Of a DNA stretch of 64,000 nucleotides, positions 1 through 64,000 are shown in pieces. The notes beneath the pieces were generated by a model that was not told where the DNA came from, searched no databases, and saw only the letters and a list, made by a program, of their open reading frames with translations. Made by a program: the position numbers and the translations under genes. This DNA is from Asterochloris sp. CNOR1 (lineage: Eukaryota > Chlorophyta > Trebouxiophyceae > Trebouxiales > Trebouxiaceae). How positions within the stretch are numbered: the stretch's first letter is position 1; every line of letters starts with the position of its first letter. Location of the stretch: positions 1,488,001-1,552,000 of the forward strand of contig OZ017754.1 in NCBI GenBank assembly GCA_963969365.1, written 5' to 3'.

Positions 1-3000
1 AGCAAAAGCCGCAGCAGCAGGATGGGGTGTCCCTTGCGGCAGCTGATATGAGCAAGGTGCCTGTCAAGCGCACCAAGAAGAAGCAGCGTGCCAGCAGGCA
101 GGATGGCAAGGAGGCAGGGCCTGCTGCCGAGAGCTCAGGTCAGAGTTGCAGCCGTGTCTGGCAGGTCATGCTGCTGTCAAGCCATTGCGGCGCCATCTTC
201 AGCTGTTTGCCCCCCCTGAGTCCACTGGTCACTGCTAGCATGCCAACGCTGACCAGCTGATGCGCTGGGCCGGTCTGCACCCAAAGACCGCACGGTCAAG
301 ATGCAGCCCTGTACTGCTCTAGATGGTGCTAGTCTTGTCTGCTGTCCCTACTGCGCTGTGAAGCTGCAGGCCAGTGCCACAAGTGCATGTATCATGATCC
401 TGCAGGCGCCGGCAGCAGCCTTAGAGAACCTGGGGCAGGCAGCGCAGCTGCCAGCATTGTAGGCAGCAGCGAGGCGCCGTCTGCGGGTGTTGGCGACGAT
501 GACCCTGACAAGCGTGAGGTGGTCCTGGCCCTGAAGGCTGACACGGAATTCATTCAGAGCATGGAGGTGGGTGCTGTGCAATGTTCTGCCGCTGCCTCTG
601 CTCCAGGCTCTTGCAGGCCCTGTCTCCAGGTCTCATCTTGGTCCTGCAATTGGTCATGCAGCCTGTTGGGCAGGCTGCTCAGATGATGATGTTGTCAACA
701 GCTATGTGCCGGTGGTCACTCAACTGTTTAGCTGAATGACATGGCTGGTGGAGATGGCTTTGTTGGCAAGTGCTTGCACTGTGGTTGGGCAACAAGTGAG
801 TCTGGCTGGTGACGTGTTTGCCAGCCGGAGACTCTGCGATGCCGGCAGCACTACTCAGCAGCTAAATTGTATCTCTTTGCATTTGCCACAGGCAGCCATG
901 GAGAAGGCTCCTGTCCTGATCCTGCCTGATGATAAGGCAGAGGAAGTTGAGGCCACCACCGAGGCTGAGCGGGAAGCCAAGCAGCTGCAGAAGATGGCTG
1001 TCATGCTCCACAATGAGCAGGGGTAAGACCGTCGCCGCCCAAGTGCTAGGCAGTGTTCGTGTGGGACTGCCTGAGATCACGTAAATGTGGCCAGCAACGA
1101 GCTGGGTTGCATTTATGCTGCACCATTGGACTTTGAGGGTGTGTGACACGTCCATGAGGCTGCCTGGCGCACATGCTGCACAGGTTACAGTATGGTGCTG
1201 AAGCCAATGGGCTGCAGCAGACAGCTGTCACTCAGCGTTCGCGAAGTCATTTCACTGTGACCATCACTGTTCCGACTTGCTGCATGTGTATCCATCGCCT
1301 TCTGCCAAAGCTGTCCTCATTGATCTGTTTTGGCAGGTGGCCGGTACTGCAGCTCCAACACCAGGCCTGAGCGCATCATCGTCCCACCAGGCCTGAGCGC
1401 ATCATCATCCCCATCACATATGAGCAAAGATTGATGTAGGTTGCCTGCCTGTGCAGGAGGACGGTTGAGGCCCTGCAGGTGCAGAGCCAGGCGTGGGGTT
1501 TGGTGATGGACAGCAGCGAGGTGCACCCAGGAATCAAAGCTGAGACTGCTGAGAACCTTGCTGTCCTTCACCTGGTGGCTGACCACGACCGTGACGCCGC
1601 CCGCTTCCTGCTGACTGCACGCAAGGTGGGGTGCAGGGAATCCTGCACAGGGTGACCAAGGATTGGTCAGAAGGGCCCTGACGAGCAACACCCAGCTTGC
1701 CACAGAAAGCAGAGGGGCAGTGAAGCGTGTTTGTGCAGTCCTCAGGGCTGCAGGGCAGCGTCGATATGTAATACGTGTCAGCTGGCGAGAGTGGCTCCTC
1801 CTGACTAGTGCAGAAAGTCGGCCAAGTGGGTCACACAGCGCAAACAGATTTTGATGGGCAGTGTCTGTCTGCTGCTGAAATGCGCTTCTGGTGACCAGTA
1901 GCCTGACTATGCGCTGCAGACGACCACGTAAGCGGGTCATACGGCGCAGTGCAGTGTTGCTGACCAATGCCTGATTGCTGTTGACGAGTGTCCTGGTGAC
2001 CACTGCCCTGCCTTTGCGCTGCAGGAGGCCAGGCGAGCAGGTCACACAGTGCATGTGGCCAAATTGACCCACAGGCTGGCCATGCATTTTGCTGAGAGGC
2101 TCAAGAAGCCGCAGGAGGGCATCAACCTGCTCAAGGTAAGTCATTCTGGATGTTTTAGTACTACCCAAGGATGCCAGATCCCGCATCCAGGAATGGCAGA
2201 ATGGGTCATGGATCTGTCTGCTTCAGCTGTGGTGCATGACCGGTTCAAGTGCTGGGGTGAGGCGCTTGAGCTGCAGGCATGTTGGCCGTGCTGGAAACTG
2301 CCAGATGCTCTGCTGGGGTGCTTGCATGTTGCACCTTGGCCACTGAGTTGATGTCAAATGGGCGGGGAAGGGGTGCATGCTGGCTGCGAGTTAGATCAAG
2401 GCTTGCACCTTGAAGACGCAGTCCAAAGGCCGCTTGATTTTATAAATGGCTTGCATGTGATGCGGAGCTGTTCGACAGGCAACTCCCTGTGTCATCTTCT
2501 TGGTGGCTTGCCCCGGCTGCAGGGCTACTTGCCGGAGGCACTGGCTGGGTTTGGAGCAGCCAGTCAATTCACAACCCTTGTCCGCGCCAACCTGGCCAAG
2601 CTGCTGCACCAAGTGGACGATGGGGTGAGCCCTGCAGATGCAGAGAGCAGCCATTTACCCCACAGTTTCTTGCATCTAGCTCCCCTCGTTGCCCCTCCCT
2701 CCAGGCCAGGCGTCAGCAGCAAAGGTGGACATCGTGGGTGACGCTGCTGGTGTCAAGAGCAAGTTACTGTTCCACATACATTGCTGCCTGGCAGGCCGCC
2801 CTCAATGCATCTGCCAGACACAGCATCCTGATCAGCCCCGCCCATCACGCATGCCCTGGTCCAGGCACTGCTTGGTTGGCAGAACAACGCCTGTCTGCCT
2901 GCGTCCATCAGCCCTGCATGGTGGTCACAGCTGCCAGAAAGCAGGGTCATCCAGAACCTGGCCCATTTTACAGGTATCAGGCTGACAGCCTGTCAGCAGG

Positions 3001-6000
3001 GCACAGCAGCTGTCTGCTCTGCACCTGACCACGAGGCTGATCCCCCATCTGCCTGCTGCTGGGAGCAGCCGCTGAACTGTGAGCATCCTGTCTTGGCTGC
3101 TGCTGAGCGCTCAAGGGTGACTTGACGTCTGCCTGCTGTCCAAGGCAGTCACAATGCTGCAAGCATCCCATCTTTCCTGCCATGCATGCCACGGCCTGAC
3201 TCCCCACCTGCCTGCTGGGCAGGGTGGTCACGCTGTAGACCTCTGCCTCATGTTGTCGCGCTCAGGGGTGACTCCCCATCTGCCTGCTGTCAAAGGCAGT
3301 CCCAATGCTGCAAGCATCCCATCTTTTCTGCCATGCATGCCACAGCCTGACTCCCTACCTGCCTGCTGGGCAGAGTCGGCAGCCGTCATGCTGCAGACCT
3401 CTGCCTCACATTGTCGCGCACAGGGGTGACCTCTAGGCTGTCTGCTGTGCAGGGCACAGCAGCCGTCCTGCTGCAGACCTCGGCAGACCATCTCATCACT
3501 CTGGCTGCTGAGCTGGAGAACATCATGGTGGCCAAGGGGGAGCTCATCCTGGTGAATGAGGCAGGCGAGGAGCAGCTGCCGCCTCAGGCAGAGGCTGCAC
3601 CAGCAGCGGCAGATCCCGCTGCTGGGTCCCCTCAAGGGGCCGAGGGTGCACCAGCTGCCGCTGCTGCCGCTGCTGCAGATCGTGGGGCCTCCCTCACAGC
3701 TGAGGACTCAGGTGGGCTCCCTGCTTGTATCTTGAGCCAGCTGCCTGCTCTGCCCTAGCGCAGGGCTGGAGTGTGGTGACCGCAGGGTCCGGGCAGACAG
3801 TGTGCTCACTCAAGTGGACTGCTGACTGCAGAATGTTGAGCAGGCAAGTTGCATCTCACTGACTCAGCACCTGGTTGACACTTTGTGGGAGATGGGTATG
3901 GGTAGGGCCCACCTCACTGAGGTGGGCCGCCTGCTCCCGGCTGTGGGCACAGACTCTCTTGCGGTCTCGTTCCTGGCCTGGCAGGTGAGAGGGGGCATAG
4001 GCAAGGTCGGGGCCCACAGTGGGGCTGGAACTCAGCTGGGCAGCTGGAAACGCCAGGAGAGTGGCGACGCCAGCTGCGGCGCCCCCCTCCTCTGCACTGT
4101 AGGCTGCACCATGAGCAAGGGACTGAGACGGCCGTCTTGGCGACAGTGGGCAGGGTGCAGCATGAACTCTTAGGTGGTATCATGTGATTATCAGTTTGGA
4201 CACCTAGCGCAGCAGCTGAGCTTACAATCAAGCAGCCTGGTGGCTTTGTCCTGAAACAACGATGCAGTTACTTGGCAGCAGCAACAGTAATCTGCTTCAC
4301 AGCGGGGTCAGATTTTGCGCTGTGGCCACGTGCAGGCAGCAGCGAGCAGTCTGGCGGGGCTGATGCAGAGGGGGACAGCAAGGGTGCGGTCAAGCTGAAG
4401 CTTGCTGCAATTGGGGCTGCGATGTGGGAAGAGGTGACTTTGGTTGATTGCTGAGAGGCTGCACTCCAGCTCCATGCGGTGCAACTGTCAGAGAGTGCTT
4501 TAAACTAAAGACAGCAAGCATGGCACATGTATCATAGACCTCTTATCATGCATGTCCTAGACAACATCCACGTTGCTTCGCAGGACTGAATAGGGTGCTT
4601 GCATGCGCAGTCTGATGAAGACATGGTATGCACAACATGTGTGTTGGTCTGGCCGCCACTTGAGGGGACTCTGCATGGCCTGGCTTCATCTCTCAGAGTG
4701 GCAGGGGTGTCGTGATGAGCAGGTGTTTGGCGGCCACGGGCGTGCTGCTGGCCTCCCTGCTCATTGCGAGGTTGTGCCTCTGCAGGAGCCGCCCATGCGT
4801 CAGCTGATGTTTGACCAGCTGCTGACTTCAGCATCACGGTGCTACATCGAGCTGGGGAAGCAGTATGAGGCCCTCGGTGAGCTCACCTGAACCAGAGCCT
4901 GCTGAACTGCTGTGGCGTGCAGCCCCAATGTGGGCAGTGCTGCAGGTAGTTAATGGTGTACCTCCTAGAACTAGGCCTCATTAGACGGGGAAGCCCCACA
5001 TGGCAGATTTGGCTAGCTCCATTCTGGCAGCCCTGAGAGGGCACCTGCATGACAAATGTCAAGTTTTGAGGCTGTTACCTGCCTCCCTGCCTCTTACAGA
5101 TGTGCGCACAGCTACGCTGCAGGTCACAACACCTACAAGGACCAGCCTGCATGGCTTGCAGCGGACAGGCCAGTCTGCAAGGTCTGAAGGCATGCTGCTT
5201 TGCTGAGATGAACTGTGATGATGGCTGCTGCAGGGCAGGCAGAGCTTGCAGTTCCTGCGTTTCAACGCGGCGTTGGCATTGCCGAGTCCCACAGGGGCCA
5301 GGACTCTCCCGACCTGGCGCCCAGCCTAGGAGCCTATGCAGCATTCCTGAAGTGAGTCGTCCTTTATTGGAGATTGTCTTGCTGCACCCTGATCTGGCAT
5401 CCACGACATGTGGTGCCTTGCTGGCTGCCCAGGCAGCCTGTGCCAAGGTGGGAGGCCAGGGACGCCACATCGTCTCACGCCATGTGGTGAACTGTCAGAG
5501 CATGCCCAGCTGCACTCTGGCCTGGCACCTGGCATTGGTCGCTGCTGCCCAGCTGTCTGTTACATGTTCAAGGTGTGGTTGTCCGTTTGAGCACCTCATG
5601 GTGCCTCCACTGTCCAGGAAGTCGGAGAACCCTGATGACAAGCGCCAGGCCATCCAGTTGTACCTGAAGCTGGCCGGCATGGTGAAGAACATAGAAGGTG
5701 TGGCACCAGAGCAGCTGGCTCTCATTCACAGGTGAGCTGCTTTGCTGGGCCACAGCGTGCCTTGTCGCTGTAGGCTGCCTCCTGACAGATGTGCAGCTGG
5801 CTCTGGTTACAAATGTGTTGATCCAGTCATTACAGGCCGCCTGCTGCCATGTGTCCAGCTGGCTTGTGTGCACAGGTGTGCTGCACTCCTGGCCTGCACA
5901 GGCTTAGACAAGGCTGCCTACAGAAGCACTTGCTCTCAGACCGGTGGAATTGCCAGCTGAGCCTTGACTATGTGGCAATGAAACAAGCCTGCCCGTTGAC

Positions 6001-6683
6001 CCAGAAGCAGGTTGCCCTGTGGTTCTGCAGTGGTGTGCCAGGGGCCACCTCAGCAGCAGGACTGTCAAAGCTTGACCGCATGTACTGTGCCTGCAAGATA
6101 CAGTGCCTTGCATGCTTTGCATTGAAGTCCTGCTGGAGAACACAGGGACAGTCGTTGCTGTCTCATGCCTGCAGAATTGTGTCAGAGTGCTACAAGGAGC
6201 TGGGCGAATTTGTCAATGCCAAGCGGCACGCTGAGACCGCTCTGAAGGAGCTTCAGAAATCGCTGGGCAACAAGCACCCCTCTCTCATCAGCTTCTGGAA
6301 CGAAGTGGCAGAGACCCGACAGAAGGTGAGCAGTGCTAGGGAGGGCCAAATGAACTAGCTTGCTTGCCAGTATGGATGCGGCAGACCTGTGCTGAAAGGT
6401 GAGCAGGGTGGACAGTTGCCCACAGTTTCCATGAAGCTCTGAGGAGTTCAAAAGTGTGCCTTCTGCAACAACCAGGTCGTTGTCTCCCCAACTGAGGGGC
6501 TAGTCCAGGCACCTATACAGTGCGAGTTCCATGACTGCATGAGGAAGATCCCTGTTGTGCATTGTGCAGGCCGGAGATGCCAAGGGCAGCAGTGAAGCCA
6601 AGGCTGCCGGTCGAAAACTTAAGAAGAATGAGATGCAGACCCGCTCGGGGCAGTCTGCCAGTTTTGGGATCAGGCAGCGCTAG
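1..6683 (+). CDS. TPR-repeat protein, 5' end outside the window
   Basis: A multi-exon gene whose first visible exon (1-138) stays open to the window edge, so the N-terminus is missing. Exons joined with matching phase: 406-566, 892-1022, 1457-1625, 2025-2135, 2523-2624 and 3453-3711. Further coding blocks lie at about 3836-3984, 4786-4875, 5236-5351, 5622-5731 and 6174-6325, and the last exon ends at the TAG at 6681-6683. The start is Lys-rich (KRTKKKQR). The middle and C-terminal blocks have the helical-pair pattern of tetratricopeptide repeats, for example CYIELGKQYEALG and CYKELGEFVNAKRHAETALK, separated by an Ala-rich linker near 3600-3690. TPR arrays are protein-protein scaffolds; no catalytic motif is visible and I do not recognise the orthologue. 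Some middle junctions (3711-4786) are unresolved. Several introns carry decayed copies of exon edges. Confidence 0.7.
1360..1411 (+). repeat. 26-bp direct tandem repeat, two copies
   Basis: ACCAGGCCTGAGCGCATCAT followed by CGTCCC (1360-1385) repeats at 1386-1411 with a single base change (ATCCC). It lies in a TPR-gene intron shortly before the exon at 1457. Confidence 0.9.
1780..2065 (+). repeat. Three-copy array of an acceptor and exon start, TPR gene
   Basis: The true junction GCGCTGCAG then GAGGCCAGGCGAGCAGGTCA (exon at 2025) is preceded by copies at 1911-1950 (GCGCTGCAG then ACGACCACGTAAGCGGGTCA) and 1808-1845 (GTGCAG then AAAGTCGGCCAAGTGGGTCA). The period is 105-106 bp. Upstream flanks (TCTGGTGACCA) are also shared. 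Confidence 0.85.
2990..3490 (+). repeat. Tandem array of about 150 bp spanning an intron end, TPR gene
   Basis: The true acceptor before exon 3453 (CTGTGCAG then GGCACAGCAGCCGTCCTGCT) has exon-start copies at about 2999, 3223 and 3374. The spacer is also duplicated: CAATGCTGCAAGCATCCCAT occurs at 3152 and 3302 with near-identical surroundings. The array is roughly 500 bp long. Confidence 0.85.
5704..5885 (+). repeat. Donor-side decoy copies after exon 5622-5731, TPR gene
   Basis: The true exon end GAGCAGCTGGCTCTCATTCA then CAG|GTGAGC is echoed at 5789-5816 (ATGTGCAGCTGGCTCTGGTT) and 5849-5878 (ATGTGTCCAGCTGGCTTGTG then TGCACAGGTGTG). Confidence 0.7.
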
Positions 6684-7223
6684 GCACTGAGAGACAGCAA
6701 TTGGAACTCGGACCACCATCAACCCAGCCAACTTCAGTTTTGAACTTCATTGATAGTACAGGCCAGCTGCTGATGAGTGTCCTAGTCAGAATGGTGTGAT
6801 GTGCCTCCAATGCTTGACCAGCACTGTCTGTAACATGTGGCGGATGGAGAAACCAGTCATCGTAAACATGGTGGGAACCAGCCCCATGCAGATACTTCCG
6901 ATCTCAGCAGCCTGCTCAATCAGCGCGCTTGGCCTTCCCACGTGCTTCTGATCGCGGCTCTGCGGCTGAGGTGTGGTCTGGCCCGTGAGAGCCCTTCATC
7001 TCCTTTGCTGTGTGCTCCTGCAGGGAGAAGTAGATCTGTGTTGGCAAAGGGTGCTTTGGCAGAAACACATCAGCGTTGCTTCTGCAGAGAGACAGCAATG
7101 CCTGCAGGGCCATCAACCTCTCGTCTGGGGGTGGCAATGTTGTACTGGGCTTCCCCAGAGCAGCCAGCAGGCAAGCGTCAGACAAGTGGCAAAGCTCACG
7201 GACACCGCGTATGCTTCCAGAGC
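6684..7223. other. Convergent 3' interval, TPR and FMP16-like genes
   Basis: The interval lies between the two stops. A minus-strand ORF of 89 codons (6916-7185) sits in the likely 3' UTR of the FMP16-like gene but shows no domain. Nothing else was seen. Confidence 0.5.
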
Positions 7224-7878
7224 CTATGCTGACGACCTTGCCTGTAGCTCCTCTGGTGATTTGTCGTGATGCTCCTTGTCGGCCTTGACATGTGCCTCGG
7301 ACTCGCTGGCTAGCTTCTCATTGTATTCAATCTGCAGGGGTGGCACTCCCATGCTTGGGCATTGACATGTGCAGGGGTGAAGCCATCAAACAAAGCAGAA
7401 TTGCTAGTGCGCAACAGGCCATGAGGTGCAGCAATGCGGATGGAGCAGCCGGTGGCTGTAGGCTGGACTTGCCAGATTGCAAGAATTGCTGTCTCAAGCA
7501 GATCACCTTGTCTCCACCCAGAGTCTTGTTTTTCTCCTTCTGCAACACCTCAGGGTCTTGGTTACTCTGCTGGGATCCAACAGCTGCAGGGTGCAGACCA
7601 GCACGGATTACTAGGGGCTATCAGAGATGCACCTAGCCTCGAAAGCAGACAGCATCACTGCAGCTCTAGAGGTTCAATGCACAAGTCTTGCCCTGACAAG
7701 GCAGGTGCTCAATGACTCCCACTCTGCTCATCAGCCACAGCGATGCAAGCAAGTTGTGACGCATCAATACAGTCTTCGTTTGCTTACCCTGCAGCAGGCG
7801 AGCTGAATGAAAGCTTGCTGAATGGGTTAGAACGGTGGCTCGTCTGGCAAGTAGTGCGATTGAGCAGTTCATTGTCAT
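7224..7878 (-). CDS. Small mitochondrial protein, FMP16-like
   Basis: Three exons fit with perfect phase: 7788-7878, 7507-7583 and 7224-7331, giving 91 residues with a TAG stop at 7224-7226. Exon 1 starts MTMNCSIALLARRATVLTH, a typical mitochondrial presequence: Arg/Ser/Ala-rich, no acidic residues, amphipathic. The mature part holds QDPEVLQKEKNKTLGG and NEKLASESEAHVKADK, then a charged tail ending EELQARSSA. From memory, the LASxSEAxVKADK signature occurs in small fungal mitochondrial proteins of the FMP16 type, whose function is poorly known. Family membership is recall-based inference; the exon structure is seen directly. The gene converges on the TPR gene, and its start lies close to the likely 5' end of the downstream plus-strand gene. 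Confidence 0.7.
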
Positions 7879-8353
7879 CGACTGCCCGATCTGTGATTGC
7901 GTTGATGGCGTCTTTGCAGGGGTACAGGGCCGCTGCTGGCTGCGGCGCTGCAGCTGTGGAACGGATCCAGACTTTCACCCAGATGCAGAAATGCCTACAG
8001 GAACAATACAGGCTGCCAACATCGCCTACACACTCGCCTTGGCACGCTCAAAGATGTCATGGCAGGCTCACATACACAAAGCGGCAGCAGCATGTGTGCA
8101 GGGGATTCCTGGATGAAATCTCTGATTTCATGAATGGTGGGTGGAGTCGTTGTTGTGCCAAAGGCCTGATGGATGTTGCAGGCCAAAGGGTGTGACACAC
8201 CAGACCCTGTCTTAAGCTCATGAAGACCTGTGGTCCCTTGACCCATGTGACCATGGCTGGTGCATGAATGGGACCCAGCTCCACCCTGCTGGCACATGCT
8301 TCAGGCTCAACACTGGCCATGTGCACAGCAATGCCACTCATCTGCTCCTCAAC

Positions 8354-10037
8354 CCCCTGCTGCAGCTGGCAGAAAGCTTCGCAGATGGTATGGGGAGGAG
8401 GAGCGGCTGAACAGCGAGGAGCTGGCGGAGCTTCAGGGTGAAAACCACCCCACATCACAGCCAGAGCCTCAGGATGACCTGCCACGCACAGCCATTCTGG
8501 TCACAGATGCAGACAGCCCACTGGGGGAGGCTGTCGTGCTGCAGCTCATCCTTGCACGGTGGGTTGTCCCCAGCTGGCTGCGCCTCGCAAGTTTGAAGAA
8601 ATGCAGTGCAATGTGCTGAAGATTGCCTCAGCAAGCTCATGCTATGGACGCACTCAATGCTCTCACCAGCCTGATCGCCACCTGCAGACTGCAGGGGACT
8701 GGCAGCACCAGGAACCTCAGTCATGTGGAGCTTGCCCTGTGCAGGGCAGAAGTGAAGGTGCTCGTGAGAGATGCGGAGGAGGCCAAGCGAGGATATGGAC
8801 CTTATGTCTCTGTCTGTGGAGGCAGCACAGGTGGGGTCAAGGGGCCATAGGCCTGCCCTGCTGACCTGTGCTGATCTGTACTGCTACCCTATGCACGGTG
8901 CTGTCCAGCTCTGTACCTGAGCAGCTGGCAGCACAGGAGGGGACCTGGCTGTTAATGACTGACGTGCGGAAGCCCCCTCTGCACTGAGCCTGCCATTGGT
9001 GCACCATCTGGCCTCTGCTCGTCACCTCACGACTCCGCTGGCGCCATGCAGGTGATGTGCAGGCCCTTGCTGCAGCACTGCGGGGCGTGAAAACTGTGGT
9101 CTGCCCAGGCAAACTGGGCAGCTTGGCAGAAGTCATGAAAGTCCAGCAACCCACGCGCCTTGTACTCTTGTCTTCAGCAGGTGACGCTGCGCTCTGTGCC
9201 AGACAACCTTGCTGAGCTTGGCAGCCATGGCTGACGTCTTGCTTGGGGCATGCTCAGCATGCTGCAATGGTGGCCATGTGGCTCAATGCATGGGCTCCAC
9301 GGAGCTGCAATGGTGCTCGCTGTGCCCACTGCTCTGAAGCTGCAGCCCCATTGGCCGGCATTCAAGGGCTCTGGAGGCAGTGCTGGCACACTCCGCGCAG
9401 CCTTCTACAGAGCTCTTCAGCAGACTGCACTGAACCACACACTGCTGCCTGTGCAGGTGGCCCCGGAGCTGCAGCCCCCTTTGGCCGCCTCCTGGGGGGT
9501 CCTGAGGCTGTGCTGGCAGAGCCTGCCCGGGAGCAGGCTGTGCAGCAGGCAGGCATCCCCTGCACCACAGTGCGCACCGGCAGAATCTTGAACGCAGCTG
9601 GGGGGAAGTCTGAGCTGCTTGTGCAGTTGCCGGACTCCAGCAGCAGCGATGCAGGCTCCATCAGGTGAGCTGCTGAGAAGCCTGGCAAGGCCTCGCTGGA
9701 GATGCATTCCATTTGCAAGTCATCCTGAATCAGGCAGCTCGTTGGCTCAATGCATAGGACGCCAATGCTTGTTTTTGGCTTGCAGTCGTGAGGATCTGGG
9801 CAAAGTTGTTGCTGAAATTGCGCAGCAGGAAGCACAGCATAGACAGATAGTTGTCCAGGTGCGTGCCGGCATGGTGCTGCTTCACATTTGTCCTTAAGAT
9901 GCTTTAGCAACCATTCCCTGTTGTATCTGCAGGTGAAAGCTGGCACTGCTGGCAGACAACCCCAGGACTGGGGTGCAGTGTTTTTGCAACTACAGCAGCA
10001 GCTGGCAAGCTCAGATGCCAAAGCTTCTGCTTCTTAG
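8354..10037 (+). CDS. Atypical SDR/NAD(P)-binding Rossmann protein, PTAC16-like
   Basis: Six exons join in phase: about 8354-8558, 8745-8830, 9052-9180, 9457-9664, 9786-9858 and 9933-10037 (TAG). The first block has a beta-alpha-beta start, TAILVTDADSPLGEAVV, where the glycine-rich loop is degenerate (DxDSPLG). Next come VKVLVRDAEEAKRGYG, an ALRGVKTVVCPG segment, PTRLVLLSSAG, and CTTVRTGRIL before SREDLGKVVAEIAQQ. This order matches atypical extended SDR/NmrA-like proteins, and it closely recalls Arabidopsis PTAC16, a thylakoid/nucleoid-associated plastid protein. The classical YxxxK catalytic pair is not visible, so a scaffold or cofactor-sensing role is more likely than a dehydrogenase. The N-terminal exon, presumably a chloroplast transit peptide, is unresolved. 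ATGs at 7905 or further upstream in the 7900-8350 interval are candidates. Confidence 0.72.
9300..9530 (+). repeat. Decoy copy of the exon 9457 start, PTAC16-like gene
   Basis: The exon's GAGCTGCAGCCCCCTTTGGC then CTGAGGCTGTGCTGGCAGAG (9476-9520) is echoed about 130 bp upstream as AAGCTGCAGCCCCATTGGCC then CTGGAGGCAGTGCTGGCACA (9338-9391). Confidence 0.8.
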
Positions 10038-10178
10038 TGACTGGTCTTTGGGCTGTCCTCTTGACTTCACAATCTTGTTTGTTGAAGCTTCACTGTAGGC
10101 TTCAGGAATTTTGGCCTCTGCGCCCAAATTCGTGCATATACCAGACAGCTTAATGATGTGTCAGCCAGCTGGGCAGCC

Positions 10179-13100
10179 ATGGGCACTCAAAAATGCAGCG
10201 CAATCAAAGGCTTCAAGAGGAGTTCAAATGGTGATCAGGTAGGCCTGTTTCTCCTCGGTTACACCCTAAGCCAGGTCCACACCTACCCAGTACCATCCAA
10301 CTCGTTAGCTACTTGCTAACTGTCGAAAGACGTGTTGAACTACCATATCACCAGCACAGCAAGGCTGCAGACGTCAGCTCCGCCTTCATCGTCGTGGGTC
10401 GCTTGTCTGGCAGAGCTCCTGTGCCTCTTCCTGTTCCTCTGCGAGAGCACCCGCGGGTGTCAAGCTGGCTCAAGTGGCGGGCAGGCTGCTGCCGTTTGCT
10501 GGTCCTGGAAGAGGCGGCTTTGGGCACTGCAGGAGCGTGCTAGCAGAGCGGGTGGGTGCCTGTGGCGTGACCAGGGCATGTGACTAGGGGATTAGGTGCA
10601 TTGCCCTTGCTGCAGCCATCAGCTGCCTGCGAGGCCCAAGGAGGTCCTTGCCTTGCCAGAGATCCACTTGAATCCCACTCAGCCCTGATGCATGCAGGCC
10701 CACAACCAGCAAGGTCCCGCGCCATTGCTGATGTCTGTGGCTGATGACTTTGCTGAAGCTCTGGTGGACCAGCTTGGCAGCTATGCAGCCAAGAACGTCA
10801 TCAATGCCCTCACCATGCTTGCTCAGGAACACCTTGACGCAGCTGGCCCCATCGCTGCAGCGATCATCCGCCACATCCGCTCGGTGAGGCCCTAGCTTGC
10901 TCCATGGGCAGTGGCACATGCTTCTGGTCTTTGGCTAGGATTGTTGCCCTCTAGCTACAACTGCCTTGAACTGCATCTCCTAACGCCGCCTGGAGCCACC
11001 CAGGCCAAGCATTGTTTTCTCAAGGTACAACCTCGGATCTGTCTCCAGGTGTGCCTTGCTGAGGTGCCTGGCAGCCATGCACCTTGCATGCTACCTGCAG
11101 GCCTGGCAGGCTTCTGTTCAGGCTAGCATTCCCTGTCATCAATCCTGGACTGACGCTTGCACACTGTCATGGCTGTAGTGCCCTGTAGAAGCGAAGTTGC
11201 CAGCGCTGTACCTGGTGGACAGCATTGTGAAGAATGTCGGCCAACCCTATGTTGGTCTTTTTGCGGCCAGTCTCACAGAGGTAGGCCTTCCCAGCTGTCT
11301 GAGGGTTGTGTTGCCTGCCTAGCTGCTAATAGTGGTCTTGTTTGAAGTGTGAGTCCACCAATTATACACATATTAGTCTGCCCGGCTGGTCTGCCAGCTG
11401 CTGGGGACCTGTGTCCCAACGCTGCAGCTCAGGCCAGATTGCAGTTTGCTTTGCGAGCCGAGCAAGACACGTGTGCATTTTGGGGTTAGCAGCAGGCCCT
11501 CGATGCTTGAGCCAAGCTGCAGACCCTCTTGCCTGAGTACCCACACTCTGCAGGTTTTCATGTCTGTGTGGCTGTGTGCCCAGCTGTGCGACAAGGCTCT
11601 TCGGGTTTACCGCATGTGGGGCGGCGTCTTCCCGCCTGCTGCCCTCGATGCTGTGGAGCACCAGATGCAGGTGAGTTGGGGGTGTGATATGATCTCATTC
11701 AACGTTTGGGTGCTTGTTGCAGTGACTGTGACTGCTTACATCTGGTGTCTTGCTGTATCGCAGCTGCAGAAAAGCTCTCACCCTACCTGCAAAGCCGTGA
11801 GTGCGTACATGTAATGGGTGGTCATATTCTCCAGTTGCACTTCATTTCATAACCCTAGCCGCAGCACCCAATCCAGCACCCTTCCTGTATAGGTAGCGCC
11901 TGCTCGGGGCTGGCCCCTGCAGCCGCTTGCCAATGGCCTGCGTGGCAGCGTCGGCCAGGCCCACCATCAGCATCAGCAGGCACAGCACCAGCAGCACCCA
12001 CCTGTAGTTCAGCAGCTGGACCCAGCATCATTCCTGCCCCCTCCTCCTTTGGTCAGCCCAGCACAATCCCAGCAGCAGCATCAGGAGCAGCACCAGCACC
12101 AGCCAGACTCGCCTATCTTGCTGCCAAGGGAGCTGGAGGTTTTGCTGGCTGCGTTTAAGCAGGGGGCACAGCAGCAGCAGCAGCAGGCAGCCCCCGAGGC
12201 ACCTGCCCCAGCTGTTGCTGTGCCTCAGGCAGCCAGCAGGCCGCTGCGGCAGGCACATCGTAGCCACCAGCAGCCTGCTGCTGCCCCGCAGCGAGCCAGG
12301 TCTAGGGTCTTCAATCCTTCTGCCCTGAAGGTATGTGCCCGTCAGCCAGTGCATTTGATTGCCTGTGCTGCACTTGAGTTAGTGTGCAGGTCACTTTGCT
12401 GCTCCTCATTTCCATCAGCTGTAAGCAGATCAGGTCAGGCAGGTCGTTGCCTGTTGTGAACTGTAACATGGCAATAGCCATGATGAAAGCTGAATGGGGA
12501 GTCAATATCAAAGCTGATAGATAGAGATCTAGCACTGGAAGAAGAGGCATCATTGAACAGAGAGTCAATGCTAGAAATGGTCTGTCCTGAATCACTACCT
12601 TAAAGGCAGCCAGCCTTGAGAACGATTTTTGTTTTGGTGTAGGCCGCCCTTGCAGATGTCCTTCACACTCCCATACCTTTTTGCAGCAGTCCTGTGACCA
12701 TGATGTCTCATGCTGCTTGTGCATCTTGTCTCCATCTTGAGCTTTGCAGGAGACAAGTGACAGGGCGGCGGTCAATGTATGTCTGCATTTTGTTTGAGCA
12801 GTCTGCGTGCATGTGCTGTGCAGGAGAGAAATGATAGAGCGCTGGTCAGCCTGATGGGCAGCTCCATGCGGCATCGTTCCAAGTTTGCAGAGCTGCTTGC
12901 CACCAGGAAGCAGAAACAGGCTGAGCAGGCAGGCAGCCTGATGCGGCGCTGGTTTGTCACAGAGGACCTGTGGATGGCGGGGACGGCAGCTGTGGCAGAG
13001 GCCCAGGCTGAACAGGTGACTGAGCCACGGCCAGCACTCCCTGCAGAAATTGCCTGGCAGCAGGCCTGCATGGGGCAGAGGGCGGCAGCACATTGCTGGC

Positions 13101-14405
13101 AGCTTCAGGCGGGAATTGTGCAGGTTCTTGAGTTGCACATGTGCCTCAAGCCTCACGAGGCCTGTCCTCAGGGCTGTTTGCACGGTGGAGTCATGGCCTG
13201 AGGCTCTGCCTGAGCAGGCCGCCAAGCCAGCAGCATGCCCAGCAGCAGGCCTGCTTTGTGAGGCTGCAGGCAGGTGAGCCACGACCGGCACATCTGCAGT
13301 CCTGTGCAGTTGCATCCAGCTTTAAGGGAGCAGCCCTGAGGATCTGGCTTTTGAAGCAGAGTCATTCTGGCATCAGCAGCATGTGGCTGCATGGACCTCA
13401 AGCAGGGAGTGAGCCAGAGGAGAAGCATCTGCAGCATGCCTGAACTGAAGGAGAGTAGGTGGGCAGGCCAGTGGGGGCAGCCAGGCACTGCCCCATGTGC
13501 TCTATGGCCCCAGATAGTACATATGACTAAAGTCTTTACTACTTGTCAGTCGTTTCTCATATGGCGTCCTGTGTTGGCTACAACCAAGCTGTGTGCCACC
13601 AGCAGCCCTTCCTTGAGGGGGCAGGTGCCTTCATGATGGCCGCAAGCCCTTGCCAACACAGCTTGGCTTGCGCCCTGCAGGACATGCCGGAGGAGGCCAG
13701 GCCTAAGCCTGTATTCACAGTGCCGCTGGATGAGTCTCAGACAGAGTGTGCCATCTCTGGGGAGCGCCTGGAGGCTGTGCTGGACAGCAACGATGTGAGA
13801 AATCCATGCCTGCTGCCGATGCTTGTTGCCTGCTGTCCAGGTGTGCACCATGCATGCCAGACATTGCTGTCTGCTGACACTTGTGTGTTGTTCAGTCAGA
13901 GTTGCTTGTGGATGATTACGCATTGCTGGGGTGTACAGCATTGTTTCTGGCACAGTGACACTGCTGGATCCCAGTCTGTCCAGTCTGTGTTGCTGCCTGC
14001 TGGCTTGAAGCCCTCAGCCCCATCCACCAAAACATGTTTCAAGCTCCTGAGCCCTTTTGCAGATGTGGGTGTACAAGGATGCCAAGCGAGTCAGCCATGA
14101 AGAGGCAGCACAGTATGGCCTGGAACCAGGCAGAATTGTGCTAGTGGGTGCTCTGGCAGGCACTCCAGAGGAAAGTGGTGACAGGGGCACCGCAGAGGGT
14201 GCTGCAGGCCAGCAGGTAGGTTCGTTCACATCTCAAGCTTTGATACTCGACAGATGTTTGCACTGTACAGTGTGGGCTGTGTGCTGCTGGCTTACGGCAT
14301 CCGGTGGTGCTGCAGGATGCTCAGAGTAGTAGGCAGAAGCACAATCTTCAGAGCAGTTCACAAGACATGCCACCCCTGAAGAGGGTGAAGACTGAGGCAG
14401 CTTAG
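10179..14405 (+). CDS. PCF11: PCF11-like pre-mRNA cleavage and polyadenylation factor with CID
   Basis: A small first exon (10179-10238, [11 protein letters not shown]) is proposed. The strong part starts at about 10692 with the CTD-interacting domain: [20 protein letters not shown], then [14 protein letters not shown], then [20 protein letters not shown] (about 11193-11280), then TLW-like helices [19 protein letters not shown] (about 11609-11671). This domain binds phosphorylated RNA polymerase II CTD in the cleavage factor complex. A Gln/Pro-rich linker follows (about 11895-12330), then [23 protein letters not shown]-terminal block, [17 protein letters not shown] joined to [15 protein letters not shown], aligns with the PCF11 zinc-finger region, but most metal ligands are missing. 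The protein ends with a basic tail, [11 protein letters not shown]. The stop is TAG at 14403-14405. The exon between 10239 and 10690 is uncertain. The gene converges with LSM4. Confidence 0.82.
12744..12855 (+). repeat. Decoy copy of the exon 12824 start, PCF11 gene
   Basis: TTTGCAGGAGACAAGTGACA at 12743, then GGGCGGCGGTCAATG, echoes the true GTGCAGGAGAGAAATGATAG (12818) followed by AGCGCTGGTCAGC. The offset is 74 bp. Confidence 0.8.
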
Positions 14406-14846
14406 ATGCTGCTTGAACTTGTTCATTTCATGTTTGATATTGTTGCTGCACCCCAGCCCTCATCTCAAGGCAAAAGTGCTTCTCAAATGAGGAGTTTGTG
14501 CATGCCAGCAACACTGTATAACATCACCCCTCCACAGATCTTGAAGCGTGAGACGTCAAGAGTCAATTGCTCCGCGAGAGGCTTTTTAGTCCCGCCCTCC
14601 CCGACCGCCTGTGTGGCACAACATGAGCCTGCTCAAATAAGATGTGGCACAGGTTGCTTTTGACACGCACTGGGATCAACTACCCTGCCCCAGGCGCGAA
14701 GCTGAAAAGGCACAAGCAGGCCTGGACATGCACGACTTTGCTGTTACAGATACATGTGAGCATGCTGCACCTGCCAGGAGAACTGCATGCGGCGGCGGCG
14801 GCGGTACACAAAGCTGGCTTGAGGAGGGCAAGTGTGATGTTGGCTC
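14406..14846. other. Convergent 3' interval, PCF11 and LSM4 genes
   Basis: No coding pattern is convincing here. Plus-strand ORFs at 14642-14874 run into the reverse complement of the LSM4 RGG tail and are judged chance. Confidence 0.5.
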
Positions 14847-16000
14847 TCAAGATGCTATGCAGGCGGGCAGATGAGCATGCCGCCCCAGGCACGAAAGGCA
14901 GCCTGCTAAGCATGCTTCATGCGTGTACATTGGGCTGCCACTGCACACACCTCTGCCCTCGCCGCGACCGCCTGAGCGCCCGCGGCCGCCGTCCCGCCCG
15001 GGGCCACGCCCAGGTCCCCGGCCCCTGCCGCGGTGTGCCCCCAATGGCTTCTTCTCTGCAGCAGAGCGGAAGTGCCTCAGAAGCTGAGGTGCACCGCCTC
15101 TGCCAGCATCTGCCCACAGCAGAAGGGCAGTGCACCTGCAGGCTGCATCAAAGTGCCACAGGCTGCCTCAAAAGTTGAGGAGATCAGGCCCCTCGTCCAG
15201 CTGCACAGCAGTCAGCAAAGCACAGATGGTCATGCCGCCTTAGGCAATTGCCCTTCACAGCTCTGCAGGACGGCCACACACCAAGGAGCACCCCCACCAG
15301 CAGGCCCCACAGCAGCCAAACCAGCAGCAGCTCCAGACAGGAGCCAGGCAGCGCTTCCAATCGGCCTGTTCACCTGCTTTGGTCGCTGACTCCTCCTTGA
15401 CCTTATCAATCACCTGCACAACAGAAGCCATTGATCTGGCACCGCCTGTGGATGCCTGCACAGCAACAGGACTGAAGCAGCATGGGCCTCGCTGTTTGCT
15501 GTCATGTGCAACATGTGATTCCAACAACCATGGGGTGACGCAGCCCATGCTGGGCTTGCAAAGCGTAATGAGCATGGCCAGCCAGCATGCCCTGGCATGC
15601 TCTAGGGCCTGGCTGGCCCTGCATACCTCGTCAGGGACCCTCAGATACTTGACGGTGTTGCCGCGAATGTACGCCTCTGGCATACGCCAGAAACGGTCAC
15701 CATCCTGCAAGCTCGGCAGGCTGGTCCATTAGCACATTCCTGATGCCCGCAAGAAACTTTCGAAATGCCATCACACAGGCCGCTCACCTTGGAGGTGCAG
15801 ATCACTTCCTTCAAGTGAACATTCATCCAGCTATCGCACAGGACCATGTGTCCATTGTAAGTCTCACCACTTTTTAGCTCCACCAGCTGCAACGTGGCAG
15901 CACTCTCAGGAGAAAGACTCTCGCAGAATCGATGCGCAGGGGACCTGGGACTCACCACTGGATGCCCCTGAGCTGCCTTGAGCAACTGCAGGGGCAGCAT
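14847..16000 (-). CDS. LSM4: U6 snRNA-associated Sm-like protein LSm4
   Basis: Five exons join in exact phase: 15956-16000, 15788-15886, 15627-15704, 15374-15413 and 14847-15055. The start is [15 protein letters not shown], and the Sm1/Sm2 fold follows: [53 protein letters not shown] and [14 protein letters not shown], near-identical to LSm4 across eukaryotes. Residues [19 protein letters not shown] form the expected Arg/Gly-rich C-terminal tail. LSm4 is part of the LSm1-7 ring (mRNA decapping) and the LSm2-8 ring (U6 snRNA), and its RGG tail drives RNA and P-body interactions. The model predicts about 156 residues, slightly longer than human LSM4; the last 30 or so residues after the RGG run could instead be spliced away. 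The start is 185 bp from the divergent caprin-like gene. Confidence 0.93.
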
Positions 16001-16184
16001 GGCAAATCTCTTGAGGTCAGCTACGACACAGGGCTACCTCCTGATCTGCATGCCAGGTGGGTGTGCTCGGCTGCTCCTTCACAACTCAATCATAACCCTC
16101 AGGCCTGACCTAGGTTTCATCTGTAGGTCAAGCTCACTGTCTTGTCAATTGCTGGTACCTTGCTCTTGCATCTTGAAATTCGCC
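16001..16184. promoter_or_regulatory. Divergent promoter interval between LSM4 and the caprin-like gene
   Basis: This is the only sequence between the two opposed start codons (16000 minus, 16185 plus), so both promoters and 5' leaders must lie here or overlap the genes. No clear TATA box or other named element was recognised. Both products are RNA-binding RGG-type proteins, so shared control is plausible but inferred. Confidence 0.35.
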
Positions 16185-19100
16185 ATGGCTGACCAATCCT
16201 CCAAAGCGAATGCAGCTGAAGCTGCTGAGAGGAGTAAGAGCGAGGCCTTGGCTGCAGCTGAGAAGGGATCTCCAGTTGTTACCCTGCTGGCCAAGCGCAT
16301 CAGGGCTGCTAAGAAGCGGCTTGGCAAGATTGAAAGCATGGAGAAGCTGCGAGACAGTGGCAAGCCCATGAATGCTGATCAGGTGGGCTGCAGCAGCATG
16401 TGCATGGCCAGGACAAAGCTCTGCATGCATTTGCAAAGACCTGGGCGTCTCTTGGACCAGGATCATCATCATGCCTGTCCATTTGGCACGGCCATCTCTT
16501 CCTTCAGCAGCCTGGCCCCTGCATCGCTGCTCAAAAGCACACTGACAGGCTCCTTCGAGACAGCCCATCTGCCCACAGATCAGATGCATAGCCCTTGACA
16601 GGGTGGCCTGCTAGGTGCAGCATGCTGGCAATCCCTTCACGGCTGTCACGGATGCATCTGCAGGAGGCCACACTGGCAAGCAAGACGCGCACTCTGGTGG
16701 CCATGGAGGAGCTGGAGAGGCTGGTGCCAGTGCTGAAGGTGGGCACCCTGCAGCTGGGTCCTGCTGTCAAAGATACATCACACCCCATTGCTGCATCTAG
16801 CGCCTCTGCAGCCTGGCAGCTCCTGAGGGAGCCGGCTCAGATGGGCACAGTCCAACAAAACTGGTATGGCTGCGCGTGAGGGCGTCAGTGCTGCTGCACA
16901 GCGACTCTGCGAGATTGCCAGCTACAGCCCACAACTGATGAGGTCTCAAAAGGGACATCCGCAGCAGAGCCCCTGCAGAGCAATCTGGGAACTGGGCTGC
17001 CCCCAGCTGCCTTGAACTCAAGCTGGGTTTTGTCCTGCCCACGTCAAGCCCCCCTCGATGAGGTGACATGAGAGAGCCTGCACCCTCATGTTGGCGGTGG
17101 GTGCCTGCTGAATATGCGCAGGAAGCCGCCCCCAACATTCTCTCACAGCAATCCTGTCCATCTGTTTGCTTGTTGGCAGCAGAAGCTGTTTGAGGAGGAA
17201 GCAGACAGTGTTGTCCAAAGACCCCTATTCATTGAGCAATGGGTGCTGCCACATAGATAGCCACACAGAACTGGAGTCAGGACTTGCTGACTGTGTGCAG
17301 GTGCAGTTCAGGTGAAGGAAAGCAGCTGCATATGCAGTCCCACCAGCAGCTTTCGAAGAAATGAAATGTCTGCCATGTCTGCTGGATGCTGGCAAGGTGG
17401 AGGCTGACATGGCTGTCGAGGAAGCCTCTTTCAGCACTGGGTGCAAAAGTCATAAGCAGCCCCTATGCCTTGGCCGTGTGCAGGTGCAGCCAAGTTGGAG
17501 GCAAACAGCTGCATGTGCAGTCCCACCAAGAGACGTCCAGTATGCTTGCCATGCCTGCAGGATGCTGCCAAGGAGGAGGCAGACATTGCGGTGAAGGAGG
17601 CCCTCGATGCTCAGGAGAAGCCAGACGTGGAGCATGAGGTCGCGGCAGCAGTCGAGAAGGCGCTGGATGAGGAGCGAGCACGGGTTGCAGAGGTCAGCCA
17701 CTGCATTGAGAAGTCCTTGTGCATGCAGAGTTGGGCTGTTGTCTGACTGTGAACCAGGTATCTGAAATGGGTGCAACTGCAGCAGAGCCAGCCTGGGTTG
17801 GGGAGGTTGGCTGCTGCACTGAGGCCATTTGGAAGCAAGGTGGGCTGCACTCCAGCTGTGCAGGAAGCTAGATCTGTGGTGTGGAGCCAGAACCCAGCCC
17901 AGGCTGCAGGAGTCGGCTGGGCCAGGTTGTGACTGTGCTGCACTGCCAATTTGTTGCGTTGCAAGGTAAGCTCAGGTCAGAAAGACAGGCCTGCGCCTGC
18001 TGAAACAGGGATGGAAGAGCCAGGCTCTTGGCATGTGGGTGGCAACTTGATTGCAAGCTTGTGGACGCTGCACACAGATGTTGATTCTACTAGTGTCCCT
18101 CCACTGACTGGTGTGCTGCATGGAGACCAGGCGTTCATGCTGCAGGTTGCCCTGAAAGTGATGCTGCTCATCAGACACCACGTCTGATCAGCTCCTTGTC
18201 TGCCTTGATGTCTTCAGCTCATCTGCCCTGCTGAGGCCTACGCCGTCAACCTGCTGCAGGCGGCGCCCCCCACACCTGACAACCAGGACAAGGGCAGCAG
18301 CAACCAGCAGTTGGAACACTCGGACGAGGATGTAGCTGAAGCGCAGAGCAAGGCAGTCTCGCAGCTGATTGAGCTTCTGTACTTTGCGCATGTCAGTTCA
18401 GACCCCCTGCTGGAAGCTCGCCCACTGCACCACATTCTGGCCTTTATTGGAAGGGCCCATGCAGACCCCTGGCTGCACAGCAAGACCTGCATGCTGCACT
18501 TCTGGTTTTGCATCAGCAGTGCCCCGCACAAGGAAGTACCCTGCCTGAGCTGTCAGGGACTCTAGCAGATCTGTCTACAGCCTGTGCCTGACACTCTGCC
18601 CCTCCTCTGAGAGGAACCCATGTGGGCCCTGTGCTGCACAGCAACACCTGCTTGTTGTGGGTCTGCGCATATGCAATGCCCAGCACCGGACAGCAGCCTC
18701 CATTGGCGGGCAGCAACTTTGGCAGAAGTGTCACTGGCAGCACTGTACAGCGGCAGAACTGTACAGCAGTCAGGAAGCAGCTTCACCAATCTGGTGTTCA
18801 CTGCCTGCAGACCTTCCAGTACCCTGGTGGCGCAGTGGAGCGGGCTGAGCGCAATGCTTGCCTTTCCTACAACGCTCATCCAGAGGTTGGTGGGGACTTG
18901 CGCTGGGGATGTCTTTCATGCTTGGCCTGTTGGCTGACACTGTGCAGGTACATGTGGCAGACAAGGACACAACTTCTGACCACTGCAATTGTGAGTGCTC
19001 ATTCAATATCTGGGCCCATGTGGACTGTAATTTTCAAGTGGGTTCATGTGCCGCCTTCACTGCAATTCAGCCCTTCTGGACACGTTAGTGGTGCCTCTGC

Positions 19101-22100
19101 AGGACCCGCTGGAGGAGAGTGACCTTGTCACGATTGCAGAGCTGGGACTGCGTCTGGTGTCCCGGCCCCTGGGGGAGATCATGAGCCACGCTGAGTCCCT
19201 GGCGCGGGCCAAGCGCTGGGCGCTGGCGTGGGTCCAGGGCGGCAGCCAGGCACTGGAGGGGGCTGTCAATGAAGATGCCAACTTGTGTGAGTTCCTCGAC
19301 CCTGTCCCTGTCTTTCTTGGGGTTGTCCATCTGTCAAGTGCTGGGCGCTGGCGCTAGGTGGAGCAGTCAGGTGCTGGCGGGACCTGGCGTATGCATTTTC
19401 TGGTCCTGAACCCCCCTCTCTGTATTTGTTGGGGCTGTCGTTAGGTTAAGCGCTGGGTGCTGGCCTGAGTGCAGGGCAGCAGCCAGGTGCACTCAGGGCC
19501 TCTCGGCGACAGGCCAGACATGCGTGAGCTTTCCGGCCCCTCTCTGCGCCTTTATTTAAGCACTAGAAGGTGGCTGCCCACTGTCAGCTGCAGTCGGCCT
19601 GATGTTGAGCGCTGGCCTGGGTATGGGGCAGCAGTGAGGCATGAAGGGGCATGACCATGGCTAGCCTGAACCTCTGCGTCATGAAGAAACGGGTGGCCTT
19701 GGAGGGGCTGTGAAGCAACGGAGGGCTGCCGGTGATAGCTTGTTGACCTACGTAGTCCATGAGCCTGGGCACCCTTTCGTCACGCCTGTCTGGGCTTGCG
19801 AAGAATCCCATGGGTGTGAGCAGCCATCAGCCAGGCGCCCAGCGCGTACATGGGAGCATGCAGGCATTGCAGGGCACTTGGTTGTAGTCAGATTGAGCAC
19901 TGTTTGGGCAGCACCAACACCCAGAGTGCAAAGCCCAGCAACACTATCTGGGCTGGATCAGGCCCTGGAGCGGAGGGGCCGATGGGTGGGCAGCTCCAGG
20001 CCTCAGGGTACACTGCAAGGAGGTACTGCTGGGGCAGCACCCTGCCCCAGAGCACTCAGGCCCACCTCATGCTGTGTCTGCCTGCAGCCGCAGAGGTGGT
20101 CCCCAAGCTGGAGCGCATCCTGGGCAGCCCCTACTGCACCACCAAGCCCCAGATGCAGACGCTGGACCCGCCCCCCGTGGAGGAGGAGCCGCAAGTGGTG
20201 CCCAGCTATGGGAGTGCAAGCCATGGGCCAGAAGGGCAAGAGGCGGCTGACGTGGAGCCACAAGAATCGCACACCTTCCCAGGCGTGCCGGTCGGTGAGC
20301 ATCTTGTGACAGGCAATGTTGACGTGAAGCCCCAGGAGTTGCAGGGCTGCCCAGGCATGCAGAATGGTGAGCACTCTGTGGCAGACGTCGCTTGTTATGT
20401 GCTCCCAAGTGGCCCAGTCCTGCTTTGTGAGGGCGTGAAGGAAGCTGGGGGCGTCCGCGCTTTTTAGCTGCAGCTGCCAATGTGCCAAGGCATGCAGGCT
20501 CTGCCGTGCCGGTGCCGCAGCACTGCATTCTGATCCTAGACCTGCCCCACACGATTCACTGCTGCGTTGATACAGGGAGGAAGCCGCCCACCTCTCTCAT
20601 CCCAGTTACCCATCTGCTGCTCTGCTACAGGCAAGCCTACATGCCTCAGTCCAGTCAAGCTTTCGCTGCTGCTGCCAGAGCCATGCACCCCTTTAGCAGT
20701 GGGGGACTAGCTGCCTCACTCGCAGTGGCCCCTGAAGCGCCTCAACCGCACACATACTGCTGTGCTGCCGCAGGTGGCACCATGCCCACCTTCAGGCAGT
20801 GGCCTGCACTGCTGCATCCTCAAAAGTGCAGTCCCTCTGCCTGGAGCTGCAACCATCACGCCTGTCCCATGCGCTGCCACATCGCCCACAGTCCAGTGCT
20901 GCTGCTGCAGGCGGCGGGCTGAACTTTGGCAGCGGCCTGGGACCTGCCGTGCTCCCGCCCCACATGAATGGTACCGCCCCGGGCGAGAGTCTGTATGCCT
21001 CCCAGGATGACAGCACCGGGCATTTGCTGCACCACCAGATGCCCGTGCAGACCATGCCCCGCCATCAGGTACCAGCGTGCCACCTCTCAGCCTGGCACCC
21101 ATGCCTACTGCACTTGTCTCAACCTGCTGTGTGCTCTCCAGCAGCAGGTACCTTTGTCGGCCCACTCCTCACGAAGCCAGTGGGCGTGACAAAGGTGCGT
21201 GGCATGCCCTCACATGCCAGGAGCCCTCTCTACCAGTGCTTGTTGTTTGCACCGGGGTGTGGCTGACTTGTCAGCGAGGGCGGCTTGCTGGCATGCCGTG
21301 GTGAACACTGCACGGGCAAACCCACTGCTGCTGCTGGACACTTGATGCTGCTGGCTACTTGTTGCTGGCCAATGCTGCCTGCCCTGAGCATGCCTGGGTT
21401 TTCCATTTGGTTTGCAGGTGCACCGCTGCTCCTTTGTCAGCTGTTGCTGCCTGTGCATGCTGCAGCTGGCCGCATCACGTGATGCTGCAAGCGCAGCTCA
21501 TGTCTGCCATCATCAAGTCCTCCTTTCACTGCGGCAGTACAATACCTTGATGAATCAAATGGCCTTGGGCTTGGTCCAGCAACTCTTGCCACCAGGCATC
21601 TCTCCTCCCTGATGCTCTGCCTCAGCGTATGTCGCTGGGCGCAGGCAAAAGACTGCCTTGGCACAGCCGCTCTTGCGGCCAGCACCTTGCTCTCCTGCAG
21701 CTGAAGCAGCAGCTGATCAGGGTCACTGGGGCTGGCTATGGTGGCGAGCAGATGCAACAGCCACTGCCTGTCGCCAACCTTTTACTTTACTGTATCTGGT
21801 GCAGGTGGAGCATGGGATGGGTGGCACGAGCTTGGGTCAGGAGGCGGCGGGGGCGTCGGGACTGGACCAGCATGTGGCGTGGGGTGCCGGCGGCGTGAGG
21901 CAGTCTGGGGGCGTGCACAGCTTTGCTGGGGACCTGCCACCGCCCAGCTCCGTCGAGGCAACCTCTGGTCTTGAGGGACGAGCTTCCAGCTTCACTGATG
22001 GCGTGCCCATACCCTGTGAGCACCGCCCTGCTGCCTATGGCTGATCTGCACCACCCTGTTGGCACCAGACCGCTGTGTCTGCCTTGGCTGAGGGTCCTGG

Positions 22101-23899
22101 GGGCATCAATGGCATCACCGCCTTGTCTGCTGGCCACCTGCCACTGGCCTGTGAGATTTGGTGTGCTGTGGTCGCTTGTCCAGAGGGCTGCACAGATGAG
22201 CTGCATGAGCTTCAACCCCCTGTCGTCTAGGTCAGCACATGGCAGGTGGGGCTGACTGCCTGCCTCTTGCTGACTGCAGCCTTCAACTTCATGGGGACCA
22301 GCAACCTGGGGCTGTCATCAGTTGCAGATGTGCAAACCAACGGGCCACTGCCGCAGCACCAGGAGCACAAGCATCAGCCTCAGCAGAACTATCAGCAACA
22401 GCAGCCCAGCGTGGCTGCTGTTGCTGGAGGGGCGGGGGCTGGGGCAGTGCAGCAGGAGCCGAGCGCTTACATCACCCCGCTGGTGAGCGGCGAGCATGGG
22501 GCTCCTGACCACCAGTCCCCACAGCTGGGGGCGCCCTACCAGGAGCCCGCTGAGACCCCCGCCTTGCAGCCTGGCCAGCAGCCTGGTCACCAGCCTGGGC
22601 ACCAACCTGGGCAGCAGGCAACACGCTCTGAGGTGCCTGCTGCTGGGAACAGCTACAGACGGGCCGCAGCCCCTGAGCGCAGCTATGGCGGCGGCAACGT
22701 GGGCGGCGGGCAGCAGCAGTCAGAGCAGGTGAGGTTGTAGGCACATGCCTTCACAGGATATGCTGACCATGTCAGACAGGATGAGGACAATGCAGGCACA
22801 GCAGCAGACACCTGCAAGCTGTCGACCACATTGACGAGGCACCGCCACCCGTGTCAAGGCAGGGACCTTGCTGCCTCACGCCATGTGCATACATGGCCCT
22901 GCTGGTAGACTTTGCAACTCAGGGGGCAGGCTGCAACTGTGGGCAACGGTACGGGCCTGCTGAAGCTGTGGCATGCCAATCGTTCTCAGGCCGAAACCCT
23001 TTCTGGTGACCCAGGTGCATGATGCTTGCTGTGCAGGCTGGGCAGAGGCGGGGCCCTGCCACCACAGCTGAGGCTGTGTCGGGGGTCAGGCAGCGTGGAG
23101 ATGGGGGTGGCGCCCGAGGGTGGGGCCGCGGCAGCCGTGAGAGGGGCAGCGAGGGGCGGGGCGACGGGCAGGGCAGGTGGGCCTGCCATCTGGGCCTGGT
23201 TGCCTGCCCCTGTTGGACTGCATTTGCCTAAGTGAAAGCGTCCGTCCAGGAGGAGAGGGGGGCCTGGGTGTGTGGATGCAGTTGTGAGAGGGGAGAGCAA
23301 GGGTTGCGGCACTGGGGGCGAGCGCAGGTGGGCTCGCGCCCTGGGCTTCGCTTGCGTACTCGGTGTGAAATGCACCAGCTGACGTGACTTCATGAACAGC
23401 TTGGGAGGCAGGTCAGGTGCACTATGTACTTCTGTTTGTCAGCACCGCAGAGACGCAGCGAGAGGCATACAAAACATGAGTCGCGTTGATGCAGGCGCGA
23501 GCGCAGTACTTGTTTGTGAACAGCTTCATGTTGCCACAGACGCAGGCTCAATGCCCCTTGTTAGTGACGCATGCGCTTGTTGACTGTGCTGGACAGCTGT
23601 CGCTGCAAACCTGCTCCCTGGGTTCGCTGTACATGCCATGCAGGGTCTTCCAGCCGCTTACTTGTGCCTCAACAGCCTTTTGCTGGCACCCAGGGGGCCT
23701 GGTTAGATTGCTGTGATACTTGCTGTGTCAATGGTGTCTACGCCATGGGGTCATGCCTGCATGTGTGCAACTCTCGAACCCTCAGCTGTGTATGTGCGGC
23801 TGTAGGGGTAACTACCGCGGCAGCTACCGCGGAGGCTCGAGGGGAGGCTATCGCAGCGGCAGGGGTCGAGGGCCACCACAGCAGGCGGCTCCTCAGTGA
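16185..23899 (+). CDS. Caprin-like RNA-binding protein with C-terminal RGG box
   Basis: The start ATG at 16185 gives MADQSSKANAAEAAERSKSE. The first exon ends KRLGKIESMEKLRDSGKPMN with NADQ at the donor (16382), and exon 2 continues EATLASKTRTLVAMEELERL. This recalls the caprin homology region, where a basic coiled coil leads to ERLNxDQLxAV and a helix. A Glu/Ala-rich coiled coil follows (about 17565-17692), then SKAVSQLIELLYFAHVSSD (about 18345-18400), DPLEESDLVTIAELGLRLVS (about 19103-19290), several Gln/Gly/Pro-rich exons (20080-22730), and a terminal RGG box NYRGSYRGGSRGGYRSGRGR ending at the TGA at 23897-23899. Caprins are cytoplasmic RNA-granule proteins that partner with G3BP. The family call rests on partial similarity and overall architecture. 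Many middle exon joins are not proven, and two exon-derived tandem arrays lie in its introns. Confidence 0.55.
17296..17615 (+). repeat. Tandem duplication of an exon-bearing unit, caprin-like gene
   Basis: Unit 1 (about 17296-17440) and unit 2 (about 17478-17612) share GTGCAGGTGCAG, CAGCTGCAT(A/G)TGCAGTCC and a coding core (GATGCTGxCAAGG(T/A)GGAGGC). Unit 2 has a normal CTGCAG acceptor and continues into a long open coiled-coil exon; in unit 1 the same position reads CTGCTG. The period is about 182 bp. Confidence 0.85.
19200..19710 (+). repeat. Decayed copies of an exon end, caprin-like gene
   Basis: The exon segment GCCAAGCGCTGGGCGCTGGC then CAGGGCGGCAGCCAG (19208-19250) is echoed at about 19445-19485 (GTTAAGCGCTGGGTGCTGGC then CAGGGCAGCAGCCAG) and more weakly at about 19600-19640 (GTTGAGCGCTGGCCTGGGTA). 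Downstream the copies have diverged. Confidence 0.75.
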
Positions 23900-24266
23900 T
23901 GGTGCAACAGCCTCTCTTCTGCAGCAGAGTCATCATCTCAAGGAGCCAGTGCCGTGCTGAAGCCAAAATACAGCTGACTGCGTGCTGCAGCAGCTAGACA
24001 AGTCTCGGACTCCCCTATGCAGCCGTCAGGACTATCCCTCCTGATGCATGCCTGTTCAGCTTGATAATGTGATAGCGAGTGTGCAGTGTCTGGCCGAAGG
24101 AGCACTCTGCAATTTTGAAACACACTTGTGGAAGTCGAGATTCAGGGGGACACAACAAATTTGACTCACAGAGGTGGTCCATCAAATGGGAAAGTGAGCG
24201 CAGCATGTAATCAGCGCACATCAACAATCTGTACAGTGGTATACGGGCACAACATGAGTAGGAGCT
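23900..24266. other. Convergent 3' interval, caprin-like and LHC genes
   Basis: The interval lies between the stop codons of the two convergent genes; the sequence is less GC-rich than the neighbouring exons and probably holds both 3' UTRs. No gene was seen. Confidence 0.5.
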
Positions 24267-26427
24267 CTACTTTAGAAACGTCTGCAAAGCATTCTGATGT
24301 ACAGGGTCCGAGAGGTGATCCAACAGCAACCTGACGGGGCCTCGGCCTGTCAGTGCAGATGCTGTGTAGATACCAATGAAAGACACCCTGCAGGTTATTG
24401 GGCCCATTGGTCAAAATCGTAGGGCTGCTGGAGAGGAAGCAGCAGCAGCAGCAGCAGCAGCACATGTATGCAGATCAAGACCATCACCCTGAAGCCTTTT
24501 TATGCAACAGCATCCAGAGACATGCAAGCAGAGCAGTGTGGATTGTAGCACAGCAACAGGGGTCTCACATAGCCACACGCCCAGTGCTAAGCTCGCCAGT
24601 TTGAAGCTGCTGCACCTCCTTCTCAGTCTTGCCATGCTGTGTAAGCCACCAGCCGCCACTGCACGCAGGCGGCAGCAAGATCAGAGAAAATGTAATTGCA
24701 TCAGGAAAGCCACATGCCCTTGTGGCCAAAACAGCGCGGCTGCCCCCGCCACTGGGACTGCAGGCGTGTTGGAACTAGCAGCCTGCAATATATCAACCCA
24801 CATGGACAAAAATTCGCTTGCGAGCTGCCTGGTAGCCAAGTCCATCCCCACCCTGGGTGCCCCTGGCACAGCACGCTGCTGATTCACCTGAGCCACCCTG
24901 GCAGGCCGCCGAGCCAAGCAGAAAAGACGCCCAGGCCTGGGGCTGCCTCGGGCCTATCTCCCTCTGCCTGCCTGGCAAGACCTGCATGCAGAAGCAATAA
25001 GTCTTTGATCACAGCAGTGCACCATTTAGGCACAAGCAGCAAACACCTCAGCCTGTCGTCTAAAGTGGTGCACGTTACATTGGCCAGTGGGACAGCAGCT
25101 TGAAAGGCACTCCACAGAGGAGCCAAAAAAGCTGCGACAGCTTCCTGCAGTCCTTGCTCCTGGTAACAGAAGCCAGTATGTAAAGGGCAACCTACCCAAG
25201 GGATCCAGCAGCCCGCCGGGCCAGGCTCGCTGGTTGGCGCCGCGCTGCTTGAGGCGGTACTGAGCACGGATGAGCTCAGGCACGAACAGCACGGTCAGGG
25301 CACCCAGCGTGAAGGGCAGCAGGCGTGCGCTGACCAGCTCAGGGAGCAACGTGAGGGGAGCACCCAGCAGGTCTGGCACCATCAGTCCTGCACAGGGGCA
25401 GCAGCAGACAGTGCAGGGCACTGCCACCAGGCTTGACCCGTTGGGGAGAGCAAGCAGGGGCCCCCCAGAGGTGTGGCAAACATCAGCCCTGCAGCCCTGC
25501 ACCCAGGAAACAGTAAGCCTGCAATGACAGCCTGCTGCAGCAGGTTGACCTGACGGCGTGGCCGACCCTGCACAAATGCGCGAGTGCCGGGGAGCAGGTG
25601 CATGGCAGATGCCTACAGGGAGAACAAGCAGGTCCTGTGGAGGCTAAGTGCCATGCTCTGTGTCATGCTCAGCTTGGCTAAACTCCTCCCTTGCCACACA
25701 TGCCCTGACACCTGATGACCTGGCTCACATGGAGACCACAGCAACAGTCAGGGGCAGCAGGGAATCCCAGCAGGCCTGGGATAGGGCAGCGTGTGTCATC
25801 CGTACGTCTGGCAGACCATATGAACACGAAGCAGGCTGTCTGGCAACCCACAAGCAGGGGAGGGTGGGCCACAGGAGCAGTGCCTCTCACCTAGAACACC
25901 AATCATAGCCCATCTCGCATGCAGCACCTCGGCCTCCCTGCAGCCGCAGCAAGCGCCCCACATTCAGGCAGGAATGGAGGGCTTTTTCAATGGCTCCTAG
26001 GGCTTTCAAGGATTGCCCAGGACATGTCATGACAGGGGCAGTTGGTCGCTGCACAACTTGATGATGTCAAGTCAGCCATACGCTCACCGGAAGCGTTCAA
26101 AGTCATCAGCTCTTGCTCTTGCGCAGAGCTGCAAAGGATCCCAACCAACATTCCTGCATGAGCACGGCAGTGCTGCCTGCAAATAGCTCAATGCAACTGA
26201 GGCTCTTCAGCTTGCTGTCCCGCACCACACACCCTCAGTGCAGCAAAGAGTGTCACATAGCACTGACAACATGCATGCGATGCTCACCCTGGGACCTGTC
26301 TTGCCTTGGGCACTTTCAGCTGTTTGCGGAGTTGGCTGGAGCGTTGGTTGCTCCTAGATGGCCCAGCTCTGACACAGGAACTACATGATGGCTGGGTCCT
26401 AGAACCCGAATGAATTGCTTGCGTCAT
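24267..26427 (-). CDS. Divergent light-harvesting chlorophyll a/b-binding protein
   Basis: Exons in phase: 26288-26427, 26088-26153, 25891-25937, 25196-25387, then (after one unresolved junction) 24569-24636 and 24267-24387. The N-terminus is a Ser/Arg-rich plastid transit peptide (MTQAIHSGSRTQPSCSSC). Next come VPGNVGWDPLQL and helix 1 FREAEVLHARWAMIGVLG, with its Glu, His and Arg in place. Helix 2 has FVPELIRAQYR, followed by WPGGLLDPLG. Helix 3 is ELSTGRVAMVSFIGIYTASA, then LTGRGPVRLLLDHLSDPVHQ. The order matches LHC proteins of the thylakoid antenna. The usual Asn in the helix-3 ENGR motif is Thr, and the Gln positions of helices 2 and 3 are Ala, so fewer pigments may be bound. The join between WPGGLLDPLG and helix 3 needs a small extra exon, not identified with certainty. 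I cannot assign an LHCA/LHCB subtype. Confidence 0.8.
24438..24461. repeat. (AGC)8 microsatellite in an LHC intron
   Basis: Eight perfect AGC units sit in the last intron of the LHC gene. On the transcribed minus strand they read as a GCT run about 50 bases upstream of the final acceptor (24388). Confidence 0.9.
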
Positions 26428-26517
26428 ATGCTGGCACCGAACTGCCACCTCTTGCAGGTCAAGCAGTGGAAATGGAGTTTTGACCAGCGAGTGCCCAGCA
26501 CATAGCCACCCTCCTGC
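26428..26517. promoter_or_regulatory. 90-bp divergent promoter between LHC and profilin-like genes
   Basis: Only 90 bases separate the predicted start codons of the minus-strand LHC gene (26427) and the plus-strand profilin-like gene (26518). Both core promoters and leaders must be compressed here or overlap coding sequence. No named element was recognised. Confidence 0.4.
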
Positions 26518-27670
26518 ATGTCTGCTCAAGCGATTGAGGAGGCTGCCAAGCAGTTACAGGACTGCAGGCGAATTTTAGTGTTTGACAACACCCGGAAAGT
26601 CCTGTTCTCCAACTTCAAGGCAAGCAGGCCCTGATGATGCACTTATGCTTAGCTAATGCTGCGGGCGCTCCCTGAGTGAAAAGACACCTCCCATCCTCTT
26701 GTGCAGGTGAACCCAGCAGAGCTACAGGCACTTGCACATGTGTTCGCTTCCCGCACGGATGCAATCAGATCAGGCATGGTGATTGATGGCAAACGGTATG
26801 AGGTAAGCAGTCCGGCATGGCCACAACTGCAGAGCTGAACAACGCAAGTCACCCGCAGCAAGGCAACTGCTGGAGGACAAAAATTTCCTGCAGTGTGGGG
26901 GGCATGCTGGCCCAAAGCATCAATTTCCGATGCCTATATGCTGCTGGGCTGCATGCCTTGGGCCAGTTCTGCCCAGTCTGGCTGCTGTAGGTTGCCTCAA
27001 CTAGTGACCCTTTTGCACTGCACAGAGGTCATGCCCCCATCTGCAGGTGCATGAGCACCCGGGAAGTGTGCAAAGCCACACATATGTGAATAGACTGCTG
27101 TGTAACACAAAGTGCCAACCGCTGTCCATCAACATCATGCGGAGGACTTTTGACCCTGCCTTATAGGCCGCACATTGGCAGGGACACTTGCCAATCAACC
27201 AAAACAGCAGCCGCTAAGGACTGGTGCTGGCTGCCTGCAGGTCCATCAACATCACGTTGACGGCTCAGACCCTCTGGTCTATGGGCGCACCATGGCAGGG
27301 GAGCCTGACAGTAGCGAGGGCGCGGCAATACACAAGCTGGTGGAGGGCAGTGAAGCCAGCCCAGTCTACTCCGTCATCACCTACCCGTGAGCCCACACCT
27401 GTACATTGCTCAGTGCTGCAGCATGCTTGTGCTATTGTGCACCACATGCCCATGAGCCCCCTGCTGAGAAATTGCACTGCACCGCGCCTTTTTCCGCTGG
27501 CATTGCAAAAGCTCCTGCCCGTCTCTGGGGGGTTGGATGTGCTTCACATGTCGGATTGACGTGCAAGCCTTCGCAATGCACTGACACCTGTTTAAAAATG
27601 CAGGCTGCCTCATGTGTCAGCACGGATGGTGCCCCTGCTGATGCACTTCTCACATCAAGCATTGAGATGA
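26518..27670 (+). CDS. Profilin-fold protein
   Basis: Four exons fit in phase: 26518-26619, 26707-26802, 27241-27386 and 27604-27670 (TGA), about 136 residues, the size of profilins. Blocks: MSAQAIEEAAKQLQDCRRIL, then VFDNTRKVLFSNFK, then AHVFASRTDAIRSGMVIDGK, RYEVHQHHVDGSDPLVYGR, and the C-terminal VSARMVPLLMHFSHQALR. This is the profilin-like pattern: N-terminal helix, a strand with an inner Asn/Phe, a GxxxxGKRYEV hairpin and a C-terminal helix. Similar proteins with a VHxHHxxPLVYGRTM signature occur in other algae (recall). Classical profilins bind actin and poly-proline; whether this one does is not shown. The first intron begins with GC rather than GT. The third exon's acceptor side is preceded by two decayed copies of itself (about 27040 and 27125). 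Confidence 0.75.
27040..27300 (+). repeat. Decoy copies of the VHQHH exon start, profilin-like gene
   Basis: The true junction CTGCAG then GTCCATCAACATCACGTTGA (27241) is echoed at 27125-27185 (GTCCATCAACATCATGCGGA, continuing GACCCTGCCTTATAGGCCGC) and at about 27042-27060 (CTGCAGGTGCATGAGCACCC). Spacing is about 80-120 bp. Confidence 0.85.
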
Positions 27671-27939
27671 TGTCCCCTGCCCAAATGCCCAATTCCTGGA
27701 CCCAGTATCAGTGAAAGCAAGCCTTGCGAGTGTAGAGTTCAGTTTGCAATTGAAGGAAATCCATTTCATGATCAGCATGCACTCTGATGCAATGTCTTGA
27801 AGCTGCTGTGTTTACGGGAGATGCAAGGAGGCTAACAGTATGCCTGCTGGGAAGGGAAAAAGACGTCCTTCATTTATCGACATGAATCTAGGCTGCAGCA
27901 AAGTCTGCGGCATATTGCTGCCCCAGAGGTGGCTAGTGC

Positions 27940-30900
27940 TCACCCGTCACCTAGCTGGGCCGCAGCCCCAAAAGAGCCCTTCTTCCGCCCACTTGCCATG
28001 GCAGAGCTGCCATTGCCAGTGCCATTGCCATTAGTGTCAATGTGGCCTGCCACAAGCTCAAGAACCTCTTTACGGTCTGCCACCATTTCATCTATGTTTG
28101 CATGGATGGTGCTGGAGATGCCCTCTGCAGCCAGCCAACACTATGCTGAGGCATGCGGAAGACAGGCAGGGGCCAACAATACTGCAGAGCAACATTGCAG
28201 ACAGGCTTATGCAACAACAGCAGGCAAAGCCACGCAGCTGCGACTGGAGGATAGCCTTGATCAGACTGTGCCAAGCTTGCCCAGTCAAAACTGGGCTGTG
28301 ACCCAAGCATGCAGGCAGCGAGGACAACTTGAGCCTCACAGGGCACCCACCAAGAGGGAGTATACCAAAGGGCTCCTCTAGCTGGACCCCGATCTCATCG
28401 ATCCCAAGGAGGAGGAATGCAATGGTACCTGCCACAGGCACCATGAGCCAGCGGCAGCCAGACCACAGGCCAAAGGGCATCAGGGCAAGCCAGATCATCA
28501 GGAACCGGGAGGTGTGTCTGCAAAGGGATGACTAAGCTCAGCACCAGTCGTACACAGCAACATGTATGGCATAGCTAACAGCAGACCAAGGTGGGCAGCA
28601 AAGAGGGAGAAAAGCATGCTGTTGACCCTGGGTAATCCTGCAAGCCAAGCGCCCAGCCACAGGGAGGGCTGTGTACCCCAGGTGAGGGCATGCAGCTCGT
28701 AAGGCACAGAAGGGAATTTGCATTGCATACCTCCGCTTGAACAGCGCGGCATGTGAGCAAGGAATGAGCAGTGTGATGATGCCCCAAGATGCTCAGGGCT
28801 TCAGCTCTGCAGAACTTAGTCTGCACAGCCACTCTCTGCATTTCAGGTCCAAACACGCACCGTGTGTATGGCAGGGGGATAGGCGACTTGAAGATGCGCT
28901 CCATAGCCCCCAGATAATCAGCAAAGCAGGTCATCTGGGTGTCCAGCCTCACAAACTCATTCTCGCTCAAGTAGCTGCACTGATTGAAAAGCTCCCCCAT
29001 CACCCTGAGGCAGTAGTTGGGCCTGTGTTTTGCGCTCATGAGAGCGTTCAAATCCTGCTCAGTCAGAACGCCCTGCAGCAGCCCGAAGGTGTGATCATGG
29101 CATGGGACATGGCTTATGGCCCACACAGCGAGGCAGGCGGGCGCAGGAAGTTGCTACCTGGGCGGATGCAGTCGTGCTAGGGAAGAGGCATCTTGGGGGC
29201 AGTCGTGCAGCAGGACAAGCAGCCAACCCAGTGCTGCAGAGCAGGCTGCAAGGCAGTCAGAGGGCAGAACCACCATGGGAAGCACTGGCTGCCTGGCTCT
29301 GCAGCAGCGCTCGGCAGCACCAAACGTGGCATCTTTGTGCCACTGCAGCCTGGTGTCTGCTGCCATGGTGCTTTCCCCTTCTGACACTGGCCTGCAGGCA
29401 CTGGCCTGCCTGCATACTTGCCTTGAGGCTGGCCCGCAAATCAGAGTCACCCCGGTCATCCCGCAGGTGGCACATGAGCACGTAAGGAAAGGCTGCGGCC
29501 CATCCAGGTACTGCCTCCAGCATCAGGCGATCACCAGGTCTGGCGTACGTGAGCGCCTGCAGTTGACAAGACCTCTTCCGACATGTTCCTGGCTGCAATG
29601 CAGACAGCGGGCAGCGGGCCACACATACCACCAGGCTGCATGCAGCGCAGCTATGCAAGAGAGGCGCTGTGCTTGCCATGGGCGTCCAGGGGCCCGGTTC
29701 ACAAGAAGAAAGACAGCAGCACAAACACTGTCCAGGTGCGTCAGGTGAGGTGAAGCTTTGTGGTTGACGTGTTGCACATCAAAGATTCTGGCCAGTTAGA
29801 ACCATACAGCATGCTGCAACAGGCAGCCCTGCCTGAAGTGCAAATATGAGCTTCACAGCCTGTGAAGCGCGCTCACTGTAGTGCACCCTGAGCATGAGGA
29901 GAACACAGAGCAGCTGCACAAGGCGTGCTGCTCTGCGACTCTTTGCAACAAGGAATCTACTGAGGACTTGCCTGGCGGACAATGTCACGAGACCTGTTGG
30001 TGATGGATCCCCACAGCTTTCGTCCCTCCAGCCAGCGACCGTAAGACCTGCAGGCACTCAACATGCTCCCAAACATGCAGGCAGCAAGAGATATAGTGTG
30101 CAGTGCATGCTGGGAAGCAAGGGGTGCAGTGCTCTGCTTGCTGGCTGGATGGACAGGACTGATGCTGGGGCCGTGGCACAGTCAGCAACTCAGAGAAGCG
30201 TCACAAGATCTGAGTAGAGGAGTAGCAGTTCTGGTGCCAAGCACCCCCAAGCCTATTTGACACCACCCTCCAGCAGCGAGGAGACAAAAAAACACAACAT
30301 GCCCAAGCTTGCTCATGACTCACGCATTGGTTCTGAACACCAGCAGCAGTGAAAGGGCAAAGCTGGTCAGGGTGAAGGGCTCCTTGGCACTCAGCGACAC
30401 ATCTGGGAGTTCGGGGAAGCTCTGCAGCAACAAACGTGACGCTGCATAAGCAAAGCTTGCCACTATCACAGGCACTGGATACCAAGCTCTGCAGCGCCAA
30501 ATGCGACTCTGTGTGCATACCGCATGCCATCAGTGCAGCAGGTTGAGGGCAGCCTCACAAGAACTCTACAGCACCACACGCAACACTGTGGGAGCACAGT
30601 ATGCCGCATCACAGCTGCTTGAGACCAGTGCCGTCAAGCTCTGCACCACCAGTTGCATGTGGAACAAGGCAGCCGCTGCATGTCAGATCACAATGCTCCA
30701 CATACAGATCAAGCCCTGGCCTCACAATCCGCAATGTCTCATATGAGGCCACGCCGATTGACAGCAGCAGCACTGCCGCAATAGGGGACCCCAAGCTACT
30801 GACAATTCTGCTCTGCAGGCACACAACAAGGGTCAGGCCCTGATCATATGCTTGCTTGTGCAGCACTGCACCTTGGCAGACCCAGAAGGCAGCCAAGTAG

Positions 30901-31834
30901 AAGGCAGCACCAGCAGGGCAGGCAGCAGGACCCGCAAGGTGACAAGCATTAGGTGTCAGTGGCTGAGAGCGTGCATGCCCCAACTGGTGCAAACCTTATC
31001 CATTCCCTGTCAGCTCACCTCTGGCATGCTCAGCAAGTGCCTGGCGTACCGACTTGTGCTGCGGTGGTTGGCCCATTGGGCAGCATCAAATACACTGCAG
31101 ATCAACACAGAACTTTCAGCACCTGTTACACAGGACCGATGGACTCCCAACTTTGCCATCAAAAGCTCAGCACATGAGGCTGGCAGCTCCCTGCCGCCAC
31201 CAGGGACACTGTCAGGCTGCCTGCTCACTCACTTTCTTCTGTACTTGCGCGATTCCTCTTTGTCTGCATCCCTGTTCAGTCCCCCTGCTGTTGCGCAGGC
31301 ACCATGCTGCCTGCGCCGTGTCCTGCAGGGCAGTGCCTGCCTGCAACTGGGTGCAAAGTGACGTCTCCACAGGGATCCAGGCGTCAGACCCAAGCCTGTG
31401 TTGGTCGAGAGGAGAGCTGGGGCCATGGTGTGTTCACCACCACAGGATTAGTTGGCCCTGTATCCAGGCACAACACTCTCTTTCAGGACCGAGGAAAGGA
31501 CTGTCAGGCACCCTCTCTGCTGGCTGCAGAGCTTGTGACTGATCCAACATGGGGTTGTGGCCCAGATCCACACCTGTTTGTGTGAACTGCACAGGTGGTG
31601 GAGTCAGCACCACCTGCAGCCTTGCTGCAGTCGTCCTTGGGACGGGATGGAGTAGGCGCAGCAAGGCTGCGAGTATCGCTGAGGCTTGGTAAAGAACAAG
31701 ACGGCCTGGTCCCTGGCTGTACTTCGAGATAAGAGCTTCTCCAAAAGTAAAGCAGGTGATCTGCAGGCAAAGGCAAACCCCAGGTTCTCGAGACAAAGAA
31801 CTCTGCTGTGCGCGCTGCCGAACATCTGCAGCAT
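27940..31834 (-). CDS. Bestrophin-family anion channel, thylakoid/plastid type
   Basis: Coding blocks read down the minus strand: VFDAAQWANHRSTSRYARHL (about 31088-31020), SRIVSSLGSPIAAVLLLSIG, SFPELPDVSLSAKEPFTLTS then LLLVFRTNA, SYGRWLEGRKLWGSITNRSR (29972-30047), FPYVLMCHLRDDRGDSDLRA (ending 29422), GVLTEQDLNALMSAKHRPNY, SRFLMIWLALMPFGLWSGCR, and DEIGVQLEEPFGILPL. The last exon has STIHANIDEMVADRKEVLEL and a Gly/Asn-rich tail, with TGA at 27940-27942. RTNxSYGRWxEGRKxWG and the EEPFxILPL region are bestrophin hallmarks. Plant and algal members are chloride or bicarbonate channels of the thylakoid (VCCN1, Chlamydomonas BST1-3), linked to photosynthetic control or carbon concentration; which applies here is inference. 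The N-terminal transit exon (upstream of 31100, ATG possibly at 31834) and the exon before FPYV are not settled. At least two introns start with GC. Confidence 0.85.
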
Positions 31835-31849
31835 CCTCCCAGTGAACGA

Positions 31850-33083
31850 CAGGAGGGCAGCAGAACTGGCCAGGTTCAGGACTTGAGTTTGTTGCTATAC
31901 GCGCAGAGACTCCAGCCGCTTACAGCTCTTCAGGGGCCGCCTGGGGGCACGATGATCTCCGCCTGAGCCTGCAAGCTGCAGGCAAGGGAGTGTTCTACAA
32001 ATCCCTAGAGTATGAGGCAACAGCTCTGTGCCTGAACTCCTGGCAGGCAGGGAGGTGCGGGACAGCAGACCAGGTAATCCATGCCGTAGTGCTGTTTGCC
32101 ATGTACAAATGCAGCGCTGCCAGCCTGCATCAGGCCTGGCATCAGTCAGCTGGCCCCACGTAGGCCATGGCCACAAGTGCCATGCTGAACAAGTCTGACC
32201 CTCACTGTGTGCGTGAGCCCTGTGGGCATCATCAGCCTGAGCAAAGGACGCCGGGCGTGCTCTGCATCCCCTCGCCAGCAGAGCAACGCAATGGCTTTAC
32301 AAGCAGGTTGCATGCACCACCCAGGGTCACGCCAAAGGGTGGCAGGCAGGCAGGGCTTGCTGGGCGTGTGACTTGTTTTTTTATGCTTCCCTGGGAGCTA
32401 TTGTCAGCCCCATTGGCTGGCACAGCAGGCTGATCAGGCTGCAGAGCTTGCTTGTGACACTTTGTTGCCCAGAGAGTGGGCCTTCTGCACAGGCAGCAGC
32501 TGCTCTTCGCCTTGGTCAGTGCCAGACAGCAATACAATCCTGCACCCTGCTGTGCCATTGCAGCTCCGCAGCACGGCTGTGCTGAGGTGCCCCAGCAAGC
32601 ATTCACACCCCTCGATCATGTTGGAGCAGTGACGAGGCGGGCAGGTGTCCTCACACCTGGTGGTCAGATCAGGCATTGGGCCATGCAGCTGCACGTGGCA
32701 GGAGGTGTCAAGGTCACTTCTTTGCATGATCAAGTGCAGCTGGCGGAGGCTGCTCCCTTTCCCGCATGCGTGGAGAGTGTGCTGTGCAGCTCATCCTGTG
32801 CAGGTGCTGAGAGTGCGAGGGCTGCAGCTGCAGGTGCTGAATCGCAATGGCAAGGAGCCATTGCCCAAGGTTCCACACAGTTCGTCTTAGGCTTTACCAA
32901 CCCACCTCGCCCCAGTGCAGGTGTTGAGGATGTGCAGGCCGCAGCGGCTGGTGCAAGCCTGCCATGGCAAGCGCCAACAGCCCTGAGAGCGCACACAGTT
33001 CATGCCAGGGCCAAAGTTGCCTCTCATTTTCCTGATGCAGGTGCTGAAGGAGTGAGGGTCGCAGCTGCAGGTGCAGGCCCGTC
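31850..33083 (+). other. Intergenic/5' region upstream of the MYND gene, no secure gene
   Basis: One open block reads RLSLQAAGKGVFYKSLEYEA and ends at a GT donor near 32069, and another ORF starts at 32167 (MATSAMLNKSDPH). They join to nothing recognisable and may be leader exons of the MYND gene or chance. The right half (about 32790-33080) is a three-copy decayed tandem array, listed separately. Confidence 0.3.
32790..33083 (+). repeat. Three-copy decayed tandem array before the MYND start codon
   Basis: Three related units begin with TGCAGGTG at about 32799, 32920 and 33038, each followed by a T-G-A-(G/A)-rich stretch, GGCTGCAGCTGCAGGTGC-like sequence and an ATGGCAxGxxCC core. The third unit runs into the real start ATG at 33084. 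Spacing is roughly 120 bp. The two upstream copies have diverged and carry stops. Confidence 0.65.
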
Positions 33084-36000
33084 ATGGCAGGCACCCAGAG
33101 CCCGCAGGAGGTAGAGCTGCTGGCGCGCTTCCCCCGAGGATTCCAGCAGGACATGATTGCTGACATCGAGGCCCTGCCGGAGCCTGAGCGCACCTTTCGA
33201 ATGGACAACTTCATAAAGAACTACCAGCTGCAAGTCAAGGGCTGGAAGGTACATCTGCCTGCACAGCCTGCTCCAGCAAGCCTCTTGCACAGACAAGTGT
33301 GTTTAGGCTGGGGGGCTGATCCCCTGCTCAGCCTCCTTTTCCAAGCCTCTTGAGTTCGCAGTCAGGAACTGCAAGCTGCGGGTCAGTGGCGGAGAGCAGA
33401 GCCCCCAGCACAGCCAGGTCGATGAGTTCCACCAAGACACCTTTGCTTTGCTTCCTGGGTCAGCCATCGCTGCCAAACACAACTCTTGGACTTTGCACTG
33501 CTGCTGGGCCTGCATGCCTTCAGGAGTCTCTGCCATATACATCGCGAGCTGACCTGGGTTGTATTGCTGGCGGCTGACCTACCTGCCATGCTGCCTCACC
33601 CACAAGCACATGCTGATACTTAGAGTGTGGTAAGGCAGGCAGGGAGGGGTTGTCGATGTTGGTCTGCCTTTTATGCAGTCAGCCGTCAGCTGCTGCAAGC
33701 TGCCCGTACCATGCATTGCATCTACCAAGCTGGAGGGGCCAGATGGGGGCAGCTGATGCTGACCACCTTCACTGCTGTGGAGCATTCTTGCCTATGTGCC
33801 TCTGCAGATGTGGGGTTAATTTTGGTCTCCCTGCAGGAATAATTTGGATGGGCCAGCCTGAAGCAGCTGATGGCTGCCCAAACTTGTAGCTTCAGGGTGT
33901 CACTCCTGTCCGCCTACATGGGATGTCCCCGGGCCCAAAGGCGGGCACAGTGCACCAGGGCCAGCCTGGAGCCCCTGAGATCTTCAGGGCCGCAGAGAGA
34001 TCTTTGCACGTCTTGGCCTTGGAAAATGCTCTGCATCCCTGCAGAAGCCCTGCCAGTGCAGGGGCCTGGAGCAACTCCTGAACATGCGCACCAGTGCCCA
34101 CATGGCCAACTGTGCGCTGCTTTCCTGCAGAAATACCGCACTGGTGGGGGCAGCTTGGAGCAGCTCCTGGCCGACTGCATCAAGGGGATGTACTATGCGG
34201 GGAGCCTGGGCAGCAACTGGGCCTGGGACCTGCGACAGCATCTTCTGTCCTCGGGGCGCTTCTCAGAAATCAGGACCTCAGCCCTCGCTGAGATGAACAC
34301 AGGGCAGGAGCCCCTGGACATGCCCCTGTCTGTGGCTATGAGGTGGGCCGGGCAGCATCACCTGCTGTCCAGTTGTACATGAGGCTCCCAAAGCTTGCGG
34401 ACATATGGGCGCCCCTCAACAAGCTCCTCTCTCGAGTAATCAGGTGCGGCATGCTGCTTTGGCCACTGCTTTGGCCACTGCGGCCAAAGCAGCATGCCGC
34501 AGTGTCAATATGAGATAGTCTGCTCTTGGAAGAGGGCTGCTGGCCTCAGCTGCAGCACTAAAGCGACCTCACAAGGCCTACACCTCAACATTCTTGGCTG
34601 CCCTTGCAGCATTACAGGATCACGCAATGCGCATCATATTCACCTCCTACAAAACCTGCGCCAACCAGCTGGCTGCTTCTGCCACCTGGCCCACACAGAA
34701 CTTGTTCCTGCTCAGAAGAGTGCTTTGGGATGCTGAGTCCACCACCCACCTCCATAGAGAAGGTGCTTTGTCACTCAATGGCCCCCCCCTGCACCACTGC
34801 TCTGCAGCTGCCACCTCACCTACCTGCAGGATTGCCCTAGGCTGCTGGTTCCGCCATCTCCAGCACCAGAGCAGTGCAGAGGACGTGCGCCTCCTCGAGC
34901 GTCTTGTGAGGCAGCTGGAGAAGCCAGCAGGCGTGGACTTCTTGGTCACAGCCTTTCAGCAGCACAACTTGCCCTTTGAGGAGTTCAAATTTGTCGTGAT
35001 GCGCATGCGCCTGGAGATCAAGCGGCAGGTGGGCTGTCTGGCTCTGTCGTGTATGTTTGCATGCATGCTGTGGGCAATTCAGCAGCAGGTGGGCTGGTAA
35101 GCTCAGCCTTGCCTGCATGCACGCAATGCACCTGCGCCTGAAGCTGGCATGGTCCTGTCATGACGTGCATAGGTGCGCTGCCCAGCCCAGCAGCGTCTGT
35201 GCGCATGCATTGTCCTCATGACTGAAGCTGTCATGTGTTGTGAGCATGCCTTTGGCAATGAAGCAGCAGATGGGCTGTGCCTCGGCTGCTTGTTCATGGC
35301 TTGGGCTCAAGCTGGCAAAGTAGGTGGCAGATGCAGCTGCTCCTGCACCTGGCATGGGTTGAGAGGCCATGCCCTTGCAGCACCGGCAGGAACCCTGCTG
35401 TAGGCCTGTCAGGCCTGTCCTACAGGCCTAGGCAGACCTCTGGCTGCTCTGCTGAGTTGCCTGCAATGTGGTGCGCCATTTTCTGCAGCAGATTCTAGCA
35501 GGTCACATGAGTTGCACTCTATAGGGGCTCCAACCTGTCCACTGCAGCTGCATGGACTGCTGGCTAGATGGTGCATGCAGATGTGGCAGTGGATGAGTCA
35601 TGCTTTGAGACACATCATGTTGGTGTGATGCCTGCACTGTGAGCGGCCTGGCGCAGCCCAGGCAAGACGCTGAGGCACTCAACAGGTGCACAGCATGTCC
35701 TGTTTCCTGCTTCATGCTTGCTTTTGGTGTTGGTATGCTGTTGTGCAGGTGGCAGGGGGGCGATCTGCTGACTGAGATATCATGGCATGCCTGCAGGTGG
35801 CACGTCACAGTGCAAACAAGGTCGAGGCCCTTAAGGAGGTGCACGGCGTGTCACGGCAGCTGGTAGCTGCCTTCACAGAGGACGCGCTGCCCCATCTGCT
35901 GGCAGCTGAGTGTGCCAAGGAGGCTGGCATGGAGTATTGCATCTATGGCAGGTGGGCCGCGGGGGTCAGCAGCCAGCCCTGAGCTCTGGCTGCTGAGTGC

Positions 36001-39000
36001 TGTGGCAATGGCAGGAGAGCAGCCAGCATTGCATCCTGGGGAACATTGCGGCCAGTAGCAGCCAGGCCGTGCTTCATGTAGGTGGTCTTGGCGATTAAGC
36101 TCTAGGCAATGGCTGGCAGCACCCTCTGCAAGCTTTATCTGGACTGTCACCTCTTGCTGCGGTGGTGCCTGCTTGCAAGCAAGCCAGGCTCCTTTGGCCT
36201 TGCAGGCACCTTCAGGACTCAATCAATGCAGCCGCACAGGTCAGCGACGAGGTGGTGGGCTGGCAAGCAGCCATGCTGCTGCAGACCTGCTGGTTCAACG
36301 GGGAGGCGGGCAAGAGCCTCAACATTGCTCACGTTCGGTCGCTGATGCACAAGCTCAGGTGGGCTTTGAGGTTTGCGCAGTCTGTCACTGAAAGCCCAAT
36401 ATGGGGTCAGTCTAAATGAGGCTCAGTCTGAATGAGGCCCCTGTGCCTTTGCTGTTGTGTAAAGCTCAAGCCTGAGTACTACCCATATGCAACTACTGCT
36501 GTGTATGGTCAAGTCCTCAAGCTGAGATCGAGTACTTGATGCAACAGCAGGCGCTTCTTCATCTTGTGTTCTGAAGCCACAGATTGGAACTGCTAAGCAG
36601 GTGTGCTCTATGTTGGGTCCAGTCTGGGCTGGGACCCCAGGCTGCACATTCCTCAGCAGGCTTCCAAGCAAGCGGTGCTTCCGAGCAGGCTGTGTGCACC
36701 GCTGGTGCAGGCCGGGAGTAGGTCAGCTGCAGGGGATGCGGCCCTATGTCACCTGCAACCTGCTCCACCAGATCAGGGTCTGAACAAGTGCAGGATGGAT
36801 TGCTTCAGGTCTGCCAGTGCAAACAGTGGCACAATGTGACTCTGTGCCTTGGCCCTGCAGGAGCCAGAACCAGACGCTGAAGAAGTGGGGTGCGGACCGG
36901 CTGCTGCGAGGCAGCCAGCGTGAGCAGTGGCACAAGATGAAAGAGAGCTATGACAAGCTGATGGAGGGAACCCCATCTGCGCGGGTGATCAGGGAGCACC
37001 TGGCCATGGCCGCGCCCGAAAGCATGCGCCCGCAGGCTGCCTGCGACAAGTGCGGCTGCGCCATGATTCGAGTGAGCCATTTGCTAGCTGGTTGTAATCA
37101 CAGATCTGCCTGAGCTTCTGTGCCCTCGGCTGCCTGCGTCAAGTGCGGCTGCGCCATGACGTGGGTAAGTGGCTTCAGCATGTCCCTGGGTGCTTGCTGT
37201 CATCACAGATCTGCTGAGGCACCTTGATGCCTTCTGTGCTTGGCCAGGTGCTATTGACATTGCCTGATGCTGCAACCTCCCTGCGTCAAGTGCAGCCATG
37301 CCTGTGATTGTGGAGGGGGACAGGGGGACCTGCTGCAGGGGCTGGCTGGTGCTGCTGCATCCGGCTGACAGGCCTGTCTTCAGGGTGACCATGCAGCTGG
37401 GCAAGGATCAGGGTGGGGGCTTCAATGGTTGCTCAGCTCTGTCTGCTGTAAGTTCGCCGTTAACATCACAGCTGTACCTGCTCTGTACCAATTCATGAGG
37501 TGGCAAGGCGCACCTTCTACTGCTGCACCAGTTCTGTGACAGCATCGCGCAGTGCTGGACATGTAGGTTGGCTGTCTCAGCTGGAGTATCTCTGCTGCAG
37601 ATGAAGCGTTGCAGCGGGTGCCAGCGGGTGCACTACTGCTCACGGGAGTGTCAGCGAGACGACTGGGACGAGCACAGGCTGGAGTGCACGGCCATGCAAG
37701 AGCAGCTGCAGGAGCAGCAGCTGAAGGCTGCACTGAACCGGCTTATCAAGGGGGGGCCGCTCCCCTCTCTGGGTGAGCCTGCTCATGCTGCTGAAGTGTC
37801 TTTGCCCCTCATGTCGGGAGAGGTGCCCCATGAGGATGCATGCTTACATCTTGTTGAGTGGCCTCAAGCATGCATTTGAACAGATAAGGGTCTGGCAGTC
37901 TGGACTGATGCAGCCAACATCCGCTGGCCCCTGCTTCCTCCACGGGGGGACCAACCGAGCTCTGGACATGGTGCGTGTCACGGCCAATGTCAATGGTAAT
38001 GTCGTGCCTGCACTCGTCTGGGCCTGGGTTGCCTGTGCACCTCCCAGATGGGCGAAGGGTGGTGTTCAGTATAGCAGGTGGACTTTGCAGCGAGCTGCAT
38101 ATGTTCTCAATGTCATGCTGCCCTGTCCTGCCTGCAGATGACCCAGATGCTTTGGCGGCTGACCTGGATGCTGCGTCTGTGCCGGCGCACAGGGCGCCCA
38201 TTGCAGAACCTCCACCAGCAGGTGAGCAGCTCCCAGAGATGCTTGTGGGTGCTTTTCTGCACCTGAACATGCACTGCAGGTCTCAGAAGGCTTCTGGTGG
38301 CTGCCAGCTGCCTGAGATTGCCACGACAATCCCCCTTCCTCCTGGTCGGAATCAGTGAAAGATGATGTGCGCCTTGCTGTTTGTGTATGTGCAGCCACGT
38401 GGATCTCTGCCTCTGCCGGCCGGCTGTTCCCAGCCCGCTGCTGGATGTTGACATCATCATGCTGTCATGGGCCCCCTTGTGCAGGCATGTCCGACCGTGT
38501 GGTGCACCTGGAAACTGAGGTGCCCGTCTCAGCTCATAACAGGACTTTAGCTTGGCTCTCTCTCCACCATGTGTCACCCTGTGCAGGCAGACCCTGAGGT
38601 GTAGGGGGTGCTGAGTGGCAAAGTGCTGGTCGCTGCCCAAGGCGCTGCAGCAACTGTGTGCCTCCCCTGTGCAGGCATGTTGGACCCTGAGGTACAGTTG
38701 GTGCTCGACACAATGATGAGGGTGGCCTTCCCTGGGCACACTGAGTTTGCCACCTCCAAGCTGGCACGGGAGTTGGCCAAGCAGATCATGGAACAGGTCA
38801 AGAGCCCCAGGTGGGTGCAGCAAACCACGTGGGCGCCCTGCATGATGCCCATACTGGCTGTTGGCAGCCAGGGCTGAGGCCACTGGCACAGTTCACTTTG
38901 CAGGGGCTGACAAAGCAGCTGCTCTCTGTCATTGACAGCAGCAAGTCGCCAGCCAGGCACACCTTTCGTTTGGCAACAGCTGCATGCTGACTGAGGCGGT

Positions 39001-40490
39001 GCTCCACATGCTGCATGCAAAGGCTGCAATGGCAAAGAGAGCAGGCTCCTCTGTCCGCATGCATGGTCTGACCTCTGAGAGCCGGCATGCAGGTGGGCTG
39101 GGGGAGTTGATGGAGGCCCAGAGACTGAGGGGCTCAACGTCCTTGCAGATGTGAGTTGCCCCCTCTGTCCTGTGTCCAGCATGCTTGAGACTTTCTGAAT
39201 GCATTTCCACAGGAGCCAATGAAGTGACCAGCAGTGCTGCTCTGCACTCATGCTGCCTGCCTGCTGGTTCCTACTGCATCGCACCCTCAGCGGTCCTCCC
39301 TGCATGCAGTGCCTGTCTTCTGCACCCAGCCTTAAAACCTCCTCGTCAAGCCTGTGCATATTATGCATGTGCTCTACGTCTCCTGTCCCATCCTGCCTGT
39401 GTCTGCCTGTGGACTCACCCCCTTTTCTGGCTGCCTGCAGGCTGCCATTCTGGCTGGCAGCCGCCAGACTCAGAGCAGCGATGTGACTATGGTGGATGCC
39501 GGACCCTGGCCGACTGGAGGGGGCAACAGGCAGCAGGTCAGCACTCACCTCTGGCTGGACACGCCCCAGCTCTGGGTCAAGGCTGCTGCCAGCTGCTTGG
39601 GTTGCCGTTGGCAATCAACTTGTTGCCCGCCTGCGCTGCAGCAGCTGCCATCAGCACTGCTGGCAGCTAGAGCTTGTCTGACACTGTCTGTGGTTTACAG
39701 CTTCCTTTGCTGATGCAGCTGCCTTGGTGGCCTGTCCTCTTGACCCACCCATTGCTGACCCAGTGCGTGGCAGCCAGGGGCAGTCCATGTGCCAGGCTGC
39801 AAAAGTCATGCGCGCCAGCTGATCATCCTATCTGCGTGTGCAGGGCGGCGAAGCCAGCCCGGGCAACGCCACAGTCCAGCACCCAGGTGTGCATGTGCCA
39901 GCAGCCCAGGTGGCTGCACGGGGCCGTGACAACCGCAATGGCCCTGGTGCAAACTACAGGGGAGATGCAGGGCGTCCAGAGTCAGTCATCCTGGAGATCC
40001 CGCACTGGGCACGGCAGATAGTTGCGCAGGAACAGATGCGGTTGCTGCAGCAGGTGCTGCAGCCCATCGGGGCAGCTGCAAACCAGCGACAGGTGGGCGC
40101 CCAGTCTACTCGTAACTACTGCTTTGCGCGCCAATCTTGGGTGGGTCTGCAGCAGGTGCTGCTACCCGTCGCGGTGGGTGTCAAGCGGCGATGTCTGCGC
40201 AGGGAGCATCACTCAGAGCGCAGCTTTGGCTTTCACCGTGCCTGACGTGAGAGCTTAGGGGGCAGCGTGCTCAGTGCTACTTCACTACCGCCTCATCAGA
40301 CCATCACAGTGCAAAAGGGTCCCATGCGTCGTCAAATTCCATTGCCTGTGACTTGGCAACATCTGACTGACTGGCTGTGCCCCTGCTCCAGGCACGGGAG
40401 ATCACGCAGCAGCTGCACACGATGCGCCGTCGGCGCCGTGAATTGTACTTTGTCAGCCAGCTGCTGGGCACTGTAGCAGCAGCTTGCTGA
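33084..40490 (+). CDS. MYND-type zinc-finger protein
   Basis: Exons joined in phase: 33084-33248, 34131-34342, 34384-34443, 34830-35028, 35797-35951, 36206-36358, 36861-37071, 37601-37772, 38138-38221, 38675-38810, then (after an unresolved stretch) about 39844-40092 and 40392-40490 (TGA). The N-terminal half is helical: LARFPRGFQQDMIADIEALP, LEQLLADCIKGMYYAG, EDVRLLERLVRQLEKPAG. The MYND finger is split over two exons: CDKCGCAMIR, then MKRCSGCQRVHYCSRECQRD, then DWDEHRLEC, with every Cys and His ligand of the motif present. Beyond it lie an acidic linker, a helical block DPEVQLVLDTMMRVAFPG, and a basic C-terminus MRRRRRELYF. MYND fingers bind proline-rich peptides in regulatory proteins. No SET or other catalytic domain is visible, so the partner and role are unknown. 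Confidence 0.75.
33640..33716 (-). repeat. Inverted, decayed copy of a MYND-gene exon edge
   Basis: On the minus strand this stretch reads GSLQQLTADCIKG, matching GSLEQLLADCIKG encoded on the plus strand at about 34153-34191 in the next exon. At the DNA level GGCAGCTTGxAGCAGCT and GACTGCATxAAxGG are shared. Unlike the other exon-edge copies in this window it is in opposite orientation. It lies in the intron before the matching exon. Confidence 0.7.
34445..34501. repeat. Perfect 20-bp inverted repeat at a 5' splice site
   Basis: Arm 34445-34464 (TGCGGCATGCTGCTTTGGCC) is the exact reverse complement of 34482-34501, with a 17-base loop that itself repeats CTTTGGCCACTG. The left arm begins at the T of the intron's GT donor (34444-34445) in the MYND gene, so the donor would sit at the base of a stable RNA hairpin. 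Confidence 0.9.
37033..37312 (+). repeat. Three tandem copies of the first MYND half-finger with its donor
   Basis: The real exon end (37033-37071, CDKCGCAMIR then GTGAGC) is followed by copies at about 37131-37170 (GCGTCAAGTGCGGCTGCGCC then GTGGGTAAGT) and about 37276-37312 (TGCGTCAAGTGCAGCCATGC). The second copy keeps the CxKCGCAM coding pattern and a good donor; the third is more decayed. Confidence 0.8.
38482..38720 (+). repeat. Acceptor-side decoy copies before the DPEV exon of the MYND gene
   Basis: The real acceptor (GTGCAG ending 38674, then GCATGTTGGACCCTGAGGTA) is preceded by copies at 38482-38525 (GTGCAGGCATGTCCGACCG) and 38581-38620 (GTGCAGGCAGACCCTGAGGT). All three keep the TGCAG acceptor and the start of the exon. 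Confidence 0.75.
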
Positions 40491-40873
40491 GGATTGGGCC
40501 TGCAGCACCTGGTTCCTTCAGTGCGATTTGCGTCACATGACACCGGTCTTCTGTTGGCGGTCCTGCCTAAAAGCTACCAGACATGTGTGAATCATGGCCC
40601 ACCCTCCAAGCCCCACAAGTTCTGGCGTGAGTTGTCTTTCAGGCTGCATTTCTGTTGCACAAGCCCGTCAAAGACCCGCGTCACTTGTTCATCGTTAACA
40701 TGGTTGCAGCTTGTATGGAATAATTCTGAGAGCACAGTCAAGGACGTTGATATGTGCTCGGCAGTAAGACTTGAAGAAGTTCTGTAAGTCAACAACAGTG
40801 ACCACCGCTGAGTAGGTTACAGCGGTGGAGTGGATATACCACCCGATGGGCATGCGTGCACTATAGCCGAGAG

Positions 40874-43800
40874 ATGCTGCGAGGCCTCCGGAGCCTCCTG
40901 AAGGTCCCCGACAGAAAGAGGGAACACTATTTTGCCCCCACAGGCCCGTGCAAGCATTGCAACAGCTGTGTGCATCTGCTGCACAAGCGTTGAAGGCAAC
41001 ATGCACAGCCTACTGGCAGCAGAAGCCCTGCACAGATGCCTGTCATGCTCGATCTGCCAGTGCTCCTGCAGGCTGAAGAGGCAGCCTTTATGCATGGGTC
41101 GAAGATGAGCTTGACACGCTGGGCATGCATACTGCAGGTCTGTATCCCAATAATGATGTGGATCTGCGCAAGCTCAAGAAGCTCATTCAGGCGCAGAAGC
41201 TGGCTCCCTGCTTCCCTGGCGCAGACAGCGACACACATGATGTGAGGAGTTGGCTTGCCTGCCCACAGCGCAGGAGTTTCCAGAGATTGAGGAAGTTGCT
41301 CGCCTGCGTGCAGCTGGAGGAGTGCCCCATCTGCTTCCTGTTCTACCCAGCACTCAACAGGGCACAGTGCTGCTCCAAAAGCATCTGCACAGAGTGCTTC
41401 CTGCAAGTAAGTCATTGCCATTGCTAGGACATCCTGCAGTGAGGCCCTCTTGGTCATGTGCTGTGGCCCTCACAGGCCCTGCAATCTTGTGCTGAGCTCC
41501 GCATTCACAGAGCATATTCTGCATGGCTTTGCAATACGCTTTGGCACACTTAGTGTCCCAGGAGCCTTGTGCTGTGCATTGGGATACTGTGCAGCCCAGG
41601 AGCCCTGCATGTCTCCATACCAATCAGGCAACCTTAGCCTGTCTCGCAGGTGAAGTCGCCTGGCGGCCGCACCGCACTGTGCCCCTACTGCAAACGTGAG
41701 TTTGCTGTGACCTTTCGGGGACCCAAGAGCACAGAGGAGAGGCAGCAGGAGAAGCATGATGAGCAGACTGTCATTGAGGCTACCATCAGGGCTCAGCGCG
41801 AGGTGGGTACTGGCTGTTGTGCTTTCAGGGCCTTGGTGCCTGTCTGGACTTGCACACCAGCACCTGTCTGATGTCAGAACTCTCCTTGAGCATAGCATCT
41901 GGCCCCAGCCTGAGGTGGGTGTACTGAACCTGTGATGCACTTTGTGGGCTGGATGCCTGTCAGCAGAATGGTGGTTAGGCCCAGCGCGAGGTGCACAGCC
42001 CTGTTGATTACTCTGGGCTTGAGATTTCCTGTAGCAGCAGCAGTCGTGACCCCAGAACGTGACCTGACTTTGAGGGCCTGGCACAATGCATCTCAGCCCT
42101 AAGATGTGCTTTCTCGGCTGGATTGCCTGCAGCAGGGCGGTGCTCAGGCTGACAAAGGGTCTGACAGACAGTACCCTTTGATTTGCCCTGCAGATCTTAG
42201 TGCCTGTTTCAGTACCTGCCAGCAGGACTGTGTCAGACACCTTGACTTCCTGGCGCATGTGGCTAGCTGGGCTTGATGGTGATGCTCATTCTCAGCTGAC
42301 ACTCAGGCCTGTCTGTGCAGGATTCCAAGCGCAGCAATGAGCTTAGAAAGCAGCGCATGGCCAATGCTTTAGCTGGGGTTGGCCAGGCAGCCCAGGAGGA
42401 GTCACAGGTATCTGCAGATCAGCTTCTCAAGCGCCAAGGAGCCACTTTGCTTGCTTGTTTCAGTGATGTTGTCTGTAGAAGCGTGTTGCCTGCATTGAGC
42501 TTTCCTGCCTTCCTCCCACACATGCTTACTTGCAAGGCTCTGTTGCCCTGATGTACTGCCACCAGTGCAAGCTCTGAACGGGAATGGTGAGCAAGCTGCG
42601 CAACAGCTCAGTGCAGGTGTCTGAAACTGCAAATCGCTGGCGCTGACTGCCCTATGCAAGTGCTGCAGAACTTCCGTGCCCCTGAGCCTGTCAGCACGGC
42701 CCCCTCTGCTGGGAGACAGTCGGCACTCAACAGCACAGCAGAGCGCCAGGCAAGTCCAAGTTGTTTCAAAGACTAATTGTCGAGAAAGGTGGTGTTGGTG
42801 CACACTGCGAAGCCAAGGCATCCTGCTGGCAAGGGTGGATTGCTTGGCTCCCACCTGCCCTCATGCATGCAGGTTCGGCTGATGGATGCCTCTCTGCAGC
42901 AATATGTCCCCACAGACATTCTGGACACCACAGAGGGCTTTGGGTATGACCTGGATCTCAATGATCTTATGGTGAGCATGTCAGCTTTGCTTTTAGCTTT
43001 TGAATAGTGCTTTCTTGTTAGACCACCTGTCACATAAACAGCAGGGTGCTGAAACAGCCTGCTGGAGCCCTGGGCTGCGCTGAAAATCAGTTCTTCAAAG
43101 GCCTGTGGCCACAAGTTATTACTTGCGTCATGTGTGACTGCTATGGGTGGCTGTAAGCTTTTGTTTGTCATGTAATGGTGGCCCTCATTTGAGCTTCCCC
43201 TGAGGCCGATGCTTGTAGGCATGCTCTTACGCTGAGCACCTGGAGTGTCTCTGTGCTGCAGCTGATGCAAGCCGTTCATGCCTCCATGCAAGAGAGCGAG
43301 GGGCAGCATGCAGGCCAGCAAAACGCTACGCCTGCCGCACAGCCCCCAGCTGGCAGCCGGAGAGCCTCAGCGCTGAATGCTGAGGCCCTCGAGCTAGCAT
43401 GGCAGGGGAGCGATCCTGGGCTGCCACGTGAGCCAAGCGCCTGCTTAGTTCCTCTGATCCATCCTCTGGACTACTGCTGCACCCCTGCCAAGGCTTCCTT
43501 GTGGTGTGCCCATTATGACCACTCACCGAGCCCTGCCCTGGTCGCTGCTGGCCAGCTACTGTGTTACGCAAGGCTGCAACCCTGCTGCTTCATGCAGGGC
43601 TCTGCCCGGCCACTTTTGATGCAGTGTGGCACTGTTTGCAGGTGCACACTCAAGCAGTCGCACTGCCCTGATTGCTGTTGGCCTTTGCGCATCAACTTGG
43701 CCCACAATGGACTGCTCTGGCTCCTGCTCATGCAGTGTGGCACTGTGTACAGGTGCACACTCATCTAGCAGATGGTCCTCAACCCCCTCCGATAGTCTGC

Positions 43801-44517
43801 AGCATTTTCGGCTTGCGGCCACCAGCAGCCCACCACCCCACGCCCTTTTCGCTGGTGGCCCTTCAGCAGCAGCATCAGCAGCACTGCCTCCGGTGGCCGC
43901 AGTACCCCAGCTGTGGGCAGGGATGGCAGCCTCCTGGCAGGCACTGCAGGTGGGACATGCCTCATCATGCCATGTGCTGCCATGACGAGACAGTGCCTCT
44001 CCGTGAGCAGGGGCGGCAGCACGCTCGGCAGGCCTGGTGTGGTGCTGCTGCTTGTTGTGTTGCGTCAATGAGCTAGCAGGAGGCTTCCTGCATGCTGTGA
44101 TGCTGTATTGCACTGCAGTCCCTGATTGCAGTCTGGGCCAGGGTGCAAACACATGAGCGCTGCAGGCAGCCACTTTACAGTAGCGTGTTGAGCGATCATG
44201 CTGCACAATCTGCCTCACTACTGCATGGCAGGAAGTACAGCAGCAGTGCTCTGAGCTGCAAGAGGCGCTGTTCATGCTTCTTTGGAGGACTGTAGGCCTC
44301 CCTCATTCCCTGCAGAGCACCTGGGTCCTTGAGGCACGCTGTATCATGACTGCCGTACTGCTTGCAGAGGCAGCACATCAGCACCTGCAGTCAACCCCAG
44401 CAAAGGCTGTTGCGCCCTGCAGGCGGTGGCAGCAGCTCGGCAGATACCCCCTACGCCAGCGCGAGCAGCCTTGCCAGCTTCATGCCAGGGGAGCCCGGGT
44501 CAGAGCCCCACAGCTGA
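40874..44517 (+). CDS. DA2/SIP5-like RING-type E3 ubiquitin ligase
   Basis: Exons: 40874 to about 40943 (start uncertain), 41138-41241, 41314-41406, 41650-41802, 42321-42407, 42669-42749, 42873-42971, 43262-43427, 43803-43949 and 44423-44517 (TGA). Phases agree throughout. Order of blocks: [20 protein letters not shown] and [15 protein letters not shown]; the RING-like finger [31 protein letters not shown] and [17 protein letters not shown]; a charged helix; then [20 protein letters not shown]. This is the exact architecture of plant DA2 (GLYxxKDVDxxKLRKLI ... [16 protein letters not shown] ... LEELMxMEAIxxSxQE) and fungal SIP5. DA2 ubiquitinates the DA1 peptidase to limit growth; that role here is inferred. 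The Ser-rich end [18 protein letters not shown] is predicted from phase agreement. Two donors may be GC. Confidence 0.82.
41775..41996 (+). repeat. Donor-side decoy copies after the CPYC exon of the DA2-like gene
   Basis: The real exon end GGGCTCAGCGCGAG with donor GTGGGTACTG at 41803 is followed by copies at about 41903-41925 (GCCCCAGCCTGAGGTGGGTG) and about 41978-41996 (GGCCCAGCGCGAGGTGCAC). Spacing is about 90-110 bp. Confidence 0.7.
43618..43768 (+). repeat. Two-copy tandem repeat in a DA2-like intron
   Basis: GATGCAGTGTGGCACTGTTT at 43618 and CATGCAGTGTGGCACTGTGT at 43730 each continue into (G/A)CAGGTGCACACTCA. The period is about 112 bp and each copy carries a CAGGT junction-like sequence. 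Confidence 0.85.
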
Positions 44518-44632
44518 CAGCTCAAGGCCTGGGACAGGCACCCCGTGGGACGCACCGGCAGAAGGGGACAGCAGCCTGGCGCCTGGCGCAAGCCCCGATG
44601 TGACCTCAGTGCTGGGGGACATCCAGGCCCTC

Positions 44633-47600
44633 ATGGAGAGCATGGAGCAGCAGGTGGCACTCCCTGCTTCTCAGGAGCCTGCTAAAGTCACCTTTGCTCC
44701 TGCGCAGGTAGCACCCTTTATTGCAGTGTCATGAAGTGACAGGAGCAATCAACCGGTGGGCACCACAGCGATCCACTGCTGTGCAGTGCATGTTCCTGAC
44801 AGAGCCAAGCATATGCTGAGCAGCAACATGTCCTTTACCATGGCTGTAGGTTGTGGTGGTCTTTGGTGCCCTTGTGTCCGGGGACCTTGCGCAGGAGGCC
44901 CAGCCAGCAACCAACAATTGGCATCTTTCAACAAGGGTCACAGCTCTATGTGCCAATGAGGCACCCACATGCAAAATGACCAATGGATCTGCTTTCGGCT
45001 GCAGATGCGTGGGCACCAGAGTGGCAACAATGTGATGACGCCCTGTTGCTGGGCACCACATGGGCATCCACTTGTACATGGTTGGTCTGCAGGTGGGCAG
45101 CATGCAGGCCAACATCGGCAGCCTGCAGTTGGGCATCGACAGCCTCAGCAGGGACATGAGCCTGCAGCAGCGCGCAAGCCCCGGCCCTAGAAGCCGTCCC
45201 AGCAGTGGGCACCACTTGCGCATGGTGCAGGAGTGCCTTCTGGAGCCTGGAGCCCCAGCAGTCGGTGCCCCGCTCAGTAGTGCAGGTGCCTCAGGCAGCA
45301 CTGCGGCAGCTACCTCTGCAAAGCGCATGAACCCACCAGGCAGCGCTGCTGTAGCTGCCTCTGCCAAAGGTGGCAAGCTGGAGCAACAGGGCTGGCAGGC
45401 TTGGCTGTCCTCAGGGGATGGCGGGCACTTTGTGCCGTCCCCGATCGGCTCTCCGGCACGATGTAATGGGCTGCTCCAGGACGCCTGGCCTGGACAGAAA
45501 GAGGGGGCTGGGCCTGGCATGGGTGCCAGTGGTGGGGTACCCCACAGAAGCTGGGCAGGGCAGCAGGCGGGCAGCCAGCTTCACAAGTCTCAGCCTGCGG
45601 TTGGGGACAATCACAGCTGCGACACCCACGCTTTGGCAGAGGGCGGAGCTGCCGCCACACTGCGGGCTCAGCAGGAGGACCGCATGGCAGGCAGGGGCTC
45701 CAGGGACTGCCTGGTGCGCAGCCAGTCGTCTCCTAGCATCTTTGGATGGGGTTTGACCCCTGCAGAGGTGCTGGAGGAGGGGTTAAAGGGAAGGCCAGCT
45801 GCTACCACTGCTGCACTGGAGCGCAAGCACCGTCTGCTGAAGCTGTGGCGGCACCTGCCCACAGCAGCAGAGCAGCTGCTGCTGCGCAGGCCAGGCAGCA
45901 AGGCGCTGCCCCGCCCTCGGCCACATTGTGCTCCTGAGGCAGCACACGGCAGCTCAAAGCAGGGCAGCCCGAGCGTGCATGCCCGGTCCGCCAGCCTGGG
46001 GGCGCAGGGCCCCGTCACAGGGGCCTGCCTGCGCACCTCCGACTTTGGGCCGGACCTGGGGAAGCGCCTGGGCAGCAGCAACGCCCGCAAGCGTCTGTTC
46101 AGAGAGCTGCTGCTTGAGCAGGCCTGCGGTACCAGGACCGCTGCAGAGGAGCCCAGGCCACCTGCTGTGCACCAGGGTACAGAGCCAGGCCTGCCCGACA
46201 GCCGGAAGCGCCTTCACCAGGCACGTTTTTCTGCTGGCAGAGCAGGCAGTAGCAGTAGCAGCAGAAGCGTGTGTGCGGCAGGCGCAGGAGGTTTGGCCCC
46301 AGCAGGAGGCTTGGCCCCAGCCTGTCTGGCAGAGGCAGGGCCTGCAGCCCGCCAGAGGCACCTGCGCCAGGAGCCTTCAGCTGCCAGCGAGGCCAGCACA
46401 GCTACTGCTGCCCAGGGCCTGGAGCGCCTGGTGATCACACATGGTGAGGGTCGCCTGGCGAGCCACGACAGCACCCACTTCCTGTCCACTGCTGAGCTCA
46501 GCGAGGAGGACGCCCTTGGCAGCCATGACGACCTGTTCAAAGTTCAGGACGTGCAGGAGCAGGCGCCGGCCTTGAGCTTGCCTGCGCCTGCTAGGCCGAC
46601 GCAGTCCAGGTGAGGTTTGCAGCTGCGTGTGGAAAGGAAGACTTTCAGGAAGTGCAGAAGCTGGCGCAGATGTCGGGCCAGCCTGCTGCTGCCAGGGCAA
46701 CCCAGTCCAGGCGGGGTGTTGCTGGTCACGACACTGGTCAGGACATGCGCACACTGTTGCAGGTGGACACTGCCCAGGACATGCAAGCAGTGATGCTGCA
46801 CATGCCAGGATCGCCTGCTGCCGCCAGCACAAAGCTCTCAAGTGGCTGTTGCCGCCTGCATGGCCCCATGCTTGCCCGTCAACGACCTGGTGACGATGCT
46901 GCCCAGACGTAGACTGTCCACAGCGCCTGGTCATGCAGGAGACTTGCAGGTTACAGCAGGAATGCTCCAGGCAGTGACTATGGTGCACCTTGGCTTGCCC
47001 CATGAGAGCCTGCTGCACACAGGGGGAGGAAGGCTCAGGCGCTTCAGCTGATAATGACGACTAGGCTGAACTTCTGGAGCATACTGTGCCGGGCCATTCA
47101 AATCCTCTTGGCCTTCTGGGCAGCACAAAGCTGAAAGGGGCGAGCAACCCCCTGAGGTGCCATTGCTGAGCCTAAAAGGCTCTGCAGGTGACCCTCGTCC
47201 GTGCTGAGCACCAGTTCCAACAGCAGCTCCTGCAGAGCAGCCCAGGCCCTCAGGCTGTTGCCTGTCCTTCCCTGCAGGCACCCCCTGTCCACGCTGAGCA
47301 CCACCTCCATGGAGCAGCTCCTGCAGAGCGGCGACAGCTGGGCCCGCCAGGACGACCTGGCTGCCTCCATTGCAGCAGCCCTGGGGCTGCGCCCAGAAGC
47401 TGCTGCTGCCGCTCTGCGCCCAGACGCCCGCCTCGTGCTTGAGAGTGTGGCGCTGAGCGACCTGTGCAGCACGGGGGCTCTTGGACCCATCGCTGAGCAC
47501 GACATGGACCAGTCGGGGGACACCATCTGCAGCATGGCACTCTCTGAGCCCCAGCCCGGGGCGGGGGTGGGCGTACTCGAGCCGCTGCGGGCGGCGCCTG

Positions 47601-50472
47601 GCTCCCTGCGGCCTGCCCTCGGCAGCATAGCAGTCTGTGAGCAGAAGCCTGCGGCAGTGGTGGGCGCGCTGGAGCCTCTGCGGGCTGCCATCCGCAGCCC
47701 GGCCGGCTCGGGCGCGCAGCATGGGGCAGGTGCAGCCACAGCGGACCCCATTGGGGCAGTATATGGCTCGCCGCAGCCTGCCGTCTGCAGTGTGGTGGTC
47801 CCTGACCTGCAGCCTGCAGGCGCAGCAGAGCCTCTGTGTGCAGTCATGAGGGAGCGTCTGGACAGGTGGGTTCAGGCTTGCTGAGTCACTTTCTGGAGAC
47901 AGACTGATGTTGCAATCATGTCAAGCGCTCGATGTTTGCTATGTCATGGAGTTGCTCTTTGCCCTGCCAGCAACTCCCTGCAACAGAGCACTGGATAGTC
48001 ATTCAAAGACAAAGGCATGCTGCCTGCCCATGGGGGCCACATGGGTCCTGCAGCTGGCTGAGGGCGCTCTGAAGGTCAGATACTCTTACCTCTGGCCCAT
48101 GGTATGTGCAGGCAGGGGACGCATGGGTCCCTGCGGCCTGCTGACTTGCCCCTGGCACAGGATGCGCATCGGGCGGCAGGCTGTGAGGCTGCACCTGCAT
48201 GTCCAGCGGGCGGTCTCAAGCAGCCAGAACACCCTTCTGGGTCCAGCAGCAGGGGTCTCGTCAGTGCTCAGCTGGCAACAACTGGCAGGGAAGGATTGGC
48301 ACCAGCGGCAGGCTGTGGGGCGCTCCAGCCTGGGCAGCCCCAGACCTGGCCCTCTGCCACACAGCTGGAGCCAGCCACAGCAGTGCCGGCCAAGGTCCCT
48401 GCAAGCGCATCATTGGGCGTGGGGCCCATGCAGGCCTCTGCTGTTCTTGAGGCTCTGGCCAACCACAACCTGGAGAGGCTGCAAGCCCTGGCAAAGGCTG
48501 CTGCCAGAAGGAACCAGGCAGGCCAGCCCCTGCTGTTTGGCAGCGTGGCGCAGGCGCCGTTTGTGACCCATACACTACCTGCTCATGACCACTCAGCAGC
48601 GAAGGAGGGGACTGCCGTCAGCAGCGCTGTGACTGCTGCTGCTGCAGCTGCAGCCCAGTTCAGGCAGGCCATGGCAGCTGCCAGGGGGCACAAGCAGACG
48701 GCGGTACCAGCGCTGGATGCACAGGGGTCAGACTCTGCCGCTGCTGGGGCTATGCAAGACGCTGCTGCTGCAGTCCCAGCTCCTCAGGACATGGCAGCTG
48801 GCAGGGGAAGTCAGCAAGTGGCAGTGCCCGGGCAGGAGTCCGGCGACACTGCTGCTGCGGCCAGGCAGGCCCCTGCACCTAGCGTGCTCAGCCCTGCACC
48901 AGGCGAGCAGGAATCTGAGCCCCACGAGGTGCTGCGCCTGCGGGGTGGGGCCAGCACAGAGCTGGGGAAGGAGCTGACAGGGCAGGATCTGACAGGCGTC
49001 ACCCGTGCTGTGCTGCTGTCTGCCGCGCCTGTTGGACAGCGCAGCGGGGGCTCTCAAGCGGGCACTGCTCCACAGACGCCCACTGCAGCGGAGACGCCAC
49101 AGTCATATCCAGGCCAGGGCAGCAGCACAGCCTCAAGCCCAGCAGGACAGGCCGGACAAGCAGAGCATCCTGGCTTGCCGCCCACCATCAAGAGTAGCAG
49201 CAGGGCTGCAGAGGACCCGGCAGCGCGGGCTGCACCAGCAGAGCAGGCTGGCGCGCAGCTCACCACCAGGAGGAGCAGTGGTGCCGCAGACGGCCTGATG
49301 CTGGCCACATTTGGGCCGGAGGCCGTGCTGCTACAGAACCCTGATGGCAGCACGCAGTATGTGCTGCTGACCAGTGACCAGCAGCAGGCGGTGCAGCTGG
49401 CGCTGCAGAATCAGTCTGCAAATGATAAGGTACGCTGGTGTGGCATGTGCTGTGCGGCTGGGCCTTCAAGAGCCAGGGGACGCTGTGTCCTACATGTCAG
49501 CTGAGCCGGGTGCTGAGCCGGGAAACAGAAGTGGTTGCGACAGAGCACTCCAGTCCCAGCCTTGTGGTCCTGCAGATGGTGGTGCACATTCAGTTGCCTG
49601 ACTTGAACAGGAGGCATCACTGTCTCACTGCTGCCAGTAACCGAAATATCGAGCCGTCTGGGTTGCTTTGGCAATGAAATACTCTTGACGGCCCTCATGT
49701 GCTTTTGTCAGGCAGCACCCTGATGGACGTCCAGCCCGTTGCTGTCATCAGATAAGTTTCTTCATCCCTAAAGTGTCTCTTCATCACCAGGTTGCTGTGT
49801 GGGGAGCAGACAGCAGGCATCAATCCATCGCTGGTGTCTGATGTATGTTTGATTTGCAAAGATGTGTTGCTGTGCAGCAGCCAGACACCGAGGATCAAGC
49901 CATCACCGATGCAATCGCTGAGGGAGATGAACTGCTGCGCAGGATGTATGCTGCACAAGCCCAGGCAGACTCAGCACAGCACGATGCAGCTACAGCTCGG
50001 TAGGGCCGCTGTTTGACGAGACCCGCAGTCTGTGGGTCTGCTTTGCAGCATTGCAGCCGGCCCTTCATGTGGCATCCTTGCCTTGTTGTGCTGAACCATC
50101 TGTCAGCTGCAGGCATGGCCTTTCTTGCAGGGCTTAGTGAGCAGGCTTGTCGCACCGCCTGTGTCCCCTGCCGGCAGGCCTGCCTGCCTCGCTCTGACGT
50201 CATGTTGCTGTGATCTCGGTCTGCAGGCATACCTAACTTGGCTGCAGCCCCAGTCAGGCTGGACTTCATGGTGCAAGCAGGCATTGTGCACTGCAGCACC
50301 AGCTAAAAGGCTTGTCCCACTCGCTGCACATCATATTCTGCTCAGTGCTCTGCTTCTCCTGCGCAGGTCACCCCCTGATGCCACAGATATTTATGATGAG
50401 AGCGAGCTCCTGAAATGCATGCGCCTTGAAGATCAAGCCCTGCAATCCCTTTTCGTGGAGCACACAGCATGA
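44633..50472 (+). CDS. Large Ala/Gly/Ser/Gln-rich protein with short coiled coil, function unknown
   Basis: Exons in phase: about 44633-44707, 45093-46609, 47278-47865, 48112-49429, 49878-49999 and 50367-50472 (TGA), roughly 1,240 residues. The start is a helical stretch, MESMEQQVALPASQEPAK, then GSMQANIGSLQLGIDSLSRD (coiled coil). Long low-complexity segments follow, with recognisable islands: LGKRLGSSNARKRLFREL, MEQLLQSGDSWARQDDLAAS, DGSTQYVLLTSDQQQAVQLA, EDQAITDAIAEGDELLRRMY and the C-terminal DESELLKCMRLEDQALQSLF. One stretch reads VLRLRGGA, identical to the ubiquitin C-terminus. I recognise no domain family. The first exon is uncertain: it overlaps, in another frame, the interval just after the DA2-like stop, so the two could be one locus with alternative splicing. 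Confidence 0.6.
47188..47340 (+). repeat. Clear decoy copy of an acceptor plus exon start
   Basis: CTGCAG at 47182-47187 followed by about 57 bases ending AGCAGCTCCTGCAGAGC repeats the real CTGCAG (47272-47277) and exon start at 47278. GCTGAGCACCA is shared, as is a 17-base identical block. The offset is 90 bp. This is one of the best-preserved exon-edge copies in the window. Confidence 0.9.
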
Positions 50473-50810
50473 CCATAGCCTTGTCCTGATGTCCATTTGT
50501 TGCTCCCCATGTGCATCAGACCTCCCCCTTGCTTGTCTGGAATGTACACTCGTCCTGTCAAGTGGACTCTTTCTTAGATGGTGAACGCTCGCCCCACTCT
50601 CATACCCTCCCCCCCAAGCTTTCTGAACCTGGCAAATTTTGCCCATTCCAGTCTTGAACAATGGCCTATAGAGACCTGTATGCTTGAAGGCATTTCAGAG
50701 ATGTGAAAAGAAGGACTTTCAATGTCAAGGCAAAAGAGGCATGAAGCTTTAGGCAGACGCATCGTCAGGCCTCTCTGGGACGGCACTCTGCACAGCAGCA
50801 GGCGGAGCCG
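50473..50810. other. Convergent 3' interval, no gene seen
   Basis: This is the interval between the stop of the plus-strand low-complexity gene and the stop of the minus-strand uS15 gene. It presumably holds both 3' UTRs and cleavage sites. No coding pattern or repeat was noticed. Confidence 0.6.
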
Positions 50811-53046
50811 TCAAAGCAGGAAGCAGAGGGCTGGTGCATCAGCTGCCTCAACAATACGCTTGCCACGCACAGCCAGCATGCAGGATGCAACCTCATAAGC
50901 AGACTTCACAGCACTCACCTCCGTGAGCCTGATGACCAGATTTCTGCCGGCCTGCACCTTGAGTGGCCTGATCCCGAGCTCTCTAATCAACCTGTCATAC
51001 GCAGGCCTGCAGCAAGTGTGACGACCTTCACCCTCATTGTATCGTTCAGCATGCCACAGAGTCACACATCCACTGGCATTTTGTGCACGCACTGGCAGCG
51101 TTGCCTCAAGAAACTGCTGCTATTGCATCTGTCCTCTGTGGACTGCAAAGTGCGGTGTAAAGCACATAGTAAGAGAGCCAAGCTGGCCACACTGTGCATC
51201 TGACTTGTGCAGCAACCAGCCAGACCCCCAGCAACACTTCTAAGAATGCTTGGCAAGACTTATCTCCAATTGCCATCTCCTTCCGGATATCTGTCATAAC
51301 AGCGCAGACCGCTTGCACCAGAGACATGCTTGCCCTTGTCCCACTGCCCAACCAGTGCAGACGCTTCATGAGCCAGCCCTTACCTGTCCCAGTGGCATTT
51401 GGGTTTGCCCTGGTGCACCTGGCTGTGCACTTGAACATGGGCAGCAAGCACACGACAAGAATGTCCTGAGTGCAGGAGGAAGACAAGCTTGCTGCCCACC
51501 CTTGTTCCCTCAGACTAGGGCCCTCACAGGCCGCCCACTTTGCCAGGCTTCACTTACTTGTTGCTGGGTGGATGGTCTTGCAGGAGCCTTCTCAGACATA
51601 AGTGCCGTCAAGCATGCTGCGTTGCACTGGCAGCACGGTGCTGCTCCTTGGCACTGGCAGCCGTGCCCATGCATAAGCGCCGCCCCCTCCCTCCGCAGCT
51701 GATTGTTGCAGGTAGGTGGCCTCACCTGTTCCAGCGATAGAGATACTTCATCAGAGCCTTCCTCCTAGACAGAATGACCATGAGGCCGCGCCTGGAGGCG
51801 TAGTCCTTCTTGTGCTCCTGGAGGTGGCTGGTCAGCTGAGTCACACGGGCGCTGAGGGCAGCCACCTGCAGCTCTGAGGACCCGCAGTCCTTCTCGTGCC
51901 TCTTGAAGGCAGGCACCTTGCTGAGGTCTGTGCCCTGACCGCGGTAGCGGGCCCTGCAGGGGAAGGTAAAAGCGAGTGGGGCAGGAGCCCAGTCAACCAC
52001 TGGCAGATGTGAGTGGGGAGACCGTGTAGAAGCAAAGGTGGCGACATCCCGGGCCCACTGCGACGCGGGCAAAGCAACTAATGTTGGTGCACAATTGAAA
52101 CCTTGTGGCCATCGGAGGCGGGACGGGGGTGGGACATGATGCACACAGCATGAAATGAGCAGAGACCAAGGCAGTGCCTGGCGTTACCCATGGGCACCAC
52201 CACAGCTATCATAGGGTCCCCCAGCACTCACTGGATGGTCAGCTGCTGGCGCCGAGGAAGAGACTGGCAGCGTTGCTGTGTGCGTAGCCCTATCCCCGTT
52301 CCACAAAACCCTGCAGACCACCCAAGTGCTCGCTGTCGGTCCCAGGAGATGAGCAGCACCACAGACAGATGGGAGGCCCACTCCGAGGGCAAGCTTACCT
52401 GTGTGCATGGCCTGCATGGTGCAACCAATCGCAGCTGGAACCTCTGGGTCCCTAGACGGCTGAACCTCGAGCAGCTAAGCAGCAGGGCCGGTGGATAGGT
52501 CAGGCCTACATGCTATCTGACACAGCAGTCTATGCCACGGGCTCAGCGGAGTGAATGTCGCCTGGGCGAGAGCAGCTGGATCCGTGGTCAGCAGGGGCAG
52601 GAGAGTATCCGCCAAATGGCATGATCACTTGTTCCCAAAGTTTGTGATCTTGATTCTGTGGCAATCCATCGCAGCGATGTCTTCAATCAAAGCTGCAGGA
52701 CATGACCCAGCACCCTATGTGACAGAGCATAAGGACCAGCCAACCAGCATCTTGGCTGCAGCGTCAAGGGTGCTGTCCCATATAGGTCTGAGAGGGCTCA
52801 TGCAAGCATTGATACCATGTGTGCTGCTGGCCCAGCATGTTTGGCTATGTCATCATTGTCTCTTGACAGCAGCCCTCCCAGGATGGCTGGAACATGCTTC
52901 ATGGTTCTGCAGCAGCTTGGTCTGAGAGCCTGCATCGACTGTCCACCTGCTGCGAGCAGGTTGAGAGAAGTTCGATCTTTGGCATTTTGGCAAGCTAAGG
53001 ATCTGAATGCAGCATGTTGCAGCTTGCAGCCTGCCAGGGCTGACAT
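50811..53046 (-). CDS. Organellar ribosomal protein uS15 (S15), nuclear-encoded
   Basis: Four exons join in phase: 52947-53046, 52232-52310, 51726-51953 and 50811-51006 (TGA), about 200 residues. The core is FKRHEKDCGSSELQVAALSA, VTQLTSHLQEHKKDYASRRG, LMVILSRRKALMKYLYR and AYDRLIRELGIRPLK, the bacterial-type S15 signature (HxxDTGSxEVQ ... HKKDxxSRRGL ... RRxLLxYL). S15 binds the 16S rRNA central domain early in small-subunit assembly. The first 70 or so residues, from MSALAGCKLQHAAFRSL, are basic and Ser/Ala-rich, an organelle targeting sequence, so the protein acts in the chloroplast or mitochondrion (not separable here). About 48 residues after LGIRPLK form an unusual C-terminal extension. 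Confidence 0.85.
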
Positions 53047-53732
53047 GTGTCATCACGAAAACTTTCACGTGTTGGCCATCACACATGTGCCACCTTGCTT
53101 GGATGTTGGCCTATCTGCTCCGTAATCCTGTGCCACCCTGCCTGAAGTTGGCCGATGCTGCACAACCATGTTGGGCAGCCATCGATCAGATCAGCTTAGC
53201 TTGTCGTGTGACATCAGGGGTGAGGTCAGCAGCTAGATGTGGTGGCAAGGGACGAGTCCAACCCTTTCCCTTCATCCGCATGTTCTGCTAGCCAGGTGGC
53301 TTGAGTTCCAGGCAGTCTGTATGCCATTGCGACCTCCCTGACTTGCTGTGGATGGTGCACAGTGCCATGAGCTGGAGCAACGTAAGCTGCCAGGCCAAAG
53401 CCTGTGGTCCTGGGTCATGACTTGAGAAGCTCTGTGCCCTGCAGTCTGATGGTCGCTTCTTGGCCTACTGACCACAGAGCCAAGCAAATCGTTGTTGCCC
53501 GGGCTTTTCTTTCAGGCACGCAGCAATTCAGATTTTCTCCTTCAGTCTTCTTAACACCGTCCCGGAACTCCAATTCTGAATAGATCGCGATGGCCAGCAA
53601 CACGTCCCAGCATCGCCTGTCCTTGTTCTGTCACGGCCGGGCGCTGCCAGTCAGAATTGTCAGTTCTCGTCCTTCCAGGCTTCTGAGCAGAGCCGTAGAC
53701 CCACAATACAAAAGGGCAAGCAGTCCGACACT
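53047..53732. other. Intergenic interval, no secure gene
   Basis: This lies between the uS15 start and the stop of the next minus-strand gene, so it should contain the uS15 promoter. Short ORFs on both strands lack domain features or consistent splice phase. Nothing else was recognised. Confidence 0.5.
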
Positions 53733-54285
53733 TCAAGGTTGAGCAGCCTCTGCATTCGTACACCGCTTCAATGCAGCATCTCCTCCTGCTTGCAGGCTGG
53801 CAATAAGAGCACTGTAGAAGATCAGGCCAGGGAGGCCGAGGCCAAACGCAACAGCTCTGAGTTTGTGCAGGCATGCATGCATGCAGCTGCCTGCCTCCTC
53901 GGGCTTCGCGCTGATGTACATTGCTCCCTGCAGGAATTCAAGGAAGACCTGGGAGTTACTGGCGAGCGCCAGAGCAAGGAGGATAAGCAGGATGTGGAGT
54001 CCAGAGAGAGCGATGCAATTGGCATTCGACGGTGGGGCATTTGAGGAGCCGTGCTGGCTCCATGCTGGCTGCAGCCCTGCTCGCAAGGCGGCCTCTTAGG
54101 GCCGGGGCTTTTACAGCCTCTGCTAGCCAGCAGTTGCTGGCTGTTGCTGTGCATATCAGACATTGTCTATTGTTTCACACAGGGCAAAGGCAGAGCAGAA
54201 GGATGCACAGGAGGCAGCAGAAACACTGGACAGCACCTAACTCCACATACTTCTGGGTGGGGTCAAAACTCTCAAACGCCAGCAT
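53733..54285 (-). CDS. Small predicted membrane protein, unknown family
   Basis: Two exons in phase (54237-54285 and 53733-54064, TGA) give about 126 residues starting MLAFESFDPTQKYVEL. A hydrophobic segment SGLHILLILLALALASNSQV is followed by FLEFLQGAMYISAKPEEAG and a second weak hydrophobic stretch VAFGLGLPGLIFYSALIASL, so one or two membrane passes are predicted. Codon use in the hydrophobic segment (CTC, ATC, CTG, GCC, TTC) supports coding on the minus strand; the plus-strand ORF over the same bases is charged and less convincing. I do not recognise the family. The gene starts only 42 bases downstream of the kinase stop on the same strand, so their transcripts are close or linked. Confidence 0.5.
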
Positions 54286-54327
54286 AGAACCTTGTCACTA
54301 AACAATGGTTGAAGTGTTTGTTGGTCG

Positions 54328-57300
54328 CTAGATGTTTTTGGGTGCAAGAGTGTGGTCAGTGGCTCCAGGAAGAGGCTTGCCACTGACACCTGTCCCGCTG
54401 TCACTTGTGGCTAGCCCAGACTGGCTCCTGTGCTGACTGCCCTCTTGTTGAAGCACTGAGGCTTCTGTAAGGTCCACATGTTGCTGGCCTTCTACTTTCC
54501 TGCACAACATGCAAGCCAGGGCCTGGAGGCAGCTCATGTCCTCATCACAACAGGTCATGCTGGGGAAAGACATGTCAATGCCGTACAGCGCTGGATCGCA
54601 AGAGGCGGATCAGACAATGCGTCAGCGGCCCCAGAACTTGCCTCAGGCTCATGGTGTGAAGTGGGCGCACAGAGTGGCTGTGCTCAGCTGGCTTGGTGGT
54701 AGCCTCCTGCACCAACTGCTCAATCCTCTGCATACGCCTTCCCACCAGCTCCTGCAGGGTGTGAGCGCATCAATGTATGTGCCACGCCGTTGCATCTGTG
54801 ACATGTAATGGCACATCTTGACTCCAGCTCCTGCAAGCTGGCAGACCAAGGTCAGAGATGTTATGCCGTGCACCTTGGTGACATGGCATGGCGGGGTTGC
54901 CATGGCGCAGGATCGCCCAGAGCGTCCTGCATGGCTCAGGCGGCTGGCACTCCGTGGGCTGCAGCTGTACATGACACACTCCCCCGTGCTCATCAGGGCA
55001 CTCAAGCCACATTCATCCAACACAGCCCATGCACTGCACAACCCCACTGGATTTGCTGCTGTGAGCAGACCCCTCAGGTCCTCCCTGTCCAGCCTCCAGC
55101 TGCGTCCAGCACACTGGGCTGCTGCAACATGCTAAATTGGCCAGCAGCAACAGGCAAGGCCTCACCCTTGGCTGTAGATGCATCCACCCAACACCCAAAA
55201 TTGCTCATCACCTGCAAGCAACCCTTACCATGTCCAGCTGTCTGCTGTGAATGTGGTTGTCCACCCCCTGCTGCTCCTGCTCCAGCTGGTCCCAGCTGCC
55301 CTGGTAGGGGGAGCTCAGGGCTGCTGTGTACCAGGGATGCTTTTGGATGTCTTGGAGGGTGATGCGCTGCTTGGGGTCGACCTGGAAGATCTTGTCCAGC
55401 AGGTCCTGGCACTCGGGGGACAGCTGCAGGTGCACATGGCACCTCAGCTCAGTCTGCAGTCCATCTTGCTGCAAAACAGCACACAAGGCCCCGAGAGCTC
55501 CACGCACTGACAGGCTGCCTCAGGCACCAGGCTTCTGGCACTCGAGAGGGAGACATAACCTTACTTGAACACTTGAGCTTTGGGGTGAAAGGAAGCTTCC
55601 AACATTGCAGCAGGCAGACGCCAGCTCCCATGTGCATGCCGTGTCAGCCGCAAACCACAACAGGACGGCGCCAAACATCTCAACAGTCATGCCCAGGGCA
55701 TGCAGATCATGTGTCGGAGAGTGGTGGCGTGGGGTCCCACGTGCCGGCAGGTCTGGGTGGCATTGCCTGCCTTCTTGTCAGCGCTGCAAGGGGGCATTGC
55801 AGCATTGCATGACCGGCCCAGTGGTGCACTGCCTGCCCACCTTGTTGATGTTGTGCTTGATATACTCGCTCTCCCGCCAGCGCATGGTAGTCTCCTGCAT
55901 CCTGCAGGGCAAGGATACCCTGTCAGGCTCGTGACTGGCTCTGCAGCAGTGGGCAGTTGTTGATTGCATGGGGTGCAACACTGCGTAGATGCTGGGTGCA
56001 TCCTGCAGGGCGGGGTCAGGCACCCTGTGCTAGGGCCGTGGCGATGCAGCACTGGGCAGGTCTTAAGTACATCGCAATGCGGCAGGGGCAGGCACCCTGT
56101 GAGCGTCATGGCACTGCCTTGTGGTGCGCAGCTCCATGTGGCTCCTTGCGCATGGCATGGATGTCTGCGTCCAAGAAAGTGGTCACATGCAGGGGTGCTG
56201 CTGATCACTGCTCAGCAGTGCGCTGCTGCCGGGTGCAGGTGGGCTAGCCAGACAATGGATGCGCACAGCGCACAGATCCACCTGAGAGGCCCCAACAACT
56301 CACCATACATCAAGCTCTGCCTCCTGCATGCTCCTGTGATGGTGTTGTGTGTGATCGTAGGGGAAAGCGCCGCAGAGTGAGACAACCAGCATCACGCCCG
56401 CTGCCCACACATCTGCAGGGTGCAGGCACTAGATGCTGGGTTGGCAGCATGCCCAGTGTTGTACAGGGGCACACACAGGTGCATAGACAGGCTGCACAAC
56501 AGGCTACGGGGCTGGCAGGACATCAACAGAAGCCGGCAATGCAACAGCTCCCTACAAGCTGCCGGCGGCCAGACCTGGCCGACGCCAGCTGATCTTGGCA
56601 GCACGACATCCTGGCATGCACTAAGACCCGGCCAGCCCGGGTGTGCATTTCCACCTTGCCTGTGCTGCGGGGGTCGTAGGGGCTCGTCTTGCCATCCTTG
56701 CCCTCGTGGCCATTGTGCAGCAGCTCAGGGCTCATGTACTCGATTGTCCTGCAGACGGCAGAAAGCTCCTCCTCCTGAAGGGCCATGCAAGCAGGTGAGC
56801 TGGGCGGACGACATCTGCAGTGCCCTGCGCAGCTGCATGAAAGGTGGCAGAGGACTGCTCTCTACAGCACAGCAACTGATGCCAGGCACAGCATGCACGA
56901 GCTGCTGCAGCGGCCTGTGCCAGCCACACAGATGAACCTGTGACCCACTGACAAGAGGGCTCTGTCGTTGGCAGAGTCCTCTGCCCAATCCGGGCAATGG
57001 CAGCTGGACAGGCGGGAGCTCACCCCACTTTTGAAGACAGGCGGTCCAGCTTTGTCCAGTCCCTGGCAAAGCCAAAGTCACAGATCTGCAGAATGTGTGT
57101 CACAGGGTGAGCCTTCAATTTCCATCTGCTGCAGCACAATAGCAAGCAGACTGAACATGCAGCTGCAATTTGCAGCGTGCGCTGGCATCCACCACACCTT
57201 GATGCAGGCTGGCTTGCGGCCATCGAGCAGCGTGTTGTCCAGTTTCAAGTCTCTGCAGCATGTCATGGCTCTCAATTCAGCACTCTGGTGCTGCTCTTAG

Positions 57301-58480
57301 AGAGAGGGAGGCTGGAATACCAAAAGGTGTATGCCGCAGCAGCCAACAGGCAGCCCACCTGTGTGCTATGCAGTGTTTGTGGCAGTAAGCGACGGCAGAC
57401 ACAAATTGCTTGAAGTAGTATCTGCTTTCGTCTTCGCTGAGTATCAGCCCCTGTGGGTCGATGTCCGGGAACTTGTCTGCTACGTAGCTGGTCAGGCTGC
57501 CACCTGCATGCGTGACAAGCTAGCAGCAGCTTCAGAGGGATATTGCCCTCAAACAGATGCCTGTCGGTGAAGGGTGGCATGCAGCTGCAGGGGCAGCAGC
57601 TGTGGTACCAGATTGGCGGGCATGTGGCGTGTGGCTGCCATTGCTGCCATGGCAGTTGAGTCCAGGGAAGAGGCGGGCAGTGAGGGTGCCTTGCCGACCG
57701 ACACAGCACCCATAGTGTCAACTCCAGCACTCGACATGACAGTTCTCACCCTCTGCTGCCTCCATGACCAGCCCCAGGTGGGTGGGTGTCAAGATCAGAT
57801 CATACACCTTGATCAGATTGATGTGCCCCTCAGAGATCTCAGTTTGGATCTGCAGCAGCAGCCAGACATTCCTTCAGCAGCTGTACAGTGGCTGCAGGGC
57901 TGCTGGAGATGCAGTGCGTCATGTGCATGAGATCTGTGAGCTCAGCAGCAGCATGTGGAGGAAGAGGCACAATCAGCTGATCAGCTCAGAATCAAAAAGG
58001 GAGAACATAACACCACACAGCACCATGCAGGTCCAGCATTGCTGGACCACTAATCCGGCTGAAACAGCAGCACAGCGCAGCCATCTTCCCACCAGGCCCC
58101 AGCATGGGTGCCACCATACAGCTGACCTGGCTCCCTTGATGTAGCTCAGGCCGATACACGGCGACAGAGTCTAGGGGCCATTCTCATGGCTTGCTGGCAA
58201 CCAGTGCGCAGACCCAGCACACCCAAGATCCCTCTCAAGACTGCAGACACAATGTCAGCACAGCCTGACTGTCACCATTCGGCAGGCCAGGTTCACCTTG
58301 ATCTCCCTGAGGACTGCGGAAACAGCACCAGGGTCCAGCGGCCGCTCAAACAGCTTGACTGCCACCATCTTGCGGGTTTTGACATCACGAAACAGCCAGA
58401 TCTCGCCGGCAGCGCCCCGCCCCAGCAGGCGCACTGCCTGGTGGGTACCATCCAGGCCTACCCTGTGCGTCTGCTGCTTG
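54328..58480 (-). CDS. SnRK-like Ser/Thr protein kinase
   Basis: Kinase subdomains appear in order on the minus strand: the Gly loop LLGRGAAGEIWLF and VAVKLF lysine (exon ending about 58289); YVADKFPDIDPQGL, then YYFKQFVSAVAYCHKHCIAHR (about 57490-57362); DLKLDNTLLDG; ICDFGFARDWTKLDRL; TIEYMSPELL followed by an unusual GHEGKDGKTSPYDPRS insert; ADVWAAGVMLVVSLCGAFPY (about 56415); QETTMRWRESEYIKHNINK; and CQDLLDKIFQVDPKQRITLQ then DIQKHPWY (about 55420-55330). All catalytic residues (K, HxD-equivalent, DFG, APE-like SPE) are present. The architecture is that of SnRK2/CAMK-like plant stress kinases. The C-terminal exons (ELVGRRMQRIEQLVQEATTK, then a tail to 54328) are joined by a GC-AG intron. 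The start codon, upstream of 58480, is not determined. Confidence 0.82.
55890..56110 (-). repeat. Decoy acceptor copies in a kinase intron
   Basis: On the minus strand the real acceptor CCCTGCAG then GATGCAGGAGACTACC (about 55910-55890) is preceded by copies CCCTGCAGGATGCACCCAGC (about 56015-55990) and a weaker CAGGGTGCCTGCCCCTGCCG (about 56102-56080). All share an upstream ACAGGGT(G/A) motif. Confidence 0.7.
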
Positions 58481-60413
58481 GCCTGCCTGCAGTGCGGACA
58501 CAGGCTGGTTGCCGCACAAGCAAGTGCCTGGTGAGTGCCCTCTGCCTGTTCCCCACAACCCCGCTGCTTCGACCTCCCTGCAGCGCAGAGGCAGCCTGCC
58601 TCAGAGGCCACAGCAGCGCATTGGTCCCTGGCGGGTGCCAATGCAGGCCCACAGTCAGAGGCTTGAAGACATGCTTGGACCGCCTGCAATAAGGGAGTCA
58701 AGCAGCTGAGTACTCAGTAACGGCACTGCATTGAAGCTGACCTGACATTTGCCCCACTCTGCAGGTGTGCAGTTTGAGATGTAGAGCAGCACAAGGACTC
58801 TCAGGAGCATGTGGACGGAATGCTGTGCTGCTGCTGCACAGGCTGCTCACAGCAGAGGAGCAGATGAGGGGGTTTCATGACCAGTGGGACACGGTGACCA
58901 GGACAAGCTAGCCAAGGAGGCGGTCGGCTGCATGCCTGCTGCTCAGTGCATCTGCTGTATTGCCCCCCACAGCACAGGCATGGGGGCAGCAACATCTGGT
59001 GACATGTGCCTGCTGCAGTCCATCACCAATTGCTTCCAGCCTGCTGACCACGAGGGGGCAGATAGGCCAAGCCAGGCAAGAGGCAAGCTCATCTTGCATA
59101 TGCATCACAGAAAGGATGCAGTTGGGACGGTAAAGCACCACTGCATCCCCACAATGAAGCAAAGAGCCTGCGAGAGGCAACAAACCCACAACACCAGGTT
59201 GTTCTCATACATGCAATATGCTTGTGTCAGTAACAGCTGGGTGCAGCACTGCATGGTGCCACTGAGGTACATGCCAGCCTGCAACTGCACATGCAATCCA
59301 CTTGCCCAGGCCTGCCATGAAATAAAAGCTCACCCTTTCTGCAGTGAAGGGCCAGCACTGGTGGTGTAATCTCTCTCCTTCACTGCAGCAGGTGCGTTCT
59401 CCTTTGCCGAGGAGCTGTCACCCCTGCAGGCCGAGAGGCAGGGACCCATTGGCCTTGGTCTGCCCGGCTGATGTCTAGTACGTCAGCGGTAACCGGAACG
59501 CCAGAGCTCAGGCGATGATTGACTCAGCATGGCCCCCGGACTCTAGATTTAGCTCCAGCATCATCCAGTCTGTCGCCAACTGGTTGTCTTTTCAGTCCAG
59601 TATTGTTGTTGATCGGTCCACCGTCTGGAGTGATGGCAGTATGACAACTTACAGGGTCTCGATGAAAGAATGGATCATGCCTACATGCGCCAGCTGAGCA
59701 AGCACACGTTGTTTGTAAATATGCCTGCATAATGGGGTTCAAGGGGATGAGAGCAGATGAAGATGAGGCAGCTGAGGAGGCATAGGGACAGTGCATAAAT
59801 TTGCATCAGCAAATCAAATGGGGGGCTCTCAACTGGTATGCCATGAGACTTGAATGCCGGCCCCAGACTAGGCAAAAATGTTCTTGCAATGCCGATGGAT
59901 GCAAGCATGCAGAATTGGTTTAAACAGTAGCCACTGCGACTCGAGTCAGGCGCTGCAGAAGCTTGCAGCGCCGTAGGCCAGCCCCCAGGCAAAGGAGCCC
60001 CAGCCAGAGGTACATCAGGGCTGTGGACGCTGACGGAATCATAAGCATTGATTTGGCAGCACCCCAAACAATAGGGCTACCACTCTGCAGTTACCATGGG
60101 GGAACAAAGTCAGAACTGAACCAGGGGGCCTTGGACAGAGGCACACGGGTACTGAGACGGAGTGAAGGCTCCCCAAGGTAGGATGCAAGGCGCTCCAAAC
60201 AGAATTGCCCTGCTGCCGGCATCGCTTCAGAGGCCTTTGCTGGCGCTTGACCATGTGGAAATGCACTTGCACCCCCAGCTGGACTTGCTGTGGAGCCCTG
60301 AGCAGATTGGAGGTTGGCTCCAGAGTCTGCGCCAGAAATTCTTCAAGTGCTCCAGAGCTTAGGGGCCACAGAGTCAGGCCCCAGAGCTGCTGAGCTCCAG
60401 TGGCTCGGAACAG
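58481..60413. other. Unresolved region between kinase and histidine-kinase genes
   Basis: The region should hold the kinase's first exon(s) and the histidine-kinase 3' UTR. Possible coding scraps: plus-strand HRLLTAEEQMRGFHDQWDTV (about 58838-58912), SFAEELSPLQAERQGPIGLG (59398-59472), YIRAVDADGIISIDLAAPQ (about 60013-60072) and HVEMHLHPQLDLLWSPEQIG ending at 60362. On the minus strand, DLLMQIYALSLCLLSCLIFI (59810 area) looks hydrophobic. None joins with phase into a recognisable protein, so no gene is called. Confidence 0.3.
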
Positions 60414-63400
60414 CTAAAAGCGTTCCAGGGCCTTGATGGCCACTGTGTTCTTGTCGCTGAACCGGCGGCGGCCCGAGATAACTGACAGGATGGCCTCGGA
60501 CAGCCGGTCCTTCAGGACAGGCTTGCTCAAGAAGCCATCCATTCCTGCGTCCAGACACTCATCGCGATCCTTATCAGATGCGTTTGCCGTCATCGCGATG
60601 ATGGGCGTGTTGTGCTGGAGTTCGCCTTGGCGGATCGTCTGCAGGCAGGCAGGTGCAGGTGGAATGAATGCTGCTGACAAGAGACAGCACATGGATCTTG
60701 CGGTCAAGGCTGAGATAGTAGGGAGAGCCAGCTGGAGGTGCACCTGCCATCTGCAAGGAGAACTGGGGCAGTTCAGGTGCTGGTTCTTGGTGGGGGCTTG
60801 TGCAGCAGGTTGTGTCCTGCTGCCATTGCGCCTGGGTGCTCAGGCTGCAGGCAGAGAGAAGGACTGTGGAGCACATTGCTGGGTGTGCTCATCGGGGCAA
60901 GCCTGCTTGACCACCCCTGGCAGACAGCCTGCAGGCAGGTGGGGGACGACTTAGTCTTTGGTTGTGGGTGTGGGGCTCCTGCAGCCCTGGCCCTGGCACA
61001 TGGTCTACAGACAGAGGTGCAGGCACTGTGGGCACACAGCCCCGGTCAACCCCTTGGCCCACAACAGGCTTCAGGGAGGGAGAAAGAAGCCTCATGAGGG
61101 CATGCCTGCTGGGACTGGCCTGGCAGATGGTCTCCAGGCACAGGTAGGGTGCACCATCTGCAACAGTCTCTGTGATGCAGTCAGGGCCCCAGCATCTGGT
61201 GCCCTGGCCAGAGCTGTGTACTGCCGTTTCTGAACAGTCCTGATGACATCAGGGCCCCTGCATCTGACCCACAGCCCCCCAGTGAGGAGGGGCTGCAGGC
61301 TTGAGGTGAGCCACAGATGACTGCCCAGATCATGATCTAGCTCCTCCTCTAGGCCACCCTACACTGTGACTGTACAGCAAGCTGCTTGAGCAGTGGGGCC
61401 CATTCCTTACCCACCTTGGTGGCTTCCACCCCAACAATGACATGCAGGCCATGCCCAGGACCAGCTCAATGCTCAAGTTGGCGCTGAAGCAGGGCTGCGT
61501 GCACTCTCACGCTCATGTGTGTTGAGAGGACATTCCCACAGCCCAACATGCCTCTCTCGCCCATAGGAAGACCCTGTGCCCTTCTGCTGGCTGCCAGCAT
61601 GTGTAGCAGATGGATCACAGAGCAACAGCCAAGACCCATCTTGATTGCCTCGACCCATCTATGATGGGCGTGAGCATGTCCATGAGACTGATTGCAATGC
61701 TGCAACCTCACTGCAGCTTGGTGACCTCTGACTGCTGAACCCTCATGGCTACTGGGTGCCTGCTCCCACAGCCTCATGCCCGCACAAAGCTCGCGTCAGC
61801 CAATCGCGATGGCTTGCATGTAGGTTTCTGGTCTGCAGCAGTCCCCACCTTTGTGGCCTCCACTCCGCCCATGACAGGCATGGCCATGTCCATCAGGATT
61901 ACGTCAAAGGGCCTGGTTTTCCGCTGTTGGCGCCGCCGAACAGCGTCCACAGCGTCCAGCCCATTGGCTGCTACCTCCACCACCATGCCTAGGCTGCACA
62001 GCATCTTCTTGGCCACCGTCTGGTTGATCAGGTTGTCTTCTGCCAGTAGCACGTTGCGCCCCTGCACAGTAGCACTCTCAGCGATAAAGGAGAAACTGCA
62101 GCACTGCCTGGTTGCTTGAGTCGCCTTCGACCAGCAGCATGTTGCTTGCTCCTGCACAGGGGCTTTGATGGTGAGATGGGCGTACTGGCCAGCACTGTAT
62201 GGGTACCAGTACTCTTTGGGCCGCGTGGGGCTCGCCAGCACATTGCACCCTAATACTATAGGACCACAGGCCTTGCGAAAAGAGTCCTGCAGCAGTTTCT
62301 GACAGGTACTTCTGTCCTGTGCAGCAGCACAAGCGCCTCTGCACAGGTACTGGTAGTGAGAGGGTATGATGGTCAGCAGTATATCAGCCTCAGGAACTGG
62401 GGCCGCATGTGGTCCGACAGCACATTTGTCCCCGAGCAGAGGGCACCCATCAGAGACTCAGCATGGGTATGCTGGTCTGTGCAAGCACTGGCGCGTGCAG
62501 CAGGGGTCCCTTAGATCTGCCAGCAGCACATTGCGCCCCTGCACCAACAATCACAATATGGTCATTGCAGTGCATCATGGGACAGGGCAACACAAAAGTG
62601 GACCTTGCAGCAGCAGCCTGAGAGTGTGCCTGACAGCCTTCAGCACCCTGCAGGGGCCCGCTGCATTGTGCTCTGCGCTGCCTTGCGGCAACAAAGGGTT
62701 GATGTAAACAGAAGCGCAGTCCGCACAGATGACATGGTGTACTGCCCGCTGACCCACATGATGGACCTGCAGATGTGAGGTGTCCAGCTTTCCCCCTGTA
62801 GAGTGCTGTCCTGCCCATCAATGCAAGCGCATCTCCTGTCATGTACAGGCAGCTTACCTGCAGGCATCAGGTGTCCAGCTTGTGCCGCTGTGTCGTCTTT
62901 GTAGGGCACTGAAAACAGCCAAACATTATGCCGTTTCAATCCAGACCCACCTGCAGGGCTGAGGTGTCCAGCTTGCGTCGCCGCGCCTCCATTGAAGGGC
63001 GCTCCTGCTGCCGCCGCACAGATGCAGCCGGCGAGGGTGCTGGCACCATGGCTGTCAAGTCCTGCCGCAGGCAGGGCTCGGTGGCACTGAAGGACGAAGT
63101 GCGCCGCTGAGAGCCCAGCTCAGCGGGTAGTTCCTGCAGGGCCCACTGAACACCTGAGGGCCTGTCTGCTGGAGACGAAGGCGAGTTGCGACTGCCCAAG
63201 GGACTCAGCAGCAAGGCAGCCTCAACCCGCCCAAGCCTGCAAGGAAACCCTGCGATGCATGTAGGAAAGGGTCTTTGATGCCAGCACAGGCAAAGCAGAC
63301 CTGCGGCATGCAGGCGGAGCACAGCAGTGCAATGGGCATATGTAGAGCAGCGTGAAGGGCAGCAGCAGGCAGGCACACACAAGCACAAGTCTGCATGCAG

Positions 63401-64000
63401 GCGCAAACGACACAGAGTTTGGCCAGGCAGGAGAAGGGGGCGATGCTAGGCGCTGGCTTGGGCTGGTGTTGCTGCGGATGTTCTGGGGAGCTGCGTTGCT
63501 CCATCATGGAGCGCAGGCAGCACCGTGTGCTGCAGGGGTTGAGACAAGTGCAAGCAGCAGGGGCTGGCACAGTTGGGCAGGCTTGCTCTCTCTTTCCATG
63601 GCGGTGACAAGTGTTTGGTGGCAGGACTTGAAACTGGGCTTTCAAACAGTACGATGGCAAGGCATCAGATCTGGCTCAGCCAAGCGCTAATCATGGAATT
63701 ACTCCCCCAGAGGATGTTGGGGCATCCAGAGCTGTGATGAATACTGAGGCAAGTGCCGCATGCTCGGCGAACCAGTGTGCACATGCATATCTCCACATGC
63801 AGGAGGTGACATGCTCTGCTACAGCACGAATCAGGGCACCCAGCAGGGGTCGTGGTGCTTTCAGATGACAAAACAACACTGACAAGGGGGAGAGACCTCC
63901 TGTCCTACTCCTTGTGTCCCTTGCCAATGCTGACCTGAACCTTGACCTGCATCTCGGGCAGGGACTCTAAGGAGCCATGCGTGATGCCCGTCGCCAGAGC
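60414..64000 (-). CDS. Hybrid histidine kinase, C-terminal part with receiver domain
   Basis: The 5' part lies beyond the window. Visible exons: about 63943-64000 (QALATGITHGSLESLPE-like; the preceding fold cannot be judged), about 62949-63240 (Ser/Arg-rich linker), 61849-62061 and 60414-60638 (stop at 60414). The last two exons encode a complete response-regulator receiver: NVLLAEDNLINQTVAKKM (acidic pair), PFDVILMDMAMPVMGGVEAT (phosphoacceptor Asp), TPIIAMTANASDKDRDECLD (Thr/Ala switch) and GMDGFLSKPV (Lys). All conserved catalytic residues are intact, so phosphorelay from an upstream kinase domain is expected; that domain itself is not in view. Introns on both sides of exon 61849-62061 are filled with decayed copies of its two edges and of the next acceptor. 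Confidence 0.8.
60910..61160 (-). repeat. Three acceptor-side decoy copies in the receiver intron
   Basis: The plus-strand sequence around the true acceptor (TTGGCGGATCGTCTGCAGGC, about 60628-60647) is echoed at about 60914-60945 (TGGCAGACAGCCTGCAGGCA), 60997-61025 (TGGCACATGGTCTACAGACA) and 61118-61155 (TGGCAGATGGTCTCCAGGCA). Confidence 0.65.
61406..61692 (-). repeat. Two donor-side decoy copies of the phosphoacceptor exon end
   Basis: The true exon end (plus strand CACCTTTGTGGCCTCCACTC, then CATGACAGGCATGGCCATGT; 61846-61890) is echoed at 61634-61690 (CATCTTGATTGCCTCGACCC ... GTGAGCATGTCCAT) and 61406-61460 (CACCTTGGTGGCTTCCACCC ... ATGACATGCAGGCCATG). The more distant copy keeps a GTGGGTAAGG-like donor on the minus strand. 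Confidence 0.8.
62100..62546 (-). repeat. Acceptor-side decoy copies of the receiver exon start
   Basis: The true start (plus strand CTTCTGCCAGTAGCACGTTG then CGCCCCTGCACAG, ending about 62069) is echoed at 62108-62160 (CCTTCGACCAGCAGCATGTT ... CTCCTGCACAG), about 62222-62256 (GCTCGCCAGCACATTGCACC) and 62505-62545 (ATCTGCCAGCAGCACATTGC then GCCCCTGCAC). On the minus strand the first copy still reads NMLLVEGDSSNQAVLQF and the last reads GRNVLLAD. Confidence 0.85.

Follow-up and report, generated by a model that had tools for sequence, protein, structure and literature searches.

The question raised by this DNA from Asterochloris sp. CNOR1 (64,000 nucleotides, the whole stretch being referred to as the window) is how introns come by their length. 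Most of the credit usually goes to transposons, small indels and a bias towards deletion; a sequence-only reading of the window proposed that introns are built from serial, decayed copies of their own exon edges.

Resemblance of introns to their own exon edges

The window was analyzed together with 26 stretches of 10 kb, for a total of 324 kb out of the 56.4 Mb genome. Gene models were self-trained on the sampled DNA and predicted without RNA reads; 71 of the 505 predicted introns were filtered out (length outside 50–1200 bp, or flanking exon shorter than 30 bp), leaving 434 usable introns. Each intron was aligned to its own flanking 80 bp of exon, a match was called at a score of at least 30 on at least one side, and length-matched introns from other genes were swapped in as a control.

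The proposed resemblance of introns to their own flanking exon, beyond that of swapped or shuffled introns, was borne out: an own-exon-edge match was found in 80 of 434 introns, against 8.2 expected from swapped introns of other genes, and within the window in 21 of 87 introns against 2.0 expected. The background was similarly low when the introns of an earlier set, 327 in number, were swapped, shuffled or reverse-complemented. With the initial, poorer gene models (356 introns) the signal was weaker and still clear, at 18 and 15 matches on the two sides (swapped introns, 0.45% and 0.39%). Several micro-exons of those initial models sat on repeat copies, and edge copies may thus mislead gene prediction.

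At least one copy-bearing intron was present in 22 of the 27 loci and none in the other 5. A copy was detectable in 18% of introns, the majority being without one, and the 84 edge pairs were spread over 80 distinct junctions, so that a single detectable copy per edge is the usual state. Three copies were seen at one edge, in locus L009 near position 5590 (lags 125, 244 and 367). The description of introns as built from serial copies was an overstatement. Copies mark long introns: they were found in none of 110 short introns (57–188 bp) and in 44% of 110 long ones (453–1083 bp), and the median intron length was 502 bp with a copy against 277 bp without. The histogram of intron lengths looks bimodal.

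The gene models are predictions, which leaves room for the copies to be artefacts of gene prediction, or alternatively members of a dispersed mobile family (introners); we consider either extremely improbable. The own-exon signal rises with stronger exons, and it was present in three chaperonin (CCT) genes whose exon chains were compared with solved homologues, where 8 of 19 introns had own-edge matches against 0.28 expected. At score 40 these genes held 9 edge pairs against 4.9 expected and 3 intron-only pairs against 5.2, all small counts. Each of the three CCT models contained an error by the same comparison: the start of L029 was put at 3540 and should be 3627, L030 had a false exon at 2896–2934, and L028 lacks about 31 residues, an incorrect 17-bp exon standing in their place. 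Whole-genome DNA searches, among them those with the window copies 46644..46710 and 62858..62910, returned the query itself as the sole match; the searches were insensitive and would miss decayed dispersed copies, because even nearby known partners of 74–76% identity went unreturned. Introner elements are intron-associated repeats and share with the present copies an association with introns, but here each copy matches the edge of its own exon, and similarity to other genes' introns is no higher than background. Other genes' introns matched exon edges no more than shuffled introns did, and within the 324 kb weak distant matches (E 1e-3) were found for 11 of 280 units, the top twelve all measuring 18–34 bp, in agreement with the original view that copies match their own gene and are not a dispersed introner family.

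Copies in the window

Both strands of the window carry copy-bearing introns, as had been noted. On the plus strand, the copy at 1200..1230 derives from exon 973–1003 on the donor side (intron 1023–1456; score 38), and that at 3379..3404, from exon start 3459–3484, lies in intron 2625–3452 within tandem repeats at 3014–3510 (score 44). In an NAD(P)-binding-domain gene model, exon start 9460–9518 on the acceptor side is copied at 9331..9388 (intron 9181–9456; score 50). Intron 16739–17560 holds a copy of exon start 17561–17602 at 17385..17426 (score 52), intron 19287–20087 one of donor-side exon 19211–19250 at 19448..19487 (score 60), and intron 23177–23805 one of exon end 23100–23176 with its AG/GT junction at 23250..23327 (score 34). 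Four weak plus-strand copies follow: 33723..33754, from exon start 34134–34165 (intron 33249–34130; score 32); 35645..35699, from exon start 35799–35852 (intron 35029–35796; score 32); and, both within intron 35952–36205, 35986..36035 from exon end 35899–35943 (score 32) and 36161..36193 from exon 36251–36280 (score 30). Exon start 36864–36940 is copied at 36768..36839 (intron 36359–36860; score 38) and exon end 37025–37066 at 37119..37159 (intron 37072–37600; score 64). A weak copy of exon start 38683–38705 lies at 38590..38612 (intron 38222–38674; score 30), a copy of exon end 41757–41802 with a decoy donor at 41869..41914 (intron 41803–42320; score 34), and a weak copy of exon start 44427–44490, far from the acceptor, at 43539..43599 (intron 43428–44422; score 30). 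Intron 46610–47277 is marked at both ends, by a copy of exon end 46543–46609 with decoy donor CAG/GC at 46644..46710 (score 66) and by a copy of exon start 47282–47332 with decoy acceptor CTGCAG at 47192..47241 (score 58). The last plus-strand copy, also weak, is at 48033..48061, from exon start 48115–48144 (intron 47866–48111; score 32).

On the minus strand, a weak copy of exon start 25331–25385 was found at 25434..25486 (intron 25388–25890; score 30), and a copy of donor-side exon 32912–32954 at 32795..32837 (intron 32125–32905; score 46), in a three-copy family at 32799–33103. Kinase exon 58297–58486 is copied in part on its donor side at 58260..58278 (intron 57850–58296; score 30, or 48 including the junction), and its start, with decoy TTGCAG, at 58607..58652 in the upstream intron 58487–59333 (score 38). 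Intron 62062–62950 holds copies at both ends, of exon start 62014–62057 at 62102..62145 (score 40) and of exon end 62951–63003, with decoy donor CAG/GTAAGC, at 62858..62910 (score 54).

Copies had been claimed in at least ten genes. The copy-bearing introns of the window lie in 6 of 10 gene models; the true number of genes is probably higher because several models fuse neighbouring genes, different Pfam domains occurring within one model. In the Pfam search, window proteins 4 and 7 gave no match and the TPR match of window protein 1 fell under its cut-off.

Position, form and decay of the copies

Among the 222 introns of at least 300 bp, copies of the upstream exon lay in the donor half in 40 cases and in the acceptor half in 7, and copies of the downstream exon in the acceptor half in 48 and in the donor half in 14, so donor copies lie near donors and acceptor copies near acceptors as originally described. 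For 52 pairs with strong exons the median lag was 108 bp (interquartile range 90–153 bp) and the exon part measured 21–69 bp at the 5–95% points, compared with the spacing of about 75–150 bp and the 20–60 bp of exon noted originally. The units are head-to-tail: in 45% of the 84 edge pairs the aligned part makes up 80% of the lag or more, and the unaligned remainders of units (at least 30 bp) are also similar (39 cases, P=2e-5). They do not take minisatellite form, only 12 of 175 self-similar pairs reaching 90% identity; in the window, Tandem Repeats Finder reported a period longer than 26 bp for a single array, of 3.1 copies of 79 bp. Inspection of the edge alignments gave no clear sign of nearer copies being younger, no young polymorphic duplication was seen in the sampled DNA, and motif counts at the exon-side ends of decayed copies showed nothing clearly enriched.

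The exon part reached 80 bp or more in 0 of 85 real copies, as against 72 of 213 simulated ones. The idea of a fixed unit with the junction at its centre was considered and rejected; with lags nearer the real ones, the shortness of the exon part was clear for acceptors (P=1e-5, or 2e-4 when taken relative to lag) and weak for donors (P=0.018, or 0.12 when taken relative to lag). We read the short exon part mainly as the product of a filter preserving the 3' end of the intron.

The copies are decayed. A frameshift or stop was present in 40 of 68 exon-part copies, mismatches were spread across codon positions (0.234, 0.206 and 0.268), and the lags of edge-spanning pairs fell over the three frame classes as 37/23/24. 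It is very improbable that the copies are alternative or missed exons: they are exon-derived and carry splice-like motifs, but the reading frame is not kept open across most of them as alternative exons would need, and the intron copies are not needed for the exon chains of the CCT genes to align to solved homologues.

The expectation that decoy splice sites would be left behind held at the level of prediction, where many still look usable: 30 of 48 decoys at donors and 32 of 56 at acceptors score at or above the 5th percentile of real sites. Identity to the real site was 0.82–0.86 at core splice-motif positions and 0.65–0.80 in most other offset bins. This pattern, with the many decoys scoring like real sites, is what would be seen if selection retained edge copies as decoy sites or exon-edge motifs regulating splicing. 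The excess is small, because an identity of about 0.79 (from second codon positions) is already expected when the real site is frozen and the decoy decays neutrally, and the retention of GT in 26 and GC in 5 of 45 donor decoys, and of AG in 37 of 55 acceptor decoys, is near the neutral level. Selection on the copies is accordingly judged improbable.

Edge bias and a probable route of intron growth

Of 140 tandem pairs, 84 had one exonic copy, against 41.8 expected by random placement; 29 were intron-only (50.1 expected), 13 had exon in both copies (27.7 expected), 8 were exon-only and 6 intergenic. The occurrence of intron-only, exon-only and intergenic pairs indicates that short tandem duplication is a general process here, biased towards edges. 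Edge-spanning pairs were enriched 3.5-fold relative to intron-only pairs (2.6–4.9 by bootstrap over 30 match-holding blocks), and 3.4- to 5.0-fold at seven exon stringencies. With the initial gene models the exon share of repeats was at chance (30.6% against 30.3%), and at short lags of 12–49 bp there was no edge bias (1 edge pair in 37, 2.7 expected).

Such an excess might arise with no edge preference, if duplications were uniform, exonic ones were purged and the constrained exon copy kept edge pairs recognizable for longer. The depletion of both-exon pairs, the lags of exon-only pairs (a multiple of 3 in 7 of 8), the greater likeness of exon-intron than intron-intron columns (0.760 against 0.722, P=0.005, 52 pairs) and an inferred intron part that in 90% of 40 acceptor cases measures about 35 bp or more, as a purifying filter would give, all agree with this. 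Simulations including frozen exons and high indel rates, run unbiased with decay and purifying selection, gave enrichments of 0.86–1.39, and the observed preference exceeded every unbiased simulation with a computed enrichment; cutting intron-only duplication to 0.3 and 0.2 gave 2.9 and 4.2. These expectations depend on a simplified simulation in which the partial coverage of real pairs was approached, not matched (coverage below 0.6 in 39% of real pairs and 31–33% in the closest simulations; at least 0.8 in 45% and 51–54%). The bias was at least as strong when only the 30 pairs with an identity of 80% or higher were counted (edge, 21 against 8.6 expected; intron-only, 4 against 11). Plain survivorship was dropped as the lead reading because stricter models and four simulation sets fell short of the observed bias, and we now regard it as unlikely. 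Intron-only units lay slightly nearer exons than chance (P=0.10).

The probable mode of intron growth here is short tandem duplication with a bias towards exon edges, probably hidden by splicing. Head-to-tail duplications, typically of about 110 bp, would arise with a bias towards units including an exon edge. Where the unit spans a donor, the upstream-most donor would stay in use, and where it spans an acceptor, the downstream-most acceptor; the mRNA would be unchanged and the duplication nearly silent. The intron would gain one unit, and with it a copy of the exon edge, decoy splice site included, that later decays; repeated rounds could take compact introns of about 60–120 bp to several hundred bp. 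What we infer is the choice of splice site, the silence, the direction of change (growth) and that the bias has its cause in mutation and not in selection. As a whole, this explanation is considered likely. Growth from both ends agrees with the 31 donor and 40 acceptor pairs at lags of 50–200, though not as an account of whole introns.

Intron gain by tandem exon duplication, which we take to be the Rogers type, is related. That tandem duplication of an exon can create an intron is an established idea (Lehmann et al. 2010, PMC2891723). It likewise involves tandem duplication including exon sequence, with the extra copy hidden by splicing, but a new unit-length intron arises inside an exon, whereas here existing introns lengthen at their edges. 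The signature of such whole birth from an exon with a proto-splice site (upstream exon end resembling the intron 3' end, downstream exon start resembling the intron 5' end) was at swap level among the 434 introns at scores of at least 24 (1.8% and 1.4% in the two tests; swapped, 1.9% and 2.1%). At scores of at least 28 the upstream-exon test gave 0.7% against 0.16% swapped, so a handful of introns may have been born in this way, but the downstream-exon test stayed near swap level at 28 and 32. The data give no general support to the birth of introns by exon duplication, and as the source of the copies such birth is most improbable.

Vaughn and Bennetzen are said to have described, in 2014, patch-mediated break repair that yields tandem duplications in rice, similar to ours in spanning tens to hundreds of bp; to our knowledge an exon-edge bias is not part of that account. 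Pace et al. (2009, PMC2671141), citing Messer and Arndt 2007 and Thomas et al. 2004, also discuss duplications that are short and local or tandem and that in part come from break repair. Their short local copies, up to a few hundred bp long, resemble ours, but tandem cases were removed there and partial exon/intron donors made up 4 of 824, against 84 of 140 one-exonic tandem pairs here; the comparison is loose because human introns are far longer. No precedent for edge-wise intron growth was recognized in the portions of the literature that our search covered.

The broader proposal, that the exon edges of this lineage act as hotspots of mutation at which tandem duplications of about 100 bp arise, lengthening introns from their ends genome-wide and distinct from short-unit slippage, is put forward tentatively and is somewhat more doubtful than not. 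The decayed exon-end copies in many longer introns suggest an unusual, edge-biased mode of intron growth. If true, edge-biased duplication would offer a traceable mechanism of intron growth and a steady supply of strong decoy splice sites, and it would put the spliceosome's choice between near-identical tandem sites to a natural test.

Gene models and chaperonin exons

The genome spans 56.4 Mb over 21 contigs, 18 of which were 2.0-4.5 Mb long. The 324-kb sample (~0.6% of this one genome) consisted of the window, which is contig C9, positions 1488001-1552000, together with 26 further 10-kb stretches taken elsewhere. Gene models were predicted by a self-trained gene finder, in which predicted donors converged on MAG|GTGAG and acceptors on CTGCAG|G. 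GC replaced GT at ~9% of all predicted donors. Neighbouring genes were merged by the gene finder, so that gene counts were low; its useful output was the exon and intron calls (median exon 138 bp, median intron 311 bp in the 324 kb). The distribution of predicted intron lengths in the same 324 kb looked bimodal: one class was compact, at ~60-120 bp, and the other spread broadly above 240 bp. The window genes were eukaryotic and rich in introns, and a Pfam search of nine proteins or protein parts from the first gene models gave matches to bestrophin, chlorophyll a/b binding, protein kinase, response regulator, LSM, ribosomal S15, CID, MYND and NAD(P) binding domains. The source is most likely a green alga.

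Exon calls were checked on chaperonin (CCT) genes. A Pfam search of the genome returned ~12 clusters of chaperonin exons, and three clusters absent from the training set (loci L028, L029 and L030) were chosen before their introns were seen. The predicted chains matched structurally characterised CCT subunits (eta, epsilon and alpha) with one local error per model: against the CCT alignments, an exon start was predicted 87 bp too early at L029 3540-3627, a false 39-bp exon was predicted at L030 2896-2934 and a wrong 17-bp exon at L028 3157-3173. At these errors, homology-supported exon ends were substituted or the stretch was omitted. In L029, a search at the 87-bp spacing of the wrong start revealed no copy of the sequence around the true acceptor.

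Degenerate copies of exon edges in introns

Lag spectra (lag being the spacing of pair members) of the window and 18 stretches contained degenerate local repeats at 60-250 bp; three of the 18 stretches gave no match, and the 60-250 bp signal was missing from a third-order Markov counterpart of the window. Banded self-alignment of 244 kb, with one shuffle per sequence, gave 124 real pairs and no shuffled pairs at a score of at least 44, and 160 real and 3 shuffled pairs at a score of at least 40. The full 324 kb held 175 self-similar pairs.

Each intron was then compared with its own flanking exon. Exon-edge copies were found in 80 of 434 introns of the 324 kb versus 8.2 expected, which bears out the sequence-only reading that introns here hold decayed copies of their own exon edges; as it had also proposed, donor-side copies lay close to donors and acceptor-side copies close to acceptors. 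Five introns had copies at both ends, including window 46610-47277 and 62062-62950, and the window kinase exon 58297-58486, whose product aligned to SnRK2 kinases, was copied on both sides, its start upstream and its end downstream. In the CCT genes, 8 of 19 homology-bounded introns carried a copy versus 0.28 expected; one of the junctions (L030 3229/3971) is adjoined by a one-residue gap. Copies were present in none of the shortest quarter of introns and in 44% of the longest, an association that is partly arithmetic because an intron holding a ~100-bp unit cannot be very short. No own-exon copy was found in the 64 usable introns of five sampled loci (L002, L007, L014, L018 and L023), so copy density may vary along the genome. 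Tandem repeats were also seen in predicted coding sequence at window 48606-48964 and 49116-49295 (lags 117 and 75, both multiples of 3), and are probably protein repeats.

The copies are tandem units: beyond the early ends of local alignments, the remainder of the unit still resembled its partner. They look unlike exons: 40 of the 68 exon-part copies of at least 30 bp carried a frameshift or stop. Their specificity to their own gene, also part of the earlier reading, held, in that introns of other genes matched exon edges no better than shuffled introns did. Within the 324 kb, distant matches were found for 11 of 280 units and were weak and short. DNA searches of the whole genome with three queries returned the self-match alone; these searches missed known partners of ~75% identity in the same introns, and so rule out close dispersed copies only. 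Intron birth by exon duplication found no general support, its signature being at background level, with a small excess on one side at the higher threshold (0.7% versus 0.16%).

Placement of pairs relative to exon edges

Placement was analysed for 140 of the 175 pairs (lags 50-300), with random placement of the same pairs as the null. Edge-spanning pairs, in which one copy is exonic, numbered 84 versus 41.8 by random placement, compared with 29 versus 50.1 for intron-only pairs, 13 versus 27.7 for pairs with exon in both copies, 8 versus 10.2 for exon-only pairs and 6 versus 10.1 for intergenic pairs. Lags were divisible by three in 7 of the 8 exon-only and 10 of the 13 mixed pairs, as purifying selection requires, which also supports the gene models. 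Relative edge enrichment was 3.4-5.0 over seven exon stringencies, and 2.6-4.9 by bootstrap over 30 blocks. The CCT genes share the edge tendency in small numbers (at score 40, 9 edge pairs versus 4.9 expected and 3 intron-only pairs versus 5.2 expected). Among repeats of 12-49 bp, edges were not favoured (1 edge pair among 37 versus 2.7 expected), so it is the longer repeats that carry the bias.

Slow decay of the exonic copy was initially expected to be the source of the enrichment. Simulations by simple rules, in which duplication was uniform, copies decayed, deletions occurred, exons were constrained and pairs were detected as in the real data, gave only 0.86-1.39 in all unbiased settings, including those approaching the partial coverage of the real pairs, and slow decay was given up as the leading reading. 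When intron-only duplication was reduced to 0.3 or 0.2, simulated enrichment was 2.9 and 4.2. Selection retaining edge copies is a possible cause of the edge preference; a mutational hotspot around exons is the reading we prefer.

Proposed intron growth and decoy splice sites

The origin of introns by tandem duplication is established (PMC2891723; reviewed in PMC3488318), and local duplication has been linked to repair in a study whose partial exon/intron donors numbered 4 of 824, tandem cases having been removed beforehand (PMC2671141). Edge-wise intron growth is not mentioned where the Coccomyxa genome paper discusses introns, tandem and repeats, nor in the accessible parts of the Asterochloris glomerata paper (PMC6652019), and in literature drawn mostly from outside subscription journals no description of it as a genome habit was recognised.

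Under the proposed mechanism, a ~100-bp unit straddling a donor or acceptor would be duplicated, splicing would keep to the outermost site, protein and mRNA would stay unaltered, and the inner copy could then decay freely; we infer both the direction of growth and the silence of the duplications. The use of an acceptor needs a branch point and a pyrimidine tract, and this need fits the inferred intronic part of the unit at acceptors, which for 90% of the 40 cases was at least ~35 bp long. Among decoys, the splice-site motifs within copies, 30 of 48 on the donor side and 32 of 56 on the acceptor side scored at or above the 5th percentile of real sites; for other intronic dinucleotides the share was 17% for GT and 9% for AG. 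With decoys still this strong, a real question is by what means the spliceosome passes over them, supposing that it does.
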